A DNA stretch of 38,112 nt from the IMG/VR virus record IMGVR_UViG_3300033145_000809, positions 1 through 38,112 of that record. One strand, 5' to 3'. The stretch comes from a virus. A program made the position numbers and the translations under genes. Of the stretch, positions 1 to 38,112 are shown piece by piece (the first letter of the stretch is position 1; the number at the start of each line of letters is the position of its first letter). The notes beneath the pieces were generated by a model. The model had not been told where the DNA came from. It made no database searches and saw only the letters and a list, made by a program, of their open reading frames with translations.

Positions 1-114
1 CCTACTGAAAATTCCTCATCTATCCCCACTCTCTGCTGATTGGCCTCCATATGATCGGGCCGCGAGTTAGGAGCGAATGCCGACAGCCACACTTTATCAT
101 GAGGTATACTGGAG
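1..114. repeat. Terminal direct repeat, left copy
   Basis: Bases 1-114 are identical to 37999-38112. The minor head gene reads through both copies in one frame, so this is the overlap of a closed circular assembly and the unit genome is about 37,998 bp. A physical 114-bp terminal redundancy of the packaged DNA is possible but less likely, because it would lie inside a head gene. Confidence 0.95.
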
Positions 115-668
115 GCTTTTATACCCTCCATGCTTCCCCAATTTGATGCCCTGTTGACCTCTGTGCGCACTATCCTCTCGGTACGATAATACTTCGCCTC
201 ATGCCATGCGCTCTGTATTCGGTCCCGGAGCATTGTCTGCGCCGCCCCTGGTCCTATGCCCTGCTCGCCTATCTCCTTAACAAGGTCGCGGATCAGCTTT
301 TCTAAAAACTCCTTCGAGGTATCCCCCAGAGCCGTTATCGTCCATGCCATCTCGTTTTCCAGGTATTTAGTTATATTTTCCTGCATAATACTTTCAAAGA
401 TCTCCTCTTCATCTTTACTCTTTTCCACTCCGCGCCACTGTGTTACAGCAAAGTCCAGGGCTGTAGACATATAAAGCCTTTTGTATGCATCTTCCAGGGG
501 TGCCATGTCTAACGGTGGCACCTCAGTATTCTGTATGTCCACATACTTAGGCAGGGCATCATATAGCGGCTGGATATGCCTGTCCAAAGCTTTAATAAAT
601 AAGGGCTTCATCTTACTACGATAGGCAGCCCGCCGCCGGTCGATAGCCATCCATAACCGGGAACTCAT
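1..668 (-). CDS. Minor head / head morphogenesis protein (Mu gpF / SPP1 gp7-like), N-terminal part
   Basis: This is the first 222 codons of a 253-aa protein whose last part is at 37905-38112, because the contig is circular. The ATG at 668 is the first start after an in-frame stop and follows the preceding 51-aa ORF by 10 bases. The N-terminal half is alpha-helical and charged. The C-terminal half has the family signature: an R-T-E segment, then a K-V-W motif, then R-P-D-H, then a P-x-D-P stretch and a terminal N-C-x-C. Proteins of this family sit inside the head near the portal and act in head assembly or DNA ejection. Its place between portal and prohead protease is the usual one. Confidence 0.85.
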   Translation of the reverse strand, partial: MSSRLWMAIDRRRAAYRSKMKPLFIKALDRHIQPLYDALPKYVDIQNTEVPPLDMAPLEDAYKRLYMSTALDFAVTQWRGVEKSKDEEEIFESIMQENITKYLENEMAWTITALGDTSKEFLEKLIRDLVKEIGEQGIGPGAAQTMLRDRIQSAWHEAKYYRTERIVRTEVNRASNWGSMEGIKASSIPHDKVWLSAFAPNSRPDHMEANQQRVGIDEEFSV

Positions 669-678
669 TTCAATGAAC

Positions 679-834
679 CTAAAATTTTACCGTCTTCGTC
701 TCGAGAATAAGCCTTTTAGCCTGATAACCTGTTAAGTTATCGGCTGTTATGCTCTCCGAGCAGTCAGCTTTCTGGCGATCCAATATTGCCAGTACCTGTT
801 TTGCGGTGTATGTCTTTTCTTTTTTCTCTTCCAT
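679..834 (-). CDS. Small protein between portal and minor head genes (51 aa)
   Basis: The ATG overlaps the portal stop codon by one base (TGATG), which suggests translational coupling. The product begins MEEKKEKTYTAKQVL, is charged, and ends in an Ile/Leu/Lys/Thr-rich stretch. It has no signal peptide and no membrane segment, and I do not recognise the family. The exact fit between two head genes, with 10 bases to the next start, argues that it is real. It could be a small head accessory protein, but that is only position-based inference. Confidence 0.65.
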   Translation of the reverse strand: MEEKKEKTYTAKQVLAILDRQKADCSESITADNLTGYQAKRLILETKTVKF

Positions 835-2189
835 CACATTGCGTTTAGTATATTATTACGGATATAAAATTTATCACTCTTACCACTATCATCATCCTGA
901 AAATCCATAGGCAATCTGTTGGCTGCTATATAGCGGCGCTGCATCTCCGGTAACCCCGTGGGTTCCTCACCCATCATTTCAAGATACCCGTCCCCTGTGA
1001 TCACTCCATCATTCCACATTAGTGACACCCATTTACTCTTTTCCCCCTTGTCCTCTTGCAAAGCTTCGATACCCGAGAAGTCCGGTTTAAGGATGATCTC
1101 CCCGTAAGGCTTTAAAATTGTATTAAAACCATCACAGAAAGTGTTTATGTCAGGAATGATCCTATTGGTATATATAGCCTTTTGTGCTTCCCCCATATTC
1201 TTGTATGTCGCGGCCTCCTTATCATTAAAGAGCACCGAGGGTACACTCATGATATTACAAAATACCCTGCGCCCATGTTCATTCATGGGGATGATCTCCA
1301 GCTCTTTGAAGTTATCAAAGCCTATCTTTTGCGCTCCCACCTTACCTACTGTGAATACCGGGATCTGCATATTATCGGGACCCTGATGGTCACTTATCCA
1401 GCGTTTACGGAACTTCTTCGATTGTTCGTCACTCGTCCCGCCTATGTCATTTTCGGGTGTCTCCTTGTATATGATCGTAGAGGGGTGCCCTTTCTTGTAG
1501 GTCTTAGCTACAACCTCATAGCCTGCATTCTGTGCGTTGATAATGTCACGAGCTACCTTGATAGGACTCTGACCCATGAAGTTCTTTCCCTGATCATAAG
1601 TTAGTGTGGGCGCGAATCTCTCATGCCATATATCTACAGGATCAATTTTGTAGCTCTGGTTAATGTCAAGGGTGTACTTGCCTATAGGCTGCCGCCATCC
1701 TTTGGATTCGATATTGATGTTCTGCGTGGGCAGGACGATAAGCCCGTCATTGTTTATCTTGCCGCTGTTCAGTCCTGTAGATAGTTTGGGAGCATATGTT
1801 ATCATGTTCCCCGAGACATACGCCGAGATGATCCAGTGCTTTCTAAATTCATTCCATGTCTGATAATAATTGGTCTGCCCAAAGAAGCGGTTTATTTCGG
1901 GATCGTCAACGGGTTCGTACCTGTCACCTTTAAGGATCATAGGGATGAGGGGAATGCCTGCGAACATACCTGCTAACTTGCTTATGATAGAAAACAGGTC
2001 CGGATTGCCCTCATATCCCTCTTTGACATAATCCTTTATCTTTGAATCTTTGCCCAGGGGCATGCCCTCGTGGATGAAATCATAGAGAGCCTCAAATGCT
2101 TCATTGCGCTGTGTGACCTTAAATTCATACTGCGCGATCATCCCTTTAAGGCTGTCGATCTCTTTTCTGTATTTTTTTGTTCCAAACAT
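834..2189 (-). CDS. Portal protein (HK97-type)
   Basis: This 451-aa protein forms the dodecameric vertex ring through which DNA is packaged and which joins head to tail. The N-terminus is a coiled segment. The body has features of the Phage_portal family: an aromatic-rich block (FGQTNYYQTW, about residues 105-115), a conserved W-H-E-R-F segment, the G-x-S-P-I motif that precedes a long helix with D-I-I-N, and a C-terminal part with the helical crown (Y-K-N-M-G-E-A). The length is normal. It starts one base after the terminase large gene ends and overlaps the next small ORF, so it belongs to the packaging operon. Confidence 0.93.
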   Translation of the reverse strand: MFGTKKYRKEIDSLKGMIAQYEFKVTQRNEAFEALYDFIHEGMPLGKDSKIKDYVKEGYEGNPDLFSIISKLAGMFAGIPLIPMILKGDRYEPVDDPEINRFFGQTNYYQTWNEFRKHWIISAYVSGNMITYAPKLSTGLNSGKINNDGLIVLPTQNINIESKGWRQPIGKYTLDINQSYKIDPVDIWHERFAPTLTYDQGKNFMGQSPIKVARDIINAQNAGYEVVAKTYKKGHPSTIIYKETPENDIGGTSDEQSKKFRKRWISDHQGPDNMQIPVFTVGKVGAQKIGFDNFKELEIIPMNEHGRRVFCNIMSVPSVLFNDKEAATYKNMGEAQKAIYTNRIIPDINTFCDGFNTILKPYGEIILKPDFSGIEALQEDKGEKSKWVSLMWNDGVITGDGYLEMMGEEPTGLPEMQRRYIAANRLPMDFQDDDSGKSDKFYIRNNILNAM

Positions 2190-3455
2190 TTATGCCCAAT
2201 CGTTTGTATTTACCTGTTGTTTAAGCATTAGGTCAGTAAAAGCCCATACCAGGGCATCAAGTCTGCCAGGGGAAAACGAACCCATACCATCCCATGTTGT
2301 TAGTTCATCTTCGAGCTTGGAAAAGGTGCCAACGTGTTTAATCCTGCCTTGCTCGTAGAGTGCTGCAACAGGTTCGGCTCTTATGATTTTCCCTCGTGTG
2401 GCGTGGACAGCTCTGTATGACACACTTTTATCAACTATTCTAATGTTCACCTCCACCAGGTCTCCTCCGTTATTTACTTCTGCAATGATCCTGTCAGCAT
2501 TGTACTTATAGTAATTGTGTATTGCCCTGCCCGCCCAATCGTTTGGTGTGAAAATCCCGGAAGCATCATTAAGGACATATCCAACGTCATCAATACCTAA
2601 TCCTCCAACAAGTATCCCCGTTTCATCACTATCTTTATTTGCCGTCACTGCCGGGTCTATGGCTACTACTACTCTTTTGAAATCAGGGTGGTTATTTACG
2701 TGGCTATCTTCAATCATCTTGCGCGTCCACAATGCCCCCTCTACATCTTCAAGGATTTCCGCATTAAGCTCCTGTCGTCCTATGCGTGTACCTTCGTATT
2801 TCTTTATGATTGTCTGAAACCATGTTTCCGCAAGGTTGCCTCTATTCTCGTAGGTCGTCCCTCTGGTTACTATGGTGTGCGGGGCCTTTACAAGCTCACG
2901 TATGAGCTTTGTTGGTCGTGGGGTGGTAGTTATTATGGCCTGTGGATGATCACCTAATCTGAGGGCCATCTGTGCCATATCCCATGTCTCACGGTCATAC
3001 TTCCATGCCGCTAACTCATCACCCCATAGCTTATAGAATTGCGGTCCCCGGAGCCTGTCAGGTTCTTCAGCGGAGAATAACTTGCATACCGCTCCATTCT
3101 TGAATGTCAACTTTCTTTTGGATGGCTCGTAAAGTGGTTTATCCCATGGTGGTGATTTGGCAAGTATGCCGGATTCCCCCTCTATCATGATGTCCCGAAC
3201 ATCTGCCGCTGTTGCTCCTATGAATCCAATCATAGGATTGTTCTCTTTCCACTCCCTGACGGCCTCTACTCCGGCCCTTGTTTTCCCGAACCCCCTGCCT
3301 GCCTGTATTATCCAGATGTTCCAATCCCCTTCGGGAAGGCGTTGCTTCTCTCTGGCATGTAAAGACCATCGGTATTGTGCGACATCTAATAAACTACCAA
3401 GCTCAGCCTTCTGATCCTGACTTAGTGAGTTTATTGATTCTACTGATAAGTTCAT
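2190..3455 (-). CDS. terL: Terminase large subunit
   Basis: This is the packaging motor ATPase plus nuclease that cuts and translocates DNA into the prohead. With the start at 3455 the protein is 421 aa. Walker A is GRGFGKT (residues 53-59), the Walker B/catalytic pair is in LWGDELA (D146, E147), and the coupling motif is the following T-T-T-P-R. The RNase H-like nuclease has its first Asp in V-A-I-D-P (about D267) and its last in G-R-L-D-A-L (about D400). The frame stays open to 3485 (ten extra hydrophobic residues, first codon ATG), but the start at 3455 gives a more typical N-terminus. It overlaps the terS gene in another frame by about 50 bases. Confidence 0.94.
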   Translation of the reverse strand: MNLSVESINSLSQDQKAELGSLLDVAQYRWSLHAREKQRLPEGDWNIWIIQAGRGFGKTRAGVEAVREWKENNPMIGFIGATAADVRDIMIEGESGILAKSPPWDKPLYEPSKRKLTFKNGAVCKLFSAEEPDRLRGPQFYKLWGDELAAWKYDRETWDMAQMALRLGDHPQAIITTTPRPTKLIRELVKAPHTIVTRGTTYENRGNLAETWFQTIIKKYEGTRIGRQELNAEILEDVEGALWTRKMIEDSHVNNHPDFKRVVVAIDPAVTANKDSDETGILVGGLGIDDVGYVLNDASGIFTPNDWAGRAIHNYYKYNADRIIAEVNNGGDLVEVNIRIVDKSVSYRAVHATRGKIIRAEPVAALYEQGRIKHVGTFSKLEDELTTWDGMGSFSPGRLDALVWAFTDLMLKQQVNTNDWA

Positions 3456-3798
3456 CATCAGAGATATCAGAATAATTAATATCATGCGTTATTTGTCTAT
3501 TGTCCGTCCAGCCTAAATTCTTGAGCGCGAAGATTGATCCCGTCTGTACTCCCCCTTTGTCGGAGCGTAAACTTAATTCATAGCTATTCTCAATTAGTAA
3601 TCTCGCACGTTTTATAGTGTAAGAAAAATCTTCTCTTTTTTCAACGTCATAGAATGATTGTCGCGACTCGAACCCACAATGGTAACAGAGCCCGGAGATA
3701 GTCAGTGGTTTGCTTGTTAATTCAGTGGTAGCAATGTATTCCTGAATTTTTTTTTCGAGTTCTTTAGGGTTCTTGTATTTCGGGGGACGACCTATCAT
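3403..3798 (-). CDS. terS: Terminase small subunit
   Basis: This 131-aa protein recognises phage DNA for packaging and hands it to the large subunit. It begins MIGRPPKYKNPKELEKKI, the typical opening of this small-terminase group, then has a helix-turn-helix-like stretch (ISGLCYHCGFESRQSFYD) and the conserved A-L-K-N-L-G-W motif near residue 105. The ATG at 3798 is preferred; an in-frame TTG at 3816 would add six residues. It is the first recognised gene of the late operon and overlaps terL. Confidence 0.88.
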   Translation of the reverse strand: MIGRPPKYKNPKELEKKIQEYIATTELTSKPLTISGLCYHCGFESRQSFYDVEKREDFSYTIKRARLLIENSYELSLRSDKGGVQTGSIFALKNLGWTDNRQITHDINYSDISDDELISRINKLTKSGSEG

Positions 3799-3813
3799 TG
3801 TACTATTTTGATA

Positions 3814-3821
3814 CAAAACTA
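3814..3821 (-). promoter_or_regulatory. Possible -7 element just upstream of terS
   Basis: The minus strand reads TAGTTTTG, a match to the Bacteroidota -7 consensus TAnnTTTG, 15 bases before the terS ATG. No TTTG lies at the expected -33 distance, so it is weak. The surrounding 3820-3930 is an AT-rich stretch of short palindromes with no gene. Bases 3930-4035 hold only short hairpins, for example GTTGG/CCAAC at about 3997-4019. Confidence 0.3.
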
Positions 3822-4035
3822 TATATCTATATTTGTAGATATGTTGATATATGTATTATTGTTTATGTTTTTTGTGCTAAGGTATCATAATGGTATATGT
3901 GTTCATATATAGATAGCTGCATATGTTAAATCTCAATAAACTTTTATCCCTGAACTTTCAAGACTCCCCGCCTGTTCCCTGAGCCTATTGTAGGTGTTGG
4001 TTACACTTCTGCACCAACTTTAACAGAATGAATGG

Positions 4036-4159
4036 CTATTCAGGTCGCATGTTGCAGTTTGGGCAGAGCATGCACTTTGGAAACCATTCGTCGGTTCGTC
4101 TGCGCCTCTTTTCTTTTACCTGGGTTTTTTATAAGGTTCCCAGCTAATAACCGGCGCAT
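4036..4159 (-). pseudogene. Small Cys-rich ORF interrupted by one-base frameshift
   Basis: The ATG at 4159 opens a frame (MRRLLAGNLIK) that lies about 30 bases after the strong promoter at 4195-4226. As sequenced it continues as a poorly protein-like 39-aa ORF. If one A of the six-A run near 4132 is dropped, or a +1 shift occurs, the frame becomes a 40-aa basic protein (TQVKEKRRRRTDEW) ending in a Cys cluster, C-M-L-C-P-N-C, which looks like a small zinc-binding knuckle. This could be a sequencing indel, a decayed gene or recoding. I cannot separate these from the sequence. Confidence 0.35.
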
Positions 4160-4170
4160 TGTATTTATAC

Positions 4171-4204
4171 GATACAAAATGTAGCGTAATGATACAAATG
4201 TAGC
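4171..4204. repeat. Two direct repeats overlapping the late promoter
   Basis: GATACAAAATGTAGC (4171-4185) and GATACAAATGTAGC (4191-4204) are 20 bases apart, about two helical turns. The second contains the -7 box of the promoter at 4195-4226. They may be a tandem operator or a duplicated promoter core. Confidence 0.55.
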
Positions 4205-4226
4205 ATAATTTTTACAGAAAGTCAAA
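4195..4226 (-). promoter_or_regulatory. Strong candidate late promoter
   Basis: On the minus strand TTTG (4226-4223), a 20-base spacer and TACATTTG (4202-4195) match the Bacteroidota housekeeping promoter. Transcription would start near 4188 and run into the small Cys-rich ORF, terS and the whole late operon. The stretch 4230-4555 upstream holds no gene I can support. Confidence 0.65.
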
Positions 4227-4557
4227 TGATATTTCTTAATAGGGAAATTAGAACGGAGTATCCTGGGTGTGGAATAGAAAGTTTATATCCCTGGAAGTAG
4301 TGGGTTCTCATACATTAAGTATGCTGACATTAATTACAATTGGTATCCCTGGCGTAAGTTTCATACGCAGTCTTTGGTAGCAGTTCACCTTAACTTTTAA
4401 ACCTCTGATAAAATTTATCTCAAATGAGCTTCCGGGTCAGATGTTGCTCTACAGCATTGCATCCACTTTTTGTTATCAGGTAATTAATATCCCTCTTAGC
4501 TCATTCAATCTTGTTTTTTGTTGAGGTTACAAGCTGAAAACCAAAGAGGTATATATT

Positions 4558-4605
4558 AAAAAAAGCCTTGAATATCATGCTGCTGGTCACAATAAACAAG
4601 GCTTT
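4558..4605 (-). terminator. Rho-independent terminator of the small RNA
   Basis: On the minus strand, AAAGCCTTG (4605-4597) pairs with CAAGGCTTT (4570-4562) across a 26-base loop and is followed by a run of T. The long loop holds the CCAGCAG segment that could pair upstream. Confidence 0.7.
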
Positions 4606-4672
4606 CTGGCTCTTAACCTGCCACCTTAACAAAATCTTATCATATCCAGCAGTAGTTTATTTCATAGAACTA
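4558..4672 (-). ncRNA. Candidate stand-alone small RNA (about 110 nt)
   Basis: A promoter (4676-4707) and a rho-independent terminator (4558-4605) bracket about 110 bases with no usable ORF. The predicted RNA starts near 4670 with a hairpin, GTAGTT paired with AACTAC. It then carries CTGCTGG, which is complementary to CCAGCAG in the loop of the terminator hairpin, so a pseudoknot or alternative fold is possible. No known RNA family is recognised. It sits at the boundary between the end of the early module and the late promoter. Confidence 0.6.
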
Positions 4673-4675
4673 CCA

Positions 4676-4707
4676 CAAATATAATACATTTTATTTTGAA
4701 TGTCAAA
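4676..4707 (-). promoter_or_regulatory. Promoter of the candidate small RNA
   Basis: TTTG (4707-4704), 20-base spacer and TATATTTG (4683-4676) on the minus strand give a full match to the Bacteroidota consensus. Confidence 0.7.
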
Positions 4708-4870
4708 TAAAAAAGGGCAGCCCGGTCCGCACCCACCTTGCGTATTCGGTGTTTTCCCCCTATCGCCATAGGTTCATTGTGGCTGATACCTAACCAGGTT
4801 TTTGTGTATCATTTAACGGAAAATCCCTATACTTACGATTATAGTCCATCTGCCCTTGATATAAAGATAC

Positions 4871-4909
4871 AAAAAAAAGGGGAGGTTTCCGCCTTGCAGT
4901 CCTCCCCTC
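4871..4909 (-). terminator. Rho-independent terminator at the end of the early module
   Basis: On the minus strand GGGGAGG (4907-4901) pairs with CCTCCCC (4885-4879) and is followed by eight T residues. It lies 35 bases after the last early gene (4944-5180). Bases 4708-4870 after it contain short hairpins (CCTAT/ATAGG, ACCT/AGGT) but no gene. Confidence 0.85.
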
Positions 4910-4943
4910 CCGGACTTTACTATTACCTCTACTGGATCAAGTC

Positions 4944-5180
4944 CTATTCTGGATGGCTTCTGGATCCACTAATCTCTTGCAAGCCTTTAATGAATTCATC
5001 CAATTTTTTCCCATATTCATTACGATCCATCTCCATCTTTTCATATGTTTTTTGCCTTTGTACAAAAACTTGAGTACACAAATCATGAATAACTTTATTC
5101 TGTTCATGTACATCTAATCCATGCAGTTTTTCATAAACTCCTTCAACAAATTTTCCTACATCATCTGATAATTTTTCCAT
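4944..5180 (-). CDS. Hypothetical early protein (78 aa, helical)
   Basis: This is the last gene before the early terminator. The product is charged and almost wholly alpha-helical (MEKLSDDVGKFVEGVYEKL), with no signal, membrane segment or known motif. The start codon follows an ATTAAATTAAA leader, a start context seen before several small genes here. Function unknown. Confidence 0.7.
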   Translation of the reverse strand: MEKLSDDVGKFVEGVYEKLHGLDVHEQNKVIHDLCTQVFVQRQKTYEKMEMDRNEYGKKLDEFIKGLQEISGSRSHPE

Positions 5181-5211
5181 TTTAATTTAATTTAATGAGA
5201 ATTAATAATAA

Positions 5212-5376
5212 TTAGTCTATAAATCCGATTATTTTAAGCGTATTCATATCACAGAGTATCGGCATTTTTTCACCCTCAATATACACCGGGACTTTGCCGT
5301 TAATTTTCCCATCTGAATGAAGGGTCCTGCCTTTCAATCCTTTTTTTGTTATAACGAGATATCCTGGATTTCTCAT
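5212..5376 (-). CDS. Hypothetical protein (54 aa)
   Basis: The ATG at 5376 lies 10 bases after the HNH gene stop. The product begins MRNPGYLVITKKGLKGRTLH and looks like a small beta-rich domain with an exposed K-G-R-T segment and a C-terminal M-N-T-L-K-I-I-G-F-I-D. The pattern resembles small SH3-like phage proteins, but I do not recognise a family. Codon use and spacing agree with a real gene. Confidence 0.6.
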   Translation of the reverse strand: MRNPGYLVITKKGLKGRTLHSDGKINGKVPVYIEGEKMPILCDMNTLKIIGFID

Positions 5377-5386
5377 ATTTCAAAAT

Positions 5387-5929
5387 CTATTGACGATTCA
5401 ATGATTTCATATGCTTCCATCCTTTATTTAATTTAATAGTTGATATTTGAACTTGCGAAACATTAAATATCCTACCTAATTCTTTTTGTGTTAAATTATT
5501 ACATTTTCTTATAACTCTAACTTGAAATTCATTTAGTTTTAATTCCGGATGATTTTCTCTTTTATAATTTCTTAATCCGATCAAATATGCATGATGTTGA
5601 TTTTCCGATCTTGTACACCATTCCAAGTTTGTTGCAAAATTATTCGTTTTAATTCCGTCTTTATGATTTACTTCCGATTTATTTTCTGAATTTGAAATAA
5701 ATGCTTTTGCAACTAATCTGGAAATTTGATAATTTGTTTGATTACCTTTCTTACATAATAATCCATTGTAATATCCAGATGATGATTTTCTGGATCTTAG
5801 TATTCGCCCCCTATATGTTAATAATACCCCATCCTTACGAATTACTAATCTATTTAAACTTTTTACTCTTCCATAATTTGATACTTGATATGATCCTTCG
5901 TATCCTTCAATATCTTTCCATATTTCCAT
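5387..5929 (-). CDS. NUMOD4/HNH homing endonuclease
   Basis: This 180-aa protein (start at 5929) begins MEIWKDIEGYEGSYQVS, the NUMOD4 domain, with R-V-K-S-L-N following. The central HNH nuclease has the core V-N-H-K-D-G and N-N-x-x-x-N-L-E-W-C-T with S-E-N, so the catalytic His and Asn residues are present. The C-terminus (about 135-175) is a helix-turn-helix DNA-recognition segment (LTQKELGRIFNVSQ). These enzymes cut an allele lacking them and spread by repair. The frame is open upstream to 6082 through the structured leader, but the NUMOD4 start at 5929 is the natural one. It is a clear relative of the gene at 18167-18679, which has lost part of the HNH core. Confidence 0.88.
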   Translation of the reverse strand: MEIWKDIEGYEGSYQVSNYGRVKSLNRLVIRKDGVLLTYRGRILRSRKSSSGYYNGLLCKKGNQTNYQISRLVAKAFISNSENKSEVNHKDGIKTNNFATNLEWCTRSENQHHAYLIGLRNYKRENHPELKLNEFQVRVIRKCNNLTQKELGRIFNVSQVQISTIKLNKGWKHMKSLNRQ

Positions 5930-6065
5930 AATAATAAAACCAGGCGAAGGGTGTTGAATGGTTGCAATACAGAAACCACCGCACTCGTTTCCGAAATGCG
6001 ACCCATGCCTGGAGTTTTTTAATGATTGTACATTGTATTGCATTTGATTCAACAATACAAATATA
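5930..6065 (-). promoter_or_regulatory. Promoter and structured leader RNA, copy 1 of 4
   Basis: The -7 box TATATTTG (6065-6058) is followed by a 5' segment starting TGTTGAAT. The fold, given as plus-strand positions, is: P1 6007-6012 with 5940-5945 (CCAGGC/GCCTGG); P2 6001-6004 with 5949-5952 (GGGT/ACCC); P3 5997-6000 with 5980-5983, capped by TCG-GAAA-CGA; P4 TGGT/ACCA. The 5' end makes two long-range helices: 6047-6054 with 5952-5959 (8 bp) and 6034-6042 with 5963-5971 (9 bp). P1 ends 10 bases before the HNH start codon. See copies at 10364, 17146 and 18680. Confidence 0.85.
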
Positions 6066-6101
6066 GTTAAAATTAATGTCATAATTAGCGTTTCATTTAA
6101 T

Positions 6102-6257
6102 TTAATATATACCTAATCCGCTTTCGATTTCTTGATCGTCTCCGTGAATTAAACCATCTTCATTAAATATATTTTCGCAAATACAATCTTCCCATCGTTC
6201 ACCGCAACAAGGGCAATAATCCTTATTTGTTTTCGCAATCTTTTTATATTTTTTCAT
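6102..6257 (-). CDS. Small zinc-ribbon-like protein (51 aa)
   Basis: The start at 6257 overlaps the end of the membrane-protein gene by 14 bases. The product begins MKKYKKIAKTNKDYC and has four Cys as C-P-C-C (15-18) and C-I-C (25-27), a compact metal-binding arrangement, followed by an acidic tail ending in GLGIY. It is the last gene of the operon that includes the radical SAM cassette. Function unknown; metal binding is inferred from the Cys spacing only. Confidence 0.65.
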   Translation of the reverse strand: MKKYKKIAKTNKDYCPCCGERWEDCICENIFNEDGLIHGDDQEIESGLGIY

Positions 6258-6558
6258 GATTGAAATAATTTTGAAGTAACTCTTTTATCTTTTTGGTATT
6301 GCGTAATGTTTCCATATGGACCGGACTGTTCTGTTCGTTGCTGAAGTTTTCCATTTTGCGTAATCCCATTATAGTATCAATGAAACCCACCAAAATATAT
6401 ATCACCAATGCAGCAATGACCAATAGTACATAATGAATAGCCTTCAATTCAACCCCTGCTGTTTGCAGAAAGATTGCCAGTATCAATGCTGAATTTGCAA
6501 TGCCAACATATTTCCTGCCGCGTTCCATATACGCCAACAGCCTGCCTAATCTTTTCAT
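6244..6558 (-). CDS. Small inner-membrane protein of the radical SAM/GT2 cassette (104 aa)
   Basis: A basic N-terminus (MKRLGRLLAYMERGRKY) is followed by two hydrophobic helices at about residues 20-35 and 41-62, then a cytoplasmic-looking charged tail ending in a coiled helix (TKKIKELLQNYF). The start overlaps the glycosyltransferase stop by 4 bases (ATGA), which implies coupled translation. It is too short and has too few helices for a GtrA flippase. It may anchor or aid the glycosyltransferase, which itself has no membrane segment; that is inference from overlap. Confidence 0.75.
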   Translation of the reverse strand: MKRLGRLLAYMERGRKYVGIANSALILAIFLQTAGVELKAIHYVLLVIAALVIYILVGFIDTIMGLRKMENFSNEQNSPVHMETLRNTKKIKELLQNYFNHEKI

Positions 6559-7232
6559 TTGGTTCTGTATTTTTTTATCAATTCAGCCCATGCCTTTAAT
6601 AGATTTAAAAAAAAGTACCTGTTCCTGCCATGTTTCAATAGAAACACTGTCCAGAAAAATGGGTTGTTTACGCTTCGAGCAGACCATGGGTTTTTGTTTT
6701 TAGGATGTTCAATGTGACGTACCTGCGTGCTCATTGTCTTAACGGCCATTCCCTTCTTTATCATCCTGATCCCGAAATCGTAGTCAGAAAGATAGTGTGG
6801 CGGTAATTTTGAAAACCCACCTGAATTAATAAAATCAGGAGCCGTCATAAAAAATGTGCGCCCTGGGAAAGTGTCTATGCGACCACCCTTGGTTATCTTT
6901 TTTGTTTTCCAATCAATCTGTATTCCATATCCATCAGGAATTAATATTTCATTCTTCCTTACTTTGGCACCTTCGGTCAATAAATAATCCCCAAACATTA
7001 TATCATTATTCATAATGCAAATAACATCTTCATCAGTCAATCCCCGGTATGTTTTGATTTGCTTCAGGAAGAAATTGCAGGCACTGGACCAGTAACCGCC
7101 TAGTTCTTTGCGGTTATACTTCATCAGCATAAATTCTGCAAACTGATTATCAAGGCAGTTCTGAAAATAATCATTCCACTTATCGTAATACGGCACGAAT
7201 ACAAAAATCATTTTTGAGGGGTTGAATGACAT
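6555..7232 (-). CDS. GT2-family glycosyltransferase
   Basis: This 225-aa protein has the GT-A fold landmarks. A hydrophobic beta strand leads to a DXD-like metal site (C-I-M-N-N-D, residues 72-77). An acceptor-side loop G-G-F-S (138-141) is followed by the catalytic acidic motif in Y-L-S-D-Y-D-F-G-I-R (147-156, the usual position of the E/D-D motif) and a K-K-G turn. GT2 enzymes move a sugar from a nucleotide-sugar to an acceptor; donor and acceptor cannot be read from sequence. It overlaps the P-loop gene by 53 bases, and a later Met (7211) is an alternative start. It may modify phage DNA, a virion protein or a host glycan. Confidence 0.82.
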   Translation of the reverse strand: MSFNPSKMIFVFVPYYDKWNDYFQNCLDNQFAEFMLMKYNRKELGGYWSSACNFFLKQIKTYRGLTDEDVICIMNNDIMFGDYLLTEGAKVRKNEILIPDGYGIQIDWKTKKITKGGRIDTFPGRTFFMTAPDFINSGGFSKLPPHYLSDYDFGIRMIKKGMAVKTMSTQVRHIEHPKNKNPWSARSVNNPFFWTVFLLKHGRNRYFFLNLLKAWAELIKKYRTK

Positions 7233-7632
7233 TTGATATAAATTGTCCTGACTTTAATACGATATGTTGACAGCCCTTCTGATTAACCATTTCCGCTAAC
7301 CACTGAGACCAGTTATTTTTTAATAAGTCCACAAACTCAGGATTGTCCCCCCTTTCTGTGAAGCGGTTCAGATACTCATCTTTTAATGTAAAATGAGGAT
7401 ATATGAGGATAAATTCTATTCCCTCAGTCAATAATGCTTCCCTGACCTCCTTGTGACTACTCACAAAAATAATTTCATCTTTCCCTAGATGTGCTTTTAT
7501 GTGTCGCATATAATTATTGGGGAAATTGGACTTGTCGAATTTACTACTGTCACTATCCAATATGGATTTATGTAAATTATGGGCATACGTTTTCCCTGTA
7601 CCGGGGAATGCTGAATATACTTCTGTTCTCAT
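7180..7632 (-). CDS. P-loop nucleotide-kinase-like protein
   Basis: This 150-aa protein starts MRTEVYSAFPGTGKT: Walker A is residues 10-15 (PGTGKT), and D-S-D-S-S follows at 26-30. A later strand carries V-S-S-H-K-E-V-R, then Y-P-H-F-T-L-K-x-E-Y-L and an R-G-D turn before N-W-x-x-W. I recognise this as a small P-loop family common in phages, usually annotated only as an ATPase or nucleotide kinase-like protein. It starts 4 bases after the radical SAM stop and overlaps the glycosyltransferase. A kinase step on a nucleoside or modified base is plausible but not shown. Confidence 0.78.
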   Translation of the reverse strand: MRTEVYSAFPGTGKTYAHNLHKSILDSDSSKFDKSNFPNNYMRHIKAHLGKDEIIFVSSHKEVREALLTEGIEFILIYPHFTLKDEYLNRFTERGDNPEFVDLLKNNWSQWLAEMVNQKGCQHIVLKSGQFISNVIQPLKNDFCIRAVLR

Positions 7633-7636
7633 AATT

Positions 7637-8281
7637 TTATTTTTTGTACATATTTATACATCCCATCCACATCCTTAGTGTGCGGGGCGTTGATGGTTCA
7701 AATATTATCGAATTGTCGGTTTCCTTAAACCACTTTTCGGTAAAATATTCTTTTACTCTTGTGTGCTTTTTGTTCACGGCACCGATCTGCTGAGTAACAA
7801 CCAGGAATCCATTATCCCGTAGAAGTTCTGCATTCTCGTAGAACTTATCTCCCCTGCCGAGCTTCTGTTCCTGCTTCTCGTGATAAGTGGCCATTAAAAT
7901 AAGCCTGTGGTGTGGCTTAATGCCAATGAATGCTTCTGGATTGAATAGGTTTGTCTGCAATAGGACATGGTGCCCTTTCTTAACTAGATAATTTATAAGA
8001 GGGACAATATCGGAATACAGCGACGGTTCCCCTCCTGAAATATAAACAGCACTAAGCCAGAGCGGGAATCGTTCTAAGAATATTTTCCATTCTTCAAAAG
8101 TACATTCCTCATATTTCTTCGGCTCCCCGTAGATGAACATAGGGCAATAATCACAGTGGTATGGACATTTTATCGTTGTCACTATGGTACACCTGGCTCC
8201 GCGGCTCATCAACCATCCCCTCTTCTTGAATTCCCTCAGGGTCCAGAAAAATAACCGTCTTCTGTTTTTATCTGTTTTCAT
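7637..8281 (-). CDS. Radical SAM enzyme
   Basis: This 214-aa protein carries the 4Fe-4S motif CX3CX2C (C-P-Y-H-C-D-Y-C; C39, C43, C46), the SAM-binding G-G-E-P (83-86), and later strand motifs L-L-Q-T-N and M-A-T-Y-H-E expected for a partial TIM barrel. The size is close to QueE-like and other minimal radical SAM proteins. There is no SPASM or B12 domain. The Phe typical of viperins after the third Cys is replaced by Pro, so it is not an obvious viperin. Substrate unknown. It is first in a four-gene run with the P-loop, GT2 and membrane proteins, so these probably act on one product. Confidence 0.9.
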   Translation of the reverse strand: MKTDKNRRRLFFWTLREFKKRGWLMSRGARCTIVTTIKCPYHCDYCPMFIYGEPKKYEECTFEEWKIFLERFPLWLSAVYISGGEPSLYSDIVPLINYLVKKGHHVLLQTNLFNPEAFIGIKPHHRLILMATYHEKQEQKLGRGDKFYENAELLRDNGFLVVTQQIGAVNKKHTRVKEYFTEKWFKETDNSIIFEPSTPRTLRMWMGCINMYKK

Positions 8282-8299
8282 TCTTGTTGGGTTGAGGGG

Positions 8300-8503
8300 T
8301 TAAATCTTTAAAGTTCTTTCACATTGAGTAACTGCCCAGTCAATTTTATCATCTTCTATATTATCAACAACTTCATTTATTCCCAATTCAAGATTATTAT
8401 GGCTGTACATTCTTTTAAAAAGATACTGTTGCCCTTCATTGCATTGATTGAGTAATTCTTTCAAATATTGCTTTGCTTGATTTTGTAATGTTTCGTTTTT
8501 CAT
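8300..8503 (-). CDS. Hypothetical protein (67 aa)
   Basis: A short helical, charged protein (MKNETLQNQAKQYLKELL) with one Cys in each half and no recognisable domain. It begins 5 bases after the preceding stop and ends 18 bases before the radical SAM start, so it is part of the operon driven from the leader at 10.4 kb. Confidence 0.65.
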   Translation of the reverse strand: MKNETLQNQAKQYLKELLNQCNEGQQYLFKRMYSHNNLELGINEVVDNIEDDKIDWAVTQCERTLKI

Positions 8504-8508
8504 AATTT

Positions 8509-8784
8509 TTATTTATTATCTGTAAGTAAGGGAGCCTTTAATATTGCATCCTTAATTTCAATAGATGTTTTGGTGCGATTAATTGAATAAACTGCTCTGT
8601 CCCTGTTCCTCTGCTCCTTGCAGATGCGCTCGGTATAGGAAAGGATTAGATTTCTTGCAGTATCGACAGCGGAAATGGTTCCGCAATACCTTGCAATATT
8701 TTCTAATAGCCGTTCCGCTTCTTTTTGTACATCCCATCTCTCAGCTTCTTGCTGGCGGTCTAATGAGTTTCTTGATTTGTGCAT
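8509..8784 (-). CDS. Hypothetical protein (91 aa, helical)
   Basis: A charged helical product (MHKSRNSLDRQQEAERW) rich in Arg, Glu and Lys, with two Cys (residues 34 and 55). No family recognised. It lies between other small ORFs of the middle operon with short gaps. Confidence 0.65.
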   Translation of the reverse strand: MHKSRNSLDRQQEAERWDVQKEAERLLENIARYCGTISAVDTARNLILSYTERICKEQRNRDRAVYSINRTKTSIEIKDAILKAPLLTDNK

Positions 8785-8804
8785 TGGTTATTTATTTAGT
8801 GAGG

Positions 8805-8954
8805 TTAATACACTGCTCTCCAACTTACTATTTCACGCTGCCCGTTGTCAAGAAACTCTATCTGAATGCTTCCCATTTTACCTCTTGCTATTATCTTGCA
8901 TTCCCTTCCTTTCATTGTAGCACGTTTTTCATTATTTCCCCAGCGGTATTTCAT
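8805..8954 (-). CDS. Hypothetical small protein (49 aa)
   Basis: The ATG at 8954 opens a compact basic product, MKYRWGNNEKRATMKGRECK, ending in beta-like strands (SIQIEFLDNG, EIVSWRAVY). It fills the gap between two ORFs of the same operon with 19-20 base spacers. The alternating hydrophobic pattern looks like a small beta barrel. Function unknown. Confidence 0.6.
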   Translation of the reverse strand: MKYRWGNNEKRATMKGRECKIIARGKMGSIQIEFLDNGQREIVSWRAVY

Positions 8955-8973
8955 TGTTCTTTATTTATTGAGA

Positions 8974-9249
8974 TTAATTTTCTTCTGGTTTTTTAAAGTC
9001 TGTTCCAAAGTTTTTATTGGCCCAATCAATATGTTCACTTGAATGACTGATACCCATGCGAAGATTCTGTAATTCTTTACGTAAGTTCTCTGCATCCTTC
9101 ATGGCAAATGCTTCTATTTCCTGAGCATTTTTATATAATAACTGGCTGTGTTCGTAATTCTGAATCAATAGCTTTACAGACTTGCGGAATCTCCACTGTC
9201 TGAAATGTTCTGGCACTCGCTTATAATACCATCGTCTAAATGCTTTCAT
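8974..9249 (-). CDS. Hypothetical basic protein (91 aa)
   Basis: A very basic N-terminus (MKAFRRWYYKRVPEHFRQWR) is followed by a long amphipathic helix and an acidic tail. The early part could contact nucleic acid or membrane, but there is no defined motif. It is spaced 13 bases from the upstream gene. Confidence 0.65.
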   Translation of the reverse strand: MKAFRRWYYKRVPEHFRQWRFRKSVKLLIQNYEHSQLLYKNAQEIEAFAMKDAENLRKELQNLRMGISHSSEHIDWANKNFGTDFKKPEEN

Positions 9250-9262
9250 CTTATCTCTGTTA

Positions 9263-9490
9263 TTATTCGTTTTGCGATTTAATCCAATCTTCTACCCAAT
9301 CTTCCAACGTGTTAATATGCGCTTTATCTGACTTATCTTGTATATAATCACAGATCGCATCTGTTATCTGTTTCTTTGCGTAGGATTCCAAAGCAGCCTT
9401 AATACTTTCTCTCATGCTTCTGACATTGCCCTTATCATATTGATATGCCAAATATTCAATATAATCTAATAATTCTTTTTTTGCTTTCAT
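9263..9490 (-). CDS. Hypothetical protein (75 aa)
   Basis: An all-helical small protein (MKAKKELLDYIEYLAYQYD) with an acidic, Trp-containing C-terminus (EDWVEDWIKSQNE). It is separated by 7 bases from the upstream ORF. No family recognised. Confidence 0.65.
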   Translation of the reverse strand: MKAKKELLDYIEYLAYQYDKGNVRSMRESIKAALESYAKKQITDAICDYIQDKSDKAHINTLEDWVEDWIKSQNE

Positions 9491-9497
9491 TGGTTAA

Positions 9498-9722
9498 TTA
9501 TTTATTAAGGTTGATATAATTTTGTATATAAATATTTTCCGCCTTCTTTAATACCTCCTCTTTTGTATCACCATAATCAAACAAACCAGAATATTTATTC
9601 TCACTATACCCTATTTTCATTCCGCTCACAGTTCTGTTGGTTGTAGTTACCGAATAGATGCTTATTTGATTTCTGCCACGCCTGCGTAATCTTTTTAAAA
9701 GTTTTGTTTTCATATCAATCAA
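9498..9722 (-). CDS. Hypothetical basic protein (74 aa)
   Basis: The N-terminus is strongly basic (KTKLLKRLRRRGRNQ) and precedes a beta-rich stretch with a G-Y-S-E-N-K-Y motif and a terminal helix. ATG codons at 9722 and 9713 are both possible starts. It could bind nucleic acid; no domain is recognised. Confidence 0.6.
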   Translation of the reverse strand: MIDMKTKLLKRLRRRGRNQISIYSVTTTNRTVSGMKIGYSENKYSGLFDYGDTKEEVLKKAENIYIQNYINLNK

Positions 9723-9773
9723 TATTAGTTATTTTAACTGTCTTCCCTTTGATAAATGTAGTTAAGATTTAAA

Positions 9774-9947
9774 TTAGAATAAATCTTTATTATATAGCAT
9801 AGTTATCATCTTATCTGCATTGCGCATTGTTGAAATGACTTCTTTCTTAACCTGAAGCCTGAGAGCCTTCATTGCCCTCATAGTTTCCTTGCGGTTCTCT
9901 ACCGGAAGAGATTCACAGATTTCATGTAGTAGTGCTGTGCTTTTCAT
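9774..9947 (-). CDS. Hypothetical protein (57 aa)
   Basis: The start at 9947 (MKSTALLHEICESLPVE) lies 4 bases after the NUMOD1 gene stop; the frame is open 16 codons further but would overlap that gene. The product is helical, with paired Arg/Lys-Met-Ala-Leu repeats. Function unknown. Confidence 0.6.
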   Translation of the reverse strand: MKSTALLHEICESLPVENRKETMRAMKALRLQVKKEVISTMRNADKMITMLYNKDLF

Positions 9948-9951
9948 GTTT

Positions 9952-10275
9952 TTATATATCAGAATATTTCCATTTAAAACCCCCTGCCGTTTCAACTACT
10001 CCTCTGGCCGCTTTGCTTATTCCTGATTTCTGTACACCAACCGCATGAGCCGCAAGAGTTACACTATCATATAATTTAATGGGCTGGCCGATAAGGTTTA
10101 ATTGGATTACTTTTCTTTTGTAGTTGCCGCGGATGCTTTTGCGCCCGTCATCGAACCCTAAACCGTACACCATATCAAAGGCATTTATTATGTTCTGTGT
10201 TCTCTCTTCTGGTGAAATGTCAAGGCCAAACTTCAACTCATCGGCTATCCTGTTTAGCGCTTCAATTTTTTCCAT
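9952..10275 (-). CDS. NUMOD1-domain protein without nuclease
   Basis: A 107-aa protein. The N-terminal half (about 1-50) is helical and unknown, with G-L-G-F-D-D-G-R-K-S near residue 40. The C-terminal half (about 55-107) matches the NUMOD1 DNA-recognition module of homing endonucleases: V-I-Q-L-N-L-I-G-Q-P-I, then S-V-T-L-A-A-H-A-V-G, then G-I-S-K-A-A and a final G-G-F-K-W-K-Y. No HNH or GIY-YIG catalytic core is present in or next to it, so it is either a remnant or a module reused as a sequence-specific DNA binder. It follows leader copy 2 after a 33-aa ORF. Confidence 0.75.
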   Translation of the reverse strand: MEKIEALNRIADELKFGLDISPEERTQNIINAFDMVYGLGFDDGRKSIRGNYKRKVIQLNLIGQPIKLYDSVTLAAHAVGVQKSGISKAARGVVETAGGFKWKYSDI

Positions 10276-10363
10276 TGCATTTCTCTTTATAGTATTTCTC
10301 GATATCGTTAATTTGGTATTGTATTAACTTCTCATTACTCTGGAGTAACTTTATTATTACCAT
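10262..10363 (-). CDS. First ORF after leader copy 2 (33 aa)
   Basis: The ATG at 10363 is the first start after the structured leader, 10 bases past its closing stem. It encodes MVIIKLLQSNEKLIQYQIND and a basic tail ending CNGKN, overlapping the NUMOD1 gene start by 14 bases. The arrangement suggests coupled translation under control of the leader. No homologue recognised. Confidence 0.5.
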   Translation of the reverse strand: MVIIKLLQSNEKLIQYQINDIEKYYKEKCNGKN

Positions 10364-10498
10364 ATTATGTGAACCGGGCGAAGGTTGTTCAATGGTTGCC
10401 ATGTAGGAACCACCGCATTCATTTCTGAGATGCGAACCTTGCCCGGAATTATTGTCTGTTTGTATTAACATGGCATTTGATTGAACAAAGTAAATATA
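10364..10498 (-). promoter_or_regulatory. Promoter and structured leader RNA, copy 2 of 4
   Basis: The -7 box is TATATTTA (10498-10491). Stems in plus-strand positions: P1 10441-10446 with 10374-10379 (CCGGGC/GCCCGG); P2 GGTT/AACC; P3 CGCA/TGCG capped by TCA-GAAA-TGA; P4 TGGTT/AACCA. Long-range helices: 10480-10488 with 10385-10393 (9 bp) and 10468-10475 with 10397-10404 (8 bp). Compared with copy 1, P1, P2, P3 and both long-range helices change on both strands so that pairing is kept. It heads the operon running to 6102. Confidence 0.85.
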
Positions 10499-10501
10499 CG
10501 A

Positions 10502-10654
10502 TTATTTTTTGTTTTTGATTCGATTTCCCTTATTTTTTTTCGCAGCGTTTTCAAAAATGGCTTTTTCCATGCGGTTCATCTTCTGGATCCGAGGTTTAAC
10601 CAGAATAAGGATAAGGACTCCGACAATAAGACAAGCTAATATTATGATCTTCAT
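10502..10654 (-). CDS. Small single-pass membrane protein (50 aa)
   Basis: The ATG at 10654 encodes MKIIILACLIVGVLILILVK, a single membrane helix right at the N-terminus, followed by a strongly basic 30-residue tail (KKNKGNRIKNKK). It could also be read as an uncleaved signal. It ends just upstream of the promoter of leader copy 2. Confidence 0.65.
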   Translation of the reverse strand: MKIIILACLIVGVLILILVKPRIQKMNRMEKAIFENAAKKNKGNRIKNKK

Positions 10655-10663
10655 TTTAGGTGT

Positions 10664-10888
10664 TTATTTGTTTATCCAGTCGGAGTGATGTTCACTAATC
10701 GGTTTTAGACTTTTGGCATAATCGCTAAGTTCAACATCAATATAGTGTGCAAACTCAATGGCATGATGCTTTGCGTAAAACTTCATTAGGTCTATTGTGA
10801 GGGTCGCTGAAACCGTTTGGCTCCCCTCTGGTAGATCATTGAATTTCTGTTCTAATATTTCTTCGAATGTTTCTTCTGCTGTTTTCAT
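10664..10888 (-). CDS. Hypothetical protein (74 aa)
   Basis: A helical acidic protein (MKTAEETFEEILEQKFNDLP) with several His (KHHAIEFAH, EHHSDW). No known domain. It starts 20 bases after the upstream gene and ends 9 bases before the small membrane protein. Confidence 0.65.
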   Translation of the reverse strand: MKTAEETFEEILEQKFNDLPEGSQTVSATLTIDLMKFYAKHHAIEFAHYIDVELSDYAKSLKPISEHHSDWINK

Positions 10889-10908
10889 TGATTAAATTTT
10901 AATGTATT

Positions 10909-11112
10909 TTATGTTTCATCCTTTTTCTCTTTGGGCATCTCATCAACTATCTTGCTCATTCCACGAGCAATGTTTATTGTTGCATCTCGGATGTTCTGAA
11001 AAGCTAACCCGAAGTCCAGGTCATAGCTCTTGAGTTTATTGGCTACATTAAACAGGTCCATGTTTATTTCTGTGAGTCCCTTTATTACGTCTATCGGCTT
11101 TTTATTTTCCAT
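10909..11112 (-). CDS. Hypothetical protein (67 aa)
   Basis: A short helical product (MENKKPIDVIKGLTEINMDL) ending in a Lys/Glu-rich tail (PKEKKDET). No motif recognised. It is a member of the small-ORF series between the nuclease and leader copy 2. Confidence 0.65.
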   Translation of the reverse strand: MENKKPIDVIKGLTEINMDLFNVANKLKSYDLDFGLAFQNIRDATINIARGMSKIVDEMPKEKKDET

Positions 11113-11117
11113 GAGTT

Positions 11118-11216
11118 TTATTTTTTAGGTTTATGCTTTAACCACCATCTCCACCCTCTCTCTGAACGCTTAACATCTCCTGAGTTCCAGTGTATAGTTT
11201 TCCATTTTACTTTCAT
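11118..11216 (-). CDS. Tiny basic protein (32 aa)
   Basis: The ATG at 11216 opens MKVKWKTIHWNSGDVKRSER, ending WRWWLKHKPKK. Six Trp and many Lys/Arg in 32 residues give an amphipathic, membrane- or nucleic-acid-seeking look. It fits between its neighbours with a gap of 5 bases on one side and 11 on the other. Small size keeps confidence moderate. Confidence 0.5.
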   Translation of the reverse strand: MKVKWKTIHWNSGDVKRSERGWRWWLKHKPKK

Positions 11217-11227
11217 TGATTAGGATA

Positions 11228-11752
11228 TTAAATTAGTAACTGATTAGCTTCTTTCGCTCCTGTATTTATGGCATCAATTTCCTTGAGTCGTTTTAATACC
11301 TGTACTCTTGTCTGCTTATCAACCTTACCGCTTTTATAAGACATTAAAATTTCATCAATCATTCCTGGCCTCCAAAACAAAAGACCTATTCCTTCTCTCA
11401 TAATCTTTAATACCGCATGGTTGGGAATTAGCGCACCCGCAGAAATACAGATATAGGAATAATCAGCCCACTTCAAATGATCTTTCGCTTGTTGTAGGAC
11501 CGCAGTATGATCACCTAATTTGCATTCTATATTAAATACTTTTTTATCTGTTACTTTAATTATTATATCTGATATTCTGCCAACTTCGGGTATACGAACC
11601 TCATTATAAACTACATGTTTTATCAGTTCCCTGAAGTATATGTTATTTGCATTTTTATAGAATGTTATTTTGTCTTGAAAAAATTGCGTAACCTCCCGTT
11701 GCATTTCATATTCTCCAACATCTCTATATGTTCTGAGTGGAATAAGGTTCAT
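11228..11752 (-). CDS. PD-(D/E)xK nuclease-like protein (MmcB-like)
   Basis: A 174-aa protein with a restriction-endonuclease-like core: a glycine/arginine strand into Asp62 (G-R-I-S-D-I), then I-E-C-K (E76, K78), and a following helix with Q-Q-A-K (Q88) and K-W-A-D. The order D...ExK...Q and the next hydrophobic strand (YSYICIS) match MmcB-like and similar single-domain nucleases. All three acidic/Lys catalytic positions are kept. It could work in repair, recombination or degradation of host DNA. It starts shortly after a small coiled-coil ORF. Confidence 0.72.
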   Translation of the reverse strand: MNLIPLRTYRDVGEYEMQREVTQFFQDKITFYKNANNIYFRELIKHVVYNEVRIPEVGRISDIIIKVTDKKVFNIECKLGDHTAVLQQAKDHLKWADYSYICISAGALIPNHAVLKIMREGIGLLFWRPGMIDEILMSYKSGKVDKQTRVQVLKRLKEIDAINTGAKEANQLLI

Positions 11753-11755
11753 TGA

Positions 11756-11893
11756 TTAGGTGTTCTTCAATTTAATTTGTTCTTTAAGCATCCTATTTTC
11801 TATCCGAAGTTCAGCGTTCTCAATTTTCAATTCCATCGCTTTACCTAAAAGCTCAACTAATGATTCAGATACTTTTTGCGTTTTTGGCTTCAT
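11756..11893 (-). CDS. Small coiled-coil protein (45 aa)
   Basis: The ATG at 11893 encodes MKPKTQKVSESLVELLGKAM, followed by a heptad pattern (ELKIENAELRIENRML) typical of a short leucine zipper. It ends 4 bases before the nuclease start, so it may pair with or regulate it. This is position-based inference. Confidence 0.6.
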   Translation of the reverse strand: MKPKTQKVSESLVELLGKAMELKIENAELRIENRMLKEQIKLKNT

Positions 11894-11904
11894 CTTATTA
11901 GTTG

Positions 11905-12102
11905 TTACAAGTTAAAATCGTTTATTATGTAAATTATATCTTCGGGTATTGTCCCTAATCTGGAGGAGTGGTCCATTATCTTAACTGTTTTGTCGAATGA
12001 TCCGACTTTCTTATACACCTTAAAAACCTGTCTCTCGGTGTAAATCGTTGTTTTAGATATGGCTTTTATAATCTCCTTTTGTTGTTCTGTTAGTTTATTC
12101 AT
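11905..12102 (-). CDS. Hypothetical protein (65 aa), possible DNA binding
   Basis: A product beginning MNKLTEQQKEIIKAISKTTI with alternating helices (ERQVFKVYKKVGSFDKTVKI) that resembles a small helix-turn-helix fold. No family assigned. The stretch 12103-12188 before it contains no gene I can support. Confidence 0.6.
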   Translation of the reverse strand: MNKLTEQQKEIIKAISKTTIYTERQVFKVYKKVGSFDKTVKIMDHSSRLGTIPEDIIYIINDFNL

Positions 12103-12188
12103 TTGATAAGTGTTTGTTACTATTTAAAAGATAATGTTATTACGCCTGTGATTCATTCAATCCGAAAGTATTACAACTCTGCCTTAGC

Positions 12189-12293
12189 TTATTTATCGGG
12201 TATATATATCACCACCCTTGACGCTCGTTTCACGCTATGTACACTTGTGATTAGATTGCACTGATTTTCGACAATCCCGAATAATAACATCAT
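12189..12293 (-). CDS. Possible tiny ORF (34 aa)
   Basis: Paired ATG codons at 12293 and 12290 open MMLLFGIVENQCNLITS, ending VVIYIPDK. It fills part of an otherwise empty 200-base gap, but the composition is not clearly protein-like and no neighbour overlaps it. Confidence 0.25.
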   Translation of the reverse strand: MMLLFGIVENQCNLITSVHSVKRASRVVIYIPDK

Positions 12294-12304
12294 CTTATTA
12301 ATTA

Positions 12305-12481
12305 TTATGGGTGAATTATTTTAGCCAATTCCCAGCTTGTTTTAAATCCGAATCTCGTCTTCCATAAATGTGGTTTCTTAAATGGGTGCCACAGATTTTT
12401 AGTATGGCTGTTAGGAAATAGGTAGTCATTCTGCGTACCAAAAAAAGAGAGAAATTCCATTATTCGTTTTATGTGTTTCAT
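12305..12481 (-). CDS. Hypothetical basic protein (58 aa)
   Basis: The ATG at 12481 overlaps the stop of the membrane-protein gene (ATGA). The product starts MKHIKRIMEFLSFFGTQNDY and is rich in Trp, Lys, His and Phe (WHPFKKPHLWKTRFGF). Translational coupling supports it as a real gene. Function unknown. Confidence 0.55.
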   Translation of the reverse strand: MKHIKRIMEFLSFFGTQNDYLFPNSHTKNLWHPFKKPHLWKTRFGFKTSWELAKIIHP

Positions 12482-12630
12482 TGATTAGTTATTAAAAATA
12501 TCAATACTCCGATTATTCCAATAAGTGATACTACCATAATTATGACCATCACTGATTCAGGTTCAAAAGCCTTCCGCAAGATTCTTTTCCTACGGAGACG
12601 GCGGATAACTTTAGATGTGTTAATGTCCAT
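12478..12630 (-). CDS. Small membrane protein (50 aa)
   Basis: The ATG at 12630 shares a base with the stop of the coiled-coil gene (TGATG). A very basic N-terminus (SKVIRRLRRKRILRK) precedes one long hydrophobic helix (about 28-48), so the predicted orientation is N-in. No family known. Confidence 0.6.
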   Translation of the reverse strand: MDINTSKVIRRLRRKRILRKAFEPESVMVIIMVVSLIGIIGVLIFLITNQ

Positions 12631-13724
12631 CATTTACCGATTATATGAGTTACAACTTTATCGATCAGGATACTAACATCGGAATACATTTTTTTATAGC
12701 CAGCGGATTTGAATTCATATTTTGTTTTCAGAGATTCCAGGTCCTCAATCAAATCAATGACCTTTTCGGCATCACCCTTTTTGAGTTCGGACTCCAATGC
12801 CTCTGTCTTTTGCCGCTCGATGCGTTCCTCCTCATCCTTTTTGTCCTGCAGCTCCTTTGCTAGCCGTTCCCGTTCAGCTCGCTCGCTTGCAATTTTGGCG
12901 TCGTTTTCAATCCTAAGTTTTTCCTCTGCATCCCTGCGTTTTTTCTCATCTGCCAGCCGCTTGCGCTCTTTTGCTTCCGCTTCCTTTTTTAGGCGTTCAT
13001 TATCTTTTCTGATCTGCTCTTGCTTCGCCTGATAATCAGATTTCTTTCCCCTGGCATCCGCTAATAAGCCGGCATAAACTTTCTGGTCCATCTTTCCCCA
13101 GTCATTGTCTTCATAATTTTCTATGAACTCATGTAGTGGCGATACCTCTAATGTTCGACTGCGATGCAATGCCTGCTCGATTTCCCTTTGTTTGCGCTCC
13201 TCTTCGGCATCCTTTTCAGCCTGTATCTTGGCCTGGTGGGTCAGCTCAACACCGGAAATATAATTATCCCAAACCTCTGGTTCCATTGCGCCCAGGTTCA
13301 CGGGAATGAAGTCAGCGCCATATTTTTCAAGTTCGGCAACCCTTTTGTTTTGTAGATCATTAATTCGCTTTTCCTCAAGGATCTCATAATGACGTTCGAT
13401 TGATGAGAGTTTCCCTTCAATCCCTTCTGATGCCATGAGCTGCGCATTTTTCCATCCATCAACAAACCGGCCGCCCTGCAAGTAGAACTGTTTTAGCTTG
13501 CGATGTATCTCAGCGGTACCAGTCCGGACCCTTACATATTTCAGGCGCAATGCCCGTGCTTCGCCGCATACTTCTTTTGATATTTTTCTGGCAGCAATAT
13601 CATTAAATTCATTTTCAAGCTCAACCATCTTGTCCAGCATAGGTTGAAAGAGGTCAGAAATTTCCTTTGCCTTTGATTCCTCAAGGCCGTAATCCTTTGC
13701 ATTAATTTTTACTAATTCGCTCAT
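12630..13724 (-). CDS. Coiled-coil protein of the recombination/replication block (364 aa)
   Basis: The N-terminal 110 residues are helical with a conserved-looking Y-V-R-V-R-T-G segment. The middle (about 160-215) has E-K-Y-G-A-D-F-I-P and W-D-N-Y-I-S. The remaining length is a long Arg/Lys/Glu-rich coiled coil (about 225-320) and a final helical domain. Proteins of this build, such as the DUF1351 type, are often found next to RecT-like genes in phages, but I cannot assign the family firmly. It stands between the replication genes and a small membrane protein that overlaps its stop codon. Confidence 0.75.
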   Translation of the reverse strand: MSELVKINAKDYGLEESKAKEISDLFQPMLDKMVELENEFNDIAARKISKEVCGEARALRLKYVRVRTGTAEIHRKLKQFYLQGGRFVDGWKNAQLMASEGIEGKLSSIERHYEILEEKRINDLQNKRVAELEKYGADFIPVNLGAMEPEVWDNYISGVELTHQAKIQAEKDAEEERKQREIEQALHRSRTLEVSPLHEFIENYEDNDWGKMDQKVYAGLLADARGKKSDYQAKQEQIRKDNERLKKEAEAKERKRLADEKKRRDAEEKLRIENDAKIASERAERERLAKELQDKKDEEERIERQKTEALESELKKGDAEKVIDLIEDLESLKTKYEFKSAGYKKMYSDVSILIDKVVTHIIGK

Positions 13725-13746
13725 TGTTTTGATGTGTTAATTATGG

Positions 13747-14385
13747 TTAAAGATCGTATAATGGATCCGTTTCATTTGTCACCGGGATGTCTTCTATTTC
13801 AATTCCTACCTCAGTATCACCACGAAGTAAGGCTATGAGATTGGGAAAATTCTTTTTCATATACTCCGCACCGTTAGCCTTTTTTAATCCCGAAAGTGAG
13901 CTATGTCCTATCTGCCCGAAATCTGAATATCGCTTTTTATTTACCTCAAATGTAGAGGCAATACATTCGTTTCGGTTTGTGACGTAAAGTTTATTAGCGT
14001 CAAAATCTTTATGCCGGTGCCTTCTCATACCATACACCCGGAACCATTTATCAAATAATTCCTGTGAACTGAAATTTATAATCGGCTCCATCGCCTCCGG
14101 TTTGTCAGAAAAATTGAATTCATATCCAAGCGAACCTAAATCAAATAAATTCATTAAATCTTTAAGGACATATCCTGGTTTATATCTTTTGACAAGTCTA
14201 ACAAATGTAATGAGTTCAGAAATTGTACATTCATCTACCGATCCTATTCCTATGCTGTCAATAGTCTTCTTTGAATATTCTAAAAGACTACTGGCAATAT
14301 GTTCATCTGACATATTTTTTATCTTGTTTTTTTCATCAGATGAATCCTTAATCACTTTTTCAAACATCTCCTCAATTACTTCCAT
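13747..14385 (-). CDS. Replication-block hypothetical protein (212 aa)
   Basis: This gene overlaps the end of the replication initiator by 14 bases, so the two are translated together. The product is helical at the N-terminus (MEVIEEMFEKVIKDSSDEKN) and then mixed, with R-V-Y-G-M-R-R-H-R-H near residue 115 and an acidic C-terminus. The place right after an initiator is where lambda-like phages carry a helicase loader, but there is no Walker A here and I cannot assign that role. Confidence 0.7.
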   Translation of the reverse strand: MEVIEEMFEKVIKDSSDEKNKIKNMSDEHIASSLLEYSKKTIDSIGIGSVDECTISELITFVRLVKRYKPGYVLKDLMNLFDLGSLGYEFNFSDKPEAMEPIINFSSQELFDKWFRVYGMRRHRHKDFDANKLYVTNRNECIASTFEVNKKRYSDFGQIGHSSLSGLKKANGAEYMKKNFPNLIALLRGDTEVGIEIEDIPVTNETDPLYDL

Positions 14386-15133
14386 TTTTTTCTTGTTTCA
14401 ATCTATTTAATAACTCCTCTTCTAAATTCATTTTTTCCACTTCTGTGAGTCCCTGTTTGGGTGCTTCTAATTCATCGTTGAAATTCTTATCAGATAAATA
14501 GGTTCTGGCTTTCTTTAAATATTTAGGGTCTTCTTGAGTTTTAGCATAAGCCGAAATCATTTGTATAGCTTTTTGCTGTTCCGCTTTGATTAATCCCTTC
14601 CAGTATTTTAGTGATGAATCTTTATCAGTTTTATTTTTCCCTGTTAATCTATGATATTCATTCCAGAATAATTCAAACGCTATATTAATATTATTCTTAT
14701 CATTATTATCTTTCTTTTCTTTCTTGTATGTGTCCGCTGGTTGTCCATCAGTTGTCCGCTGGTTGTCCGCTGGTTGTCCGTTTTGTTGTTCATTATATTG
14801 ATGGTCACTCCATGAAAGTATTGTTATAAGTCTGTTGCGGTTGGTTTTCTGTTGTTCAATCTGCTGTTCGCTTTTTTCAAAAAAGGTTAAAATTCTTTCA
14901 ATCGTACTTTCCTTAATTCCTGTTTTCGATGCAAGGTCTTTTCTACCCGTAATCAATTGTCCTGGTTCCAGCCTTACGTTTTCACCATTAAACATAAACT
15001 CTCTTTCTTTACTGGACGCCCTTAATAATAACTCTATCCAAATATGAACTTTATTGGATTGGTTGTACCAGCCTTTTTCCCTTAATTTTCTATGAACTTT
15101 TATCCACCCCATTTCCATAATGGTTTCTCCCAA
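14372..15133 (-). CDS. Replication initiator / DnaD- or O-like protein
   Basis: A 253-aa protein; ATG codons at 15133, 15118 and 15112 are all in frame. The N-terminal 105 residues (G-W-I-K-V-H-R-K-L, L-E-P-G-Q-L-I-T-G-R-K-D-L, G-I-K-E-S-T-I-E-R) form the winged-helix found at the start of phage O/DnaD replisome organisers. A polar linker (about 118-145) follows, encoded by 11-bp DNA repeats. The C-terminal part (F-E-L-F-W-N-E-Y, then L-K-Y-W-K-G-L-I) resembles the DnaD-like helicase-recruiting domain. It should bind the origin and recruit host DnaB helicase. Confidence 0.8.
   Translation of the reverse strand: MGETIMEMGWIKVHRKLREKGWYNQSNKVHIWIELLLRASSKEREFMFNGENVRLEPGQLITGRKDLASKTGIKESTIERILTFFEKSEQQIEQQKTNRNRLITILSWSDHQYNEQQNGQPADNQRTTDGQPADTYKKEKKDNNDKNNINIAFELFWNEYHRLTGKNKTDKDSSLKYWKGLIKAEQQKAIQMISAYAKTQEDPKYLKKARTYLSDKNFNDELEAPKQGLTEVEKMNLEEELLNRLKQEKNGSN
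14640..14784. other. Candidate replication origin: 11-bp iterons and AT-rich tract inside the initiator gene
   Basis: Five units of 11 bp run in tandem from 14730 to 14784: GTGTCCGCTGG, TTGTCCATCAG, TTGTCCGCTGG, TTGTCCGCTGG, TTGTCCGTTTT. Because 11 is not a multiple of 3, the repeat changes reading frame from unit to unit, so DNA rather than protein is under selection. A very AT-rich tract (about 14640-14729) abuts it, as in the lambda origin within gene O, and is a likely unwinding element. The 11-bp period keeps all units on the same helix face. Confidence 0.65.
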
Positions 15134-15137
15134 AAGA

Positions 15138-15271
15138 TAAAGCCCGTTCGCTGCTGGGTAAACACGGTCATGTCCGCATAAGCAGTTACTGAGGCTTTAA
15201 ATTTTAAGTTTGAATACATGATTGAATGTTTACCCAACAGCAAAGATACAAATTATGCGTATACCATCAAA
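15138..15271 (-). promoter_or_regulatory. Promoter and structured leader of the replication operon
   Basis: TTTG (15271-15268), a 19-base spacer and TATCTTTG (15248-15241) form a full consensus promoter just after the annealing-protein gene. The RNA begins near 15236 and its 5' segment (15227-15241) is complementary over 15 bp, with one G-U, to 15150-15164 near the initiator start. A closing stem TAAAGCC/GGCTTTA (15193-15199 with 15138-15144), an inner stem CTGCT/AGCAG (15181-15185 with 15151-15155) and a CGG/CCG hairpin compete with or complete the fold. The layout matches the four-copy leader family, but the sequence differs. Confidence 0.7.
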
Positions 15272-15275
15272 GGGA

Positions 15276-16139
15276 TTACATCAATTTCCCAGGTTCCGGG
15301 GTCTTTTGATCAACCGGCTTGTCATCGCTCAGGTCCTGGGTGTTGGTTTTTGGTGGCTTTGTACCCTGTATCCGCCCAAATGCCTGGTCAGGGGTTGTAT
15401 CCCCATCCTTAAATGATTGCTCTAATCCGACCAATGATTTTATTTCCTCGGCTTTAATACCGGCTTCCGCCTTTACTCCGCAATATTCAAGGATTTCGGC
15501 CTCAGTTGCCCCATGCTTATTTTTAAAATGCTTGATCCATTGAGTCCGCGCCTTTAATAATTTTTGCTCATCACTCAAATCTCCGGTAATCGTATCAAGG
15601 GCGGCATTGTAAACCTTATCAGTAATGGAACGGGGAATTACCCTCAATACGGCATTCCGGTACGCAATGGCGGCGGCGGCAAGGCCGGTTGTGTTAATCA
15701 TATCCTCATTGTACCTCCTGCCGTTACGATCAAGGATTTTGCGCCGTACTTCCGCTTTCAATGCAAAGTTAGTTTCGAGATCAAAAGCAACCGCCTCTGC
15801 AGTAACGTAATTTTGTGATACCTCAGATACCCGGTATTCGGCCCTAAAATTGCCGTATGATTGTGCGAGTATCGCTGCCAAATGGACCGTTGGCCCTTTG
15901 ATCTTTTTCCCGGCCCTGGGTAATTCGTATCCACATGATGCCGCTGTATCTTTTGACATTGTTACAATTACAATCGCATTATCAACGCATCGTCGCAAAT
16001 CTCTTGGATAAGCTTTCGCCGTTGTAATTTGAGTGTCAATTTGTGCCGCTTGCGCTTGTTGGTAAGTCGGAACTTCTGAATGAATATGTGTAATTTCATT
16101 CATGTTTACCTGTGATTCTTTTTCAAATTCGTTTCCCAT
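15276..16139 (-). CDS. Phage recombinase, RecT-like single-strand annealing protein (putative)
   Basis: A 287-aa protein. After a 40-residue polar N-terminus, the core (about 42-190) holds the motifs of a phage recombination family: A-Y-P-R-D, a helix with T-M-S-K-D-T-A-A-S-C, P-R-A-G-K-K-I-K-G-P-T-V-H-L-A, S-Y-G-N-F-R, and T-A-A-A-I-A-Y-R-N-A-V-L-R-V-I-P. The C-terminus is an acidic, Pro-rich tail. It lies directly downstream of a RecE-like exonuclease, the classic exonuclease/annealase pair. The family name is by recall of its motifs; a profile search should confirm it. Confidence 0.72.
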   Translation of the reverse strand: MGNEFEKESQVNMNEITHIHSEVPTYQQAQAAQIDTQITTAKAYPRDLRRCVDNAIVIVTMSKDTAASCGYELPRAGKKIKGPTVHLAAILAQSYGNFRAEYRVSEVSQNYVTAEAVAFDLETNFALKAEVRRKILDRNGRRYNEDMINTTGLAAAAIAYRNAVLRVIPRSITDKVYNAALDTITGDLSDEQKLLKARTQWIKHFKNKHGATEAEILEYCGVKAEAGIKAEEIKSLVGLEQSFKDGDTTPDQAFGRIQGTKPPKTNTQDLSDDKPVDQKTPEPGKLM

Positions 16140-16170
16140 CTTGCTTTTTTTAAGTGTTTGTGTATATTAA

Positions 16171-17145
16171 TTATTTATCAAAGAATTCAAAATCATTTTT
16201 ATAAAAGTATCCAGGTATTTCGGGATAGCCTATGCGCTGTCCCTTCCAGTCCGGTTGCAGGAATATTGAGTATCCGGGCCACTCGTTACGCTCTGAGCAA
16301 AGTATCCAATAATCAATGAGCTTTTGAAAATGCATCGCTCCGGGCATCAACTCAACGGTCCTATCCGAATGATTTATATTATAGGTCCACTCTGAAGAAT
16401 CATGAATAAGAAAATCAAATGGAGGTTCTGACTCCTGAGCAACCCATAAAAATGTTTTCCAGGTGCCCGTTAATATGAATTCCAAAAACTGGTACATTGC
16501 TGCTGATATATGATACTGCCATTTGTCAACTTCCTTGTTGAATCTTTCAGGCTTCGGAAGGCCCAGGCGGGTTTTTTTCCAGTCAATGATTTTTTTAGCC
16601 GTCTTGAGGTCCGTCCGGTATTTGAATTTCTGACCCTGGTATTCTAAAAAGTGAGACTGTTCAGCAGATCCAATTTTTATCATATGAGAGATCGTTGGGG
16701 ACAGATGCGGATTGCCATTCAGTAGCTCATCAATCATTGATTCAGCTATTTTCTTCTGCTCCTCTGAGCATGGCTCCCGTCCCTGGTTTGAATCAATCTC
16801 ACATTCAATGGCCTCGGTGTATGCCTTTGTCCCGAATCCATACGGCAGGTTTGTCCGGGGATTAACCGGGGGCTTGAAGATAAAAAACTCCTTTTCAAAA
16901 TCAGACAAATCTCCCTTATTAGTCAAACTGGCCAACTGAGAATGATATACGGATCCCTGAGATATGGCAGCGGAGTCCTTGTCTTCCGGATGGTCCAATG
17001 CGTAGCGGGCGTATTTTGGGGATACCAGCATTAGTTTAAGCATGGATGAGCTGCAAAACTCTTTAAATGAGTTGCCATTGTGATAGGTTTCATTGGAGAT
17101 CTCCGAAGGTTTCGATATGTGTGGAAGTGTTAAATGTGTTTCCAT
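16171..17145 (-). CDS. RecE/YqaJ-like exonuclease (PD-(D/E)xK)
   Basis: A 324-aa protein with the RecB-nuclease/RecE core in order: a helix ending G-S-V-Y-H-S-Q-L (64-71, H68 being the usual first motif), then K-Y-R-T-D-L (the catalytic Asp, about residue 178), I-I-D-W-K-K-T (the D-x-K motif, about 187-192), and a following helix Q-Y-H-I-S-A-A-M-Y (the QxxxY motif). It should resect double-stranded ends and load the annealing protein encoded next. The ATG at 17145 begins METHLTLP and lies 16 bases after the closing stem of leader copy 3. Confidence 0.83.
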   Translation of the reverse strand: METHLTLPHISKPSEISNETYHNGNSFKEFCSSSMLKLMLVSPKYARYALDHPEDKDSAAISQGSVYHSQLASLTNKGDLSDFEKEFFIFKPPVNPRTNLPYGFGTKAYTEAIECEIDSNQGREPCSEEQKKIAESMIDELLNGNPHLSPTISHMIKIGSAEQSHFLEYQGQKFKYRTDLKTAKKIIDWKKTRLGLPKPERFNKEVDKWQYHISAAMYQFLEFILTGTWKTFLWVAQESEPPFDFLIHDSSEWTYNINHSDRTVELMPGAMHFQKLIDYWILCSERNEWPGYSIFLQPDWKGQRIGYPEIPGYFYKNDFEFFDK

Positions 17146-17313
17146 TGTTCCATATATAAATACCGGACTTAGGATTGTCTAATGGTGTCAGCACAGAAAC
17201 CACCCCGCAGCGTTTCCAGTGCAAGATCCATATCCGGTAAATTATTAGTCATTTTCATTATGCTGACTTCGTTTAGACAATACAAATATACACCTTCCCT
17301 TGTTCAAATCAAA
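17146..17313 (-). promoter_or_regulatory. Promoter and structured leader RNA, copy 3 of 4
   Basis: TTTG (17313-17310), 19-base spacer, TATATTTG (17290-17283): full consensus. Stems in plus-strand positions: P1 17233-17238 with 17162-17167 (ACCGGA/TCCGGT); P2 GGAT/ATCC; P3 TTGCA/TGCGG with a GAAA tetraloop; P4 TGGT/ACCA. Long-range helices: 17273-17281 with 17174-17182 (9 bp) and 17261-17267 with 17187-17193 (7 bp). It drives the recE-like and annealase genes. A 27-codon ORF starting at an ATG inside the leader ends before the gene. Confidence 0.85.
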
Positions 17314-17511
17314 TTAATTCACCCCAAAGGTTCCGGGAAATGCATGGTATTTTTTCCGCTCCGATACTCTGATAATAGACATTGATTCATCTGCATTTTG
17401 CCTATAGCTGAACGTGACTTTGAACACTTCATCACCGACAAAATCAAGTTTCCGATCCCGAATTAACATCCGGTCTTCGATCGCCTGGCTATGTATTTTT
17501 CCCACTTTCAT
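17314..17511 (-). CDS. Hypothetical protein (65 aa)
   Basis: A small mixed alpha/beta product (MKVGKIHSQAIEDRMLIRDR) with a beta hairpin (EVFKVTFSYRQ) and a terminal GTFGVN. No family recognised. Its stop lies one base upstream of the -33 box of leader copy 3, so its end and that promoter are packed together. Confidence 0.6.
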   Translation of the reverse strand: MKVGKIHSQAIEDRMLIRDRKLDFVGDEVFKVTFSYRQNADESMSIIRVSERKKYHAFPGTFGVN

Positions 17512-17575
17512 TGTTCACAAGTATTTAATAAGTATTGCGTAAATATAAGTTATTAAAATGTTATTAACAAATTAG

Positions 17576-18091
17576 TTATTTAGCACTAATCTCAACCATT
17601 TCAAAGGGATATATAAAACCGCCCTTGCAATCCTTGCCAATATTAATTACATATTTTGCATGATCCTTGCGAATTCCGGTCACATAAACGATATCACCAG
17701 GATTGAATTTCGTGCCTAATTTATTTGACAATGTTAATTTATCACCGATTGAATATTTCGGCTTTATCCCATGCGCCGCAACCCAGTCTAATACATTTTT
17801 GTCCACAACCATTCTTTTACGGTAACTCAAATCTTCAAGCCATTCACAAAATTGCAAATCGATATTGTAATATCCAGAGCTTGTTTCAATATCACTTGCC
17901 ATTTCATAACCGTTATCAGAGAGGTAAAGACCGTTCAGATCTTCTGCAATATCTTCTGGATCACTGTCGCTCCAATTATTTTCGATAACTTCCAGTGCCA
18001 TTTTTAGATAAAATTCTTTTTCTTGTTTGGCGGTCAATAGGGATGGCCTTCCCTTTTGGAAGATTTCGTTTTCTTTAAATAGCTTATTCAT
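17576..18091 (-). CDS. Hypothetical protein (171 aa) with C-terminal SH3-like region
   Basis: The N-terminal 80 residues are helical and acidic, including N-N-W-S-D-S-D-P-E-D-I-A. The C-terminal 60 residues have a beta pattern (Y-S-I-G-D-K-L-T-L, F-N-P-G-D-I-V-Y-V-T-G-I, H-A-K-Y-V-I-N-I-G) like small SH3/KOW-type barrels. Function unknown. It sits alone between two gaps of about 65-75 bases, downstream of the HNH relative. Confidence 0.65.
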   Translation of the reverse strand: MNKLFKENEIFQKGRPSLLTAKQEKEFYLKMALEVIENNWSDSDPEDIAEDLNGLYLSDNGYEMASDIETSSGYYNIDLQFCEWLEDLSYRKRMVVDKNVLDWVAAHGIKPKYSIGDKLTLSNKLGTKFNPGDIVYVTGIRKDHAKYVINIGKDCKGGFIYPFEMVEISAK

Positions 18092-18166
18092 CTTACTTGT
18101 ATTTATGTATTTAAGAATTTGGTTTTAAACACTCACCCAGCACCTCCAATGTACAAGGCGTATGGT

Positions 18167-18679
18167 TTATATATGTTTCCATGATGTATAATTACGAATG
18201 TCACATATTGTTGTTGGTGATACATTGAATATTTCAGCTAATTCTCTTTGATATAGTCCAGTTGTTTTTCTTATCACTCTGACCTGGAATTCATTCAATT
18301 TAGATTCAGATTTTAATTCTCCCCTCAGCACTGTCGCCAGCCCTGTGTCAAGAGCGTGCTTATTGTTTTCGGAGTATGTACTCCAAGCAAGATGGTTTAT
18401 ACACGGCTTGTTTTCCGGATTAGGGATAAACGCTTTTCTAACTAATCTGTGGATAGATCCTCTTTTGCGTTTCGTTCCATTAGCATATAAGCCAATCTGT
18501 AAATACCCACCCTGTATCATAGAAGTCCTTAATACGCACTCAGGCTTAGCCATTTGTGCTCTTTTTTTTGCATTATAGTTATAATACCAAACGTTTCTTT
18601 TGATAGACTTAACCCTGCCTAAATCGCTGACTTGGTAACGCCCTTCGTATCCCTCAATGTCTTTCCATGTTTCTTGCAT
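18167..18679 (-). CDS. NUMOD4/HNH homing endonuclease relative with damaged HNH core
   Basis: A 170-aa protein starting MQETWKDIEGYEGRYQVS (NUMOD4) at 18679. It aligns with the protein at 5387-5929 over its whole length, including the C-terminal helix-turn-helix (LYQRELAEIFNVSP). In the nuclease core the intact relative reads N-H-K-D-G, then twelve residues to L-E-W-C-T, whereas this one passes directly from N-H to L-A-W-S-T. About 12 residues, including catalytic Asn/Asp positions, are deleted in frame. It is probably nuclease-dead but may still bind DNA. The frame is open upstream through the leader to 18841. Confidence 0.85.
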   Translation of the reverse strand: MQETWKDIEGYEGRYQVSDLGRVKSIKRNVWYYNYNAKKRAQMAKPECVLRTSMIQGGYLQIGLYANGTKRKRGSIHRLVRKAFIPNPENKPCINHLAWSTYSENNKHALDTGLATVLRGELKSESKLNEFQVRVIRKTTGLYQRELAEIFNVSPTTICDIRNYTSWKHI

Positions 18680-18841
18680 CTTAAAAGAACCTGCCGTAGG
18701 ATTGTCTAATGGTAACAATACAGGAACCACCATGAGAAGTTTCCCAATCACGATCCATAGCAGGTATTTTTTAAATGTTGATAATGATATTGTATTTCGT
18801 TTAGATATAGCTAAGATACAATTAAAATTTTTGGTTATCAA
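18680..18841 (-). promoter_or_regulatory. Promoter and structured leader RNA, copy 4 of 4
   Basis: TTG (18841-18839), 20-base spacer, TATCTTAG (18818-18811). Stems in plus-strand positions: P1 18760-18765 with 18689-18694 (ACCTGC/GCAGGT); P2 GGAT/ATCC; P3 GTGA/TCAT with a GAAA loop; P4 TGGT/ACCA. The second long-range helix is kept (18788-18793 with 18715-18720, 6 bp), but the first is reduced to TCTAA/TTAGA. This copy leads the damaged HNH gene and looks partly degenerate. Confidence 0.8.
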
Positions 18842-19184
18842 GTTTCATATCTTCTAAATGCTCTGCGTATTTCTCATCAGCTAGCTCCTGGAGTTTGTCA
18901 CCAATGTAAACTACTCGTTCCTCAACGTGTCCGGATGGAACCTTTACCAGCCAATGTACGTTACGAAAGTTATCCATCCAGAAGTGCATCTGATTAGAGT
19001 CATCCGAATATTCACATTCACACTTTGGCATTATCCAGTCTTCGCACTCATCGAACCATAATTCAAAATCTATCGTAGCCTCAACAGATAAAAGATGCTC
19101 CTGCCATGTCCCTAGTCTTCCAACTCTTTCAATCTTCTTTAGCGTTACTGATTTGATTTCGGATTGTTGCATTGTATTATCCAT
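18822..19184 (-). CDS. Hypothetical acidic protein (120 aa)
   Basis: A beta-rich acidic protein beginning MDNTMQQSEIKSVTLKKIER, with several Trp and a C-E-C pair (near residue 55) inside a D/E-rich segment. No family recognised. Its 3' end covers the promoter of leader copy 4. A second in-frame Met at codon 5 is an alternative start. Confidence 0.65.
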   Translation of the reverse strand: MDNTMQQSEIKSVTLKKIERVGRLGTWQEHLLSVEATIDFELWFDECEDWIMPKCECEYSDDSNQMHFWMDNFRNVHWLVKVPSGHVEERVVYIGDKLQELADEKYAEHLEDMKLDNQKF

Positions 19185-19195
19185 TATATTGAAGT

Positions 19196-19351
19196 TTATT
19201 TTTCAAGTTCGTCTTTTGTCCATGCTGTACCGTTCTCCAAAATGTAAAGTGTTTCCCCGGCCCAATGATCTACGGTTATTCTTTTTATCCTGCTCTTTAA
19301 TTCAGGCATGGAGATGGGAGTTACGACATCGCCTAATTTGATTGTTTTCAT
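19196..19351 (-). CDS. Hypothetical small protein (51 aa)
   Basis: The ATG at 19351 overlaps the stop of the Imm-5-like gene (ATGA). The product begins MKTIKLGDVVTPISMPELKS and has a beta-hairpin (ETLYILENGTAWTKDEL). Coupling to the gene before it supports a real CDS. Function unknown. Confidence 0.6.
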   Translation of the reverse strand: MKTIKLGDVVTPISMPELKSRIKRITVDHWAGETLYILENGTAWTKDELEK

Positions 19352-19917
19352 ATCATTCTTATTTTAGGATAGTCTTTCCTTACTATGTCAGCACATTTTT
19401 TTAGTATCTTTTGTTTGGCATCATCATCATAAGCAACATAAGCAACATAAGCAGCATCAGCAGCATAAGCAGCAGCATCATCAGCATCAGCAGCAGCAGC
19501 AGCATAAGCAGCAGCAGCATCATCATCAGCAGCATAAGCAGCATAAGCAGCAGCATAAGTAGCATAAGCAGCAGCATAAGCAGCAGCAGCATAAGCAGCA
19601 GCATTCATTACGTCTTGTAGTGTAATCCCCTCAATCCCTTTAGCATATTTCTCTGCTATTTGGATAGCTTTTAATGGCCGCTTCTCTCCTTTGGAAACAT
19701 ACTTGAGTGATAGCCTTGCACACTTACACGCTGTTAAAACGAGTTTCTTTCGTGACTTGGTTCCCGGTTTGCCTGACTGTTTTCCAAGCAGCCATAACAT
19801 CCAGTCTCCACGCTCACAACTGTCCCACGCCTCTTGTGGGGAATCGAATTGTTCTGCCCATCCTACTGCCTCGAAACAGGCACCGAGTTTCTTTAGATAG
19901 TTAATGTGTTTTTTCAT
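19348..19917 (-). CDS. Imm-5-like putative immunity protein with Ala/Tyr repeat
   Basis: With the start at 19917 the protein begins MKKHINYLKKLGACFEAV; starts at 19935 and 19959 are also open. The N-terminal 80 residues carry W-A-E-Q-F, then E-A-W-D-S-C-x-R-G-D-W-M-L-W-L, then L-V-L-T-A-C-K-C-A-R-L, and K-A-I-Q-I-A-E, as in Imm-5-like proteins found in Bacteroidota and some phages. The rest is a long low-complexity helix of Ala, Tyr and Asp (about 105-170) and a C-A-D-I-V-R end. The family is linked by name to toxin immunity, but its biochemical role is not known. It is the first early gene after the 20.0-kb noncoding region. Confidence 0.75.
   Translation of the reverse strand: MKKHINYLKKLGACFEAVGWAEQFDSPQEAWDSCERGDWMLWLLGKQSGKPGTKSRKKLVLTACKCARLSLKYVSKGEKRPLKAIQIAEKYAKGIEGITLQDVMNAAAYAAAAYAAAYATYAAAYAAYAADDDAAAAYAAAAADADDAAAYAADAAYVAYVAYDDDAKQKILKKCADIVRKDYPKIRMI
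19421..19605. repeat. GCA/GCATAA microsatellite inside the Imm-5-like gene
   Basis: About 185 bases consist of imperfect trinucleotide repeats (GCA with ATA/ACA/TCA interruptions) that encode the Ala/Tyr/Asp helix. All breaks stay in frame. Such tracts expand and contract by slippage, so the helix length may vary between phages. Confidence 0.85.
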
Positions 19918-20024
19918 TGTATTGGTGTTAATCATGGTATAAAAGTACAGCATAAACAAACACGGATCCAGTTTTTAGGGCTGTTTTACAACACCCGTGA
20001 TGTTCAATTAGTTAGATTGATTTC

Positions 20025-20058
20025 AAATAAAACCCCCGAACGAATTAACGAACGGGGG
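20025..20058 (-). terminator. Strong rho-independent terminator closing the late module / noncoding RNA
   Basis: On the minus strand CCCCCG (20058-20053) pairs with CGGGGG (20038-20033) across a 14-base loop and is followed by TTTTATTT. It separates the late module from the early genes that begin at 19917. Confidence 0.88.
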
Positions 20059-20370
20059 CCGTATCCCAGACACACTTTCGGAATGAAATTGTGTGACAAC
20101 TTTTACAAATATACAATTTTTTCCATAACAACTTTTATCCGGTCATATTCTTATAACCAATCTTGTAAACTTTATTCATCCCATCATTTACACTGAAACA
20201 GAAATCAACCCCATCCGGTAAGGGCATCAATAATCATCTAAAATATGACCGACCATGTTGTGAAGTTGTCACACATTGCATGGGTTTGCTTGCTTGATAA
20301 ATTTCTAATCTCATTCCAATTTTTATTTAATCGTTCTGGGTAACGATATGCTGTATTTGCGTTGAACAGC
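20030..20370 (-). ncRNA. Candidate structured noncoding RNA region (about 340 nt)
   Basis: No ORF fills 19936-20412. From a -7 box at 20376-20383, the minus-strand RNA would show, in order: hairpin GCTGT/ACAGC (20366-20370 with 20350-20354); hairpin ATCGTT/AACGAT (20342-20347 with 20330-20335); then a long foldback made of nested pairs 20263-20275 with 20090-20102 (13 bp), 20257-20261 with 20128-20132 (5 bp) and 20242-20251 with 20140-20149 (10 bp); and finally the terminator. A second -7 box inside the left arm (20106-20113) could make a short RNA of about 75 nt with a CACAC/GTGTG hairpin. No known family recognised. Confidence 0.5.
20106..20113 (-). promoter_or_regulatory. -7 element within the noncoding region
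   Basis: TATATTTG on the minus strand is identical to the -7 boxes of leader copies 1 and 3, but there is no TTTG at the usual distance. It would start a short RNA ending at the 20025-20058 terminator. Confidence 0.45.
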
Positions 20371-20375
20371 TAAGA

Positions 20376-20383
20376 CAAAGATA
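20376..20383 (-). promoter_or_regulatory. -7 element at the head of the noncoding region
   Basis: TATCTTTG on the minus strand matches the -7 consensus exactly and equals that of the 15.2-kb promoter; the -33 element is not clear. It lies 30 bases after the spanin stop codon. Confidence 0.45.
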
Positions 20384-20412
20384 CATAATTGTTTAGAATA
20401 AACCTAAATCGC

Positions 20413-20967
20413 CTACTTAAATAACCGCCAAATTTTAAATTTAACAGCCACATAGCACACCCCAACAATGACAGCTATCCAGAAAAACCAGATAGTGAAG
20501 TTCGCAAAGTGGGAATTTTTTACCACTTCAGGACCAGGGACCTCAACGGGAACCTCTTTGTCTCTTAACTCTTTCCTTAGTCTCTCAATGGTAGTATTTT
20601 TTATCTCATTGGAATCAACGCGCGCCGAGATATAAACCATCATTCGTCGATTACGTTTCTTTTCTTTTGCCAATTGTTTTTCTGTCTGATCACGCCCCTC
20701 CTTTTCTTTGGCAGCCTTTTCCCTTTCAATTCTGACCTTTTCATTCATCCCGTAGATATCGGACTCATAGTCTGCCAGTACAACATTAAGATTGCTGTCA
20801 CACTCGAAAACCATCTGCCAGTATGCTTCGGACGGAATAGTCCACACAGGATCCTCAGTGATAGTCACCGTGTCTTTAATCTCGGTTGTAGATTGTATGG
20901 GAACCTGTTGAATTGTTTTGCAGCCTGCCAATAAAACAGCGATTATAAGAAAGATATATTTTTTCAT
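20413..20967 (-). CDS. Unimolecular spanin (u-spanin)
   Basis: A 184-aa protein with a lipoprotein signal ending in the lipobox L-A-G-C (residues 13-16, lipidated C16), a periplasmic region with a long charged coiled coil (about 70-140), and a C-terminal membrane helix (about 155-177, F-T-I-W-F-F-W-I-A-V-I). Outer-membrane lipid anchor plus inner-membrane helix in one chain is the topology of a u-spanin such as T1 gp11, which fuses the two membranes at the end of lysis. It follows the endolysin gene directly, as expected for a lysis cassette of a Gram-negative host. Confidence 0.82.
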   Translation of the reverse strand: MKKYIFLIIAVLLAGCKTIQQVPIQSTTEIKDTVTITEDPVWTIPSEAYWQMVFECDSNLNVVLADYESDIYGMNEKVRIEREKAAKEKEGRDQTEKQLAKEKKRNRRMMVYISARVDSNEIKNTTIERLRKELRDKEVPVEVPGPEVVKNSHFANFTIWFFWIAVIVGVCYVAVKFKIWRLFK

Positions 20968-20979
20968 AATTTAAATTTT

Positions 20980-21441
20980 TTATTCCGCCAATCTTCTGTA
21001 ACCTAATACACCCATTTTAGCTCCATTGATAGGATAAGGGGTGATGTTCACCTGGCCGAGATATCCCTGATTTCCTCCCAGTGTCCAATCTGTATACTGA
21101 GTATGCCTCATCACTAATCCCACATGCCCGTATATGCCTTCAATAGATCCCCTCCAATATACAACAAGGATGGGAATTTCTACTATCAGCTTACTCACAT
21201 CTTCGGGCCTTACTTTCTTGCCTTCTTTTAGCCATCCTCTTGCCAGTAATCCCGGAGATATTTTCAACCCGGCTTTCATAGCACACCAATCCATAAAGGC
21301 ATCACACCAGGAAACTTCATCAGCATTGACCCACTTGCGATTTGTCTCATGGAAATATTTCATCACTTCAGGGTTATTCTCTACCCCTTTGGTTTCGGTT
21401 ATCCCATATTGAGACAGTGCAACTTTTAAGATGTCCATCAT
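20980..21441 (-). CDS. Endolysin (TIGR02594-type, NlpC/CHAP-like peptidoglycan hydrolase)
   Basis: A 153-aa protein with no signal peptide. The catalytic Cys is in S-W-C-D-A-F (C46), the His in Y-G-H-V-G (H106), and the L-G-G-N-Q-G motif is at about 119-124; this order and the total length match the TIGR02594 family. An N-terminal S-Q-Y-G-I-T-E-T-K-G-V segment is also typical. It should cut peptidoglycan peptides once released by the holin encoded just upstream; its ATG overlaps the holin stop region at 21441. Confidence 0.85.
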   Translation of the reverse strand: MMDILKVALSQYGITETKGVENNPEVMKYFHETNRKWVNADEVSWCDAFMDWCAMKAGLKISPGLLARGWLKEGKKVRPEDVSKLIVEIPILVVYWRGSIEGIYGHVGLVMRHTQYTDWTLGGNQGYLGQVNITPYPINGAKMGVLGYRRLAE

Positions 21442-21656
21442 TATTTTAGCTTTAAAACCTTCTTGGCAAATGCCTGCAGGGTTTCATTATATGCCTGAAT
21501 CAACAGATACGACAAAGCGGCAATTACCAGCACCTCAACAATGCCCATGTCGTATTCGATTAATCCTAATCGGGAAGCTAACCACAGCCCTACATCTCCT
21601 GTAGCAAATACTAATCCAAAAGTTGATGTTAAAATGTTCTTCGTTTTCTTTTTCAT
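21441..21656 (-). CDS. Holin-like membrane protein (71 aa)
   Basis: The start at 21656 (MKKKTKNILTSTFGLVFATG) is chosen over an open frame to 21737 because it gives a clean basic N-terminus and does not overlap the previous gene. Two hydrophobic helices (about 9-26 and 42-58) and a basic C-terminal tail match small two-helix holins. It sits between an XhlA-like protein and the endolysin. Confidence 0.75.
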   Translation of the reverse strand: MKKKTKNILTSTFGLVFATGDVGLWLASRLGLIEYDMGIVEVLVIAALSYLLIQAYNETLQAFAKKVLKLK

Positions 21657-21658
21657 GG

Positions 21659-21985
21659 TTAAATTATTAGTCGAATTACTGTGAATATTATTCCTGCCAT
21701 TCCGAAGACTACAGCCACAAGGGTGCGCACTCTCCATCGCTTCACTTCTCTGGATTTATCCATAACAACCTTCTCTGTTTCTATCTCTGTCTGAAACTTT
21801 GCGAACCCACTAACCACTGTTTTTATGTCATCCATGTTTGCCATAATATGCTTCACATCGCTGCGTGTTTCAGTGGTCATTTGTACAAGACCATTCTGTC
21901 CGTTTCCCATGACTGTTTTTTTTAATGAGTTGAGACTGTTTTCCATCTGATCAATCCGCCCCTCTTGTGTGCATTCAATTTTCAT
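21659..21985 (-). CDS. XhlA-like coiled-coil membrane protein (108 aa)
   Basis: A long helical region (about 10-80) with heptads (QMENSLNSLKKTV) is followed by a basic patch R-E-V-K-R-W-R-V-R-T and one C-terminal membrane helix (about 88-106). This is the build of hemolysin XhlA-type proteins that work with holins in lysis cassettes. It ends 3 bases before the holin start. Confidence 0.68.
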   Translation of the reverse strand: MKIECTQEGRIDQMENSLNSLKKTVMGNGQNGLVQMTTETRSDVKHIMANMDDIKTVVSGFAKFQTEIETEKVVMDKSREVKRWRVRTLVAVVFGMAGIIFTVIRLII

Positions 21986-22446
21986 AGTTCTTTTATTGGT
22001 ATCACTATTGCTAAAGTCAGAAATACCGATCTATGCCACAGCGTTGAGGGTGGGTTAAATTCGTTTACTGTCTTATCCCACAAGCTTGTTGTTCCCCGGT
22101 ATTCCAGTGGCAACCCTCTTGTTAAATTGTAGCTGTAATCGAAGAAGGCTATCCTCAGACTAACGTATGAAATCAGATACCACCAGAAGTTATCCCTGTC
22201 CATATCTAGGAATAGAGGTGAGGCAACCAGAAGACCCGTTGAGGCAGCTTGGAGCGTGTGTCCTGCTGTTTTATCCCCTGAGTCATATAATCCATCTCCT
22301 ATGGCATCCAATGCAATAGAGGCCGTGAAAATCGTTATCACCTTTACCGGTTCGGGAATCCTCTGAATGAATCCCGGTGGTTTGTGCTGTACCTGTCCGA
22401 AAGTTACCGAGCATATTAAAAGCAGTATGAGGGTTAGTCTAATCAT
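21982..22446 (-). CDS. Exported membrane-associated protein (154 aa)
   Basis: A signal peptide (MIRLTLILLLICSVTFG) is followed by Gln at residue 18. Two or three later hydrophobic stretches (about 35-50, 68-80, 90-100 and the C-terminus) suggest membrane insertion, perhaps in the outer or inner envelope. Aromatic-rich segments (DNFWWYLISY) occur in the middle. Family not recognised. It overlaps both neighbours by 4-8 bases, between the lectin-like protein and the lysis cassette, so it could act in envelope disruption or superinfection exclusion. Confidence 0.7.
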   Translation of the reverse strand: MIRLTLILLLICSVTFGQVQHKPPGFIQRIPEPVKVITIFTASIALDAIGDGLYDSGDKTAGHTLQAASTGLLVASPLFLDMDRDNFWWYLISYVSLRIAFFDYSYNLTRGLPLEYRGTTSLWDKTVNEFNPPSTLWHRSVFLTLAIVIPIKEL

Positions 22447-23230
22447 CTGTTAATATGTATCCCTCATGCCCCGTTGTAGCTGTTATCCCCCACCTGTCAG
22501 ATAGGTATCCCGTTATCTTATCTCGGTCTGTTGTGGTTAGGGTGGCGTTGTAGCCTATGACTTCCATTATTTCGGCATCGGCAAAAAAATCTAATAATCC
22601 CCCGTTAGCCCCTAATGTAACCCTACTATAATCATTTGCACCGACATCTCCGCTACCTTCCAAAATACCGTTTATCCAGTAATTTGAACTTACTCCATTA
22701 AAACAAGCTACATGAATATTATCATTTGCGTCTGTTGCACTTCCGTTAATATTGCTTCCCCCAAAAATACGGTTTAAGCTACTTGCTGGCCCTATGATAA
22801 GCCTGTCTGGATTCTCCCCAGTTAAAAGGATCATCACTTCATCTAAGGCTCCTGTAAGTTTAGCAACTATAAATATAGTTATAGGCTGACTCAAAGCTGA
22901 AGCAAAACCAGCACTTTGCAAGAACGTACTATTAGAAGCCGTAAACGTTACCCTTCCCGTACTCGCATCATAAGTAGGTCGAGTAGCATCATCATTGCCG
23001 TTTAAAACGTGCCTATCGTTTCCTGACTTATCATCCCATTGATATACTGAAGTGCCGTCTAAAGTGAACGTAGAAGCATCCCAACCGTCATACCAGAATT
23101 CGCAAGTCTCGGAGATGTTTAAGGGTTGATTGCGGTCGTAGGATGTCAGCACCTTCCCGCCATACGTCAGCCCCTTCTGCCCGCTTAGAGCAAAAGGAAT
23201 AAACAGTAATAGAAATAGTAATTTTTTCAT
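22439..23230 (-). CDS. Exported LamG/concanavalin-like lectin-domain protein (263 aa)
   Basis: The signal peptide MKKLLFLLLFIPFALSG is followed by Gln18. The mature part is a LamG-like jelly roll: it opens with F-W-Y-D-G-W-D-A-S-T, then W-D-D-K-S-G-N-D-R-H, R-P-T-Y near 85, later W-I-N-G, a V-T-L-G strand and E-V-I-G-Y-N-A-T-L-T before the closing Y-L-S-D-R-W-G. Such domains bind glycans and occur in tail fibres and bacterial surface proteins. Next to the tail fibre gene it may be a receptor-binding or adhesin protein, but a Sec signal on a virion protein is unusual. Confidence 0.78.
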   Translation of the reverse strand: MKKLLFLLLFIPFALSGQKGLTYGGKVLTSYDRNQPLNISETCEFWYDGWDASTFTLDGTSVYQWDDKSGNDRHVLNGNDDATRPTYDASTGRVTFTASNSTFLQSAGFASALSQPITIFIVAKLTGALDEVMILLTGENPDRLIIGPASSLNRIFGGSNINGSATDANDNIHVACFNGVSSNYWINGILEGSGDVGANDYSRVTLGANGGLLDFFADAEIMEVIGYNATLTTTDRDKITGYLSDRWGITATTGHEGYILTDD

Positions 23231-23232
23231 AA

Positions 23233-23865
23233 TTAATGTATAAGATGAGCGGTCATCACGAAGTGATACGTCGAAATAACATCCCCGTCATTATCCGTCT
23301 GGTAACAAAATGAAAGTTTATCTCCTACATTTAGAGTAGGAATATTATGCACCGACAATCCTATGTTATCGTTTGCAAATTTTACATCATAATGGGTTAC
23401 ACCAAAATTACCCACCGAGCCATTTTTACAAATCCCAGCATGGACCAAGCTCGCATTGTTACAGCTGACAGACAAAGATATCATTACCATATAACGCCCT
23501 GCATATAGAATCTCCAGTTCAGAATTAGCATGAGAATAAGTCATGTTACTCGACCCATTTGTTGAATGTAATGAATCCATGTCTACCGTATATTTGTACC
23601 ACTCACCTGCTGTTGTACAAGTTGTACCTGTTGGAGTGTCATCATAAGTCAACATTTTCCCTATGATAGGATTATTGTTGATAGAGAAATCCTCATAGGT
23701 TATTTTTCGTGTCGTATCATCGCGTTCTACTACCATAAGATCAGCGAACTCTACGGTAGTGGACTCTGTTAAATCTCCAAACCTCCCCGTTGGTCCGTCA
23801 ATCTTTACCGATTGCGAGAAAGCCGAAAGACTGATAAACGCTAATATGATAAATAAGTATTTCAT
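23233..23865 (-). CDS. Exported beta-rich protein, C1q/TNF-like C-terminus (210 aa)
   Basis: The start at 23865 gives the signal peptide MKYLFIILAFISLSAFS followed by Gln18; the longer frame to 23916 would hide it. The C-terminal 110 residues (A-G-R-Y-M-V-M-I-S-L-S-V, then L-N-V-G-D-K-L-S-F, then F-V-M-T-A-H) follow the strand pattern of C1q/TNF-like trimeric knobs found at fibre tips. The N-terminal part names no family. It is one of a run of similar exported proteins downstream of the tail fibre. Confidence 0.72.
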   Translation of the reverse strand: MKYLFIILAFISLSAFSQSVKIDGPTGRFGDLTESTTVEFADLMVVERDDTTRKITYEDFSINNNPIIGKMLTYDDTPTGTTCTTAGEWYKYTVDMDSLHSTNGSSNMTYSHANSELEILYAGRYMVMISLSVSCNNASLVHAGICKNGSVGNFGVTHYDVKFANDNIGLSVHNIPTLNVGDKLSFCYQTDNDGDVISTYHFVMTAHLIH

Positions 23866-23878
23866 GATCAATTTGTTT

Positions 23879-24532
23879 TTATGGATTTGCATCAGCCCAA
23901 ACCCCTGATCTTCCAACAGTTACCCACCGTGTATCATCTATTGCCATAAGAACAATAAAATCACCTACAGCACCTGGAGAATCTATTGCATCACCTGCCC
24001 CTACTGAAGTGCCATTAAGATAAATAGTGTCCGTTCCATCAACTGGGTCTATGGTTATTACACCGCCTCCGATGTCGTAGAACATCATTACAAGCCCCGC
24101 AGCTGCACCCGGTAAAGTGAAGTCAATTACATCAGCATCGTTATTAAAGTGCGCTACATTTCTACATGAATCGAGATCAGAAAAAATGATTGCCGGATCG
24201 GTATGTAAACAAACTAATGTATTTCCGGTAATTGTTCCGGTGACTAAAAGTGTAGAATTAACCTCTATATGATCCACATCCAAAGTGTCTAAGGTGATCT
24301 CTGTGATGTCGGAAGTCTCTAAAGTGTCTACATTCCCCGTTGATGTGGGATTCAAAACAACAAGATTGGGTGAAGCAAGATAATCGAGCACAAGCGAATC
24401 AGTGACATTTATGCTCGCATATGACGAGTCTTTCAGAAAACCGTACGAAGATAGTGATGGGCTTATCCGCCCTATTTGCGCCCCCGCCACCAGCGGGATG
24501 CAGAGAAATAAAAAGATCAGTAGTTTTTTCAT
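23879..24532 (-). CDS. Exported beta-rich protein (217 aa)
   Basis: The start at 24532 gives MKKLLIFLFLCIPLVAGA with Gln19 after the cleavage site. The mature chain is low in charge and rich in Thr, Val, Ile, Asp and Gly with strand repeats (D-T-L-E-T-S-D-I-T-E-I-T-L), as in beta-helical or beta-solenoid fibre domains. A second half with F-T-L-P-G-A-A-A-G-L-V resembles phage fibre caps. Function unknown; probably works with the neighbouring exported proteins. Confidence 0.7.
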   Translation of the reverse strand: MKKLLIFLFLCIPLVAGAQIGRISPSLSSYGFLKDSSYASINVTDSLVLDYLASPNLVVLNPTSTGNVDTLETSDITEITLDTLDVDHIEVNSTLLVTGTITGNTLVCLHTDPAIIFSDLDSCRNVAHFNNDADVIDFTLPGAAAGLVMMFYDIGGGVITIDPVDGTDTIYLNGTSVGAGDAIDSPGAVGDFIVLMAIDDTRWVTVGRSGVWADANP

Positions 24533-24536
24533 AATC

Positions 24537-24947
24537 CTATTGTTTTCTGAAATCATAATAAATGTTTCCATCCGTATTGCTGCCCTTGGTATACTTTATT
24601 ATCGTCCAGCGAAACGGTCCTACATCGGAATAAAACAGCCATGAAGTATCGCTTAGGGTTTTGGGATTATCATTCACCCCGTCGAGGTCAGTATCTATCC
24701 AGAAGGCTACGTAATTAGCCGAGTCGGGATGGAAATTACTGCCATAGACGCCAAGCGTCCCGTCGGTATTATCCAGAGACTCATACCACAGGTGCCCGCT
24801 CCACGGATAGCCTGACCACTCCTGAGAGTAGATGGTGGTATCCGCGCCGGTAATACCTCCGGGTATTGTCCCCGTCCATGAGCCGCGCTGTGCATTCACT
24901 GCCACTGCAGTGAGAATAAAAACAAGTGCAAAAAGTAACTTTTTCAT
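24537..24947 (-). CDS. Exported small protein (136 aa)
   Basis: The signal peptide MKKLLFALVFILTAVAVNA is followed by Gln20. The mature part is Trp/Tyr/Gly/Asp-rich (EWSGYPWSGHLWYESLDN) with F-W-I-D-T-D-L-D-G-V-N-D-N, a Ca-binding-like D-x-D-x-D-G loop. It ends in a basic RKQ. No family recognised. It starts 19 bases after the preceding gene and belongs to the exported-protein run. Confidence 0.7.
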   Translation of the reverse strand: MKKLLFALVFILTAVAVNAQRGSWTGTIPGGITGADTTIYSQEWSGYPWSGHLWYESLDNTDGTLGVYGSNFHPDSANYVAFWIDTDLDGVNDNPKTLSDTSWLFYSDVGPFRWTIIKYTKGSNTDGNIYYDFRKQ

Positions 24948-24966
24948 AATTATTTGTATTTAAAGG

Positions 24967-25290
24967 TTATCGCATCTTCTGTATTTTCTGGCAGGTATCC
25001 AAGATCTGCTGATTGATTTGCTTTGCCTTATCCTTTTTTTCCACAGCTTCTTTTAAAAGATCCGTGTGAATTTTTGTAAGATCAAATTCCTTTTCTGTTT
25101 TAATCTTTTCCGGGTCCCATGTTAATTGCCCGGAAGGATTTTCTTTTAACCCAAAGGTAGAAAATTCCTCTGATTTTATCTGAATGATTTCAATAATTTC
25201 CCTGATTGTGATTTGTTCCAACATCGTTCCATTTTCAGGGAACAGCTTTGGTATGATTAACCGATCGAATCCATTTAGTTTAAATTTCAT
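24967..25290 (-). CDS. Small tail-region protein (107 aa)
   Basis: The N-terminal half is mixed (MKFKLNGFDRLIIPKLFPEN) and the C-terminal half is a charged helix (LLKEAVEKKDKAKQINQQIL). It follows the large tail fibre gene with a 27-base gap. It could be a fibre chaperone or spacer, which is a guess from position. No family recognised. Confidence 0.65.
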   Translation of the reverse strand: MKFKLNGFDRLIIPKLFPENGTMLEQITIREIIEIIQIKSEEFSTFGLKENPSGQLTWDPEKIKTEKEFDLTKIHTDLLKEAVEKKDKAKQINQQILDTCQKIQKMR

Positions 25291-25317
25291 GATTAAAATA
25301 TTTATTTTAAAAATTAT

Positions 25318-28300
25318 TTATGATACTATATTTCCTAAAACTTCATTCCGGGATTGTGCATGAGCTCCTCTCAACTCGAGATTTCGAACATACACTGTCT
25401 CCCCAGCATGGTTAACATATATCCAAAGTTCAATATTCTCTCCAACAGACCATCCTGATATATCCTCTGAAAATTCTACATACGTTGTTGATTGGGTACT
25501 ACGTAATGTACCGACTGGTGTGCCATTACGGTATATCTGTCCATATGCAGTAAAGGTACCTGGATCAATTTTCATATCAAAAGCAATCCGAATATCAATT
25601 GTATCCCTTGGAGCATATACCCAACTTATTTCTTTTATTTTTACTGGCACATTTACAGATATAGAACTCTCTTCAGAGGCACTTACCGTAATAACATTAT
25701 CACTAAGACGATATCTATAAATTAATTGATCTACTACTTTAAATGCAGCTTCACCATCTGAATTGATGTAGAATTGCTCTCCGTGCAGACTACCATCTGA
25801 AGCAAAAGTTATTCCATCAGCACTAAAATCATCCGAGGTGTGTTTCGTCCCTGTATAAATAGCATCACTATCAAGAGACCATCCTCCAATCGTTCCGCTT
25901 ACAGCCTTCAAGACCCCGGCATTGGTTACACTAAAAGGGGCATCTCCTATTGCTGCCGCTCCCATATGTATCCCCGTTCCCGGTACCAGTGCTACGGTGG
26001 TTCCTGCTGATCCTCCTTTCAGGGATGTAGCGTCAATGGTAAAGCCTCCTATCTCTCCACTGGAAGCTTCAATCTTACCCTTCAAATATACATTATCGCT
26101 GTATAATCCATAACCCGGATCAGCTGGTATGATATCATAATTCGCAAGGCTCGCGAGATTTCCTAACTGCACTTTGATGCATGTCTTATCCCCCAGGCTC
26201 CATTTGGAATATGAGTCCACTCCGTCATATATCCGCATAAATGGATTGTCTGAATCCACGGCACTCATATAGATATTGGCATCATAGTTGGTATCGGAAA
26301 CGTGTCCAATAGTTACTACTTCATCACCATAAGTAAATGCTCCGGTGTCATCACCCGTTACCCATCCTGCTGTTGTAGTGAAAGTAATCACCTGACCGGC
26401 CACTGAAGCCACCTGCCTAACAATCTTCTTTACAACCGTTGTTCTGTTGATGTTAACATCCTGACACATAACAATCGCTCCTACTGTGAAGGGAACCATG
26501 CTGGTACCTTCGGGATCTTCAAACTCTAACTGCTCACTGCCCTTGGTGGCAACATGGACTGTTTTTATCTTCCCTGCCCCTGCTCCAATAATCAACCCAC
26601 CGTTCTGATAACGAAGGCGGTTGATAATTAATTCGTATACCTGTAACCCTCCTGAGATAAGCACGTCCCTGAATTCGGCATCACCATCGGCGGTTATCTG
26701 CCAGTTAGTGCCTTGGAATCCTGAGGTGAAATCTGGGTGTTCAACATTACCATCTTGAGCTAATTTCATTACATCATTTAAGGTAGTCCCATCTCTCGTT
26801 CTAAAAATTAATGCAGAATCATCGCTACCTCCGTCATCATCTCTTTGTGCAGCTATTTCAGCTCCTAGAAAATCGTATGCATCACCTTTATAATTAAATT
26901 TAATACTTCCATAATCAGCATCAGGATTTATATTTGATGCTCCTTGATATAAGATTGATATATGTGTTGCTGTTGAATCGGCTATTTCTGCAACTTCTAA
27001 ATTTTCGGCTGGACTTGCAGTTGTTCCAATACCTACATAACCTGCGTTTGTTACAACTATTTTATCACTTATATTTGTTCCGTCTGTATCGATAGTTGAT
27101 AAAGCAATGTAATCAGATGAAATTCCAACTTGTGTAGTAAGTTGCCATTTTTGATAACCACTTCTTGAAATAGCCAAACCTGCGCCCGCAACAGTCCCAA
27201 ATATTTCTAAATTCTGTACAGGATTATCTGTTCCAATGCCTACCCTCCCATTCACATACAAATACTTTGTAGCGTCATCAAAAGTCAGATTAGCCGAATA
27301 CTGTAAAGCTGTAGTACCACTCATAAAAGCTATCTGGTGATTAGCACCCGAAGCAAACCCAAAGTTCCCATCACTAAGGGCAGTATTGAAATGAGCCTTA
27401 GTATCAGAAATACCATATCCGGATAATGTAGTAGGTCTACCATCGACATAACTCCAGTTCATCTTATTATCTTTCAAGAGTACCCCGTCAATAGTCACCC
27501 CTACCCCATTGGAATGCTCATTGATAGTATCAACTTTCAATTCCCCTTCCATATTAATTGCCCCGTCATTCCCTAATACGACATGTCCTAACCAGTCACT
27601 GAGCTCTGTATGTTCGGCAGAGGTGAGGTGATAATACTCATTGGAAGTGCCTCCTTGGATATTATAAAGATCATTATGAGAGGTAATGTCGGCATCATAG
27701 CTCTGTGTACTGTTAGGAGTAGCATTCATCGTCGAGCCGTCAACACTCTGTATGCGCGCGCGCTCAATATCATCATAGCTCTGGCGGGTGGTAAGAAGCT
27801 CTACTATATCCCCCCGGATGATGCCCATCTTACAGTCGCGCTCAAAGGAAGCAAAGGTGTAATATTTCGTTTGTATCAGCAGGATATTATCCATGTCTAT
27901 GGTATTATCTTCGTCGAAAATATCCAGCTTCAGGTAATTTTTATAACCGTAGCGGTCATTGAGAATATTACGCGCGAAAATATCCAACAGTTGTATTTCT
28001 TCACTTTGGCCATAGCTCTTCCATGATGTTGTCAGTGTAGCGTTATTATGTAATAAGGATCCTATTTCTGTTACCTGCCCTCCGTCTGCCAGGGCGGCAT
28101 CGAAGGTTAGCTTATTAACATTTTTCCCACTCGTCTGCTTATATAACTGATCAATAGTTACTTCGGAAGGTACTGATGTTTCATTAGGGTTGATGATCTT
28201 ATTGATAGTAACATTCTTGATTGACACAATGTAATTACCCGGATAACTTGGTTCGGTGGTGGTAAAAGAAATCCTTAGCTTATAATTTCCTGTTTCGTAA

Positions 28301-29505
28301 ATTCGGAAACCACCCGCGATTTTAGTATCAATATGCTGCCAATAGTTATGATCGGCAAAAAATGTCCTCTGCGGCAAAAACCCACTATTAGGACCCGCCA
28401 TGCGGATTAACAATTCTGAATGGGTATTTGTGTGTACGGTATATGTGATCTTGTAATCAAAAGATACGGTTATATAATCATTATCCGTGCTATTTGTTGC
28501 GGCAAAGGTATTTTTCAGCTCTATGTAATCGTCATTATATTCCAGGTCATCCCACAGGATTATGGCCCCGCCGGCAATCGAATGTTCATCAAACATTATC
28601 GTCCACACGTTATCCCAGTCGGTAAGGTCCACACCCGAAATGTCACCCCCCAGGTCCCGGTTTTTAAATTTTATCTCCACGTCTTTTAAGGGAGATATTT
28701 TATTCATATCGGCAGCACCATACTTATACCCGTCCATGTCAATGATCTTCGATGTGGCCGTCCTGCTTTGTTGTGTCAGGGTTGCATAATCAAAGACAAA
28801 CTCATAGCTATCCAGCTCATGTTTATTAGTGATCTGGTAATATCCCTTTTCCTGTTTTAGGGTGCAAGAGAAATCTTTCAGGCAGGAATGTATGACATCA
28901 TGGCAGGGCAAGGGCTTGCCATCTTTTATAAACCGCCTTGCATCGACACCAATCTCATTGAGGGCGCACTCATCGGATGACATATTACTTTCATATGTCC
29001 CCAGCTGGATACGAAAATCCAATGTTATGCCTGTATTGGCAACAGCATATTTGATTATCTCGAGTAGCGTCTTTTTGCCTGAAATGATATCATCGCCGTC
29101 GCGTAATTCTATATCCCTTAATTTTGCCAGCCCATCCGTTGCAGAGAGGTTAATTATGTACTTGCCTTTGAAAAATTCCCTTGACAGGTTTTCCGGCATC
29201 AACCAGCCCTCGAATTCTAAAACAGACGATATATAATAACGTACTTTATAGTCCTTGTAATCAGACGCAAAGACTGCATCATAATTATCCCCCGGCTTTG
29301 AAAAAAAAGAAAACTGTAATCCCTTGCCCTGTATTACTATGTCTTCCTGTTTCCCCCCTGTATGTTTTATTACTACAGGATGGCCCGCGGAGTGTGTTAT
29401 AAGCGTACTCTCCCCGCTGTAATCTTTAGCCAAGATCTCTAAGCGATGCAGGTTGTTGCCTCTATCATAATATTCGTGGTGATATTTTATATCTCCGTAT
29501 GCCAT
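25318..29505 (-). CDS. Tail tip / tail fibre protein (1395 aa)
   Basis: The largest gene. The N-terminal third (about 1-350) starts MAYGDIKYHHEYYDRGNN and has the beta-rich build of distal tail or baseplate-hub proteins. The middle (about 630-830) is a fibre shaft: K-A-H-F-N-T-A-L-S-D-G, then two V-G-I-G-T repeats at about 755 and 826 followed by P-x-x-N-L-E, as in many trimeric fibres. The C-terminal part has two G-G-F-T/G-G-W-S-L repeats with S-G-x-I-G-G, and ends in a beta sandwich. Length and position after the tape measure argue that it binds the receptor. Its start overlaps the tape-measure stop by one base. Confidence 0.82.
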   Translation of the reverse strand: MAYGDIKYHHEYYDRGNNLHRLEILAKDYSGESTLITHSAGHPVVIKHTGGKQEDIVIQGKGLQFSFFSKPGDNYDAVFASDYKDYKVRYYISSVLEFEGWLMPENLSREFFKGKYIINLSATDGLAKLRDIELRDGDDIISGKKTLLEIIKYAVANTGITLDFRIQLGTYESNMSSDECALNEIGVDARRFIKDGKPLPCHDVIHSCLKDFSCTLKQEKGYYQITNKHELDSYEFVFDYATLTQQSRTATSKIIDMDGYKYGAADMNKISPLKDVEIKFKNRDLGGDISGVDLTDWDNVWTIMFDEHSIAGGAIILWDDLEYNDDYIELKNTFAATNSTDNDYITVSFDYKITYTVHTNTHSELLIRMAGPNSGFLPQRTFFADHNYWQHIDTKIAGGFRIYETGNYKLRISFTTTEPSYPGNYIVSIKNVTINKIINPNETSVPSEVTIDQLYKQTSGKNVNKLTFDAALADGGQVTEIGSLLHNNATLTTSWKSYGQSEEIQLLDIFARNILNDRYGYKNYLKLDIFDEDNTIDMDNILLIQTKYYTFASFERDCKMGIIRGDIVELLTTRQSYDDIERARIQSVDGSTMNATPNSTQSYDADITSHNDLYNIQGGTSNEYYHLTSAEHTELSDWLGHVVLGNDGAINMEGELKVDTINEHSNGVGVTIDGVLLKDNKMNWSYVDGRPTTLSGYGISDTKAHFNTALSDGNFGFASGANHQIAFMSGTTALQYSANLTFDDATKYLYVNGRVGIGTDNPVQNLEIFGTVAGAGLAISRSGYQKWQLTTQVGISSDYIALSTIDTDGTNISDKIVVTNAGYVGIGTTASPAENLEVAEIADSTATHISILYQGASNINPDADYGSIKFNYKGDAYDFLGAEIAAQRDDDGGSDDSALIFRTRDGTTLNDVMKLAQDGNVEHPDFTSGFQGTNWQITADGDAEFRDVLISGGLQVYELIINRLRYQNGGLIIGAGAGKIKTVHVATKGSEQLEFEDPEGTSMVPFTVGAIVMCQDVNINRTTVVKKIVRQVASVAGQVITFTTTAGWVTGDDTGAFTYGDEVVTIGHVSDTNYDANIYMSAVDSDNPFMRIYDGVDSYSKWSLGDKTCIKVQLGNLASLANYDIIPADPGYGLYSDNVYLKGKIEASSGEIGGFTIDATSLKGGSAGTTVALVPGTGIHMGAAAIGDAPFSVTNAGVLKAVSGTIGGWSLDSDAIYTGTKHTSDDFSADGITFASDGSLHGEQFYINSDGEAAFKVVDQLIYRYRLSDNVITVSASEESSISVNVPVKIKEISWVYAPRDTIDIRIAFDMKIDPGTFTAYGQIYRNGTPVGTLRSTQSTTYVEFSEDISGWSVGENIELWIYVNHAGETVYVRNLELRGAHAQSRNEVLGNIVS

Positions 29506-31595
29506 TAAAAACTATTGCCTTGTTTTCTTTTTACCTCCTCAACGACCCAATAAATATCTTCCCCCCTTGTTATATCCGTTTTTATTATTATCTCCATATT
29601 ATTATTCCCCCCCAAATTACTGTTTGCAGGAAGGACTGTCTCTCCGGAAGTAAGCAGGGCAGGGAATGTGTCGCCGGGAAATCCTCCGGGAACTACTCCC
29701 CCTTGTGCCATACCGGTAATATCCTTGAAGCTTTTAAAGAAGTTACCTTTAAATATCTTCCCAAAGGACATAGCCCCGCTGCCCCCTCCTGTTATTATTG
29801 TCATCACTGCTGCCAGAGCGGCGGCGGCGATGGTGGCAGCAATAAAGCGGGCGATCATCCTTTTTATGAAGTCTCCAAAGAACTTCCCAAAGGCTTTTAG
29901 CTTATCTTCACTTTCCAGAAAAGCGTCGGCCATAGAATCGGCCATGCCTGTGAATAACTCTAAGGCTATGTTCGATCCAAACGCCTCAATGGTAAGTTCT
30001 TTGAACTTCTCTTTTCCCCTTTCAATTGACTCATTCATCCGGTCTATGGCAACTGTGGCAGTCTGTATTCCTGCTATTGTTTCCGTAGGGATAGTATAGG
30101 GAAGAACTCCCCCTGCCCCTCCGCGTTGCGTAGTGCCTTCGCCTGAAGGTGTGGGTGCTGCCCCTGCGCCCGATCGTACGGTCTTTATTTTTATTAACTG
30201 GACATGCTCTTTGGAGGTGGCTTTTTCCATAGCGTCCTCCCATTCTTTGCCCATATTATCGGCATAATCCGTCCAATCCTCTACTATGGCCTGTCCCGCT
30301 TCTTTAGCATGATCTTTTATGGCATCCCAATTGCCTGTAAAAACATCCTTGATGACTGTACCAAGGCCCCTGAAGGCATTAACGGTATTGTCTATTAGCA
30401 CTTTAACAAATCCAAAGGTAGCCTTCCATGCTATACCTATCGTCTGTACTACATAACGTATAGCGATGGACTCGTTATACAGGTCGATGAAGTAATTTAT
30501 CACCCCGGCAACAGCATTCCTGATATCTCTGAATCCATTTATTACCTTCGGCACACCATCTGCCGCTGTCTCCAGTGCATTTTTCATCTTATCTCTGAAA
30601 CCTTGCCCTTGTAAAACATTGGCCTCGATGACTGAAAGAAGAGCCTTCCATTTCCCTTTGACAGTATCCACCTTAACGGCCTGTTGCTCATAGGCTACGT
30701 TAGTACCAGTAACGGCTTTGGTGTAGTTCTCAAATTTACCTATGTTGCTTATCAGAATTGCCGCTGCCTGCTGGTTTCTTAGGCCAAACATCTCAGTGAG
30801 CTGTGCTGTTGAAAGATTTTCCCTTCCCAAATTCTGTAGTGCACGGGTCATACCCACTATTTTGGGATTGAAACGATCAGCTTCACTCTGTAGCTTCAGG
30901 ATAACGTTCCTTAGCTGTGTACCCGATTCCGCCCCTGACAACCCTTTTTCTGCCAGTGTCTCGATTAATCCTACGGACTCTTCCAGTGACACCCCCGCCA
31001 TGCTGGCCGCCGTCCCCATCCACTTTATTGCCTCTGTAAGTCCGGGGATAGCTTCGGCACCTTCTTTTGATCCTGCTGCCAGAACATTTATAACCCTCGC
31101 CGCCTCGCTGGCAGGGATATTAAACTGGTTCATAGCCTTCGCCAGAGCCTGTGTAGCCAGAGGCAGCTCCATGCCTGCCGCCTCGGCCAGGATTACAGCT
31201 TGCTCGGTGACTGCTGCCAGGGCCTCTTTATTCTTCAGAAGCTCCGGGCGTGCCGACCCCATCAGCTCGAAAGCTTTGACGGCCTCGGAGGCTGCCAGCG
31301 TTGTAGAGCTCCCTATCCTTCGCGCCTGCTGCTCGTAGAATTTTAGGTCCTTACCCGTCGCTCCGGTGATAGCACTAAGGTCTGCCAGCGACTGTCCGAA
31401 TTCGGCATTCTTCTGTATAAGTTTTTTTATGCCTCCAAATAATTTTGAGAAGGCGAAGAACCCGGCGATGATCCCCCCAAGTTTCTTCATGTTCTTACCA
31501 AAAGTATCCCCCTCCTTGCGGGCCGTCTTCAGCCCCTGGGAATACTTCTTCTTGTCAAGTCCAAGAATCGCTTTTAATTGACCTACAGTCTTCAA
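29505..31595 (-). CDS. Tape measure protein
   Basis: A 696-aa protein that sets tail length and is threaded through the tube. The N-terminal quarter is helical with a hydrophobic segment (KLGGIIAGFFAFSKLFGG, about 38-55). The TIGR01760-type core (about 80-310) has S-G-R/S-A-R-P-E-L-L, A-G-M-E-L-P-L-A-T, A-M-N-Q-F-N-I and M-G-T-A-A-S-M-A-G-V. Further hydrophobic, Ala/Gly-rich segments lie near 560-600. By the usual 0.15 nm per residue, the tail would be roughly 100 nm. It overlaps the chaperone gene by 4 bases. Confidence 0.9.
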   Translation of the reverse strand: MKTVGQLKAILGLDKKKYSQGLKTARKEGDTFGKNMKKLGGIIAGFFAFSKLFGGIKKLIQKNAEFGQSLADLSAITGATGKDLKFYEQQARRIGSSTTLAASEAVKAFELMGSARPELLKNKEALAAVTEQAVILAEAAGMELPLATQALAKAMNQFNIPASEAARVINVLAAGSKEGAEAIPGLTEAIKWMGTAASMAGVSLEESVGLIETLAEKGLSGAESGTQLRNVILKLQSEADRFNPKIVGMTRALQNLGRENLSTAQLTEMFGLRNQQAAAILISNIGKFENYTKAVTGTNVAYEQQAVKVDTVKGKWKALLSVIEANVLQGQGFRDKMKNALETAADGVPKVINGFRDIRNAVAGVINYFIDLYNESIAIRYVVQTIGIAWKATFGFVKVLIDNTVNAFRGLGTVIKDVFTGNWDAIKDHAKEAGQAIVEDWTDYADNMGKEWEDAMEKATSKEHVQLIKIKTVRSGAGAAPTPSGEGTTQRGGAGGVLPYTIPTETIAGIQTATVAIDRMNESIERGKEKFKELTIEAFGSNIALELFTGMADSMADAFLESEDKLKAFGKFFGDFIKRMIARFIAATIAAAALAAVMTIITGGGSGAMSFGKIFKGNFFKSFKDITGMAQGGVVPGGFPGDTFPALLTSGETVLPANSNLGGNNNMEIIIKTDITRGEDIYWVVEEVKRKQGNSF

Positions 31596-31912
31596 TTTTT
31601 ACTTGGTATATCGGGCCATTTTTTTATTAATTCTTCCGCTTCTTCCTGTGTCCAGTCGTGCTCGGGTGTATGATCAAAAGACAGGGGAACGATCTGTGAG
31701 GGCCTTATGCTCCTTTTCTTTCCCATCGCCGTGTTATGCTGCATCGCCAGTATGCTACGTGTCTGCTCCCATCGCCTCTCTATCCTTCGCATATTGCGCA
31801 ACTGTAATAGCGACATCTTATATGGTGGCATGCTCCAGAACTCCTCAATCGTAAGTCCCAGCTCTATGATTGCCAGGTCATAGAGGTCCTGGATGGTCAG
31901 CCTCCCTTCGCT
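31592..31912 (-). CDS. Tail assembly chaperone, T part (made by -1 frameshift from the G part)
   Basis: In this frame the sequence is open from the A9 run at 31920-31912, giving S-E-G-R-L-T-I-Q-D-L-Y-D-L and then E-F-W-S-M-P-P-Y. An ATG at 31831 is present but lies inside what looks like one domain. Joined to the upstream ORF by a -1 shift it forms a fusion of about 231 aa, the lambda gpGT arrangement. Such fusions chaperone the tape measure, encoded next with a 4-base overlap. Confidence 0.72.
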   Translation of the reverse strand, partial: SEGRLTIQDLYDLAIIELGLTIEEFWSMPPYKMSLLQLRNMRRIERRWEQTRSILAMQHNTAMGKKRSIRPSQIVPLSFDHTPEHDWTQEEAEELIKKWPDIPSKN

Positions 31913-32286
31913 TTTTTTTTACCCTGGGGAAGGTTATCCATCCATTCGGGAAACCGCGCCTCACCCATCGTAGTGGCCAGAAGGATGTTATCCTCTTTAG
32001 AGGCTTTATTCAGGGCCTCCACCATATCATCATAGGTAAAATAGGTACTCTTGCGATGTACCATGCGCTCCCATACAGCTGCACCGTAATGCACGGCCGT
32101 AAGCTGCACATCGGGAGGCAGCTCATGAAACTCCTCAGGACCCATCTTCATAACCTCATAGGCCAGGAGCCATGCCTTCCACTCATAGCGGAAAGCCACC
32201 CTCCTGCGCCTGCATCCGGGGAACTTCAGCTTAATCTCGGTGCGCCAGGGATATTCTCCCGGCTTGGGTATTTCGAGATTGCTCAC
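31897..32286 (-). CDS. Tail assembly chaperone, G part (129 aa)
   Basis: A helical, basic protein (F-R-Y-E-W-K-A-W-L-L-A-Y-E-V) between tail tube and tape measure, the usual place for a gpG-like chaperone. It ends D-N-L-P-Q-G-K-K-K-A-K-G-G. The three Lys codons are a run of nine A that forms the slippery site for the longer product. It overlaps the tube gene by 4 bases. Confidence 0.78.
   Translation of the reverse strand: MSNLEIPKPGEYPWRTEIKLKFPGCRRRRVAFRYEWKAWLLAYEVMKMGPEEFHELPPDVQLTAVHYGAAVWERMVHRKSTYFTYDDMVEALNKASKEDNILLATTMGEARFPEWMDNLPQGKKKAKGG
31909..31923 (-). promoter_or_regulatory. Slippery sequence for programmed -1 frameshift
   Basis: The minus strand reads GGTAAAAAAAAAGCG; the heptamer A-AAA-AAG fits X-XXY-YYZ. 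The -1 frame is open for 106 codons, while the zero frame stops five codons after the site. Homopolymer sequencing error is the main alternative. Confidence 0.65.
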
Positions 32287-32693
32287 TCTACCGTTCCTTT
32301 TGTAGGTTCACCATCGGCAACAACATCTACAACGAAATCCGCCAGGTTGCTCATGTCGGCACCCTGATGTACGTGTTTGATATAGGCACTTACCGAGTAA
32401 TACACATCTCCCGCTACCGTGCCGCCATACTTGGCCGTGAACTGTGTCCCTGCCCTCAGGAGGTCGAGAACATCGTCCATCGTCTTGTTGCTTCCCGCCG
32501 TGGTGTCGTACAGCCCCTCAACAGAGAACTCTGCACCTTTAAACATCGGCTGCCACTCTTTCCATTGGTTCGTACTTGCCCCTGTGGTGGCCTCGGCCAT
32601 ATCGGCCTCCATGTCCATGGAATGAGTCTTATATCCGACAAGGGTCTTAGAGTCGAATTGTAATACAATCTTATATCCTGCTACTTTTGTCAT
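32283..32693 (-). CDS. Major tail tube protein
   Basis: A 136-aa protein of the TP901-1/Phage_tail_2 type. It starts M-T-K-V-A-G-Y-K-I-V-L-Q-F, contains the E-W-Q-P-M-F-K-G-A-E-F-S-V-E-G-L-Y-D segment (about 44-62) typical of this family, and ends in strands with V-V-D-V-V-A-D-G-E. Length and position just before the chaperone genes fit. It polymerises into the tail tube. Confidence 0.85.
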   Translation of the reverse strand: MTKVAGYKIVLQFDSKTLVGYKTHSMDMEADMAEATTGASTNQWKEWQPMFKGAEFSVEGLYDTTAGSNKTMDDVLDLLRAGTQFTAKYGGTVAGDVYYSVSAYIKHVHQGADMSNLADFVVDVVADGEPTKGTVE

Positions 32694-32705
32694 AATATTA
32701 TTTTT

Positions 32706-33257
32706 TTATTCGTATCCGTCTGCTGTGATGAGAATAACCGAAAGCACTGTTGAATCATTACTTGAATCATAATCTATCGTCTTGGCCGTGTTACTAACAA
32801 CAGGCAGGACGGTATCGCAATTAAAAAGTAAGGACTGGTTAGCTTTCAGCTGAAAGGAATAGGTAGTTCCCAAAAGAAGATATGGATTGGAAGCCCCCTG
32901 ACTTATTGTCACGGTAGCCCCGGAATCGTCTTCTAATGAGAATTTAATAGCCATGATCACTTCATCGGTAAGATCCAGGGCCTCGCCCAGGGTATTAGTC
33001 AGTGAAGTAAGATCCAGCGTGCCATCGTTAATAAGGGTGTCGGCAAAGACATTGTCCACGTCATTGCGCGTACCCCCATCTCGGAAGGTGATCGTCTCAT
33101 CCATGTCATCATGTTGCCAGTAGGATGAGTTTGTCGGTGCCACAAGATTTTCCAATACTGTAAGCTTACTTACAAGCTTGGTCTCGCGCACACTTGTTGT
33201 AGAAAGCATGATACCCATGAGGACCGTCATGCAAAGAATAAACGTTAATTTTTTCAT
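32706..33257 (-). CDS. Possible exported structural protein (183 aa)
   Basis: The N-terminus (MKKLTFILCMTVLMGIM, then LSTTSV) is a signal-peptide-like segment without the Gln seen in the others; the Cys is not in a lipobox. The rest is beta-rich and acidic (W-Q-H-D-D-M-D-E-T, Y-S-F-Q-L-K-A-N-Q-S-L-L-F-N-C). It lies between tail terminator and tail tube genes, where a virion protein would be expected. No family recognised. Confidence 0.65.
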   Translation of the reverse strand: MKKLTFILCMTVLMGIMLSTTSVRETKLVSKLTVLENLVAPTNSSYWQHDDMDETITFRDGGTRNDVDNVFADTLINDGTLDLTSLTNTLGEALDLTDEVIMAIKFSLEDDSGATVTISQGASNPYLLLGTTYSFQLKANQSLLFNCDTVLPVVSNTAKTIDYDSSNDSTVLSVILITADGYE

Positions 33258-33682
33258 GTAATTTGTTCTATTATGTTTGACATTTGTAATTTTCTCGTTA
33301 TTGTATAGTTCGTATCAGAAAGTTCAGGAAGACGCTCAGTGTTATAGAATTGTGATGTAGCACAGCGAAAGCCGCTAAGAGAGAAAGCTTCAGGATCACC
33401 CACAAGCTCAATGACCTGCTCAAAGATTGAATTCACTACCGTCTCATCACCCTCGGTGCTCTCCTGCTGGCTCACTATCTGCAAGGCCATAATAGCCTCG
33501 AAGATTACTGAGTCCCCGGTGTCCATAGGAGTGAGATCATCGATATACACAAGGACATACTCACCAACTCCCCGCGGGATACGTGTACCCACGGTAATTA
33601 CCGAACCGTTATATACGACCGACCCTTTAAGGATCTTCACATAAGCCTTCAGCAATTCGTTTGTTGGGTCCTTGGTTTTCAT
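33254..33682 (-). CDS. Tail terminator / completion protein
   Basis: A 142-aa protein in the gpU/DUF3168 position. It has an N-terminal helix (NELLKAYVKILKGSV), a beta-hairpin with V-G-E-Y-V-L-V-Y-I-D-D, then Q-I-V-S-Q-Q-E and a C-terminal helix with L-P-E-L-S-D-T. It caps the tail tube and joins it to the head. It overlaps both neighbours by 4 bases. Confidence 0.65.
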   Translation of the reverse strand: MKTKDPTNELLKAYVKILKGSVVYNGSVITVGTRIPRGVGEYVLVYIDDLTPMDTGDSVIFEAIMALQIVSQQESTEGDETVVNSIFEQVIELVGDPEAFSLSGFRCATSQFYNTERLPELSDTNYTITRKLQMSNIIEQIT

Positions 33683-34170
33683 CTGAATACTGCTTTTATT
33701 GCCTCTTCAAGTTTACTTTGTCCATATCTCCACGCGGGAAACATGAAAGGCCATGGATGGGTGCCGGGATGCTGCACTTTCTTTCCATAGACAGCGTATC
33801 CCATTGCTTTACTTGCTTTGCCTACTACCCATCCCTTCGGCCTGCCCCTAAAGGGTCCTGCCAGCACTTTCTTATTTACTACCCTGATGGTGTGAGGTCT
33901 CTGCCCGTCTTCCACCTCCTGAGAGTAATCAGCATTACTGATAACTTCCCCTGTGAATCCGTCGGGATAGATCTTCTGAATGATGTTATTGACAAGGTTT
34001 CCCGTTTTGGTTTTCGATCCACGCGTTAGCATGTTGACTTTTAGTTTGGCCATCTTCTGCATTTTATTCACAGAATTGCGCACGGCTTCACGGAAACCCT
34101 TTTCACTTTTCCTGCGGAAAGCCTCCATCTCACGCTCAAAACCTGCTGTATTCATTCCTACGGTAATCAT
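33679..34170 (-). CDS. HK97 gp10-type neck protein
   Basis: A 163-aa protein. The helical N-terminus (E-R-E-M-E-A-F-R-R-K-S-E-K-G-F-R) is followed by T-G-N-L-V-N-N-I, a basic loop H-T-I-R-V-V-N-K-K and a P-A-W-R-Y-G end with P-F-M-F-P. These are hallmarks of the HK97_gp10 family of head-tail connection proteins. Its neighbours are the adaptor and the tail terminator, with 4-base overlaps. Confidence 0.78.
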   Translation of the reverse strand: MITVGMNTAGFEREMEAFRRKSEKGFREAVRNSVNKMQKMAKLKVNMLTRGSKTKTGNLVNNIIQKIYPDGFTGEVISNADYSQEVEDGQRPHTIRVVNKKVLAGPFRGRPKGWVVGKASKAMGYAVYGKKVQHPGTHPWPFMFPAWRYGQSKLEEAIKAVFR

Positions 34171-34475
34171 TTCCTTGCTATATCAAAATTTATCCGGTCT
34201 TCATCATTGTAAGGACTTATAATCTGGTAAGCAACTCCTTTATACAGGATGCGGTCATCAATTGTCGGATTGGTCGTCCGCGATCTCATCTCTACCTCAT
34301 ACATCTGAGTAAAACCATTCTGACCATACTCCAGCCTGCGGAACCCTTTTATCGGTTGCAGCGAAGCAAAACATACATAAGAAGTTGTCCACTCATTCGA
34401 CCATCCACCCACCGCATTCTCATCTCTGGTGCGCGTCTGGATAGTGATCCTCTTTTTGTACTTCGTAGGTCTCAT
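34167..34475 (-). CDS. Head-tail adaptor (SPP1 gp16-like)
   Basis: A 102-aa beta-rich protein: K-K-R-I-T-I-Q-T-R-T, G-G-W-S-N-E-W, then R-R-L-E-Y-G-Q, Y-E-V-E-M-R-S-R and a D-D-R-I-L-Y-K-G-V-A-Y-Q-I strand pattern, as in the Phage_H_T_join family. It closes the portal channel below the connector. It overlaps both neighbours by 4 bases. Confidence 0.82.
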   Translation of the reverse strand: MRPTKYKKRITIQTRTRDENAVGGWSNEWTTSYVCFASLQPIKGFRRLEYGQNGFTQMYEVEMRSRTTNPTIDDRILYKGVAYQIISPYNDEDRINFDIARK

Positions 34476-35062
34476 AATACGTTCCTTTGATGTCTCCTCA
34501 GAACAGCCTGTATGCTTCCCAGGATCTTCATCTCATAAAAGTCATCCCGGTTATCATACCATTGCTTGACCTGCTTTTTTACCGCCCCCATCAGATCGCC
34601 GGGAAGGCTTTCAGTATCATCATGGCCATAGCCGGCCTTGAATTCTACCCTGAGATCATATTTTCCCGAAAATGTCCTGAAGGGATTGGCAATGCTTCCT
34701 GCATCACAGAGGATCTCAACTTCATACATACCCTTTTTATGGTAGTCTGAATTCAGTGTAAGCTCCGTCCCGGTGCCTTCAACATCCACCTCCTCGACCT
34801 TATCCACGGAGATGACCGGAGAGACTGGCAGCACAAAGGGTTTGTCCTCATGGCGAAAATAAACCACATAGGTCTTTTGTACAAATGATAACCCTGTGAT
34901 TTTCTCGAAATGAGCCCTCACCTCTGTGATCATGTCATCGATCAGGGCAAGCTCGGCAGTCTGAGCGTCCTCATATTTCAGGTACTGCTCAATAGCTCCG
35001 CCGCCCTCATCTGTTGCCAGGATCTCGCTGGTCGTATCCGTTTTAATCCTGAGGTCCATCAA
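34472..35062 (-). CDS. Head-tail connector (HK97 gp6/SPP1 gp15-like)
   Basis: A 196-aa protein: an N-terminal helix bundle (A-E-L-A-L-I-D-D-M-I-T-E-V-R-A-H-F-E), then F-V-L-P-V-S-P-V, a G-M-Y-E-V-E strand, F-K-A-G-Y-G and a closing helical segment K-K-Q-V-K-Q-W-Y-D-N-R-D. These fit the connector family that forms a ring below the portal. Position and overlaps agree. Confidence 0.8.
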   Translation of the reverse strand: MMDLRIKTDTTSEILATDEGGGAIEQYLKYEDAQTAELALIDDMITEVRAHFEKITGLSFVQKTYVVYFRHEDKPFVLPVSPVISVDKVEEVDVEGTGTELTLNSDYHKKGMYEVEILCDAGSIANPFRTFSGKYDLRVEFKAGYGHDDTESLPGDLMGAVKKQVKQWYDNRDDFYEMKILGSIQAVLRRHQRNVL

Positions 35063-35295
35063 TTAACACTCTTAGAGGAGATATTAACCGGTCTTTTCTT
35101 TGAAGGTGCCATCTTCTCATTGGCTTCCTTGGTGCTTGTCGCGGTCTTATCCTCCTTGGTTTGTGCCGGAACTTTCTCTTCCTTAACTTTACTATCCAGC
35201 ACTCCGGCTTTTTTTAACCCGGAAATCTCACATTCCAGAACCATGATTTTCTTCCTTCTCTTGGTCTCTACCTCAACCATCCTTTTGAACTTCAT
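35059..35295 (-). CDS. Small charged protein (78 aa)
   Basis: A Lys/Glu/Thr-rich, low-hydrophobicity product (MKFKRMVEVETKRRKKIMVL, then a long disordered tail ending in ISSKSVN). It overlaps the connector gene by 4 bases and follows the UUCG hairpin. Function unknown. Confidence 0.65.
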   Translation of the reverse strand: MKFKRMVEVETKRRKKIMVLECEISGLKKAGVLDSKVKEEKVPAQTKEDKTATSTKEANEKMAPSKKRPVNISSKSVN

Positions 35296-35312
35296 AACAA
35301 ACTATTTATAGA

Positions 35313-35328
35313 GGGGGCCGAAGCCCCC
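35313..35328 (-). promoter_or_regulatory. Perfect hairpin with UUCG tetraloop between capsid-region and connector genes
   Basis: On the minus strand GGGGGC-TTCG-GCCCCC is a 6-bp all-GC stem with a C(UUCG)G loop. No T tract follows, so it is not a clean terminator. It could pause polymerase, partly attenuate downstream genes or protect the abundant capsid mRNA 3' end. Confidence 0.6.
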
Positions 35329-35341
35329 GCTTGGTTAAAAC

Positions 35342-35959
35342 TTAATCTTCACGTATAGCTACAGTGAGTAGTTCCAATTCACATTTGGCATCTGCTCCTC
35401 CTCCGGTAGCCGACAGACGTAAATACCTCCACCCTACAGGATACTGCTTAGTGATAGTATATGTCTGTTCTGCAACGGTCTCAACCCTTGCAGCAATAGT
35501 AGTTGTATCTACCCATGTTGTTGAAACGCCTGTTGCGCTATCAAACGCATGATAGTCATTGGTAGCTGCCGTAGTGCGTGTGTGTGCAGCTACGACCCAT
35601 GCCTCACTTGAAGGGCTGTTACTAAACCTTACAACAGTGTCCGAAGTACTTACATACCACGTCTGAGAGCTTCCTACATTATAGAAGTTTGTCTCATCAT
35701 TAGACCCCTGTAATTGAAGGGTGAAGTCCGAACCATCACCTGCGCTGTCAATTGAAGCTTGCACATCGTAGTAATACATAGCCGTCTTGTTGACAAAAAT
35801 ATCAAAGGTCTTGGCTGTAGTCGCCGAGGCGGTATCTCCGGCAACGCCGGTATAGGATTCATAAGCCTGATTGGGGTTCAGGCGAATAACCTGTCCCTGA
35901 ATGTCAGCCACAAAAACAAAGGCTGCAATACATGCTAAAAGAAAAACTATTTTTTTCAT
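35342..35959 (-). CDS. Exported-looking protein next to the capsid gene (205 aa)
   Basis: The signal peptide MKKIVFLLACIAAFVFVA ends at G22 with Gln23 following. The mature part is a beta sandwich (D-F-T-L-Q-L-Q-G-S-N-D-E-T-N-F, Y-V-S-T-S-D-T-V-V-R-F, W-R-Y-L-R-L-S-A-T-G), similar to carbohydrate- or decoration-type folds. It begins 15 bases after the major capsid stop, the usual place of a head decoration protein, but a Sec signal there is unexpected. A decoration protein, an exported adhesin or a secreted early-release factor are all possible. Confidence 0.7.
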   Translation of the reverse strand: MKKIVFLLACIAAFVFVADIQGQVIRLNPNQAYESYTGVAGDTASATTAKTFDIFVNKTAMYYYDVQASIDSAGDGSDFTLQLQGSNDETNFYNVGSSQTWYVSTSDTVVRFSNSPSSEAWVVAAHTRTTAATNDYHAFDSATGVSTTWVDTTTIAARVETVAEQTYTITKQYPVGWRYLRLSATGGGADAKCELELLTVAIRED

Positions 35960-35974
35960 GATTTACCTCCTTTT

Positions 35975-37237
35975 TTATGCTGATGTGATTAACTCTTTCC
36001 CTGCTGCGAATGTCCCTCCTACAAAAGCGTAAGCCTCAGGAGTGGTCACCTTCAACCCTGCAATCCTCTCACTGGCAAGAACAAGGACAAGACCGTTAAG
36101 TACATCGTCTTCATTCTCATAGTGGAAGGATATGCGCATGTTGCGCTTGATATAAGCCTTGGCTCTGGTAAAGTCACCGACAATAAATTGTCCGGCAGCC
36201 AGGTCCAAAGAAGTGGCAATCCTGATACCCTCAAATGACTGCCCATCGAGCCCAAGCATAGGATGCTGGATATAACTCTCAACAGTGCTTTTCAGTAGTC
36301 TCATATTGATCTTATCACCAGGATTCAACAGAACGAGGTTGGGCTGGAAGCCCGCCTTCTCGGCATCCGAAGTATTACCATTCTGCACCTGAAGGATAGC
36401 TGCTGCCAGCACATCACCTGCATTTGCCGCGGCAACCTTATCGAAGTTCGCCGGCTTGGCAAAGGTCTTGTAATATTCGTCTATACCCTTCAGATATACC
36501 GTTGTCCCCGGACCACTGAGCAGCCCTGCTTCCCTCTCACGAGGTATACCGTTCTGCATAAGGTCATTAACTTCTGAGGAGATATATTCAAAGTCTTCGA
36601 GAGCTTCCTGGGAAACCTTCGTATAGTCTTTGACAATAGTGATATCTATACTCTGCTTCGTCCAGGTTTTTGCTGAACCCGAAGCCGGGGCTGCCTCCTC
36701 GGCAACATACTCCGCAGAGTCTGTGCGCGTGGTTTCTTCCCACCAGGAGATACTGTCGCGTCCCTGGCCTATGAATCCTTTATTCACGGCATCCCATATC
36801 GGTGTCGGACGCCAGGGTGCTTTAGCCACACCTATGTCCGTCTGGGTCTCAATCGTTCCCGAATTGATATCATCAGTGTCAATATTGGCGGCCTTAATCT
36901 CGAAGGCACCTATCTGTCCGCGCTGTTTGAAGCTTTTCACTTTCTCACGAAAGCTTTCGCCTTTAACGCTCTCAAGGACCTGTGTATACCCGCTCTTGCC
37001 TCTGGCAGCCTGGATCTCGTCCATCTGTTTGAGCTGTGTGGATATTTCGTCGAGCTGTTCCTGTTGCTTGGTCATGTCCTCTTTCGAAGCCAGCTCCCCA
37101 AGCTTATCACTGATCTCGGCGTGCTTCTCATCGAGTGCACTCAGATCAGCTTTTTCGCTGATAGAAGATTTCAGTTCCTCAAGGGACTCATTGATCTTCT
37201 CAGCTTGCTGTTTAACTTTCTTTTCTTCTTCAGTCAT
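35975..37237 (-). CDS. Major capsid protein (HK97 fold)
   Basis: A 420-aa protein. Residues 1-90 are a coiled-coil delta domain (K-V-K-Q-Q-A-E-K-I-N-E-S-L) likely removed by the protease. The HK97-fold body follows: P-I-W-D-A-V near 148, S-W-W-E-E-T-T, the E-loop/spine region K-V-S-Q-E-A-L-E-D, the A-domain L-L-N-P-G-D, and near the end F-I-V-G-D-F-T-R-A, R-I-S-F-H-Y and L-A-S-E-R-I-A-G-L. The length is normal for the delta-domain class. It overlaps the protease by 8 bases. Confidence 0.93.
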   Translation of the reverse strand: MTEEEKKVKQQAEKINESLEELKSSISEKADLSALDEKHAEISDKLGELASKEDMTKQQEQLDEISTQLKQMDEIQAARGKSGYTQVLESVKGESFREKVKSFKQRGQIGAFEIKAANIDTDDINSGTIETQTDIGVAKAPWRPTPIWDAVNKGFIGQGRDSISWWEETTRTDSAEYVAEEAAPASGSAKTWTKQSIDITIVKDYTKVSQEALEDFEYISSEVNDLMQNGIPREREAGLLSGPGTTVYLKGIDEYYKTFAKPANFDKVAAANAGDVLAAAILQVQNGNTSDAEKAGFQPNLVLLNPGDKINMRLLKSTVESYIQHPMLGLDGQSFEGIRIATSLDLAAGQFIVGDFTRAKAYIKRNMRISFHYENEDDVLNGLVLVLASERIAGLKVTTPEAYAFVGGTFAAGKELITSA

Positions 37238-37901
37238 CGCTAAAATTTAATTGGTTAAAAAAATATTTTACCAACTCATTTTCGAGTGCTGGCGGGTCCC
37301 CAGTGGGAGTGTCAAGCGAGTCGTTAGAATTGAGTAATTGTTTTAATTCGTTATATGTTTTTTCTATCAGCTGGGCCTTCTCATCCGAATAGTTACCCTC
37401 GCGCATCATGGTCTCCAGCTCATCCATGCTCTTGATATTCAGCATAGGAGTGTCGGGATTGGCTCCCCAGGTGTAAAGGGTGGAATATTCCCACATCTTC
37501 CATTCAAGGACAATACGTTCATCATCGGTATCGCGTTTTATTGCCCTCACCCTTATCGAGTGATCCAAGCTGCGTTGTAGTTCTGCGAATAGCCTATAGT
37601 CCTCAAACACATCTTTGACGATCTGCTTTTTCATGTTCATCTGACTCACGGCGACGGCATGGGTATTGGTCTCATAAAGTTCCAAGGGAAGGCCAAGCAG
37701 AAAGTCCCCATTATGATTCAGGAGGTGCTTGATCTTAGCCAGGTTATTTTTGAAAGTTCTTTTGAATGATCCGCGGGCAGAGATGTCCCCGTCACTGTCT
37801 TCGTTTTCAAATGCATTGATAGCAATGGTTACTATCCCTTTTGCTTCATCCAGATCCTTTACCTGGTAGCTGAGACTTTTACATTTAACCTTTTCTTCCA
37901 T
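37230..37901 (-). CDS. Prohead maturation protease (HK97 family, S78)
   Basis: A 223-aa serine protease that cleaves the capsid delta domain. It has the beta-strand start with A-I-N-A-F-E-N-E-D-S-D-G-D-I-S-A-R-G-S-F, the catalytic His in L-L-N-H (H63), the likely Ser in L-D-H-S-I (S115), and the W-E-Y-S-T-L-Y segment with G-A-N-P-D-T-P-M. The C-terminal 60 residues are a helical tail. Position between minor head protein and capsid is canonical. Confidence 0.88.
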   Translation of the reverse strand: MEEKVKCKSLSYQVKDLDEAKGIVTIAINAFENEDSDGDISARGSFKRTFKNNLAKIKHLLNHNGDFLLGLPLELYETNTHAVAVSQMNMKKQIVKDVFEDYRLFAELQRSLDHSIRVRAIKRDTDDERIVLEWKMWEYSTLYTWGANPDTPMLNIKSMDELETMMREGNYSDEKAQLIEKTYNELKQLLNSNDSLDTPTGDPPALENELVKYFFNQLNFSDD

Positions 37902-37904
37902 GAC

Positions 37905-38112
37905 TCACTTTTTTATTTCATAATACATTGTGCACATACAATTAATAACGTTCCCCGGACTTCCCATCGGATCGCATGGATAACGTAACATATCCGGTCC
38001 TACTGAAAATTCCTCATCTATCCCCACTCTCTGCTGATTGGCCTCCATATGATCGGGCCGCGAGTTAGGAGCGAATGCCGACAGCCACACTTTATCATGA
38101 GGTATACTGGAG
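37905..38112 (-). CDS. Minor head / head morphogenesis protein, C-terminal part
   Basis: This is the C-terminal part of the gene that starts at 668; bases 37999-38112 duplicate 1-114, so residues there are counted twice. It carries the diagnostic end of the Mu gpF family (R-P-D-H, P-C-D-P, N-C-M-C). The stop at 37905 is 3 bases before the protease start codon. Confidence 0.85.
   Translation of the reverse strand, partial: SSIPHDKVWLSAFAPNSRPDHMEANQQRVGIDEEFSVGPDMLRYPCDPMGSPGNVINCMCTMYYEIKK
37999..38112. repeat. Terminal direct repeat, right copy
   Basis: Identical to bases 1-114; see that entry. Nothing in the repeat other than the minor head gene is recognised. Confidence 0.95.

What the first reader, a model, noticed from the sequence alone, without database searches (positions are those of the whole stretch)
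5930..18841. Four copies of a covarying structured 5' leader RNA in one phage
The copies at 5930-6065, 10364-10498, 17146-17313 and 18680-18841 all run from a TAnnTT[TA][GA]-type -7 box to just before a start codon. They share the order P1-P2-P3(GAAA loop)-P4. P1 is CCAGGC/GCCTGG, CCGGGC/GCCCGG, ACCGGA/TCCGGT or ACCTGC/GCAGGT. P2 is GGGT/ACCC, GGTT/AACC or GGAT/ATCC (twice). The P3 inner pairs are TCG/CGA or TCA/TGA in copies 1 and 2. Both sides of each stem change together, which is strong evidence for RNA structure. P4 and the GAAA loop are constant. I do not recognise it as a known riboswitch or ribozyme. Its position suggests a translation switch, a cis antitermination element like HK022 put RNA, or a ligand sensor shared by four early operons.
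Basis: partly seen in the sequence, partly recalled or inferred. Interest (0 to 1): 0.92.

Follow-up and report, generated by a model that had tools for sequence, protein, structure and literature searches.

The report
Four C4-type antisense RNAs, one phage
A bacterial virus carries four copies of a small folded RNA, each between a promoter and a gene, and each able to pair with its own start-of-message sequence; they are divergent relatives of the C4 antisense RNAs that phage P1 uses as gene switches, here placed in front of DNA-cutting 'homing' enzyme genes and a recombination nuclease.

Summary
In detail: four copies on the minus strand, plus a fifth in a related phage contig (L077). Each copy's promoter-proximal leader pairs with a segment inside the folded RNA, and that pairing covaries copy by copy (29 pairs, 15 with two-sided changes, 97.9% of cells paired; slid controls 28-46%). 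This makes it an antisense/target module, not a free-standing riboswitch-like leader. A permissive Rfam scan places copies 1, 3 and 4 full-length in c4-2 RNA (RF02944, C4 antisense clan) at E about 1e-5 to 1e-6, just below the gathering score. My independent model also lands on a bona fide c4-2 locus in a Bacteroidota genome. True c4-2 loci have the same order (promoter, a1-b1, RNA) but also a second target copy, a2-b2, at the downstream start codon. The phage copies lack a2-b2. They sit 9-16 nt before NUMOD4/HNH homing endonucleases (2 here, 1 in L077), a RecE-like exonuclease, or a small ORF with a NUMOD-like gene behind it. Best reading: a divergent C4 antisense subfamily, four largely orthogonal copies, repressing via the leader start site. 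Mechanism inferred, not shown. New variant of a known kind.

The parts
6058..6065 (-). copy 1: -7 box TATATTTG (Bacteroidota-type promoter)
   Evidence: sequence; start site itself inferred
6048..6054 (-). copy 1: a1 (TGTTGAA), pairs with a' at 5952-5962
6034..6041 (-). copy 1: b1 (GCAATACA), pairs with b' at 5964-5971; ATG overlaps and follows it
5936..6017 (-). copy 1: C4-like RNA core (P1, receptor-like loop, P2, P3 with GAAA, P4 with b', a', P2', P1')
   Evidence: RF02944 full-length 32.4 bits, E 2.3e-5; R1, R2
5387..5929 (-). NUMOD4 + HNH_3 homing endonuclease after copy 1
   Evidence: Pfam
10491..10498 (-). copy 2: -7 box TATATTTA
10468..10487 (-). copy 2: a1 (TGTTCAA, 10481-10487) and b1 (GCCATGT, 10468-10474)
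   Evidence: cognate duplex -20.9 kcal/mol, 0/2000 shuffles
10372..10446 (-). copy 2: C4-like RNA core
   Evidence: R1, R2; no RF02944 hit at E<=1
9952..10363 (-). short ORF (10262-10363) and overlapping 107-aa ORF with weak I-HmuI NUMOD-like match
   Evidence: E 7e-4, below Pfam cut-off
17283..17290 (-). copy 3: -7 box TATATTTG
17259..17279 (-). copy 3: a1 (TGTCTAA, 17273-17279) and b1 (GTCAGCA, within 17259-17267)
   Evidence: cognate duplex -22.4 kcal/mol, 0/2000 shuffles
17156..17242 (-). copy 3: C4-like RNA core with exact UAUGG/CCUAAG and GAAA
   Evidence: RF02944 35.6 bits, E 2.5e-6
16171..17145 (-). RecE/exonuclease VIII-like (DUF3799) gene after copy 3
18811..18818 (-). copy 4: -7 box TATCTTAG
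18787..18806 (-). copy 4: a1/b1, AU-rich; pairs in register but weak (-7.0 kcal/mol), no ATG at b1
18683..18769 (-). copy 4: C4-like RNA core
   Evidence: RF02944 36.6 bits, E 1.1e-5
18167..18679 (-). NUMOD4 protein after copy 4; HNH part has a 12-aa gap against copy 1's enzyme, likely inactive

Best explanation
Each copy is a self-contained C4-type antisense module: promoter, target (a1-b1) at the very 5' end of the transcript, then the folded antisense RNA (P1, receptor-like loop, P2, GAAA-capped P3, P4 hairpin showing b', single-stranded a', P2', P1'), then the start codon of the controlled gene. By analogy with P1/P7 C4, the RNA is probably cut from the 5' part of the message (RNase P at the base of P1), and the free RNA pairs through b' and a' with a1-b1 of new transcripts of the same unit, covering the start codon at b1 and lowering translation (and by polarity transcription) through the unit into the homing endonuclease or RecE gene. 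Shown: structure, strand, covariation, largely cognate pairing, family resemblance. Inferred: processing, action in trans, repression of the downstream gene. Pairing in cis, as a pseudoknot in the unprocessed leader, is possible in the same framework.
For: Covariation in the a1-b1/b'-a' helices and P1, P3. Cognate duplexes -18 to -22 kcal/mol against mostly -1 to -14 for mismatched copies, with 0/2000 shuffles for four of five. RF02944 full-length matches to copies 1, 3 and 4. A model of 20 true c4-2 RNAs puts the four copies as the four best window hits. Model R1, built from the phage copies only, gave 3 weak hits in 395 Bacteroidota genomes, one of them (G322:1524240-1524382) exactly on a 76.9-bit c4-2 RNA. 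True c4-2 loci show promoter, a1-b1 with ATG, RNA and an a2-b2 repeat at the downstream start. Published C4: RNase P processing, a'/b' pairing at the ribosome binding site, many divergent copies per genome (PMC5320573).
Against: Rfam scores are below the gathering score, copy 2 has no RF02944 hit at E<=1, and R2 scores are individually weak (10-17 bits). No a2-b2 at the downstream gene and no convincing target elsewhere in the window, so the classical target is missing. Copy 4's own pairing is weak. No transcript, processing or expression data.
Confidence: 0.72

Rival explanations
1. A purely cis-acting pseudoknotted leader: a1-b1 pairs with b'-a' within the same message and sets access to the downstream start codon; no free antisense RNA is made.
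For: a1-b1 is on the same transcript and pairs in register in all five copies; no trans target or a2-b2 found; P1' lies only 9-16 nt before the start codon.
Against: The same a1-b1 layout occurs in true c4-2 loci, which also carry an a2-b2 target at the gene start; C4 RNAs are known to act after processing (PMC5320573).
Confidence: 0.35
2. An unrelated new leader family that only resembles c4-2 because both use a GAAA loop with its 11-nt receptor.
For: Scores below the gathering score; GAAA and UAUGG/CCUAA carry much of the match.
Against: Same order of helices, same place of b' and a', same upstream a1-b1 with ATG, reciprocal hit at a c4-2 locus.
Confidence: 0.15
3. Cis antitermination element (put-like) or ligand-binding riboswitch.
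For: Starts at or next to the inferred transcription start; compact fold with a tertiary-contact motif.
Against: Copy-specific covarying antisense pairing; no Rfam riboswitch match; at least two leaders precede single mobile genes.
Confidence: 0.05
4. Conserved coding sequence: an N-terminal extension of the downstream protein.
For: The downstream gene's frame is open through the RNA in copies 1, 2, 4 and L077.
Against: Copy 4 is open in another frame relative to the RNA, copy 3 is not open, and changes are compensatory in stems.
Confidence: 0.03

Closest known systems
c4-2 RNA (Rfam RF02944, clan CL00128)
   Same: Fold P1/receptor-like loop/P2/P3-GAAA/P4, b' in the P4 loop region and a' after it, a1-b1 with ATG upstream, promoter just before, several divergent copies per genome, present in Bacteroidota.
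   Different: Copies score below the gathering score; longer P4/b' region with conserved GGUGGUU and ACCAUU; a2-b2 missing; downstream genes are homing endonucleases or RecE instead of a ~77-aa ORF or an Rha-type regulator.
C4 antisense RNA of phages P1 and P7 (RF01695)
   Same: Phage antisense RNA made from the same transcript as its target, two-part pairing a'/b' (PMC5320573, PMC2864571).
   Different: No direct RF01695 match here (that scan used strict filters and the same tool also missed c4-2); the regulated gene is not an antirepressor; a2-b2 is absent.
C4-like sRNAs of Acinetobacter baumannii (Group 1, PMC5320573)
   Same: Many copies in one genome whose pairing segment differs while the scaffold is kept.
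   Different: Chromosomal, in Gammaproteobacteria, with no described link to homing endonucleases.
RNA hairpins controlling T4-type homing endonucleases (I-TevI, segB, mobE; PMC2988022)
   Same: Translation of a mobile endonuclease held down by RNA structure next to its start.
   Different: Simple hairpins over the ribosome binding site; no antisense module or copy-specific target pairing.

Membership tests
c4-2 RNA (RF02944) | Match at or above the family's gathering score (41 bits) | tested here: not met
   32.4, 35.6, 36.6 bits for copies 1, 3, 4; none at E<=1 for copy 2
c4-2 RNA (RF02944) | Helix order P1-P2-P3(GAAA)-P4 with UAUGG/CCUAA between P1 and P2 | tested here: met
   Full-length model alignments for copies 3 and 4 and full-length match for copy 1; copies 1, 2, L077 carry the variants CAUGG or CAAGG with CCUUCG (sequence)
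c4-2 RNA (RF02944) | Found by a model of other family members | tested here: inconclusive
   R2 ranks the four copies as the best four window hits, but at 10-17 bits, E 0.09-4; reciprocal R1 hit at one c4-2 locus
C4-type antisense module | a1-b1 target upstream, complementary to b'-a' | tested here: met
C4-type antisense module | a2-b2 target at the start of the downstream gene | tested here: not met
   No repeat of a1-b1 at the gene start (longest shared words 6-10 nt); nine true c4-2 loci have 9-21 nt
C4 antisense RNA (P1/P7) | Processing by RNase P to a ~77-nt RNA | not testable with these tools
   needs RNA-seq or in vitro cleavage
C4 antisense RNA (P1/P7) | Controls an antirepressor gene | tested here: not met
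   Downstream genes are NUMOD4/HNH, RecE-like or a short ORF
HK022 put RNA | Antitermination by the nascent RNA acting on RNA polymerase | not testable with these tools
   no sequence match looked for beyond Rfam; not favoured

The most novel reading that the evidence does not exclude
A C4 antisense scaffold has been adopted by phage homing endonuclease genes as their own built-in control: the RNA travels with the gene, the classical a2-b2 target is dropped, and a1-b1 at the 5' end becomes the sole target, giving four largely orthogonal antisense switches (one moved on to a recombination gene) in a 38-kb phage.
Probability: 0.35. Interest if true: 0.7.

Novelty: new variant of a known kind. 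Interest (0 to 1): 0.52.

Why it matters
C4 RNAs are among the few phage antisense RNAs with a known role in immunity. Here the scaffold appears in a phage with Bacteroidota-type promoters, in several largely orthogonal copies, attached to mobile endonucleases and a recombination nuclease, and with its target reduced to a1-b1. That gives a natural set of antisense switches with different specificities and makes the question of what a1-b1 does in C4 systems directly testable, because here it is the only target found.

Tried and rejected
Rfam at gathering thresholds gave nothing; only the permissive scan of short stretches found c4-2. Searching RF02944 and RF01695 with the genome search missed the copies because of stricter filters, so those negatives carry no weight. 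Pattern scans of viral contigs gave ~160 loci, mostly chance; only L077 is a homologue. HNH-guided loci gave only the same contig again. BLASTN against phages found nothing relevant. R1 in 788 genomes gave four weak hits; I first read L253 (G322) as chance and changed that when c4-2 was found at the same place; L251 and L252 look like chance, and the G739 hit was not examined. HDV-like ribozyme, twister, T-box and group I fragments were considered from the pseudoknot layout and dropped: no Rfam support, and c4-2 fits. Search for a2-b2 or other targets across the window found no convincing start-codon site.
Full report
Observation. The four copies are on the minus strand at the stated places. 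The core word occurs four times in the window and never in shuffles. The window is a complete-looking virus record with 114-nt end repeats encoding siphovirus-like head genes, DnaD-like and RecE-like proteins. A fifth copy lies before another NUMOD4-type gene in L077, a contig of a related phage (60% identity in a shared 364-aa protein).

Structure. Over 29 pairs, 97.9% of cells are standard pairs, 15 pairs change on both sides, and no shuffle of 500 reaches any measure; sliding the partners by 1-3 columns drops pairing to 28-46%. Seven of the two-sided pairs are in a1/b1, eight in P1 and P3. G-U pairs outnumber A-C pairs 10 to 1, so the minus strand is the RNA. P2 was left out of the count because MAFFT misplaces one gap there; read by eye it has five versions, all complementary. 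Copy 3 has UAUGG opposite CCUAAG between P1 and P2, and all have a GAAA-capped P3; from established knowledge this is the 11-nt tetraloop receptor, so a docked compact fold is likely but untested.

Specificity. Duplex energies between each antisense segment and each leader favour the cognate pair strongly for copies 1, 2, 3 and L077 (-18 to -22 kcal/mol; 0/2000 dinucleotide shuffles each); mismatched pairs lie between about -1 and -14. The closest cross-fits are of copies 1 and 2 to the L077 leader (about -14). Copy 4 pairs in register with its own leader but weakly (-7.0), and fits copy 1's leader better (-12.7). Its endonuclease has lost 12 residues across the HNH region, so that unit looks partly decayed.

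Identity. At gathering thresholds Rfam is silent. A permissive scan gives RF02944 c4-2 RNA, C4 clan, full length, for copies 1 (32.4 bits, E 2.3e-5), 3 (35.6, 2.5e-6) and 4 (36.6, 1.1e-5); copy 2 gives none at E<=1. Two further tests agree. Model R1, made only from the phage copies, gave 3 hits in 395 Bacteroidota genomes; one of them is exactly at a 76.9-bit c4-2 RNA found later by RF02944. Model R2, made from 20 true c4-2 RNAs, ranks the four copies as the four best hits of the window, on the right strand and in register, though each score is weak.

What true c4-2 loci look like. RF02944 is present in 9 of 395 Bacteroidota genomes above its cut-off, up to six copies per genome. In the nine loci that I could parse, a 9-21-nt repeat flanks the RNA: once between promoter and RNA (a1-b1, followed by ATG) and once at the start codon of a ~77-aa ORF (a2-b2). 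L263, a viral contig with a 66-bit c4-2, has the same layout, followed by a 99-aa ORF and an Rha-type regulator. This is the C4 arrangement of P1/P7 (a' and b' pair around the ribosome binding site; RNase P processing; PMC5320573).

How the phage copies differ. They keep promoter, a1-b1 and RNA, and four of five keep an ATG at b1 (sequence). They lack a2-b2: the start codon lies 9-16 nt after P1' and shares no meaningful repeat with the leader. No convincing target was found elsewhere in the window. In copies 1, 2, 4 and L077 the downstream frame is open through the RNA, and in copies 1, 2 and L077 an ATG near b1 is in that frame; but copy 4 is open in another frame relative to the RNA and copy 3 is not open, so the RNA, not a peptide, is what is conserved. 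Translation from the b1 start reading into the endonuclease is a possible output, not a shown one.

Context. Three copies (1, 4, L077) precede NUMOD4-type proteins, copy 2 a short ORF and a NUMOD-like ORF, copy 3 a RecE-like exonuclease. In L103, a related contig with an 87% identical RecE segment, the same place after the same TATATTTG box holds a different leader without this RNA, so the module was gained or lost there. This fits an RNA that moves with homing endonucleases, but five copies are too few to prove it. RNA control of homing endonuclease translation by simple hairpins is known in T4-type phages (PMC2988022).

Mechanism. Best supported: C4-type antisense control through a1-b1, in trans after processing or in cis as a pseudoknot. 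The pairing is well supported; processing, trans action and effect on the downstream gene are inference from the C4 family.

Limits. Five sequences from two related phages; three sub-threshold Rfam matches; no metagenome scan available; the host was not determined (the promoters are of Bacteroidota type); no expression data. Weinberg et al. 2010 list C4 as found in Proteobacteria and phages and c4-a1b1 in Gammaproteobacteria and phages (PMC2864571); I did not find a paper on C4 in Bacteroidota, but RF02944 itself already matches Bacteroidota genomes.

Noticed in passing
L077 2752-2833 (minus strand): Best hit of the c4-2 model R2 (16.9 bits, E 0.08): long P1, UACGG/CCUAAG, GGAAAC loop. Possibly another C4-like RNA in the related phage; no promoter or a1-b1 seen.
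   Followed up: partly
L103 3884-4006: Same RecE-type operon as copy 3 but with a different leader whose 5' end (GGGAATGAA) pairs with TTCATTCC shortly before the gene; overall folding no better than shuffles.
   Followed up: partly
L264-L283: In Bacteroidota genomes c4-2 RNAs repeatedly precede a conserved ~77-aa protein (MSTxTLSKExE...YWLNELAEILDPYLDLE) of unknown function; two members scanned gave no Pfam match above cut-off.
   Followed up: partly
window 1-114 and 37999-38112: Identical 114-nt end repeats: the record is probably a complete circular or circularly permuted genome.
   Followed up: no
window 19348-19959 (minus strand): Protein with a long Ala/Tyr/Asp-rich low-complexity array from a 9-nt repeat.
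   Followed up: no
window 7637-8281 (minus strand): QueE-like radical SAM protein (PHROG 2076), possibly part of a DNA modification pathway.
   Followed up: no
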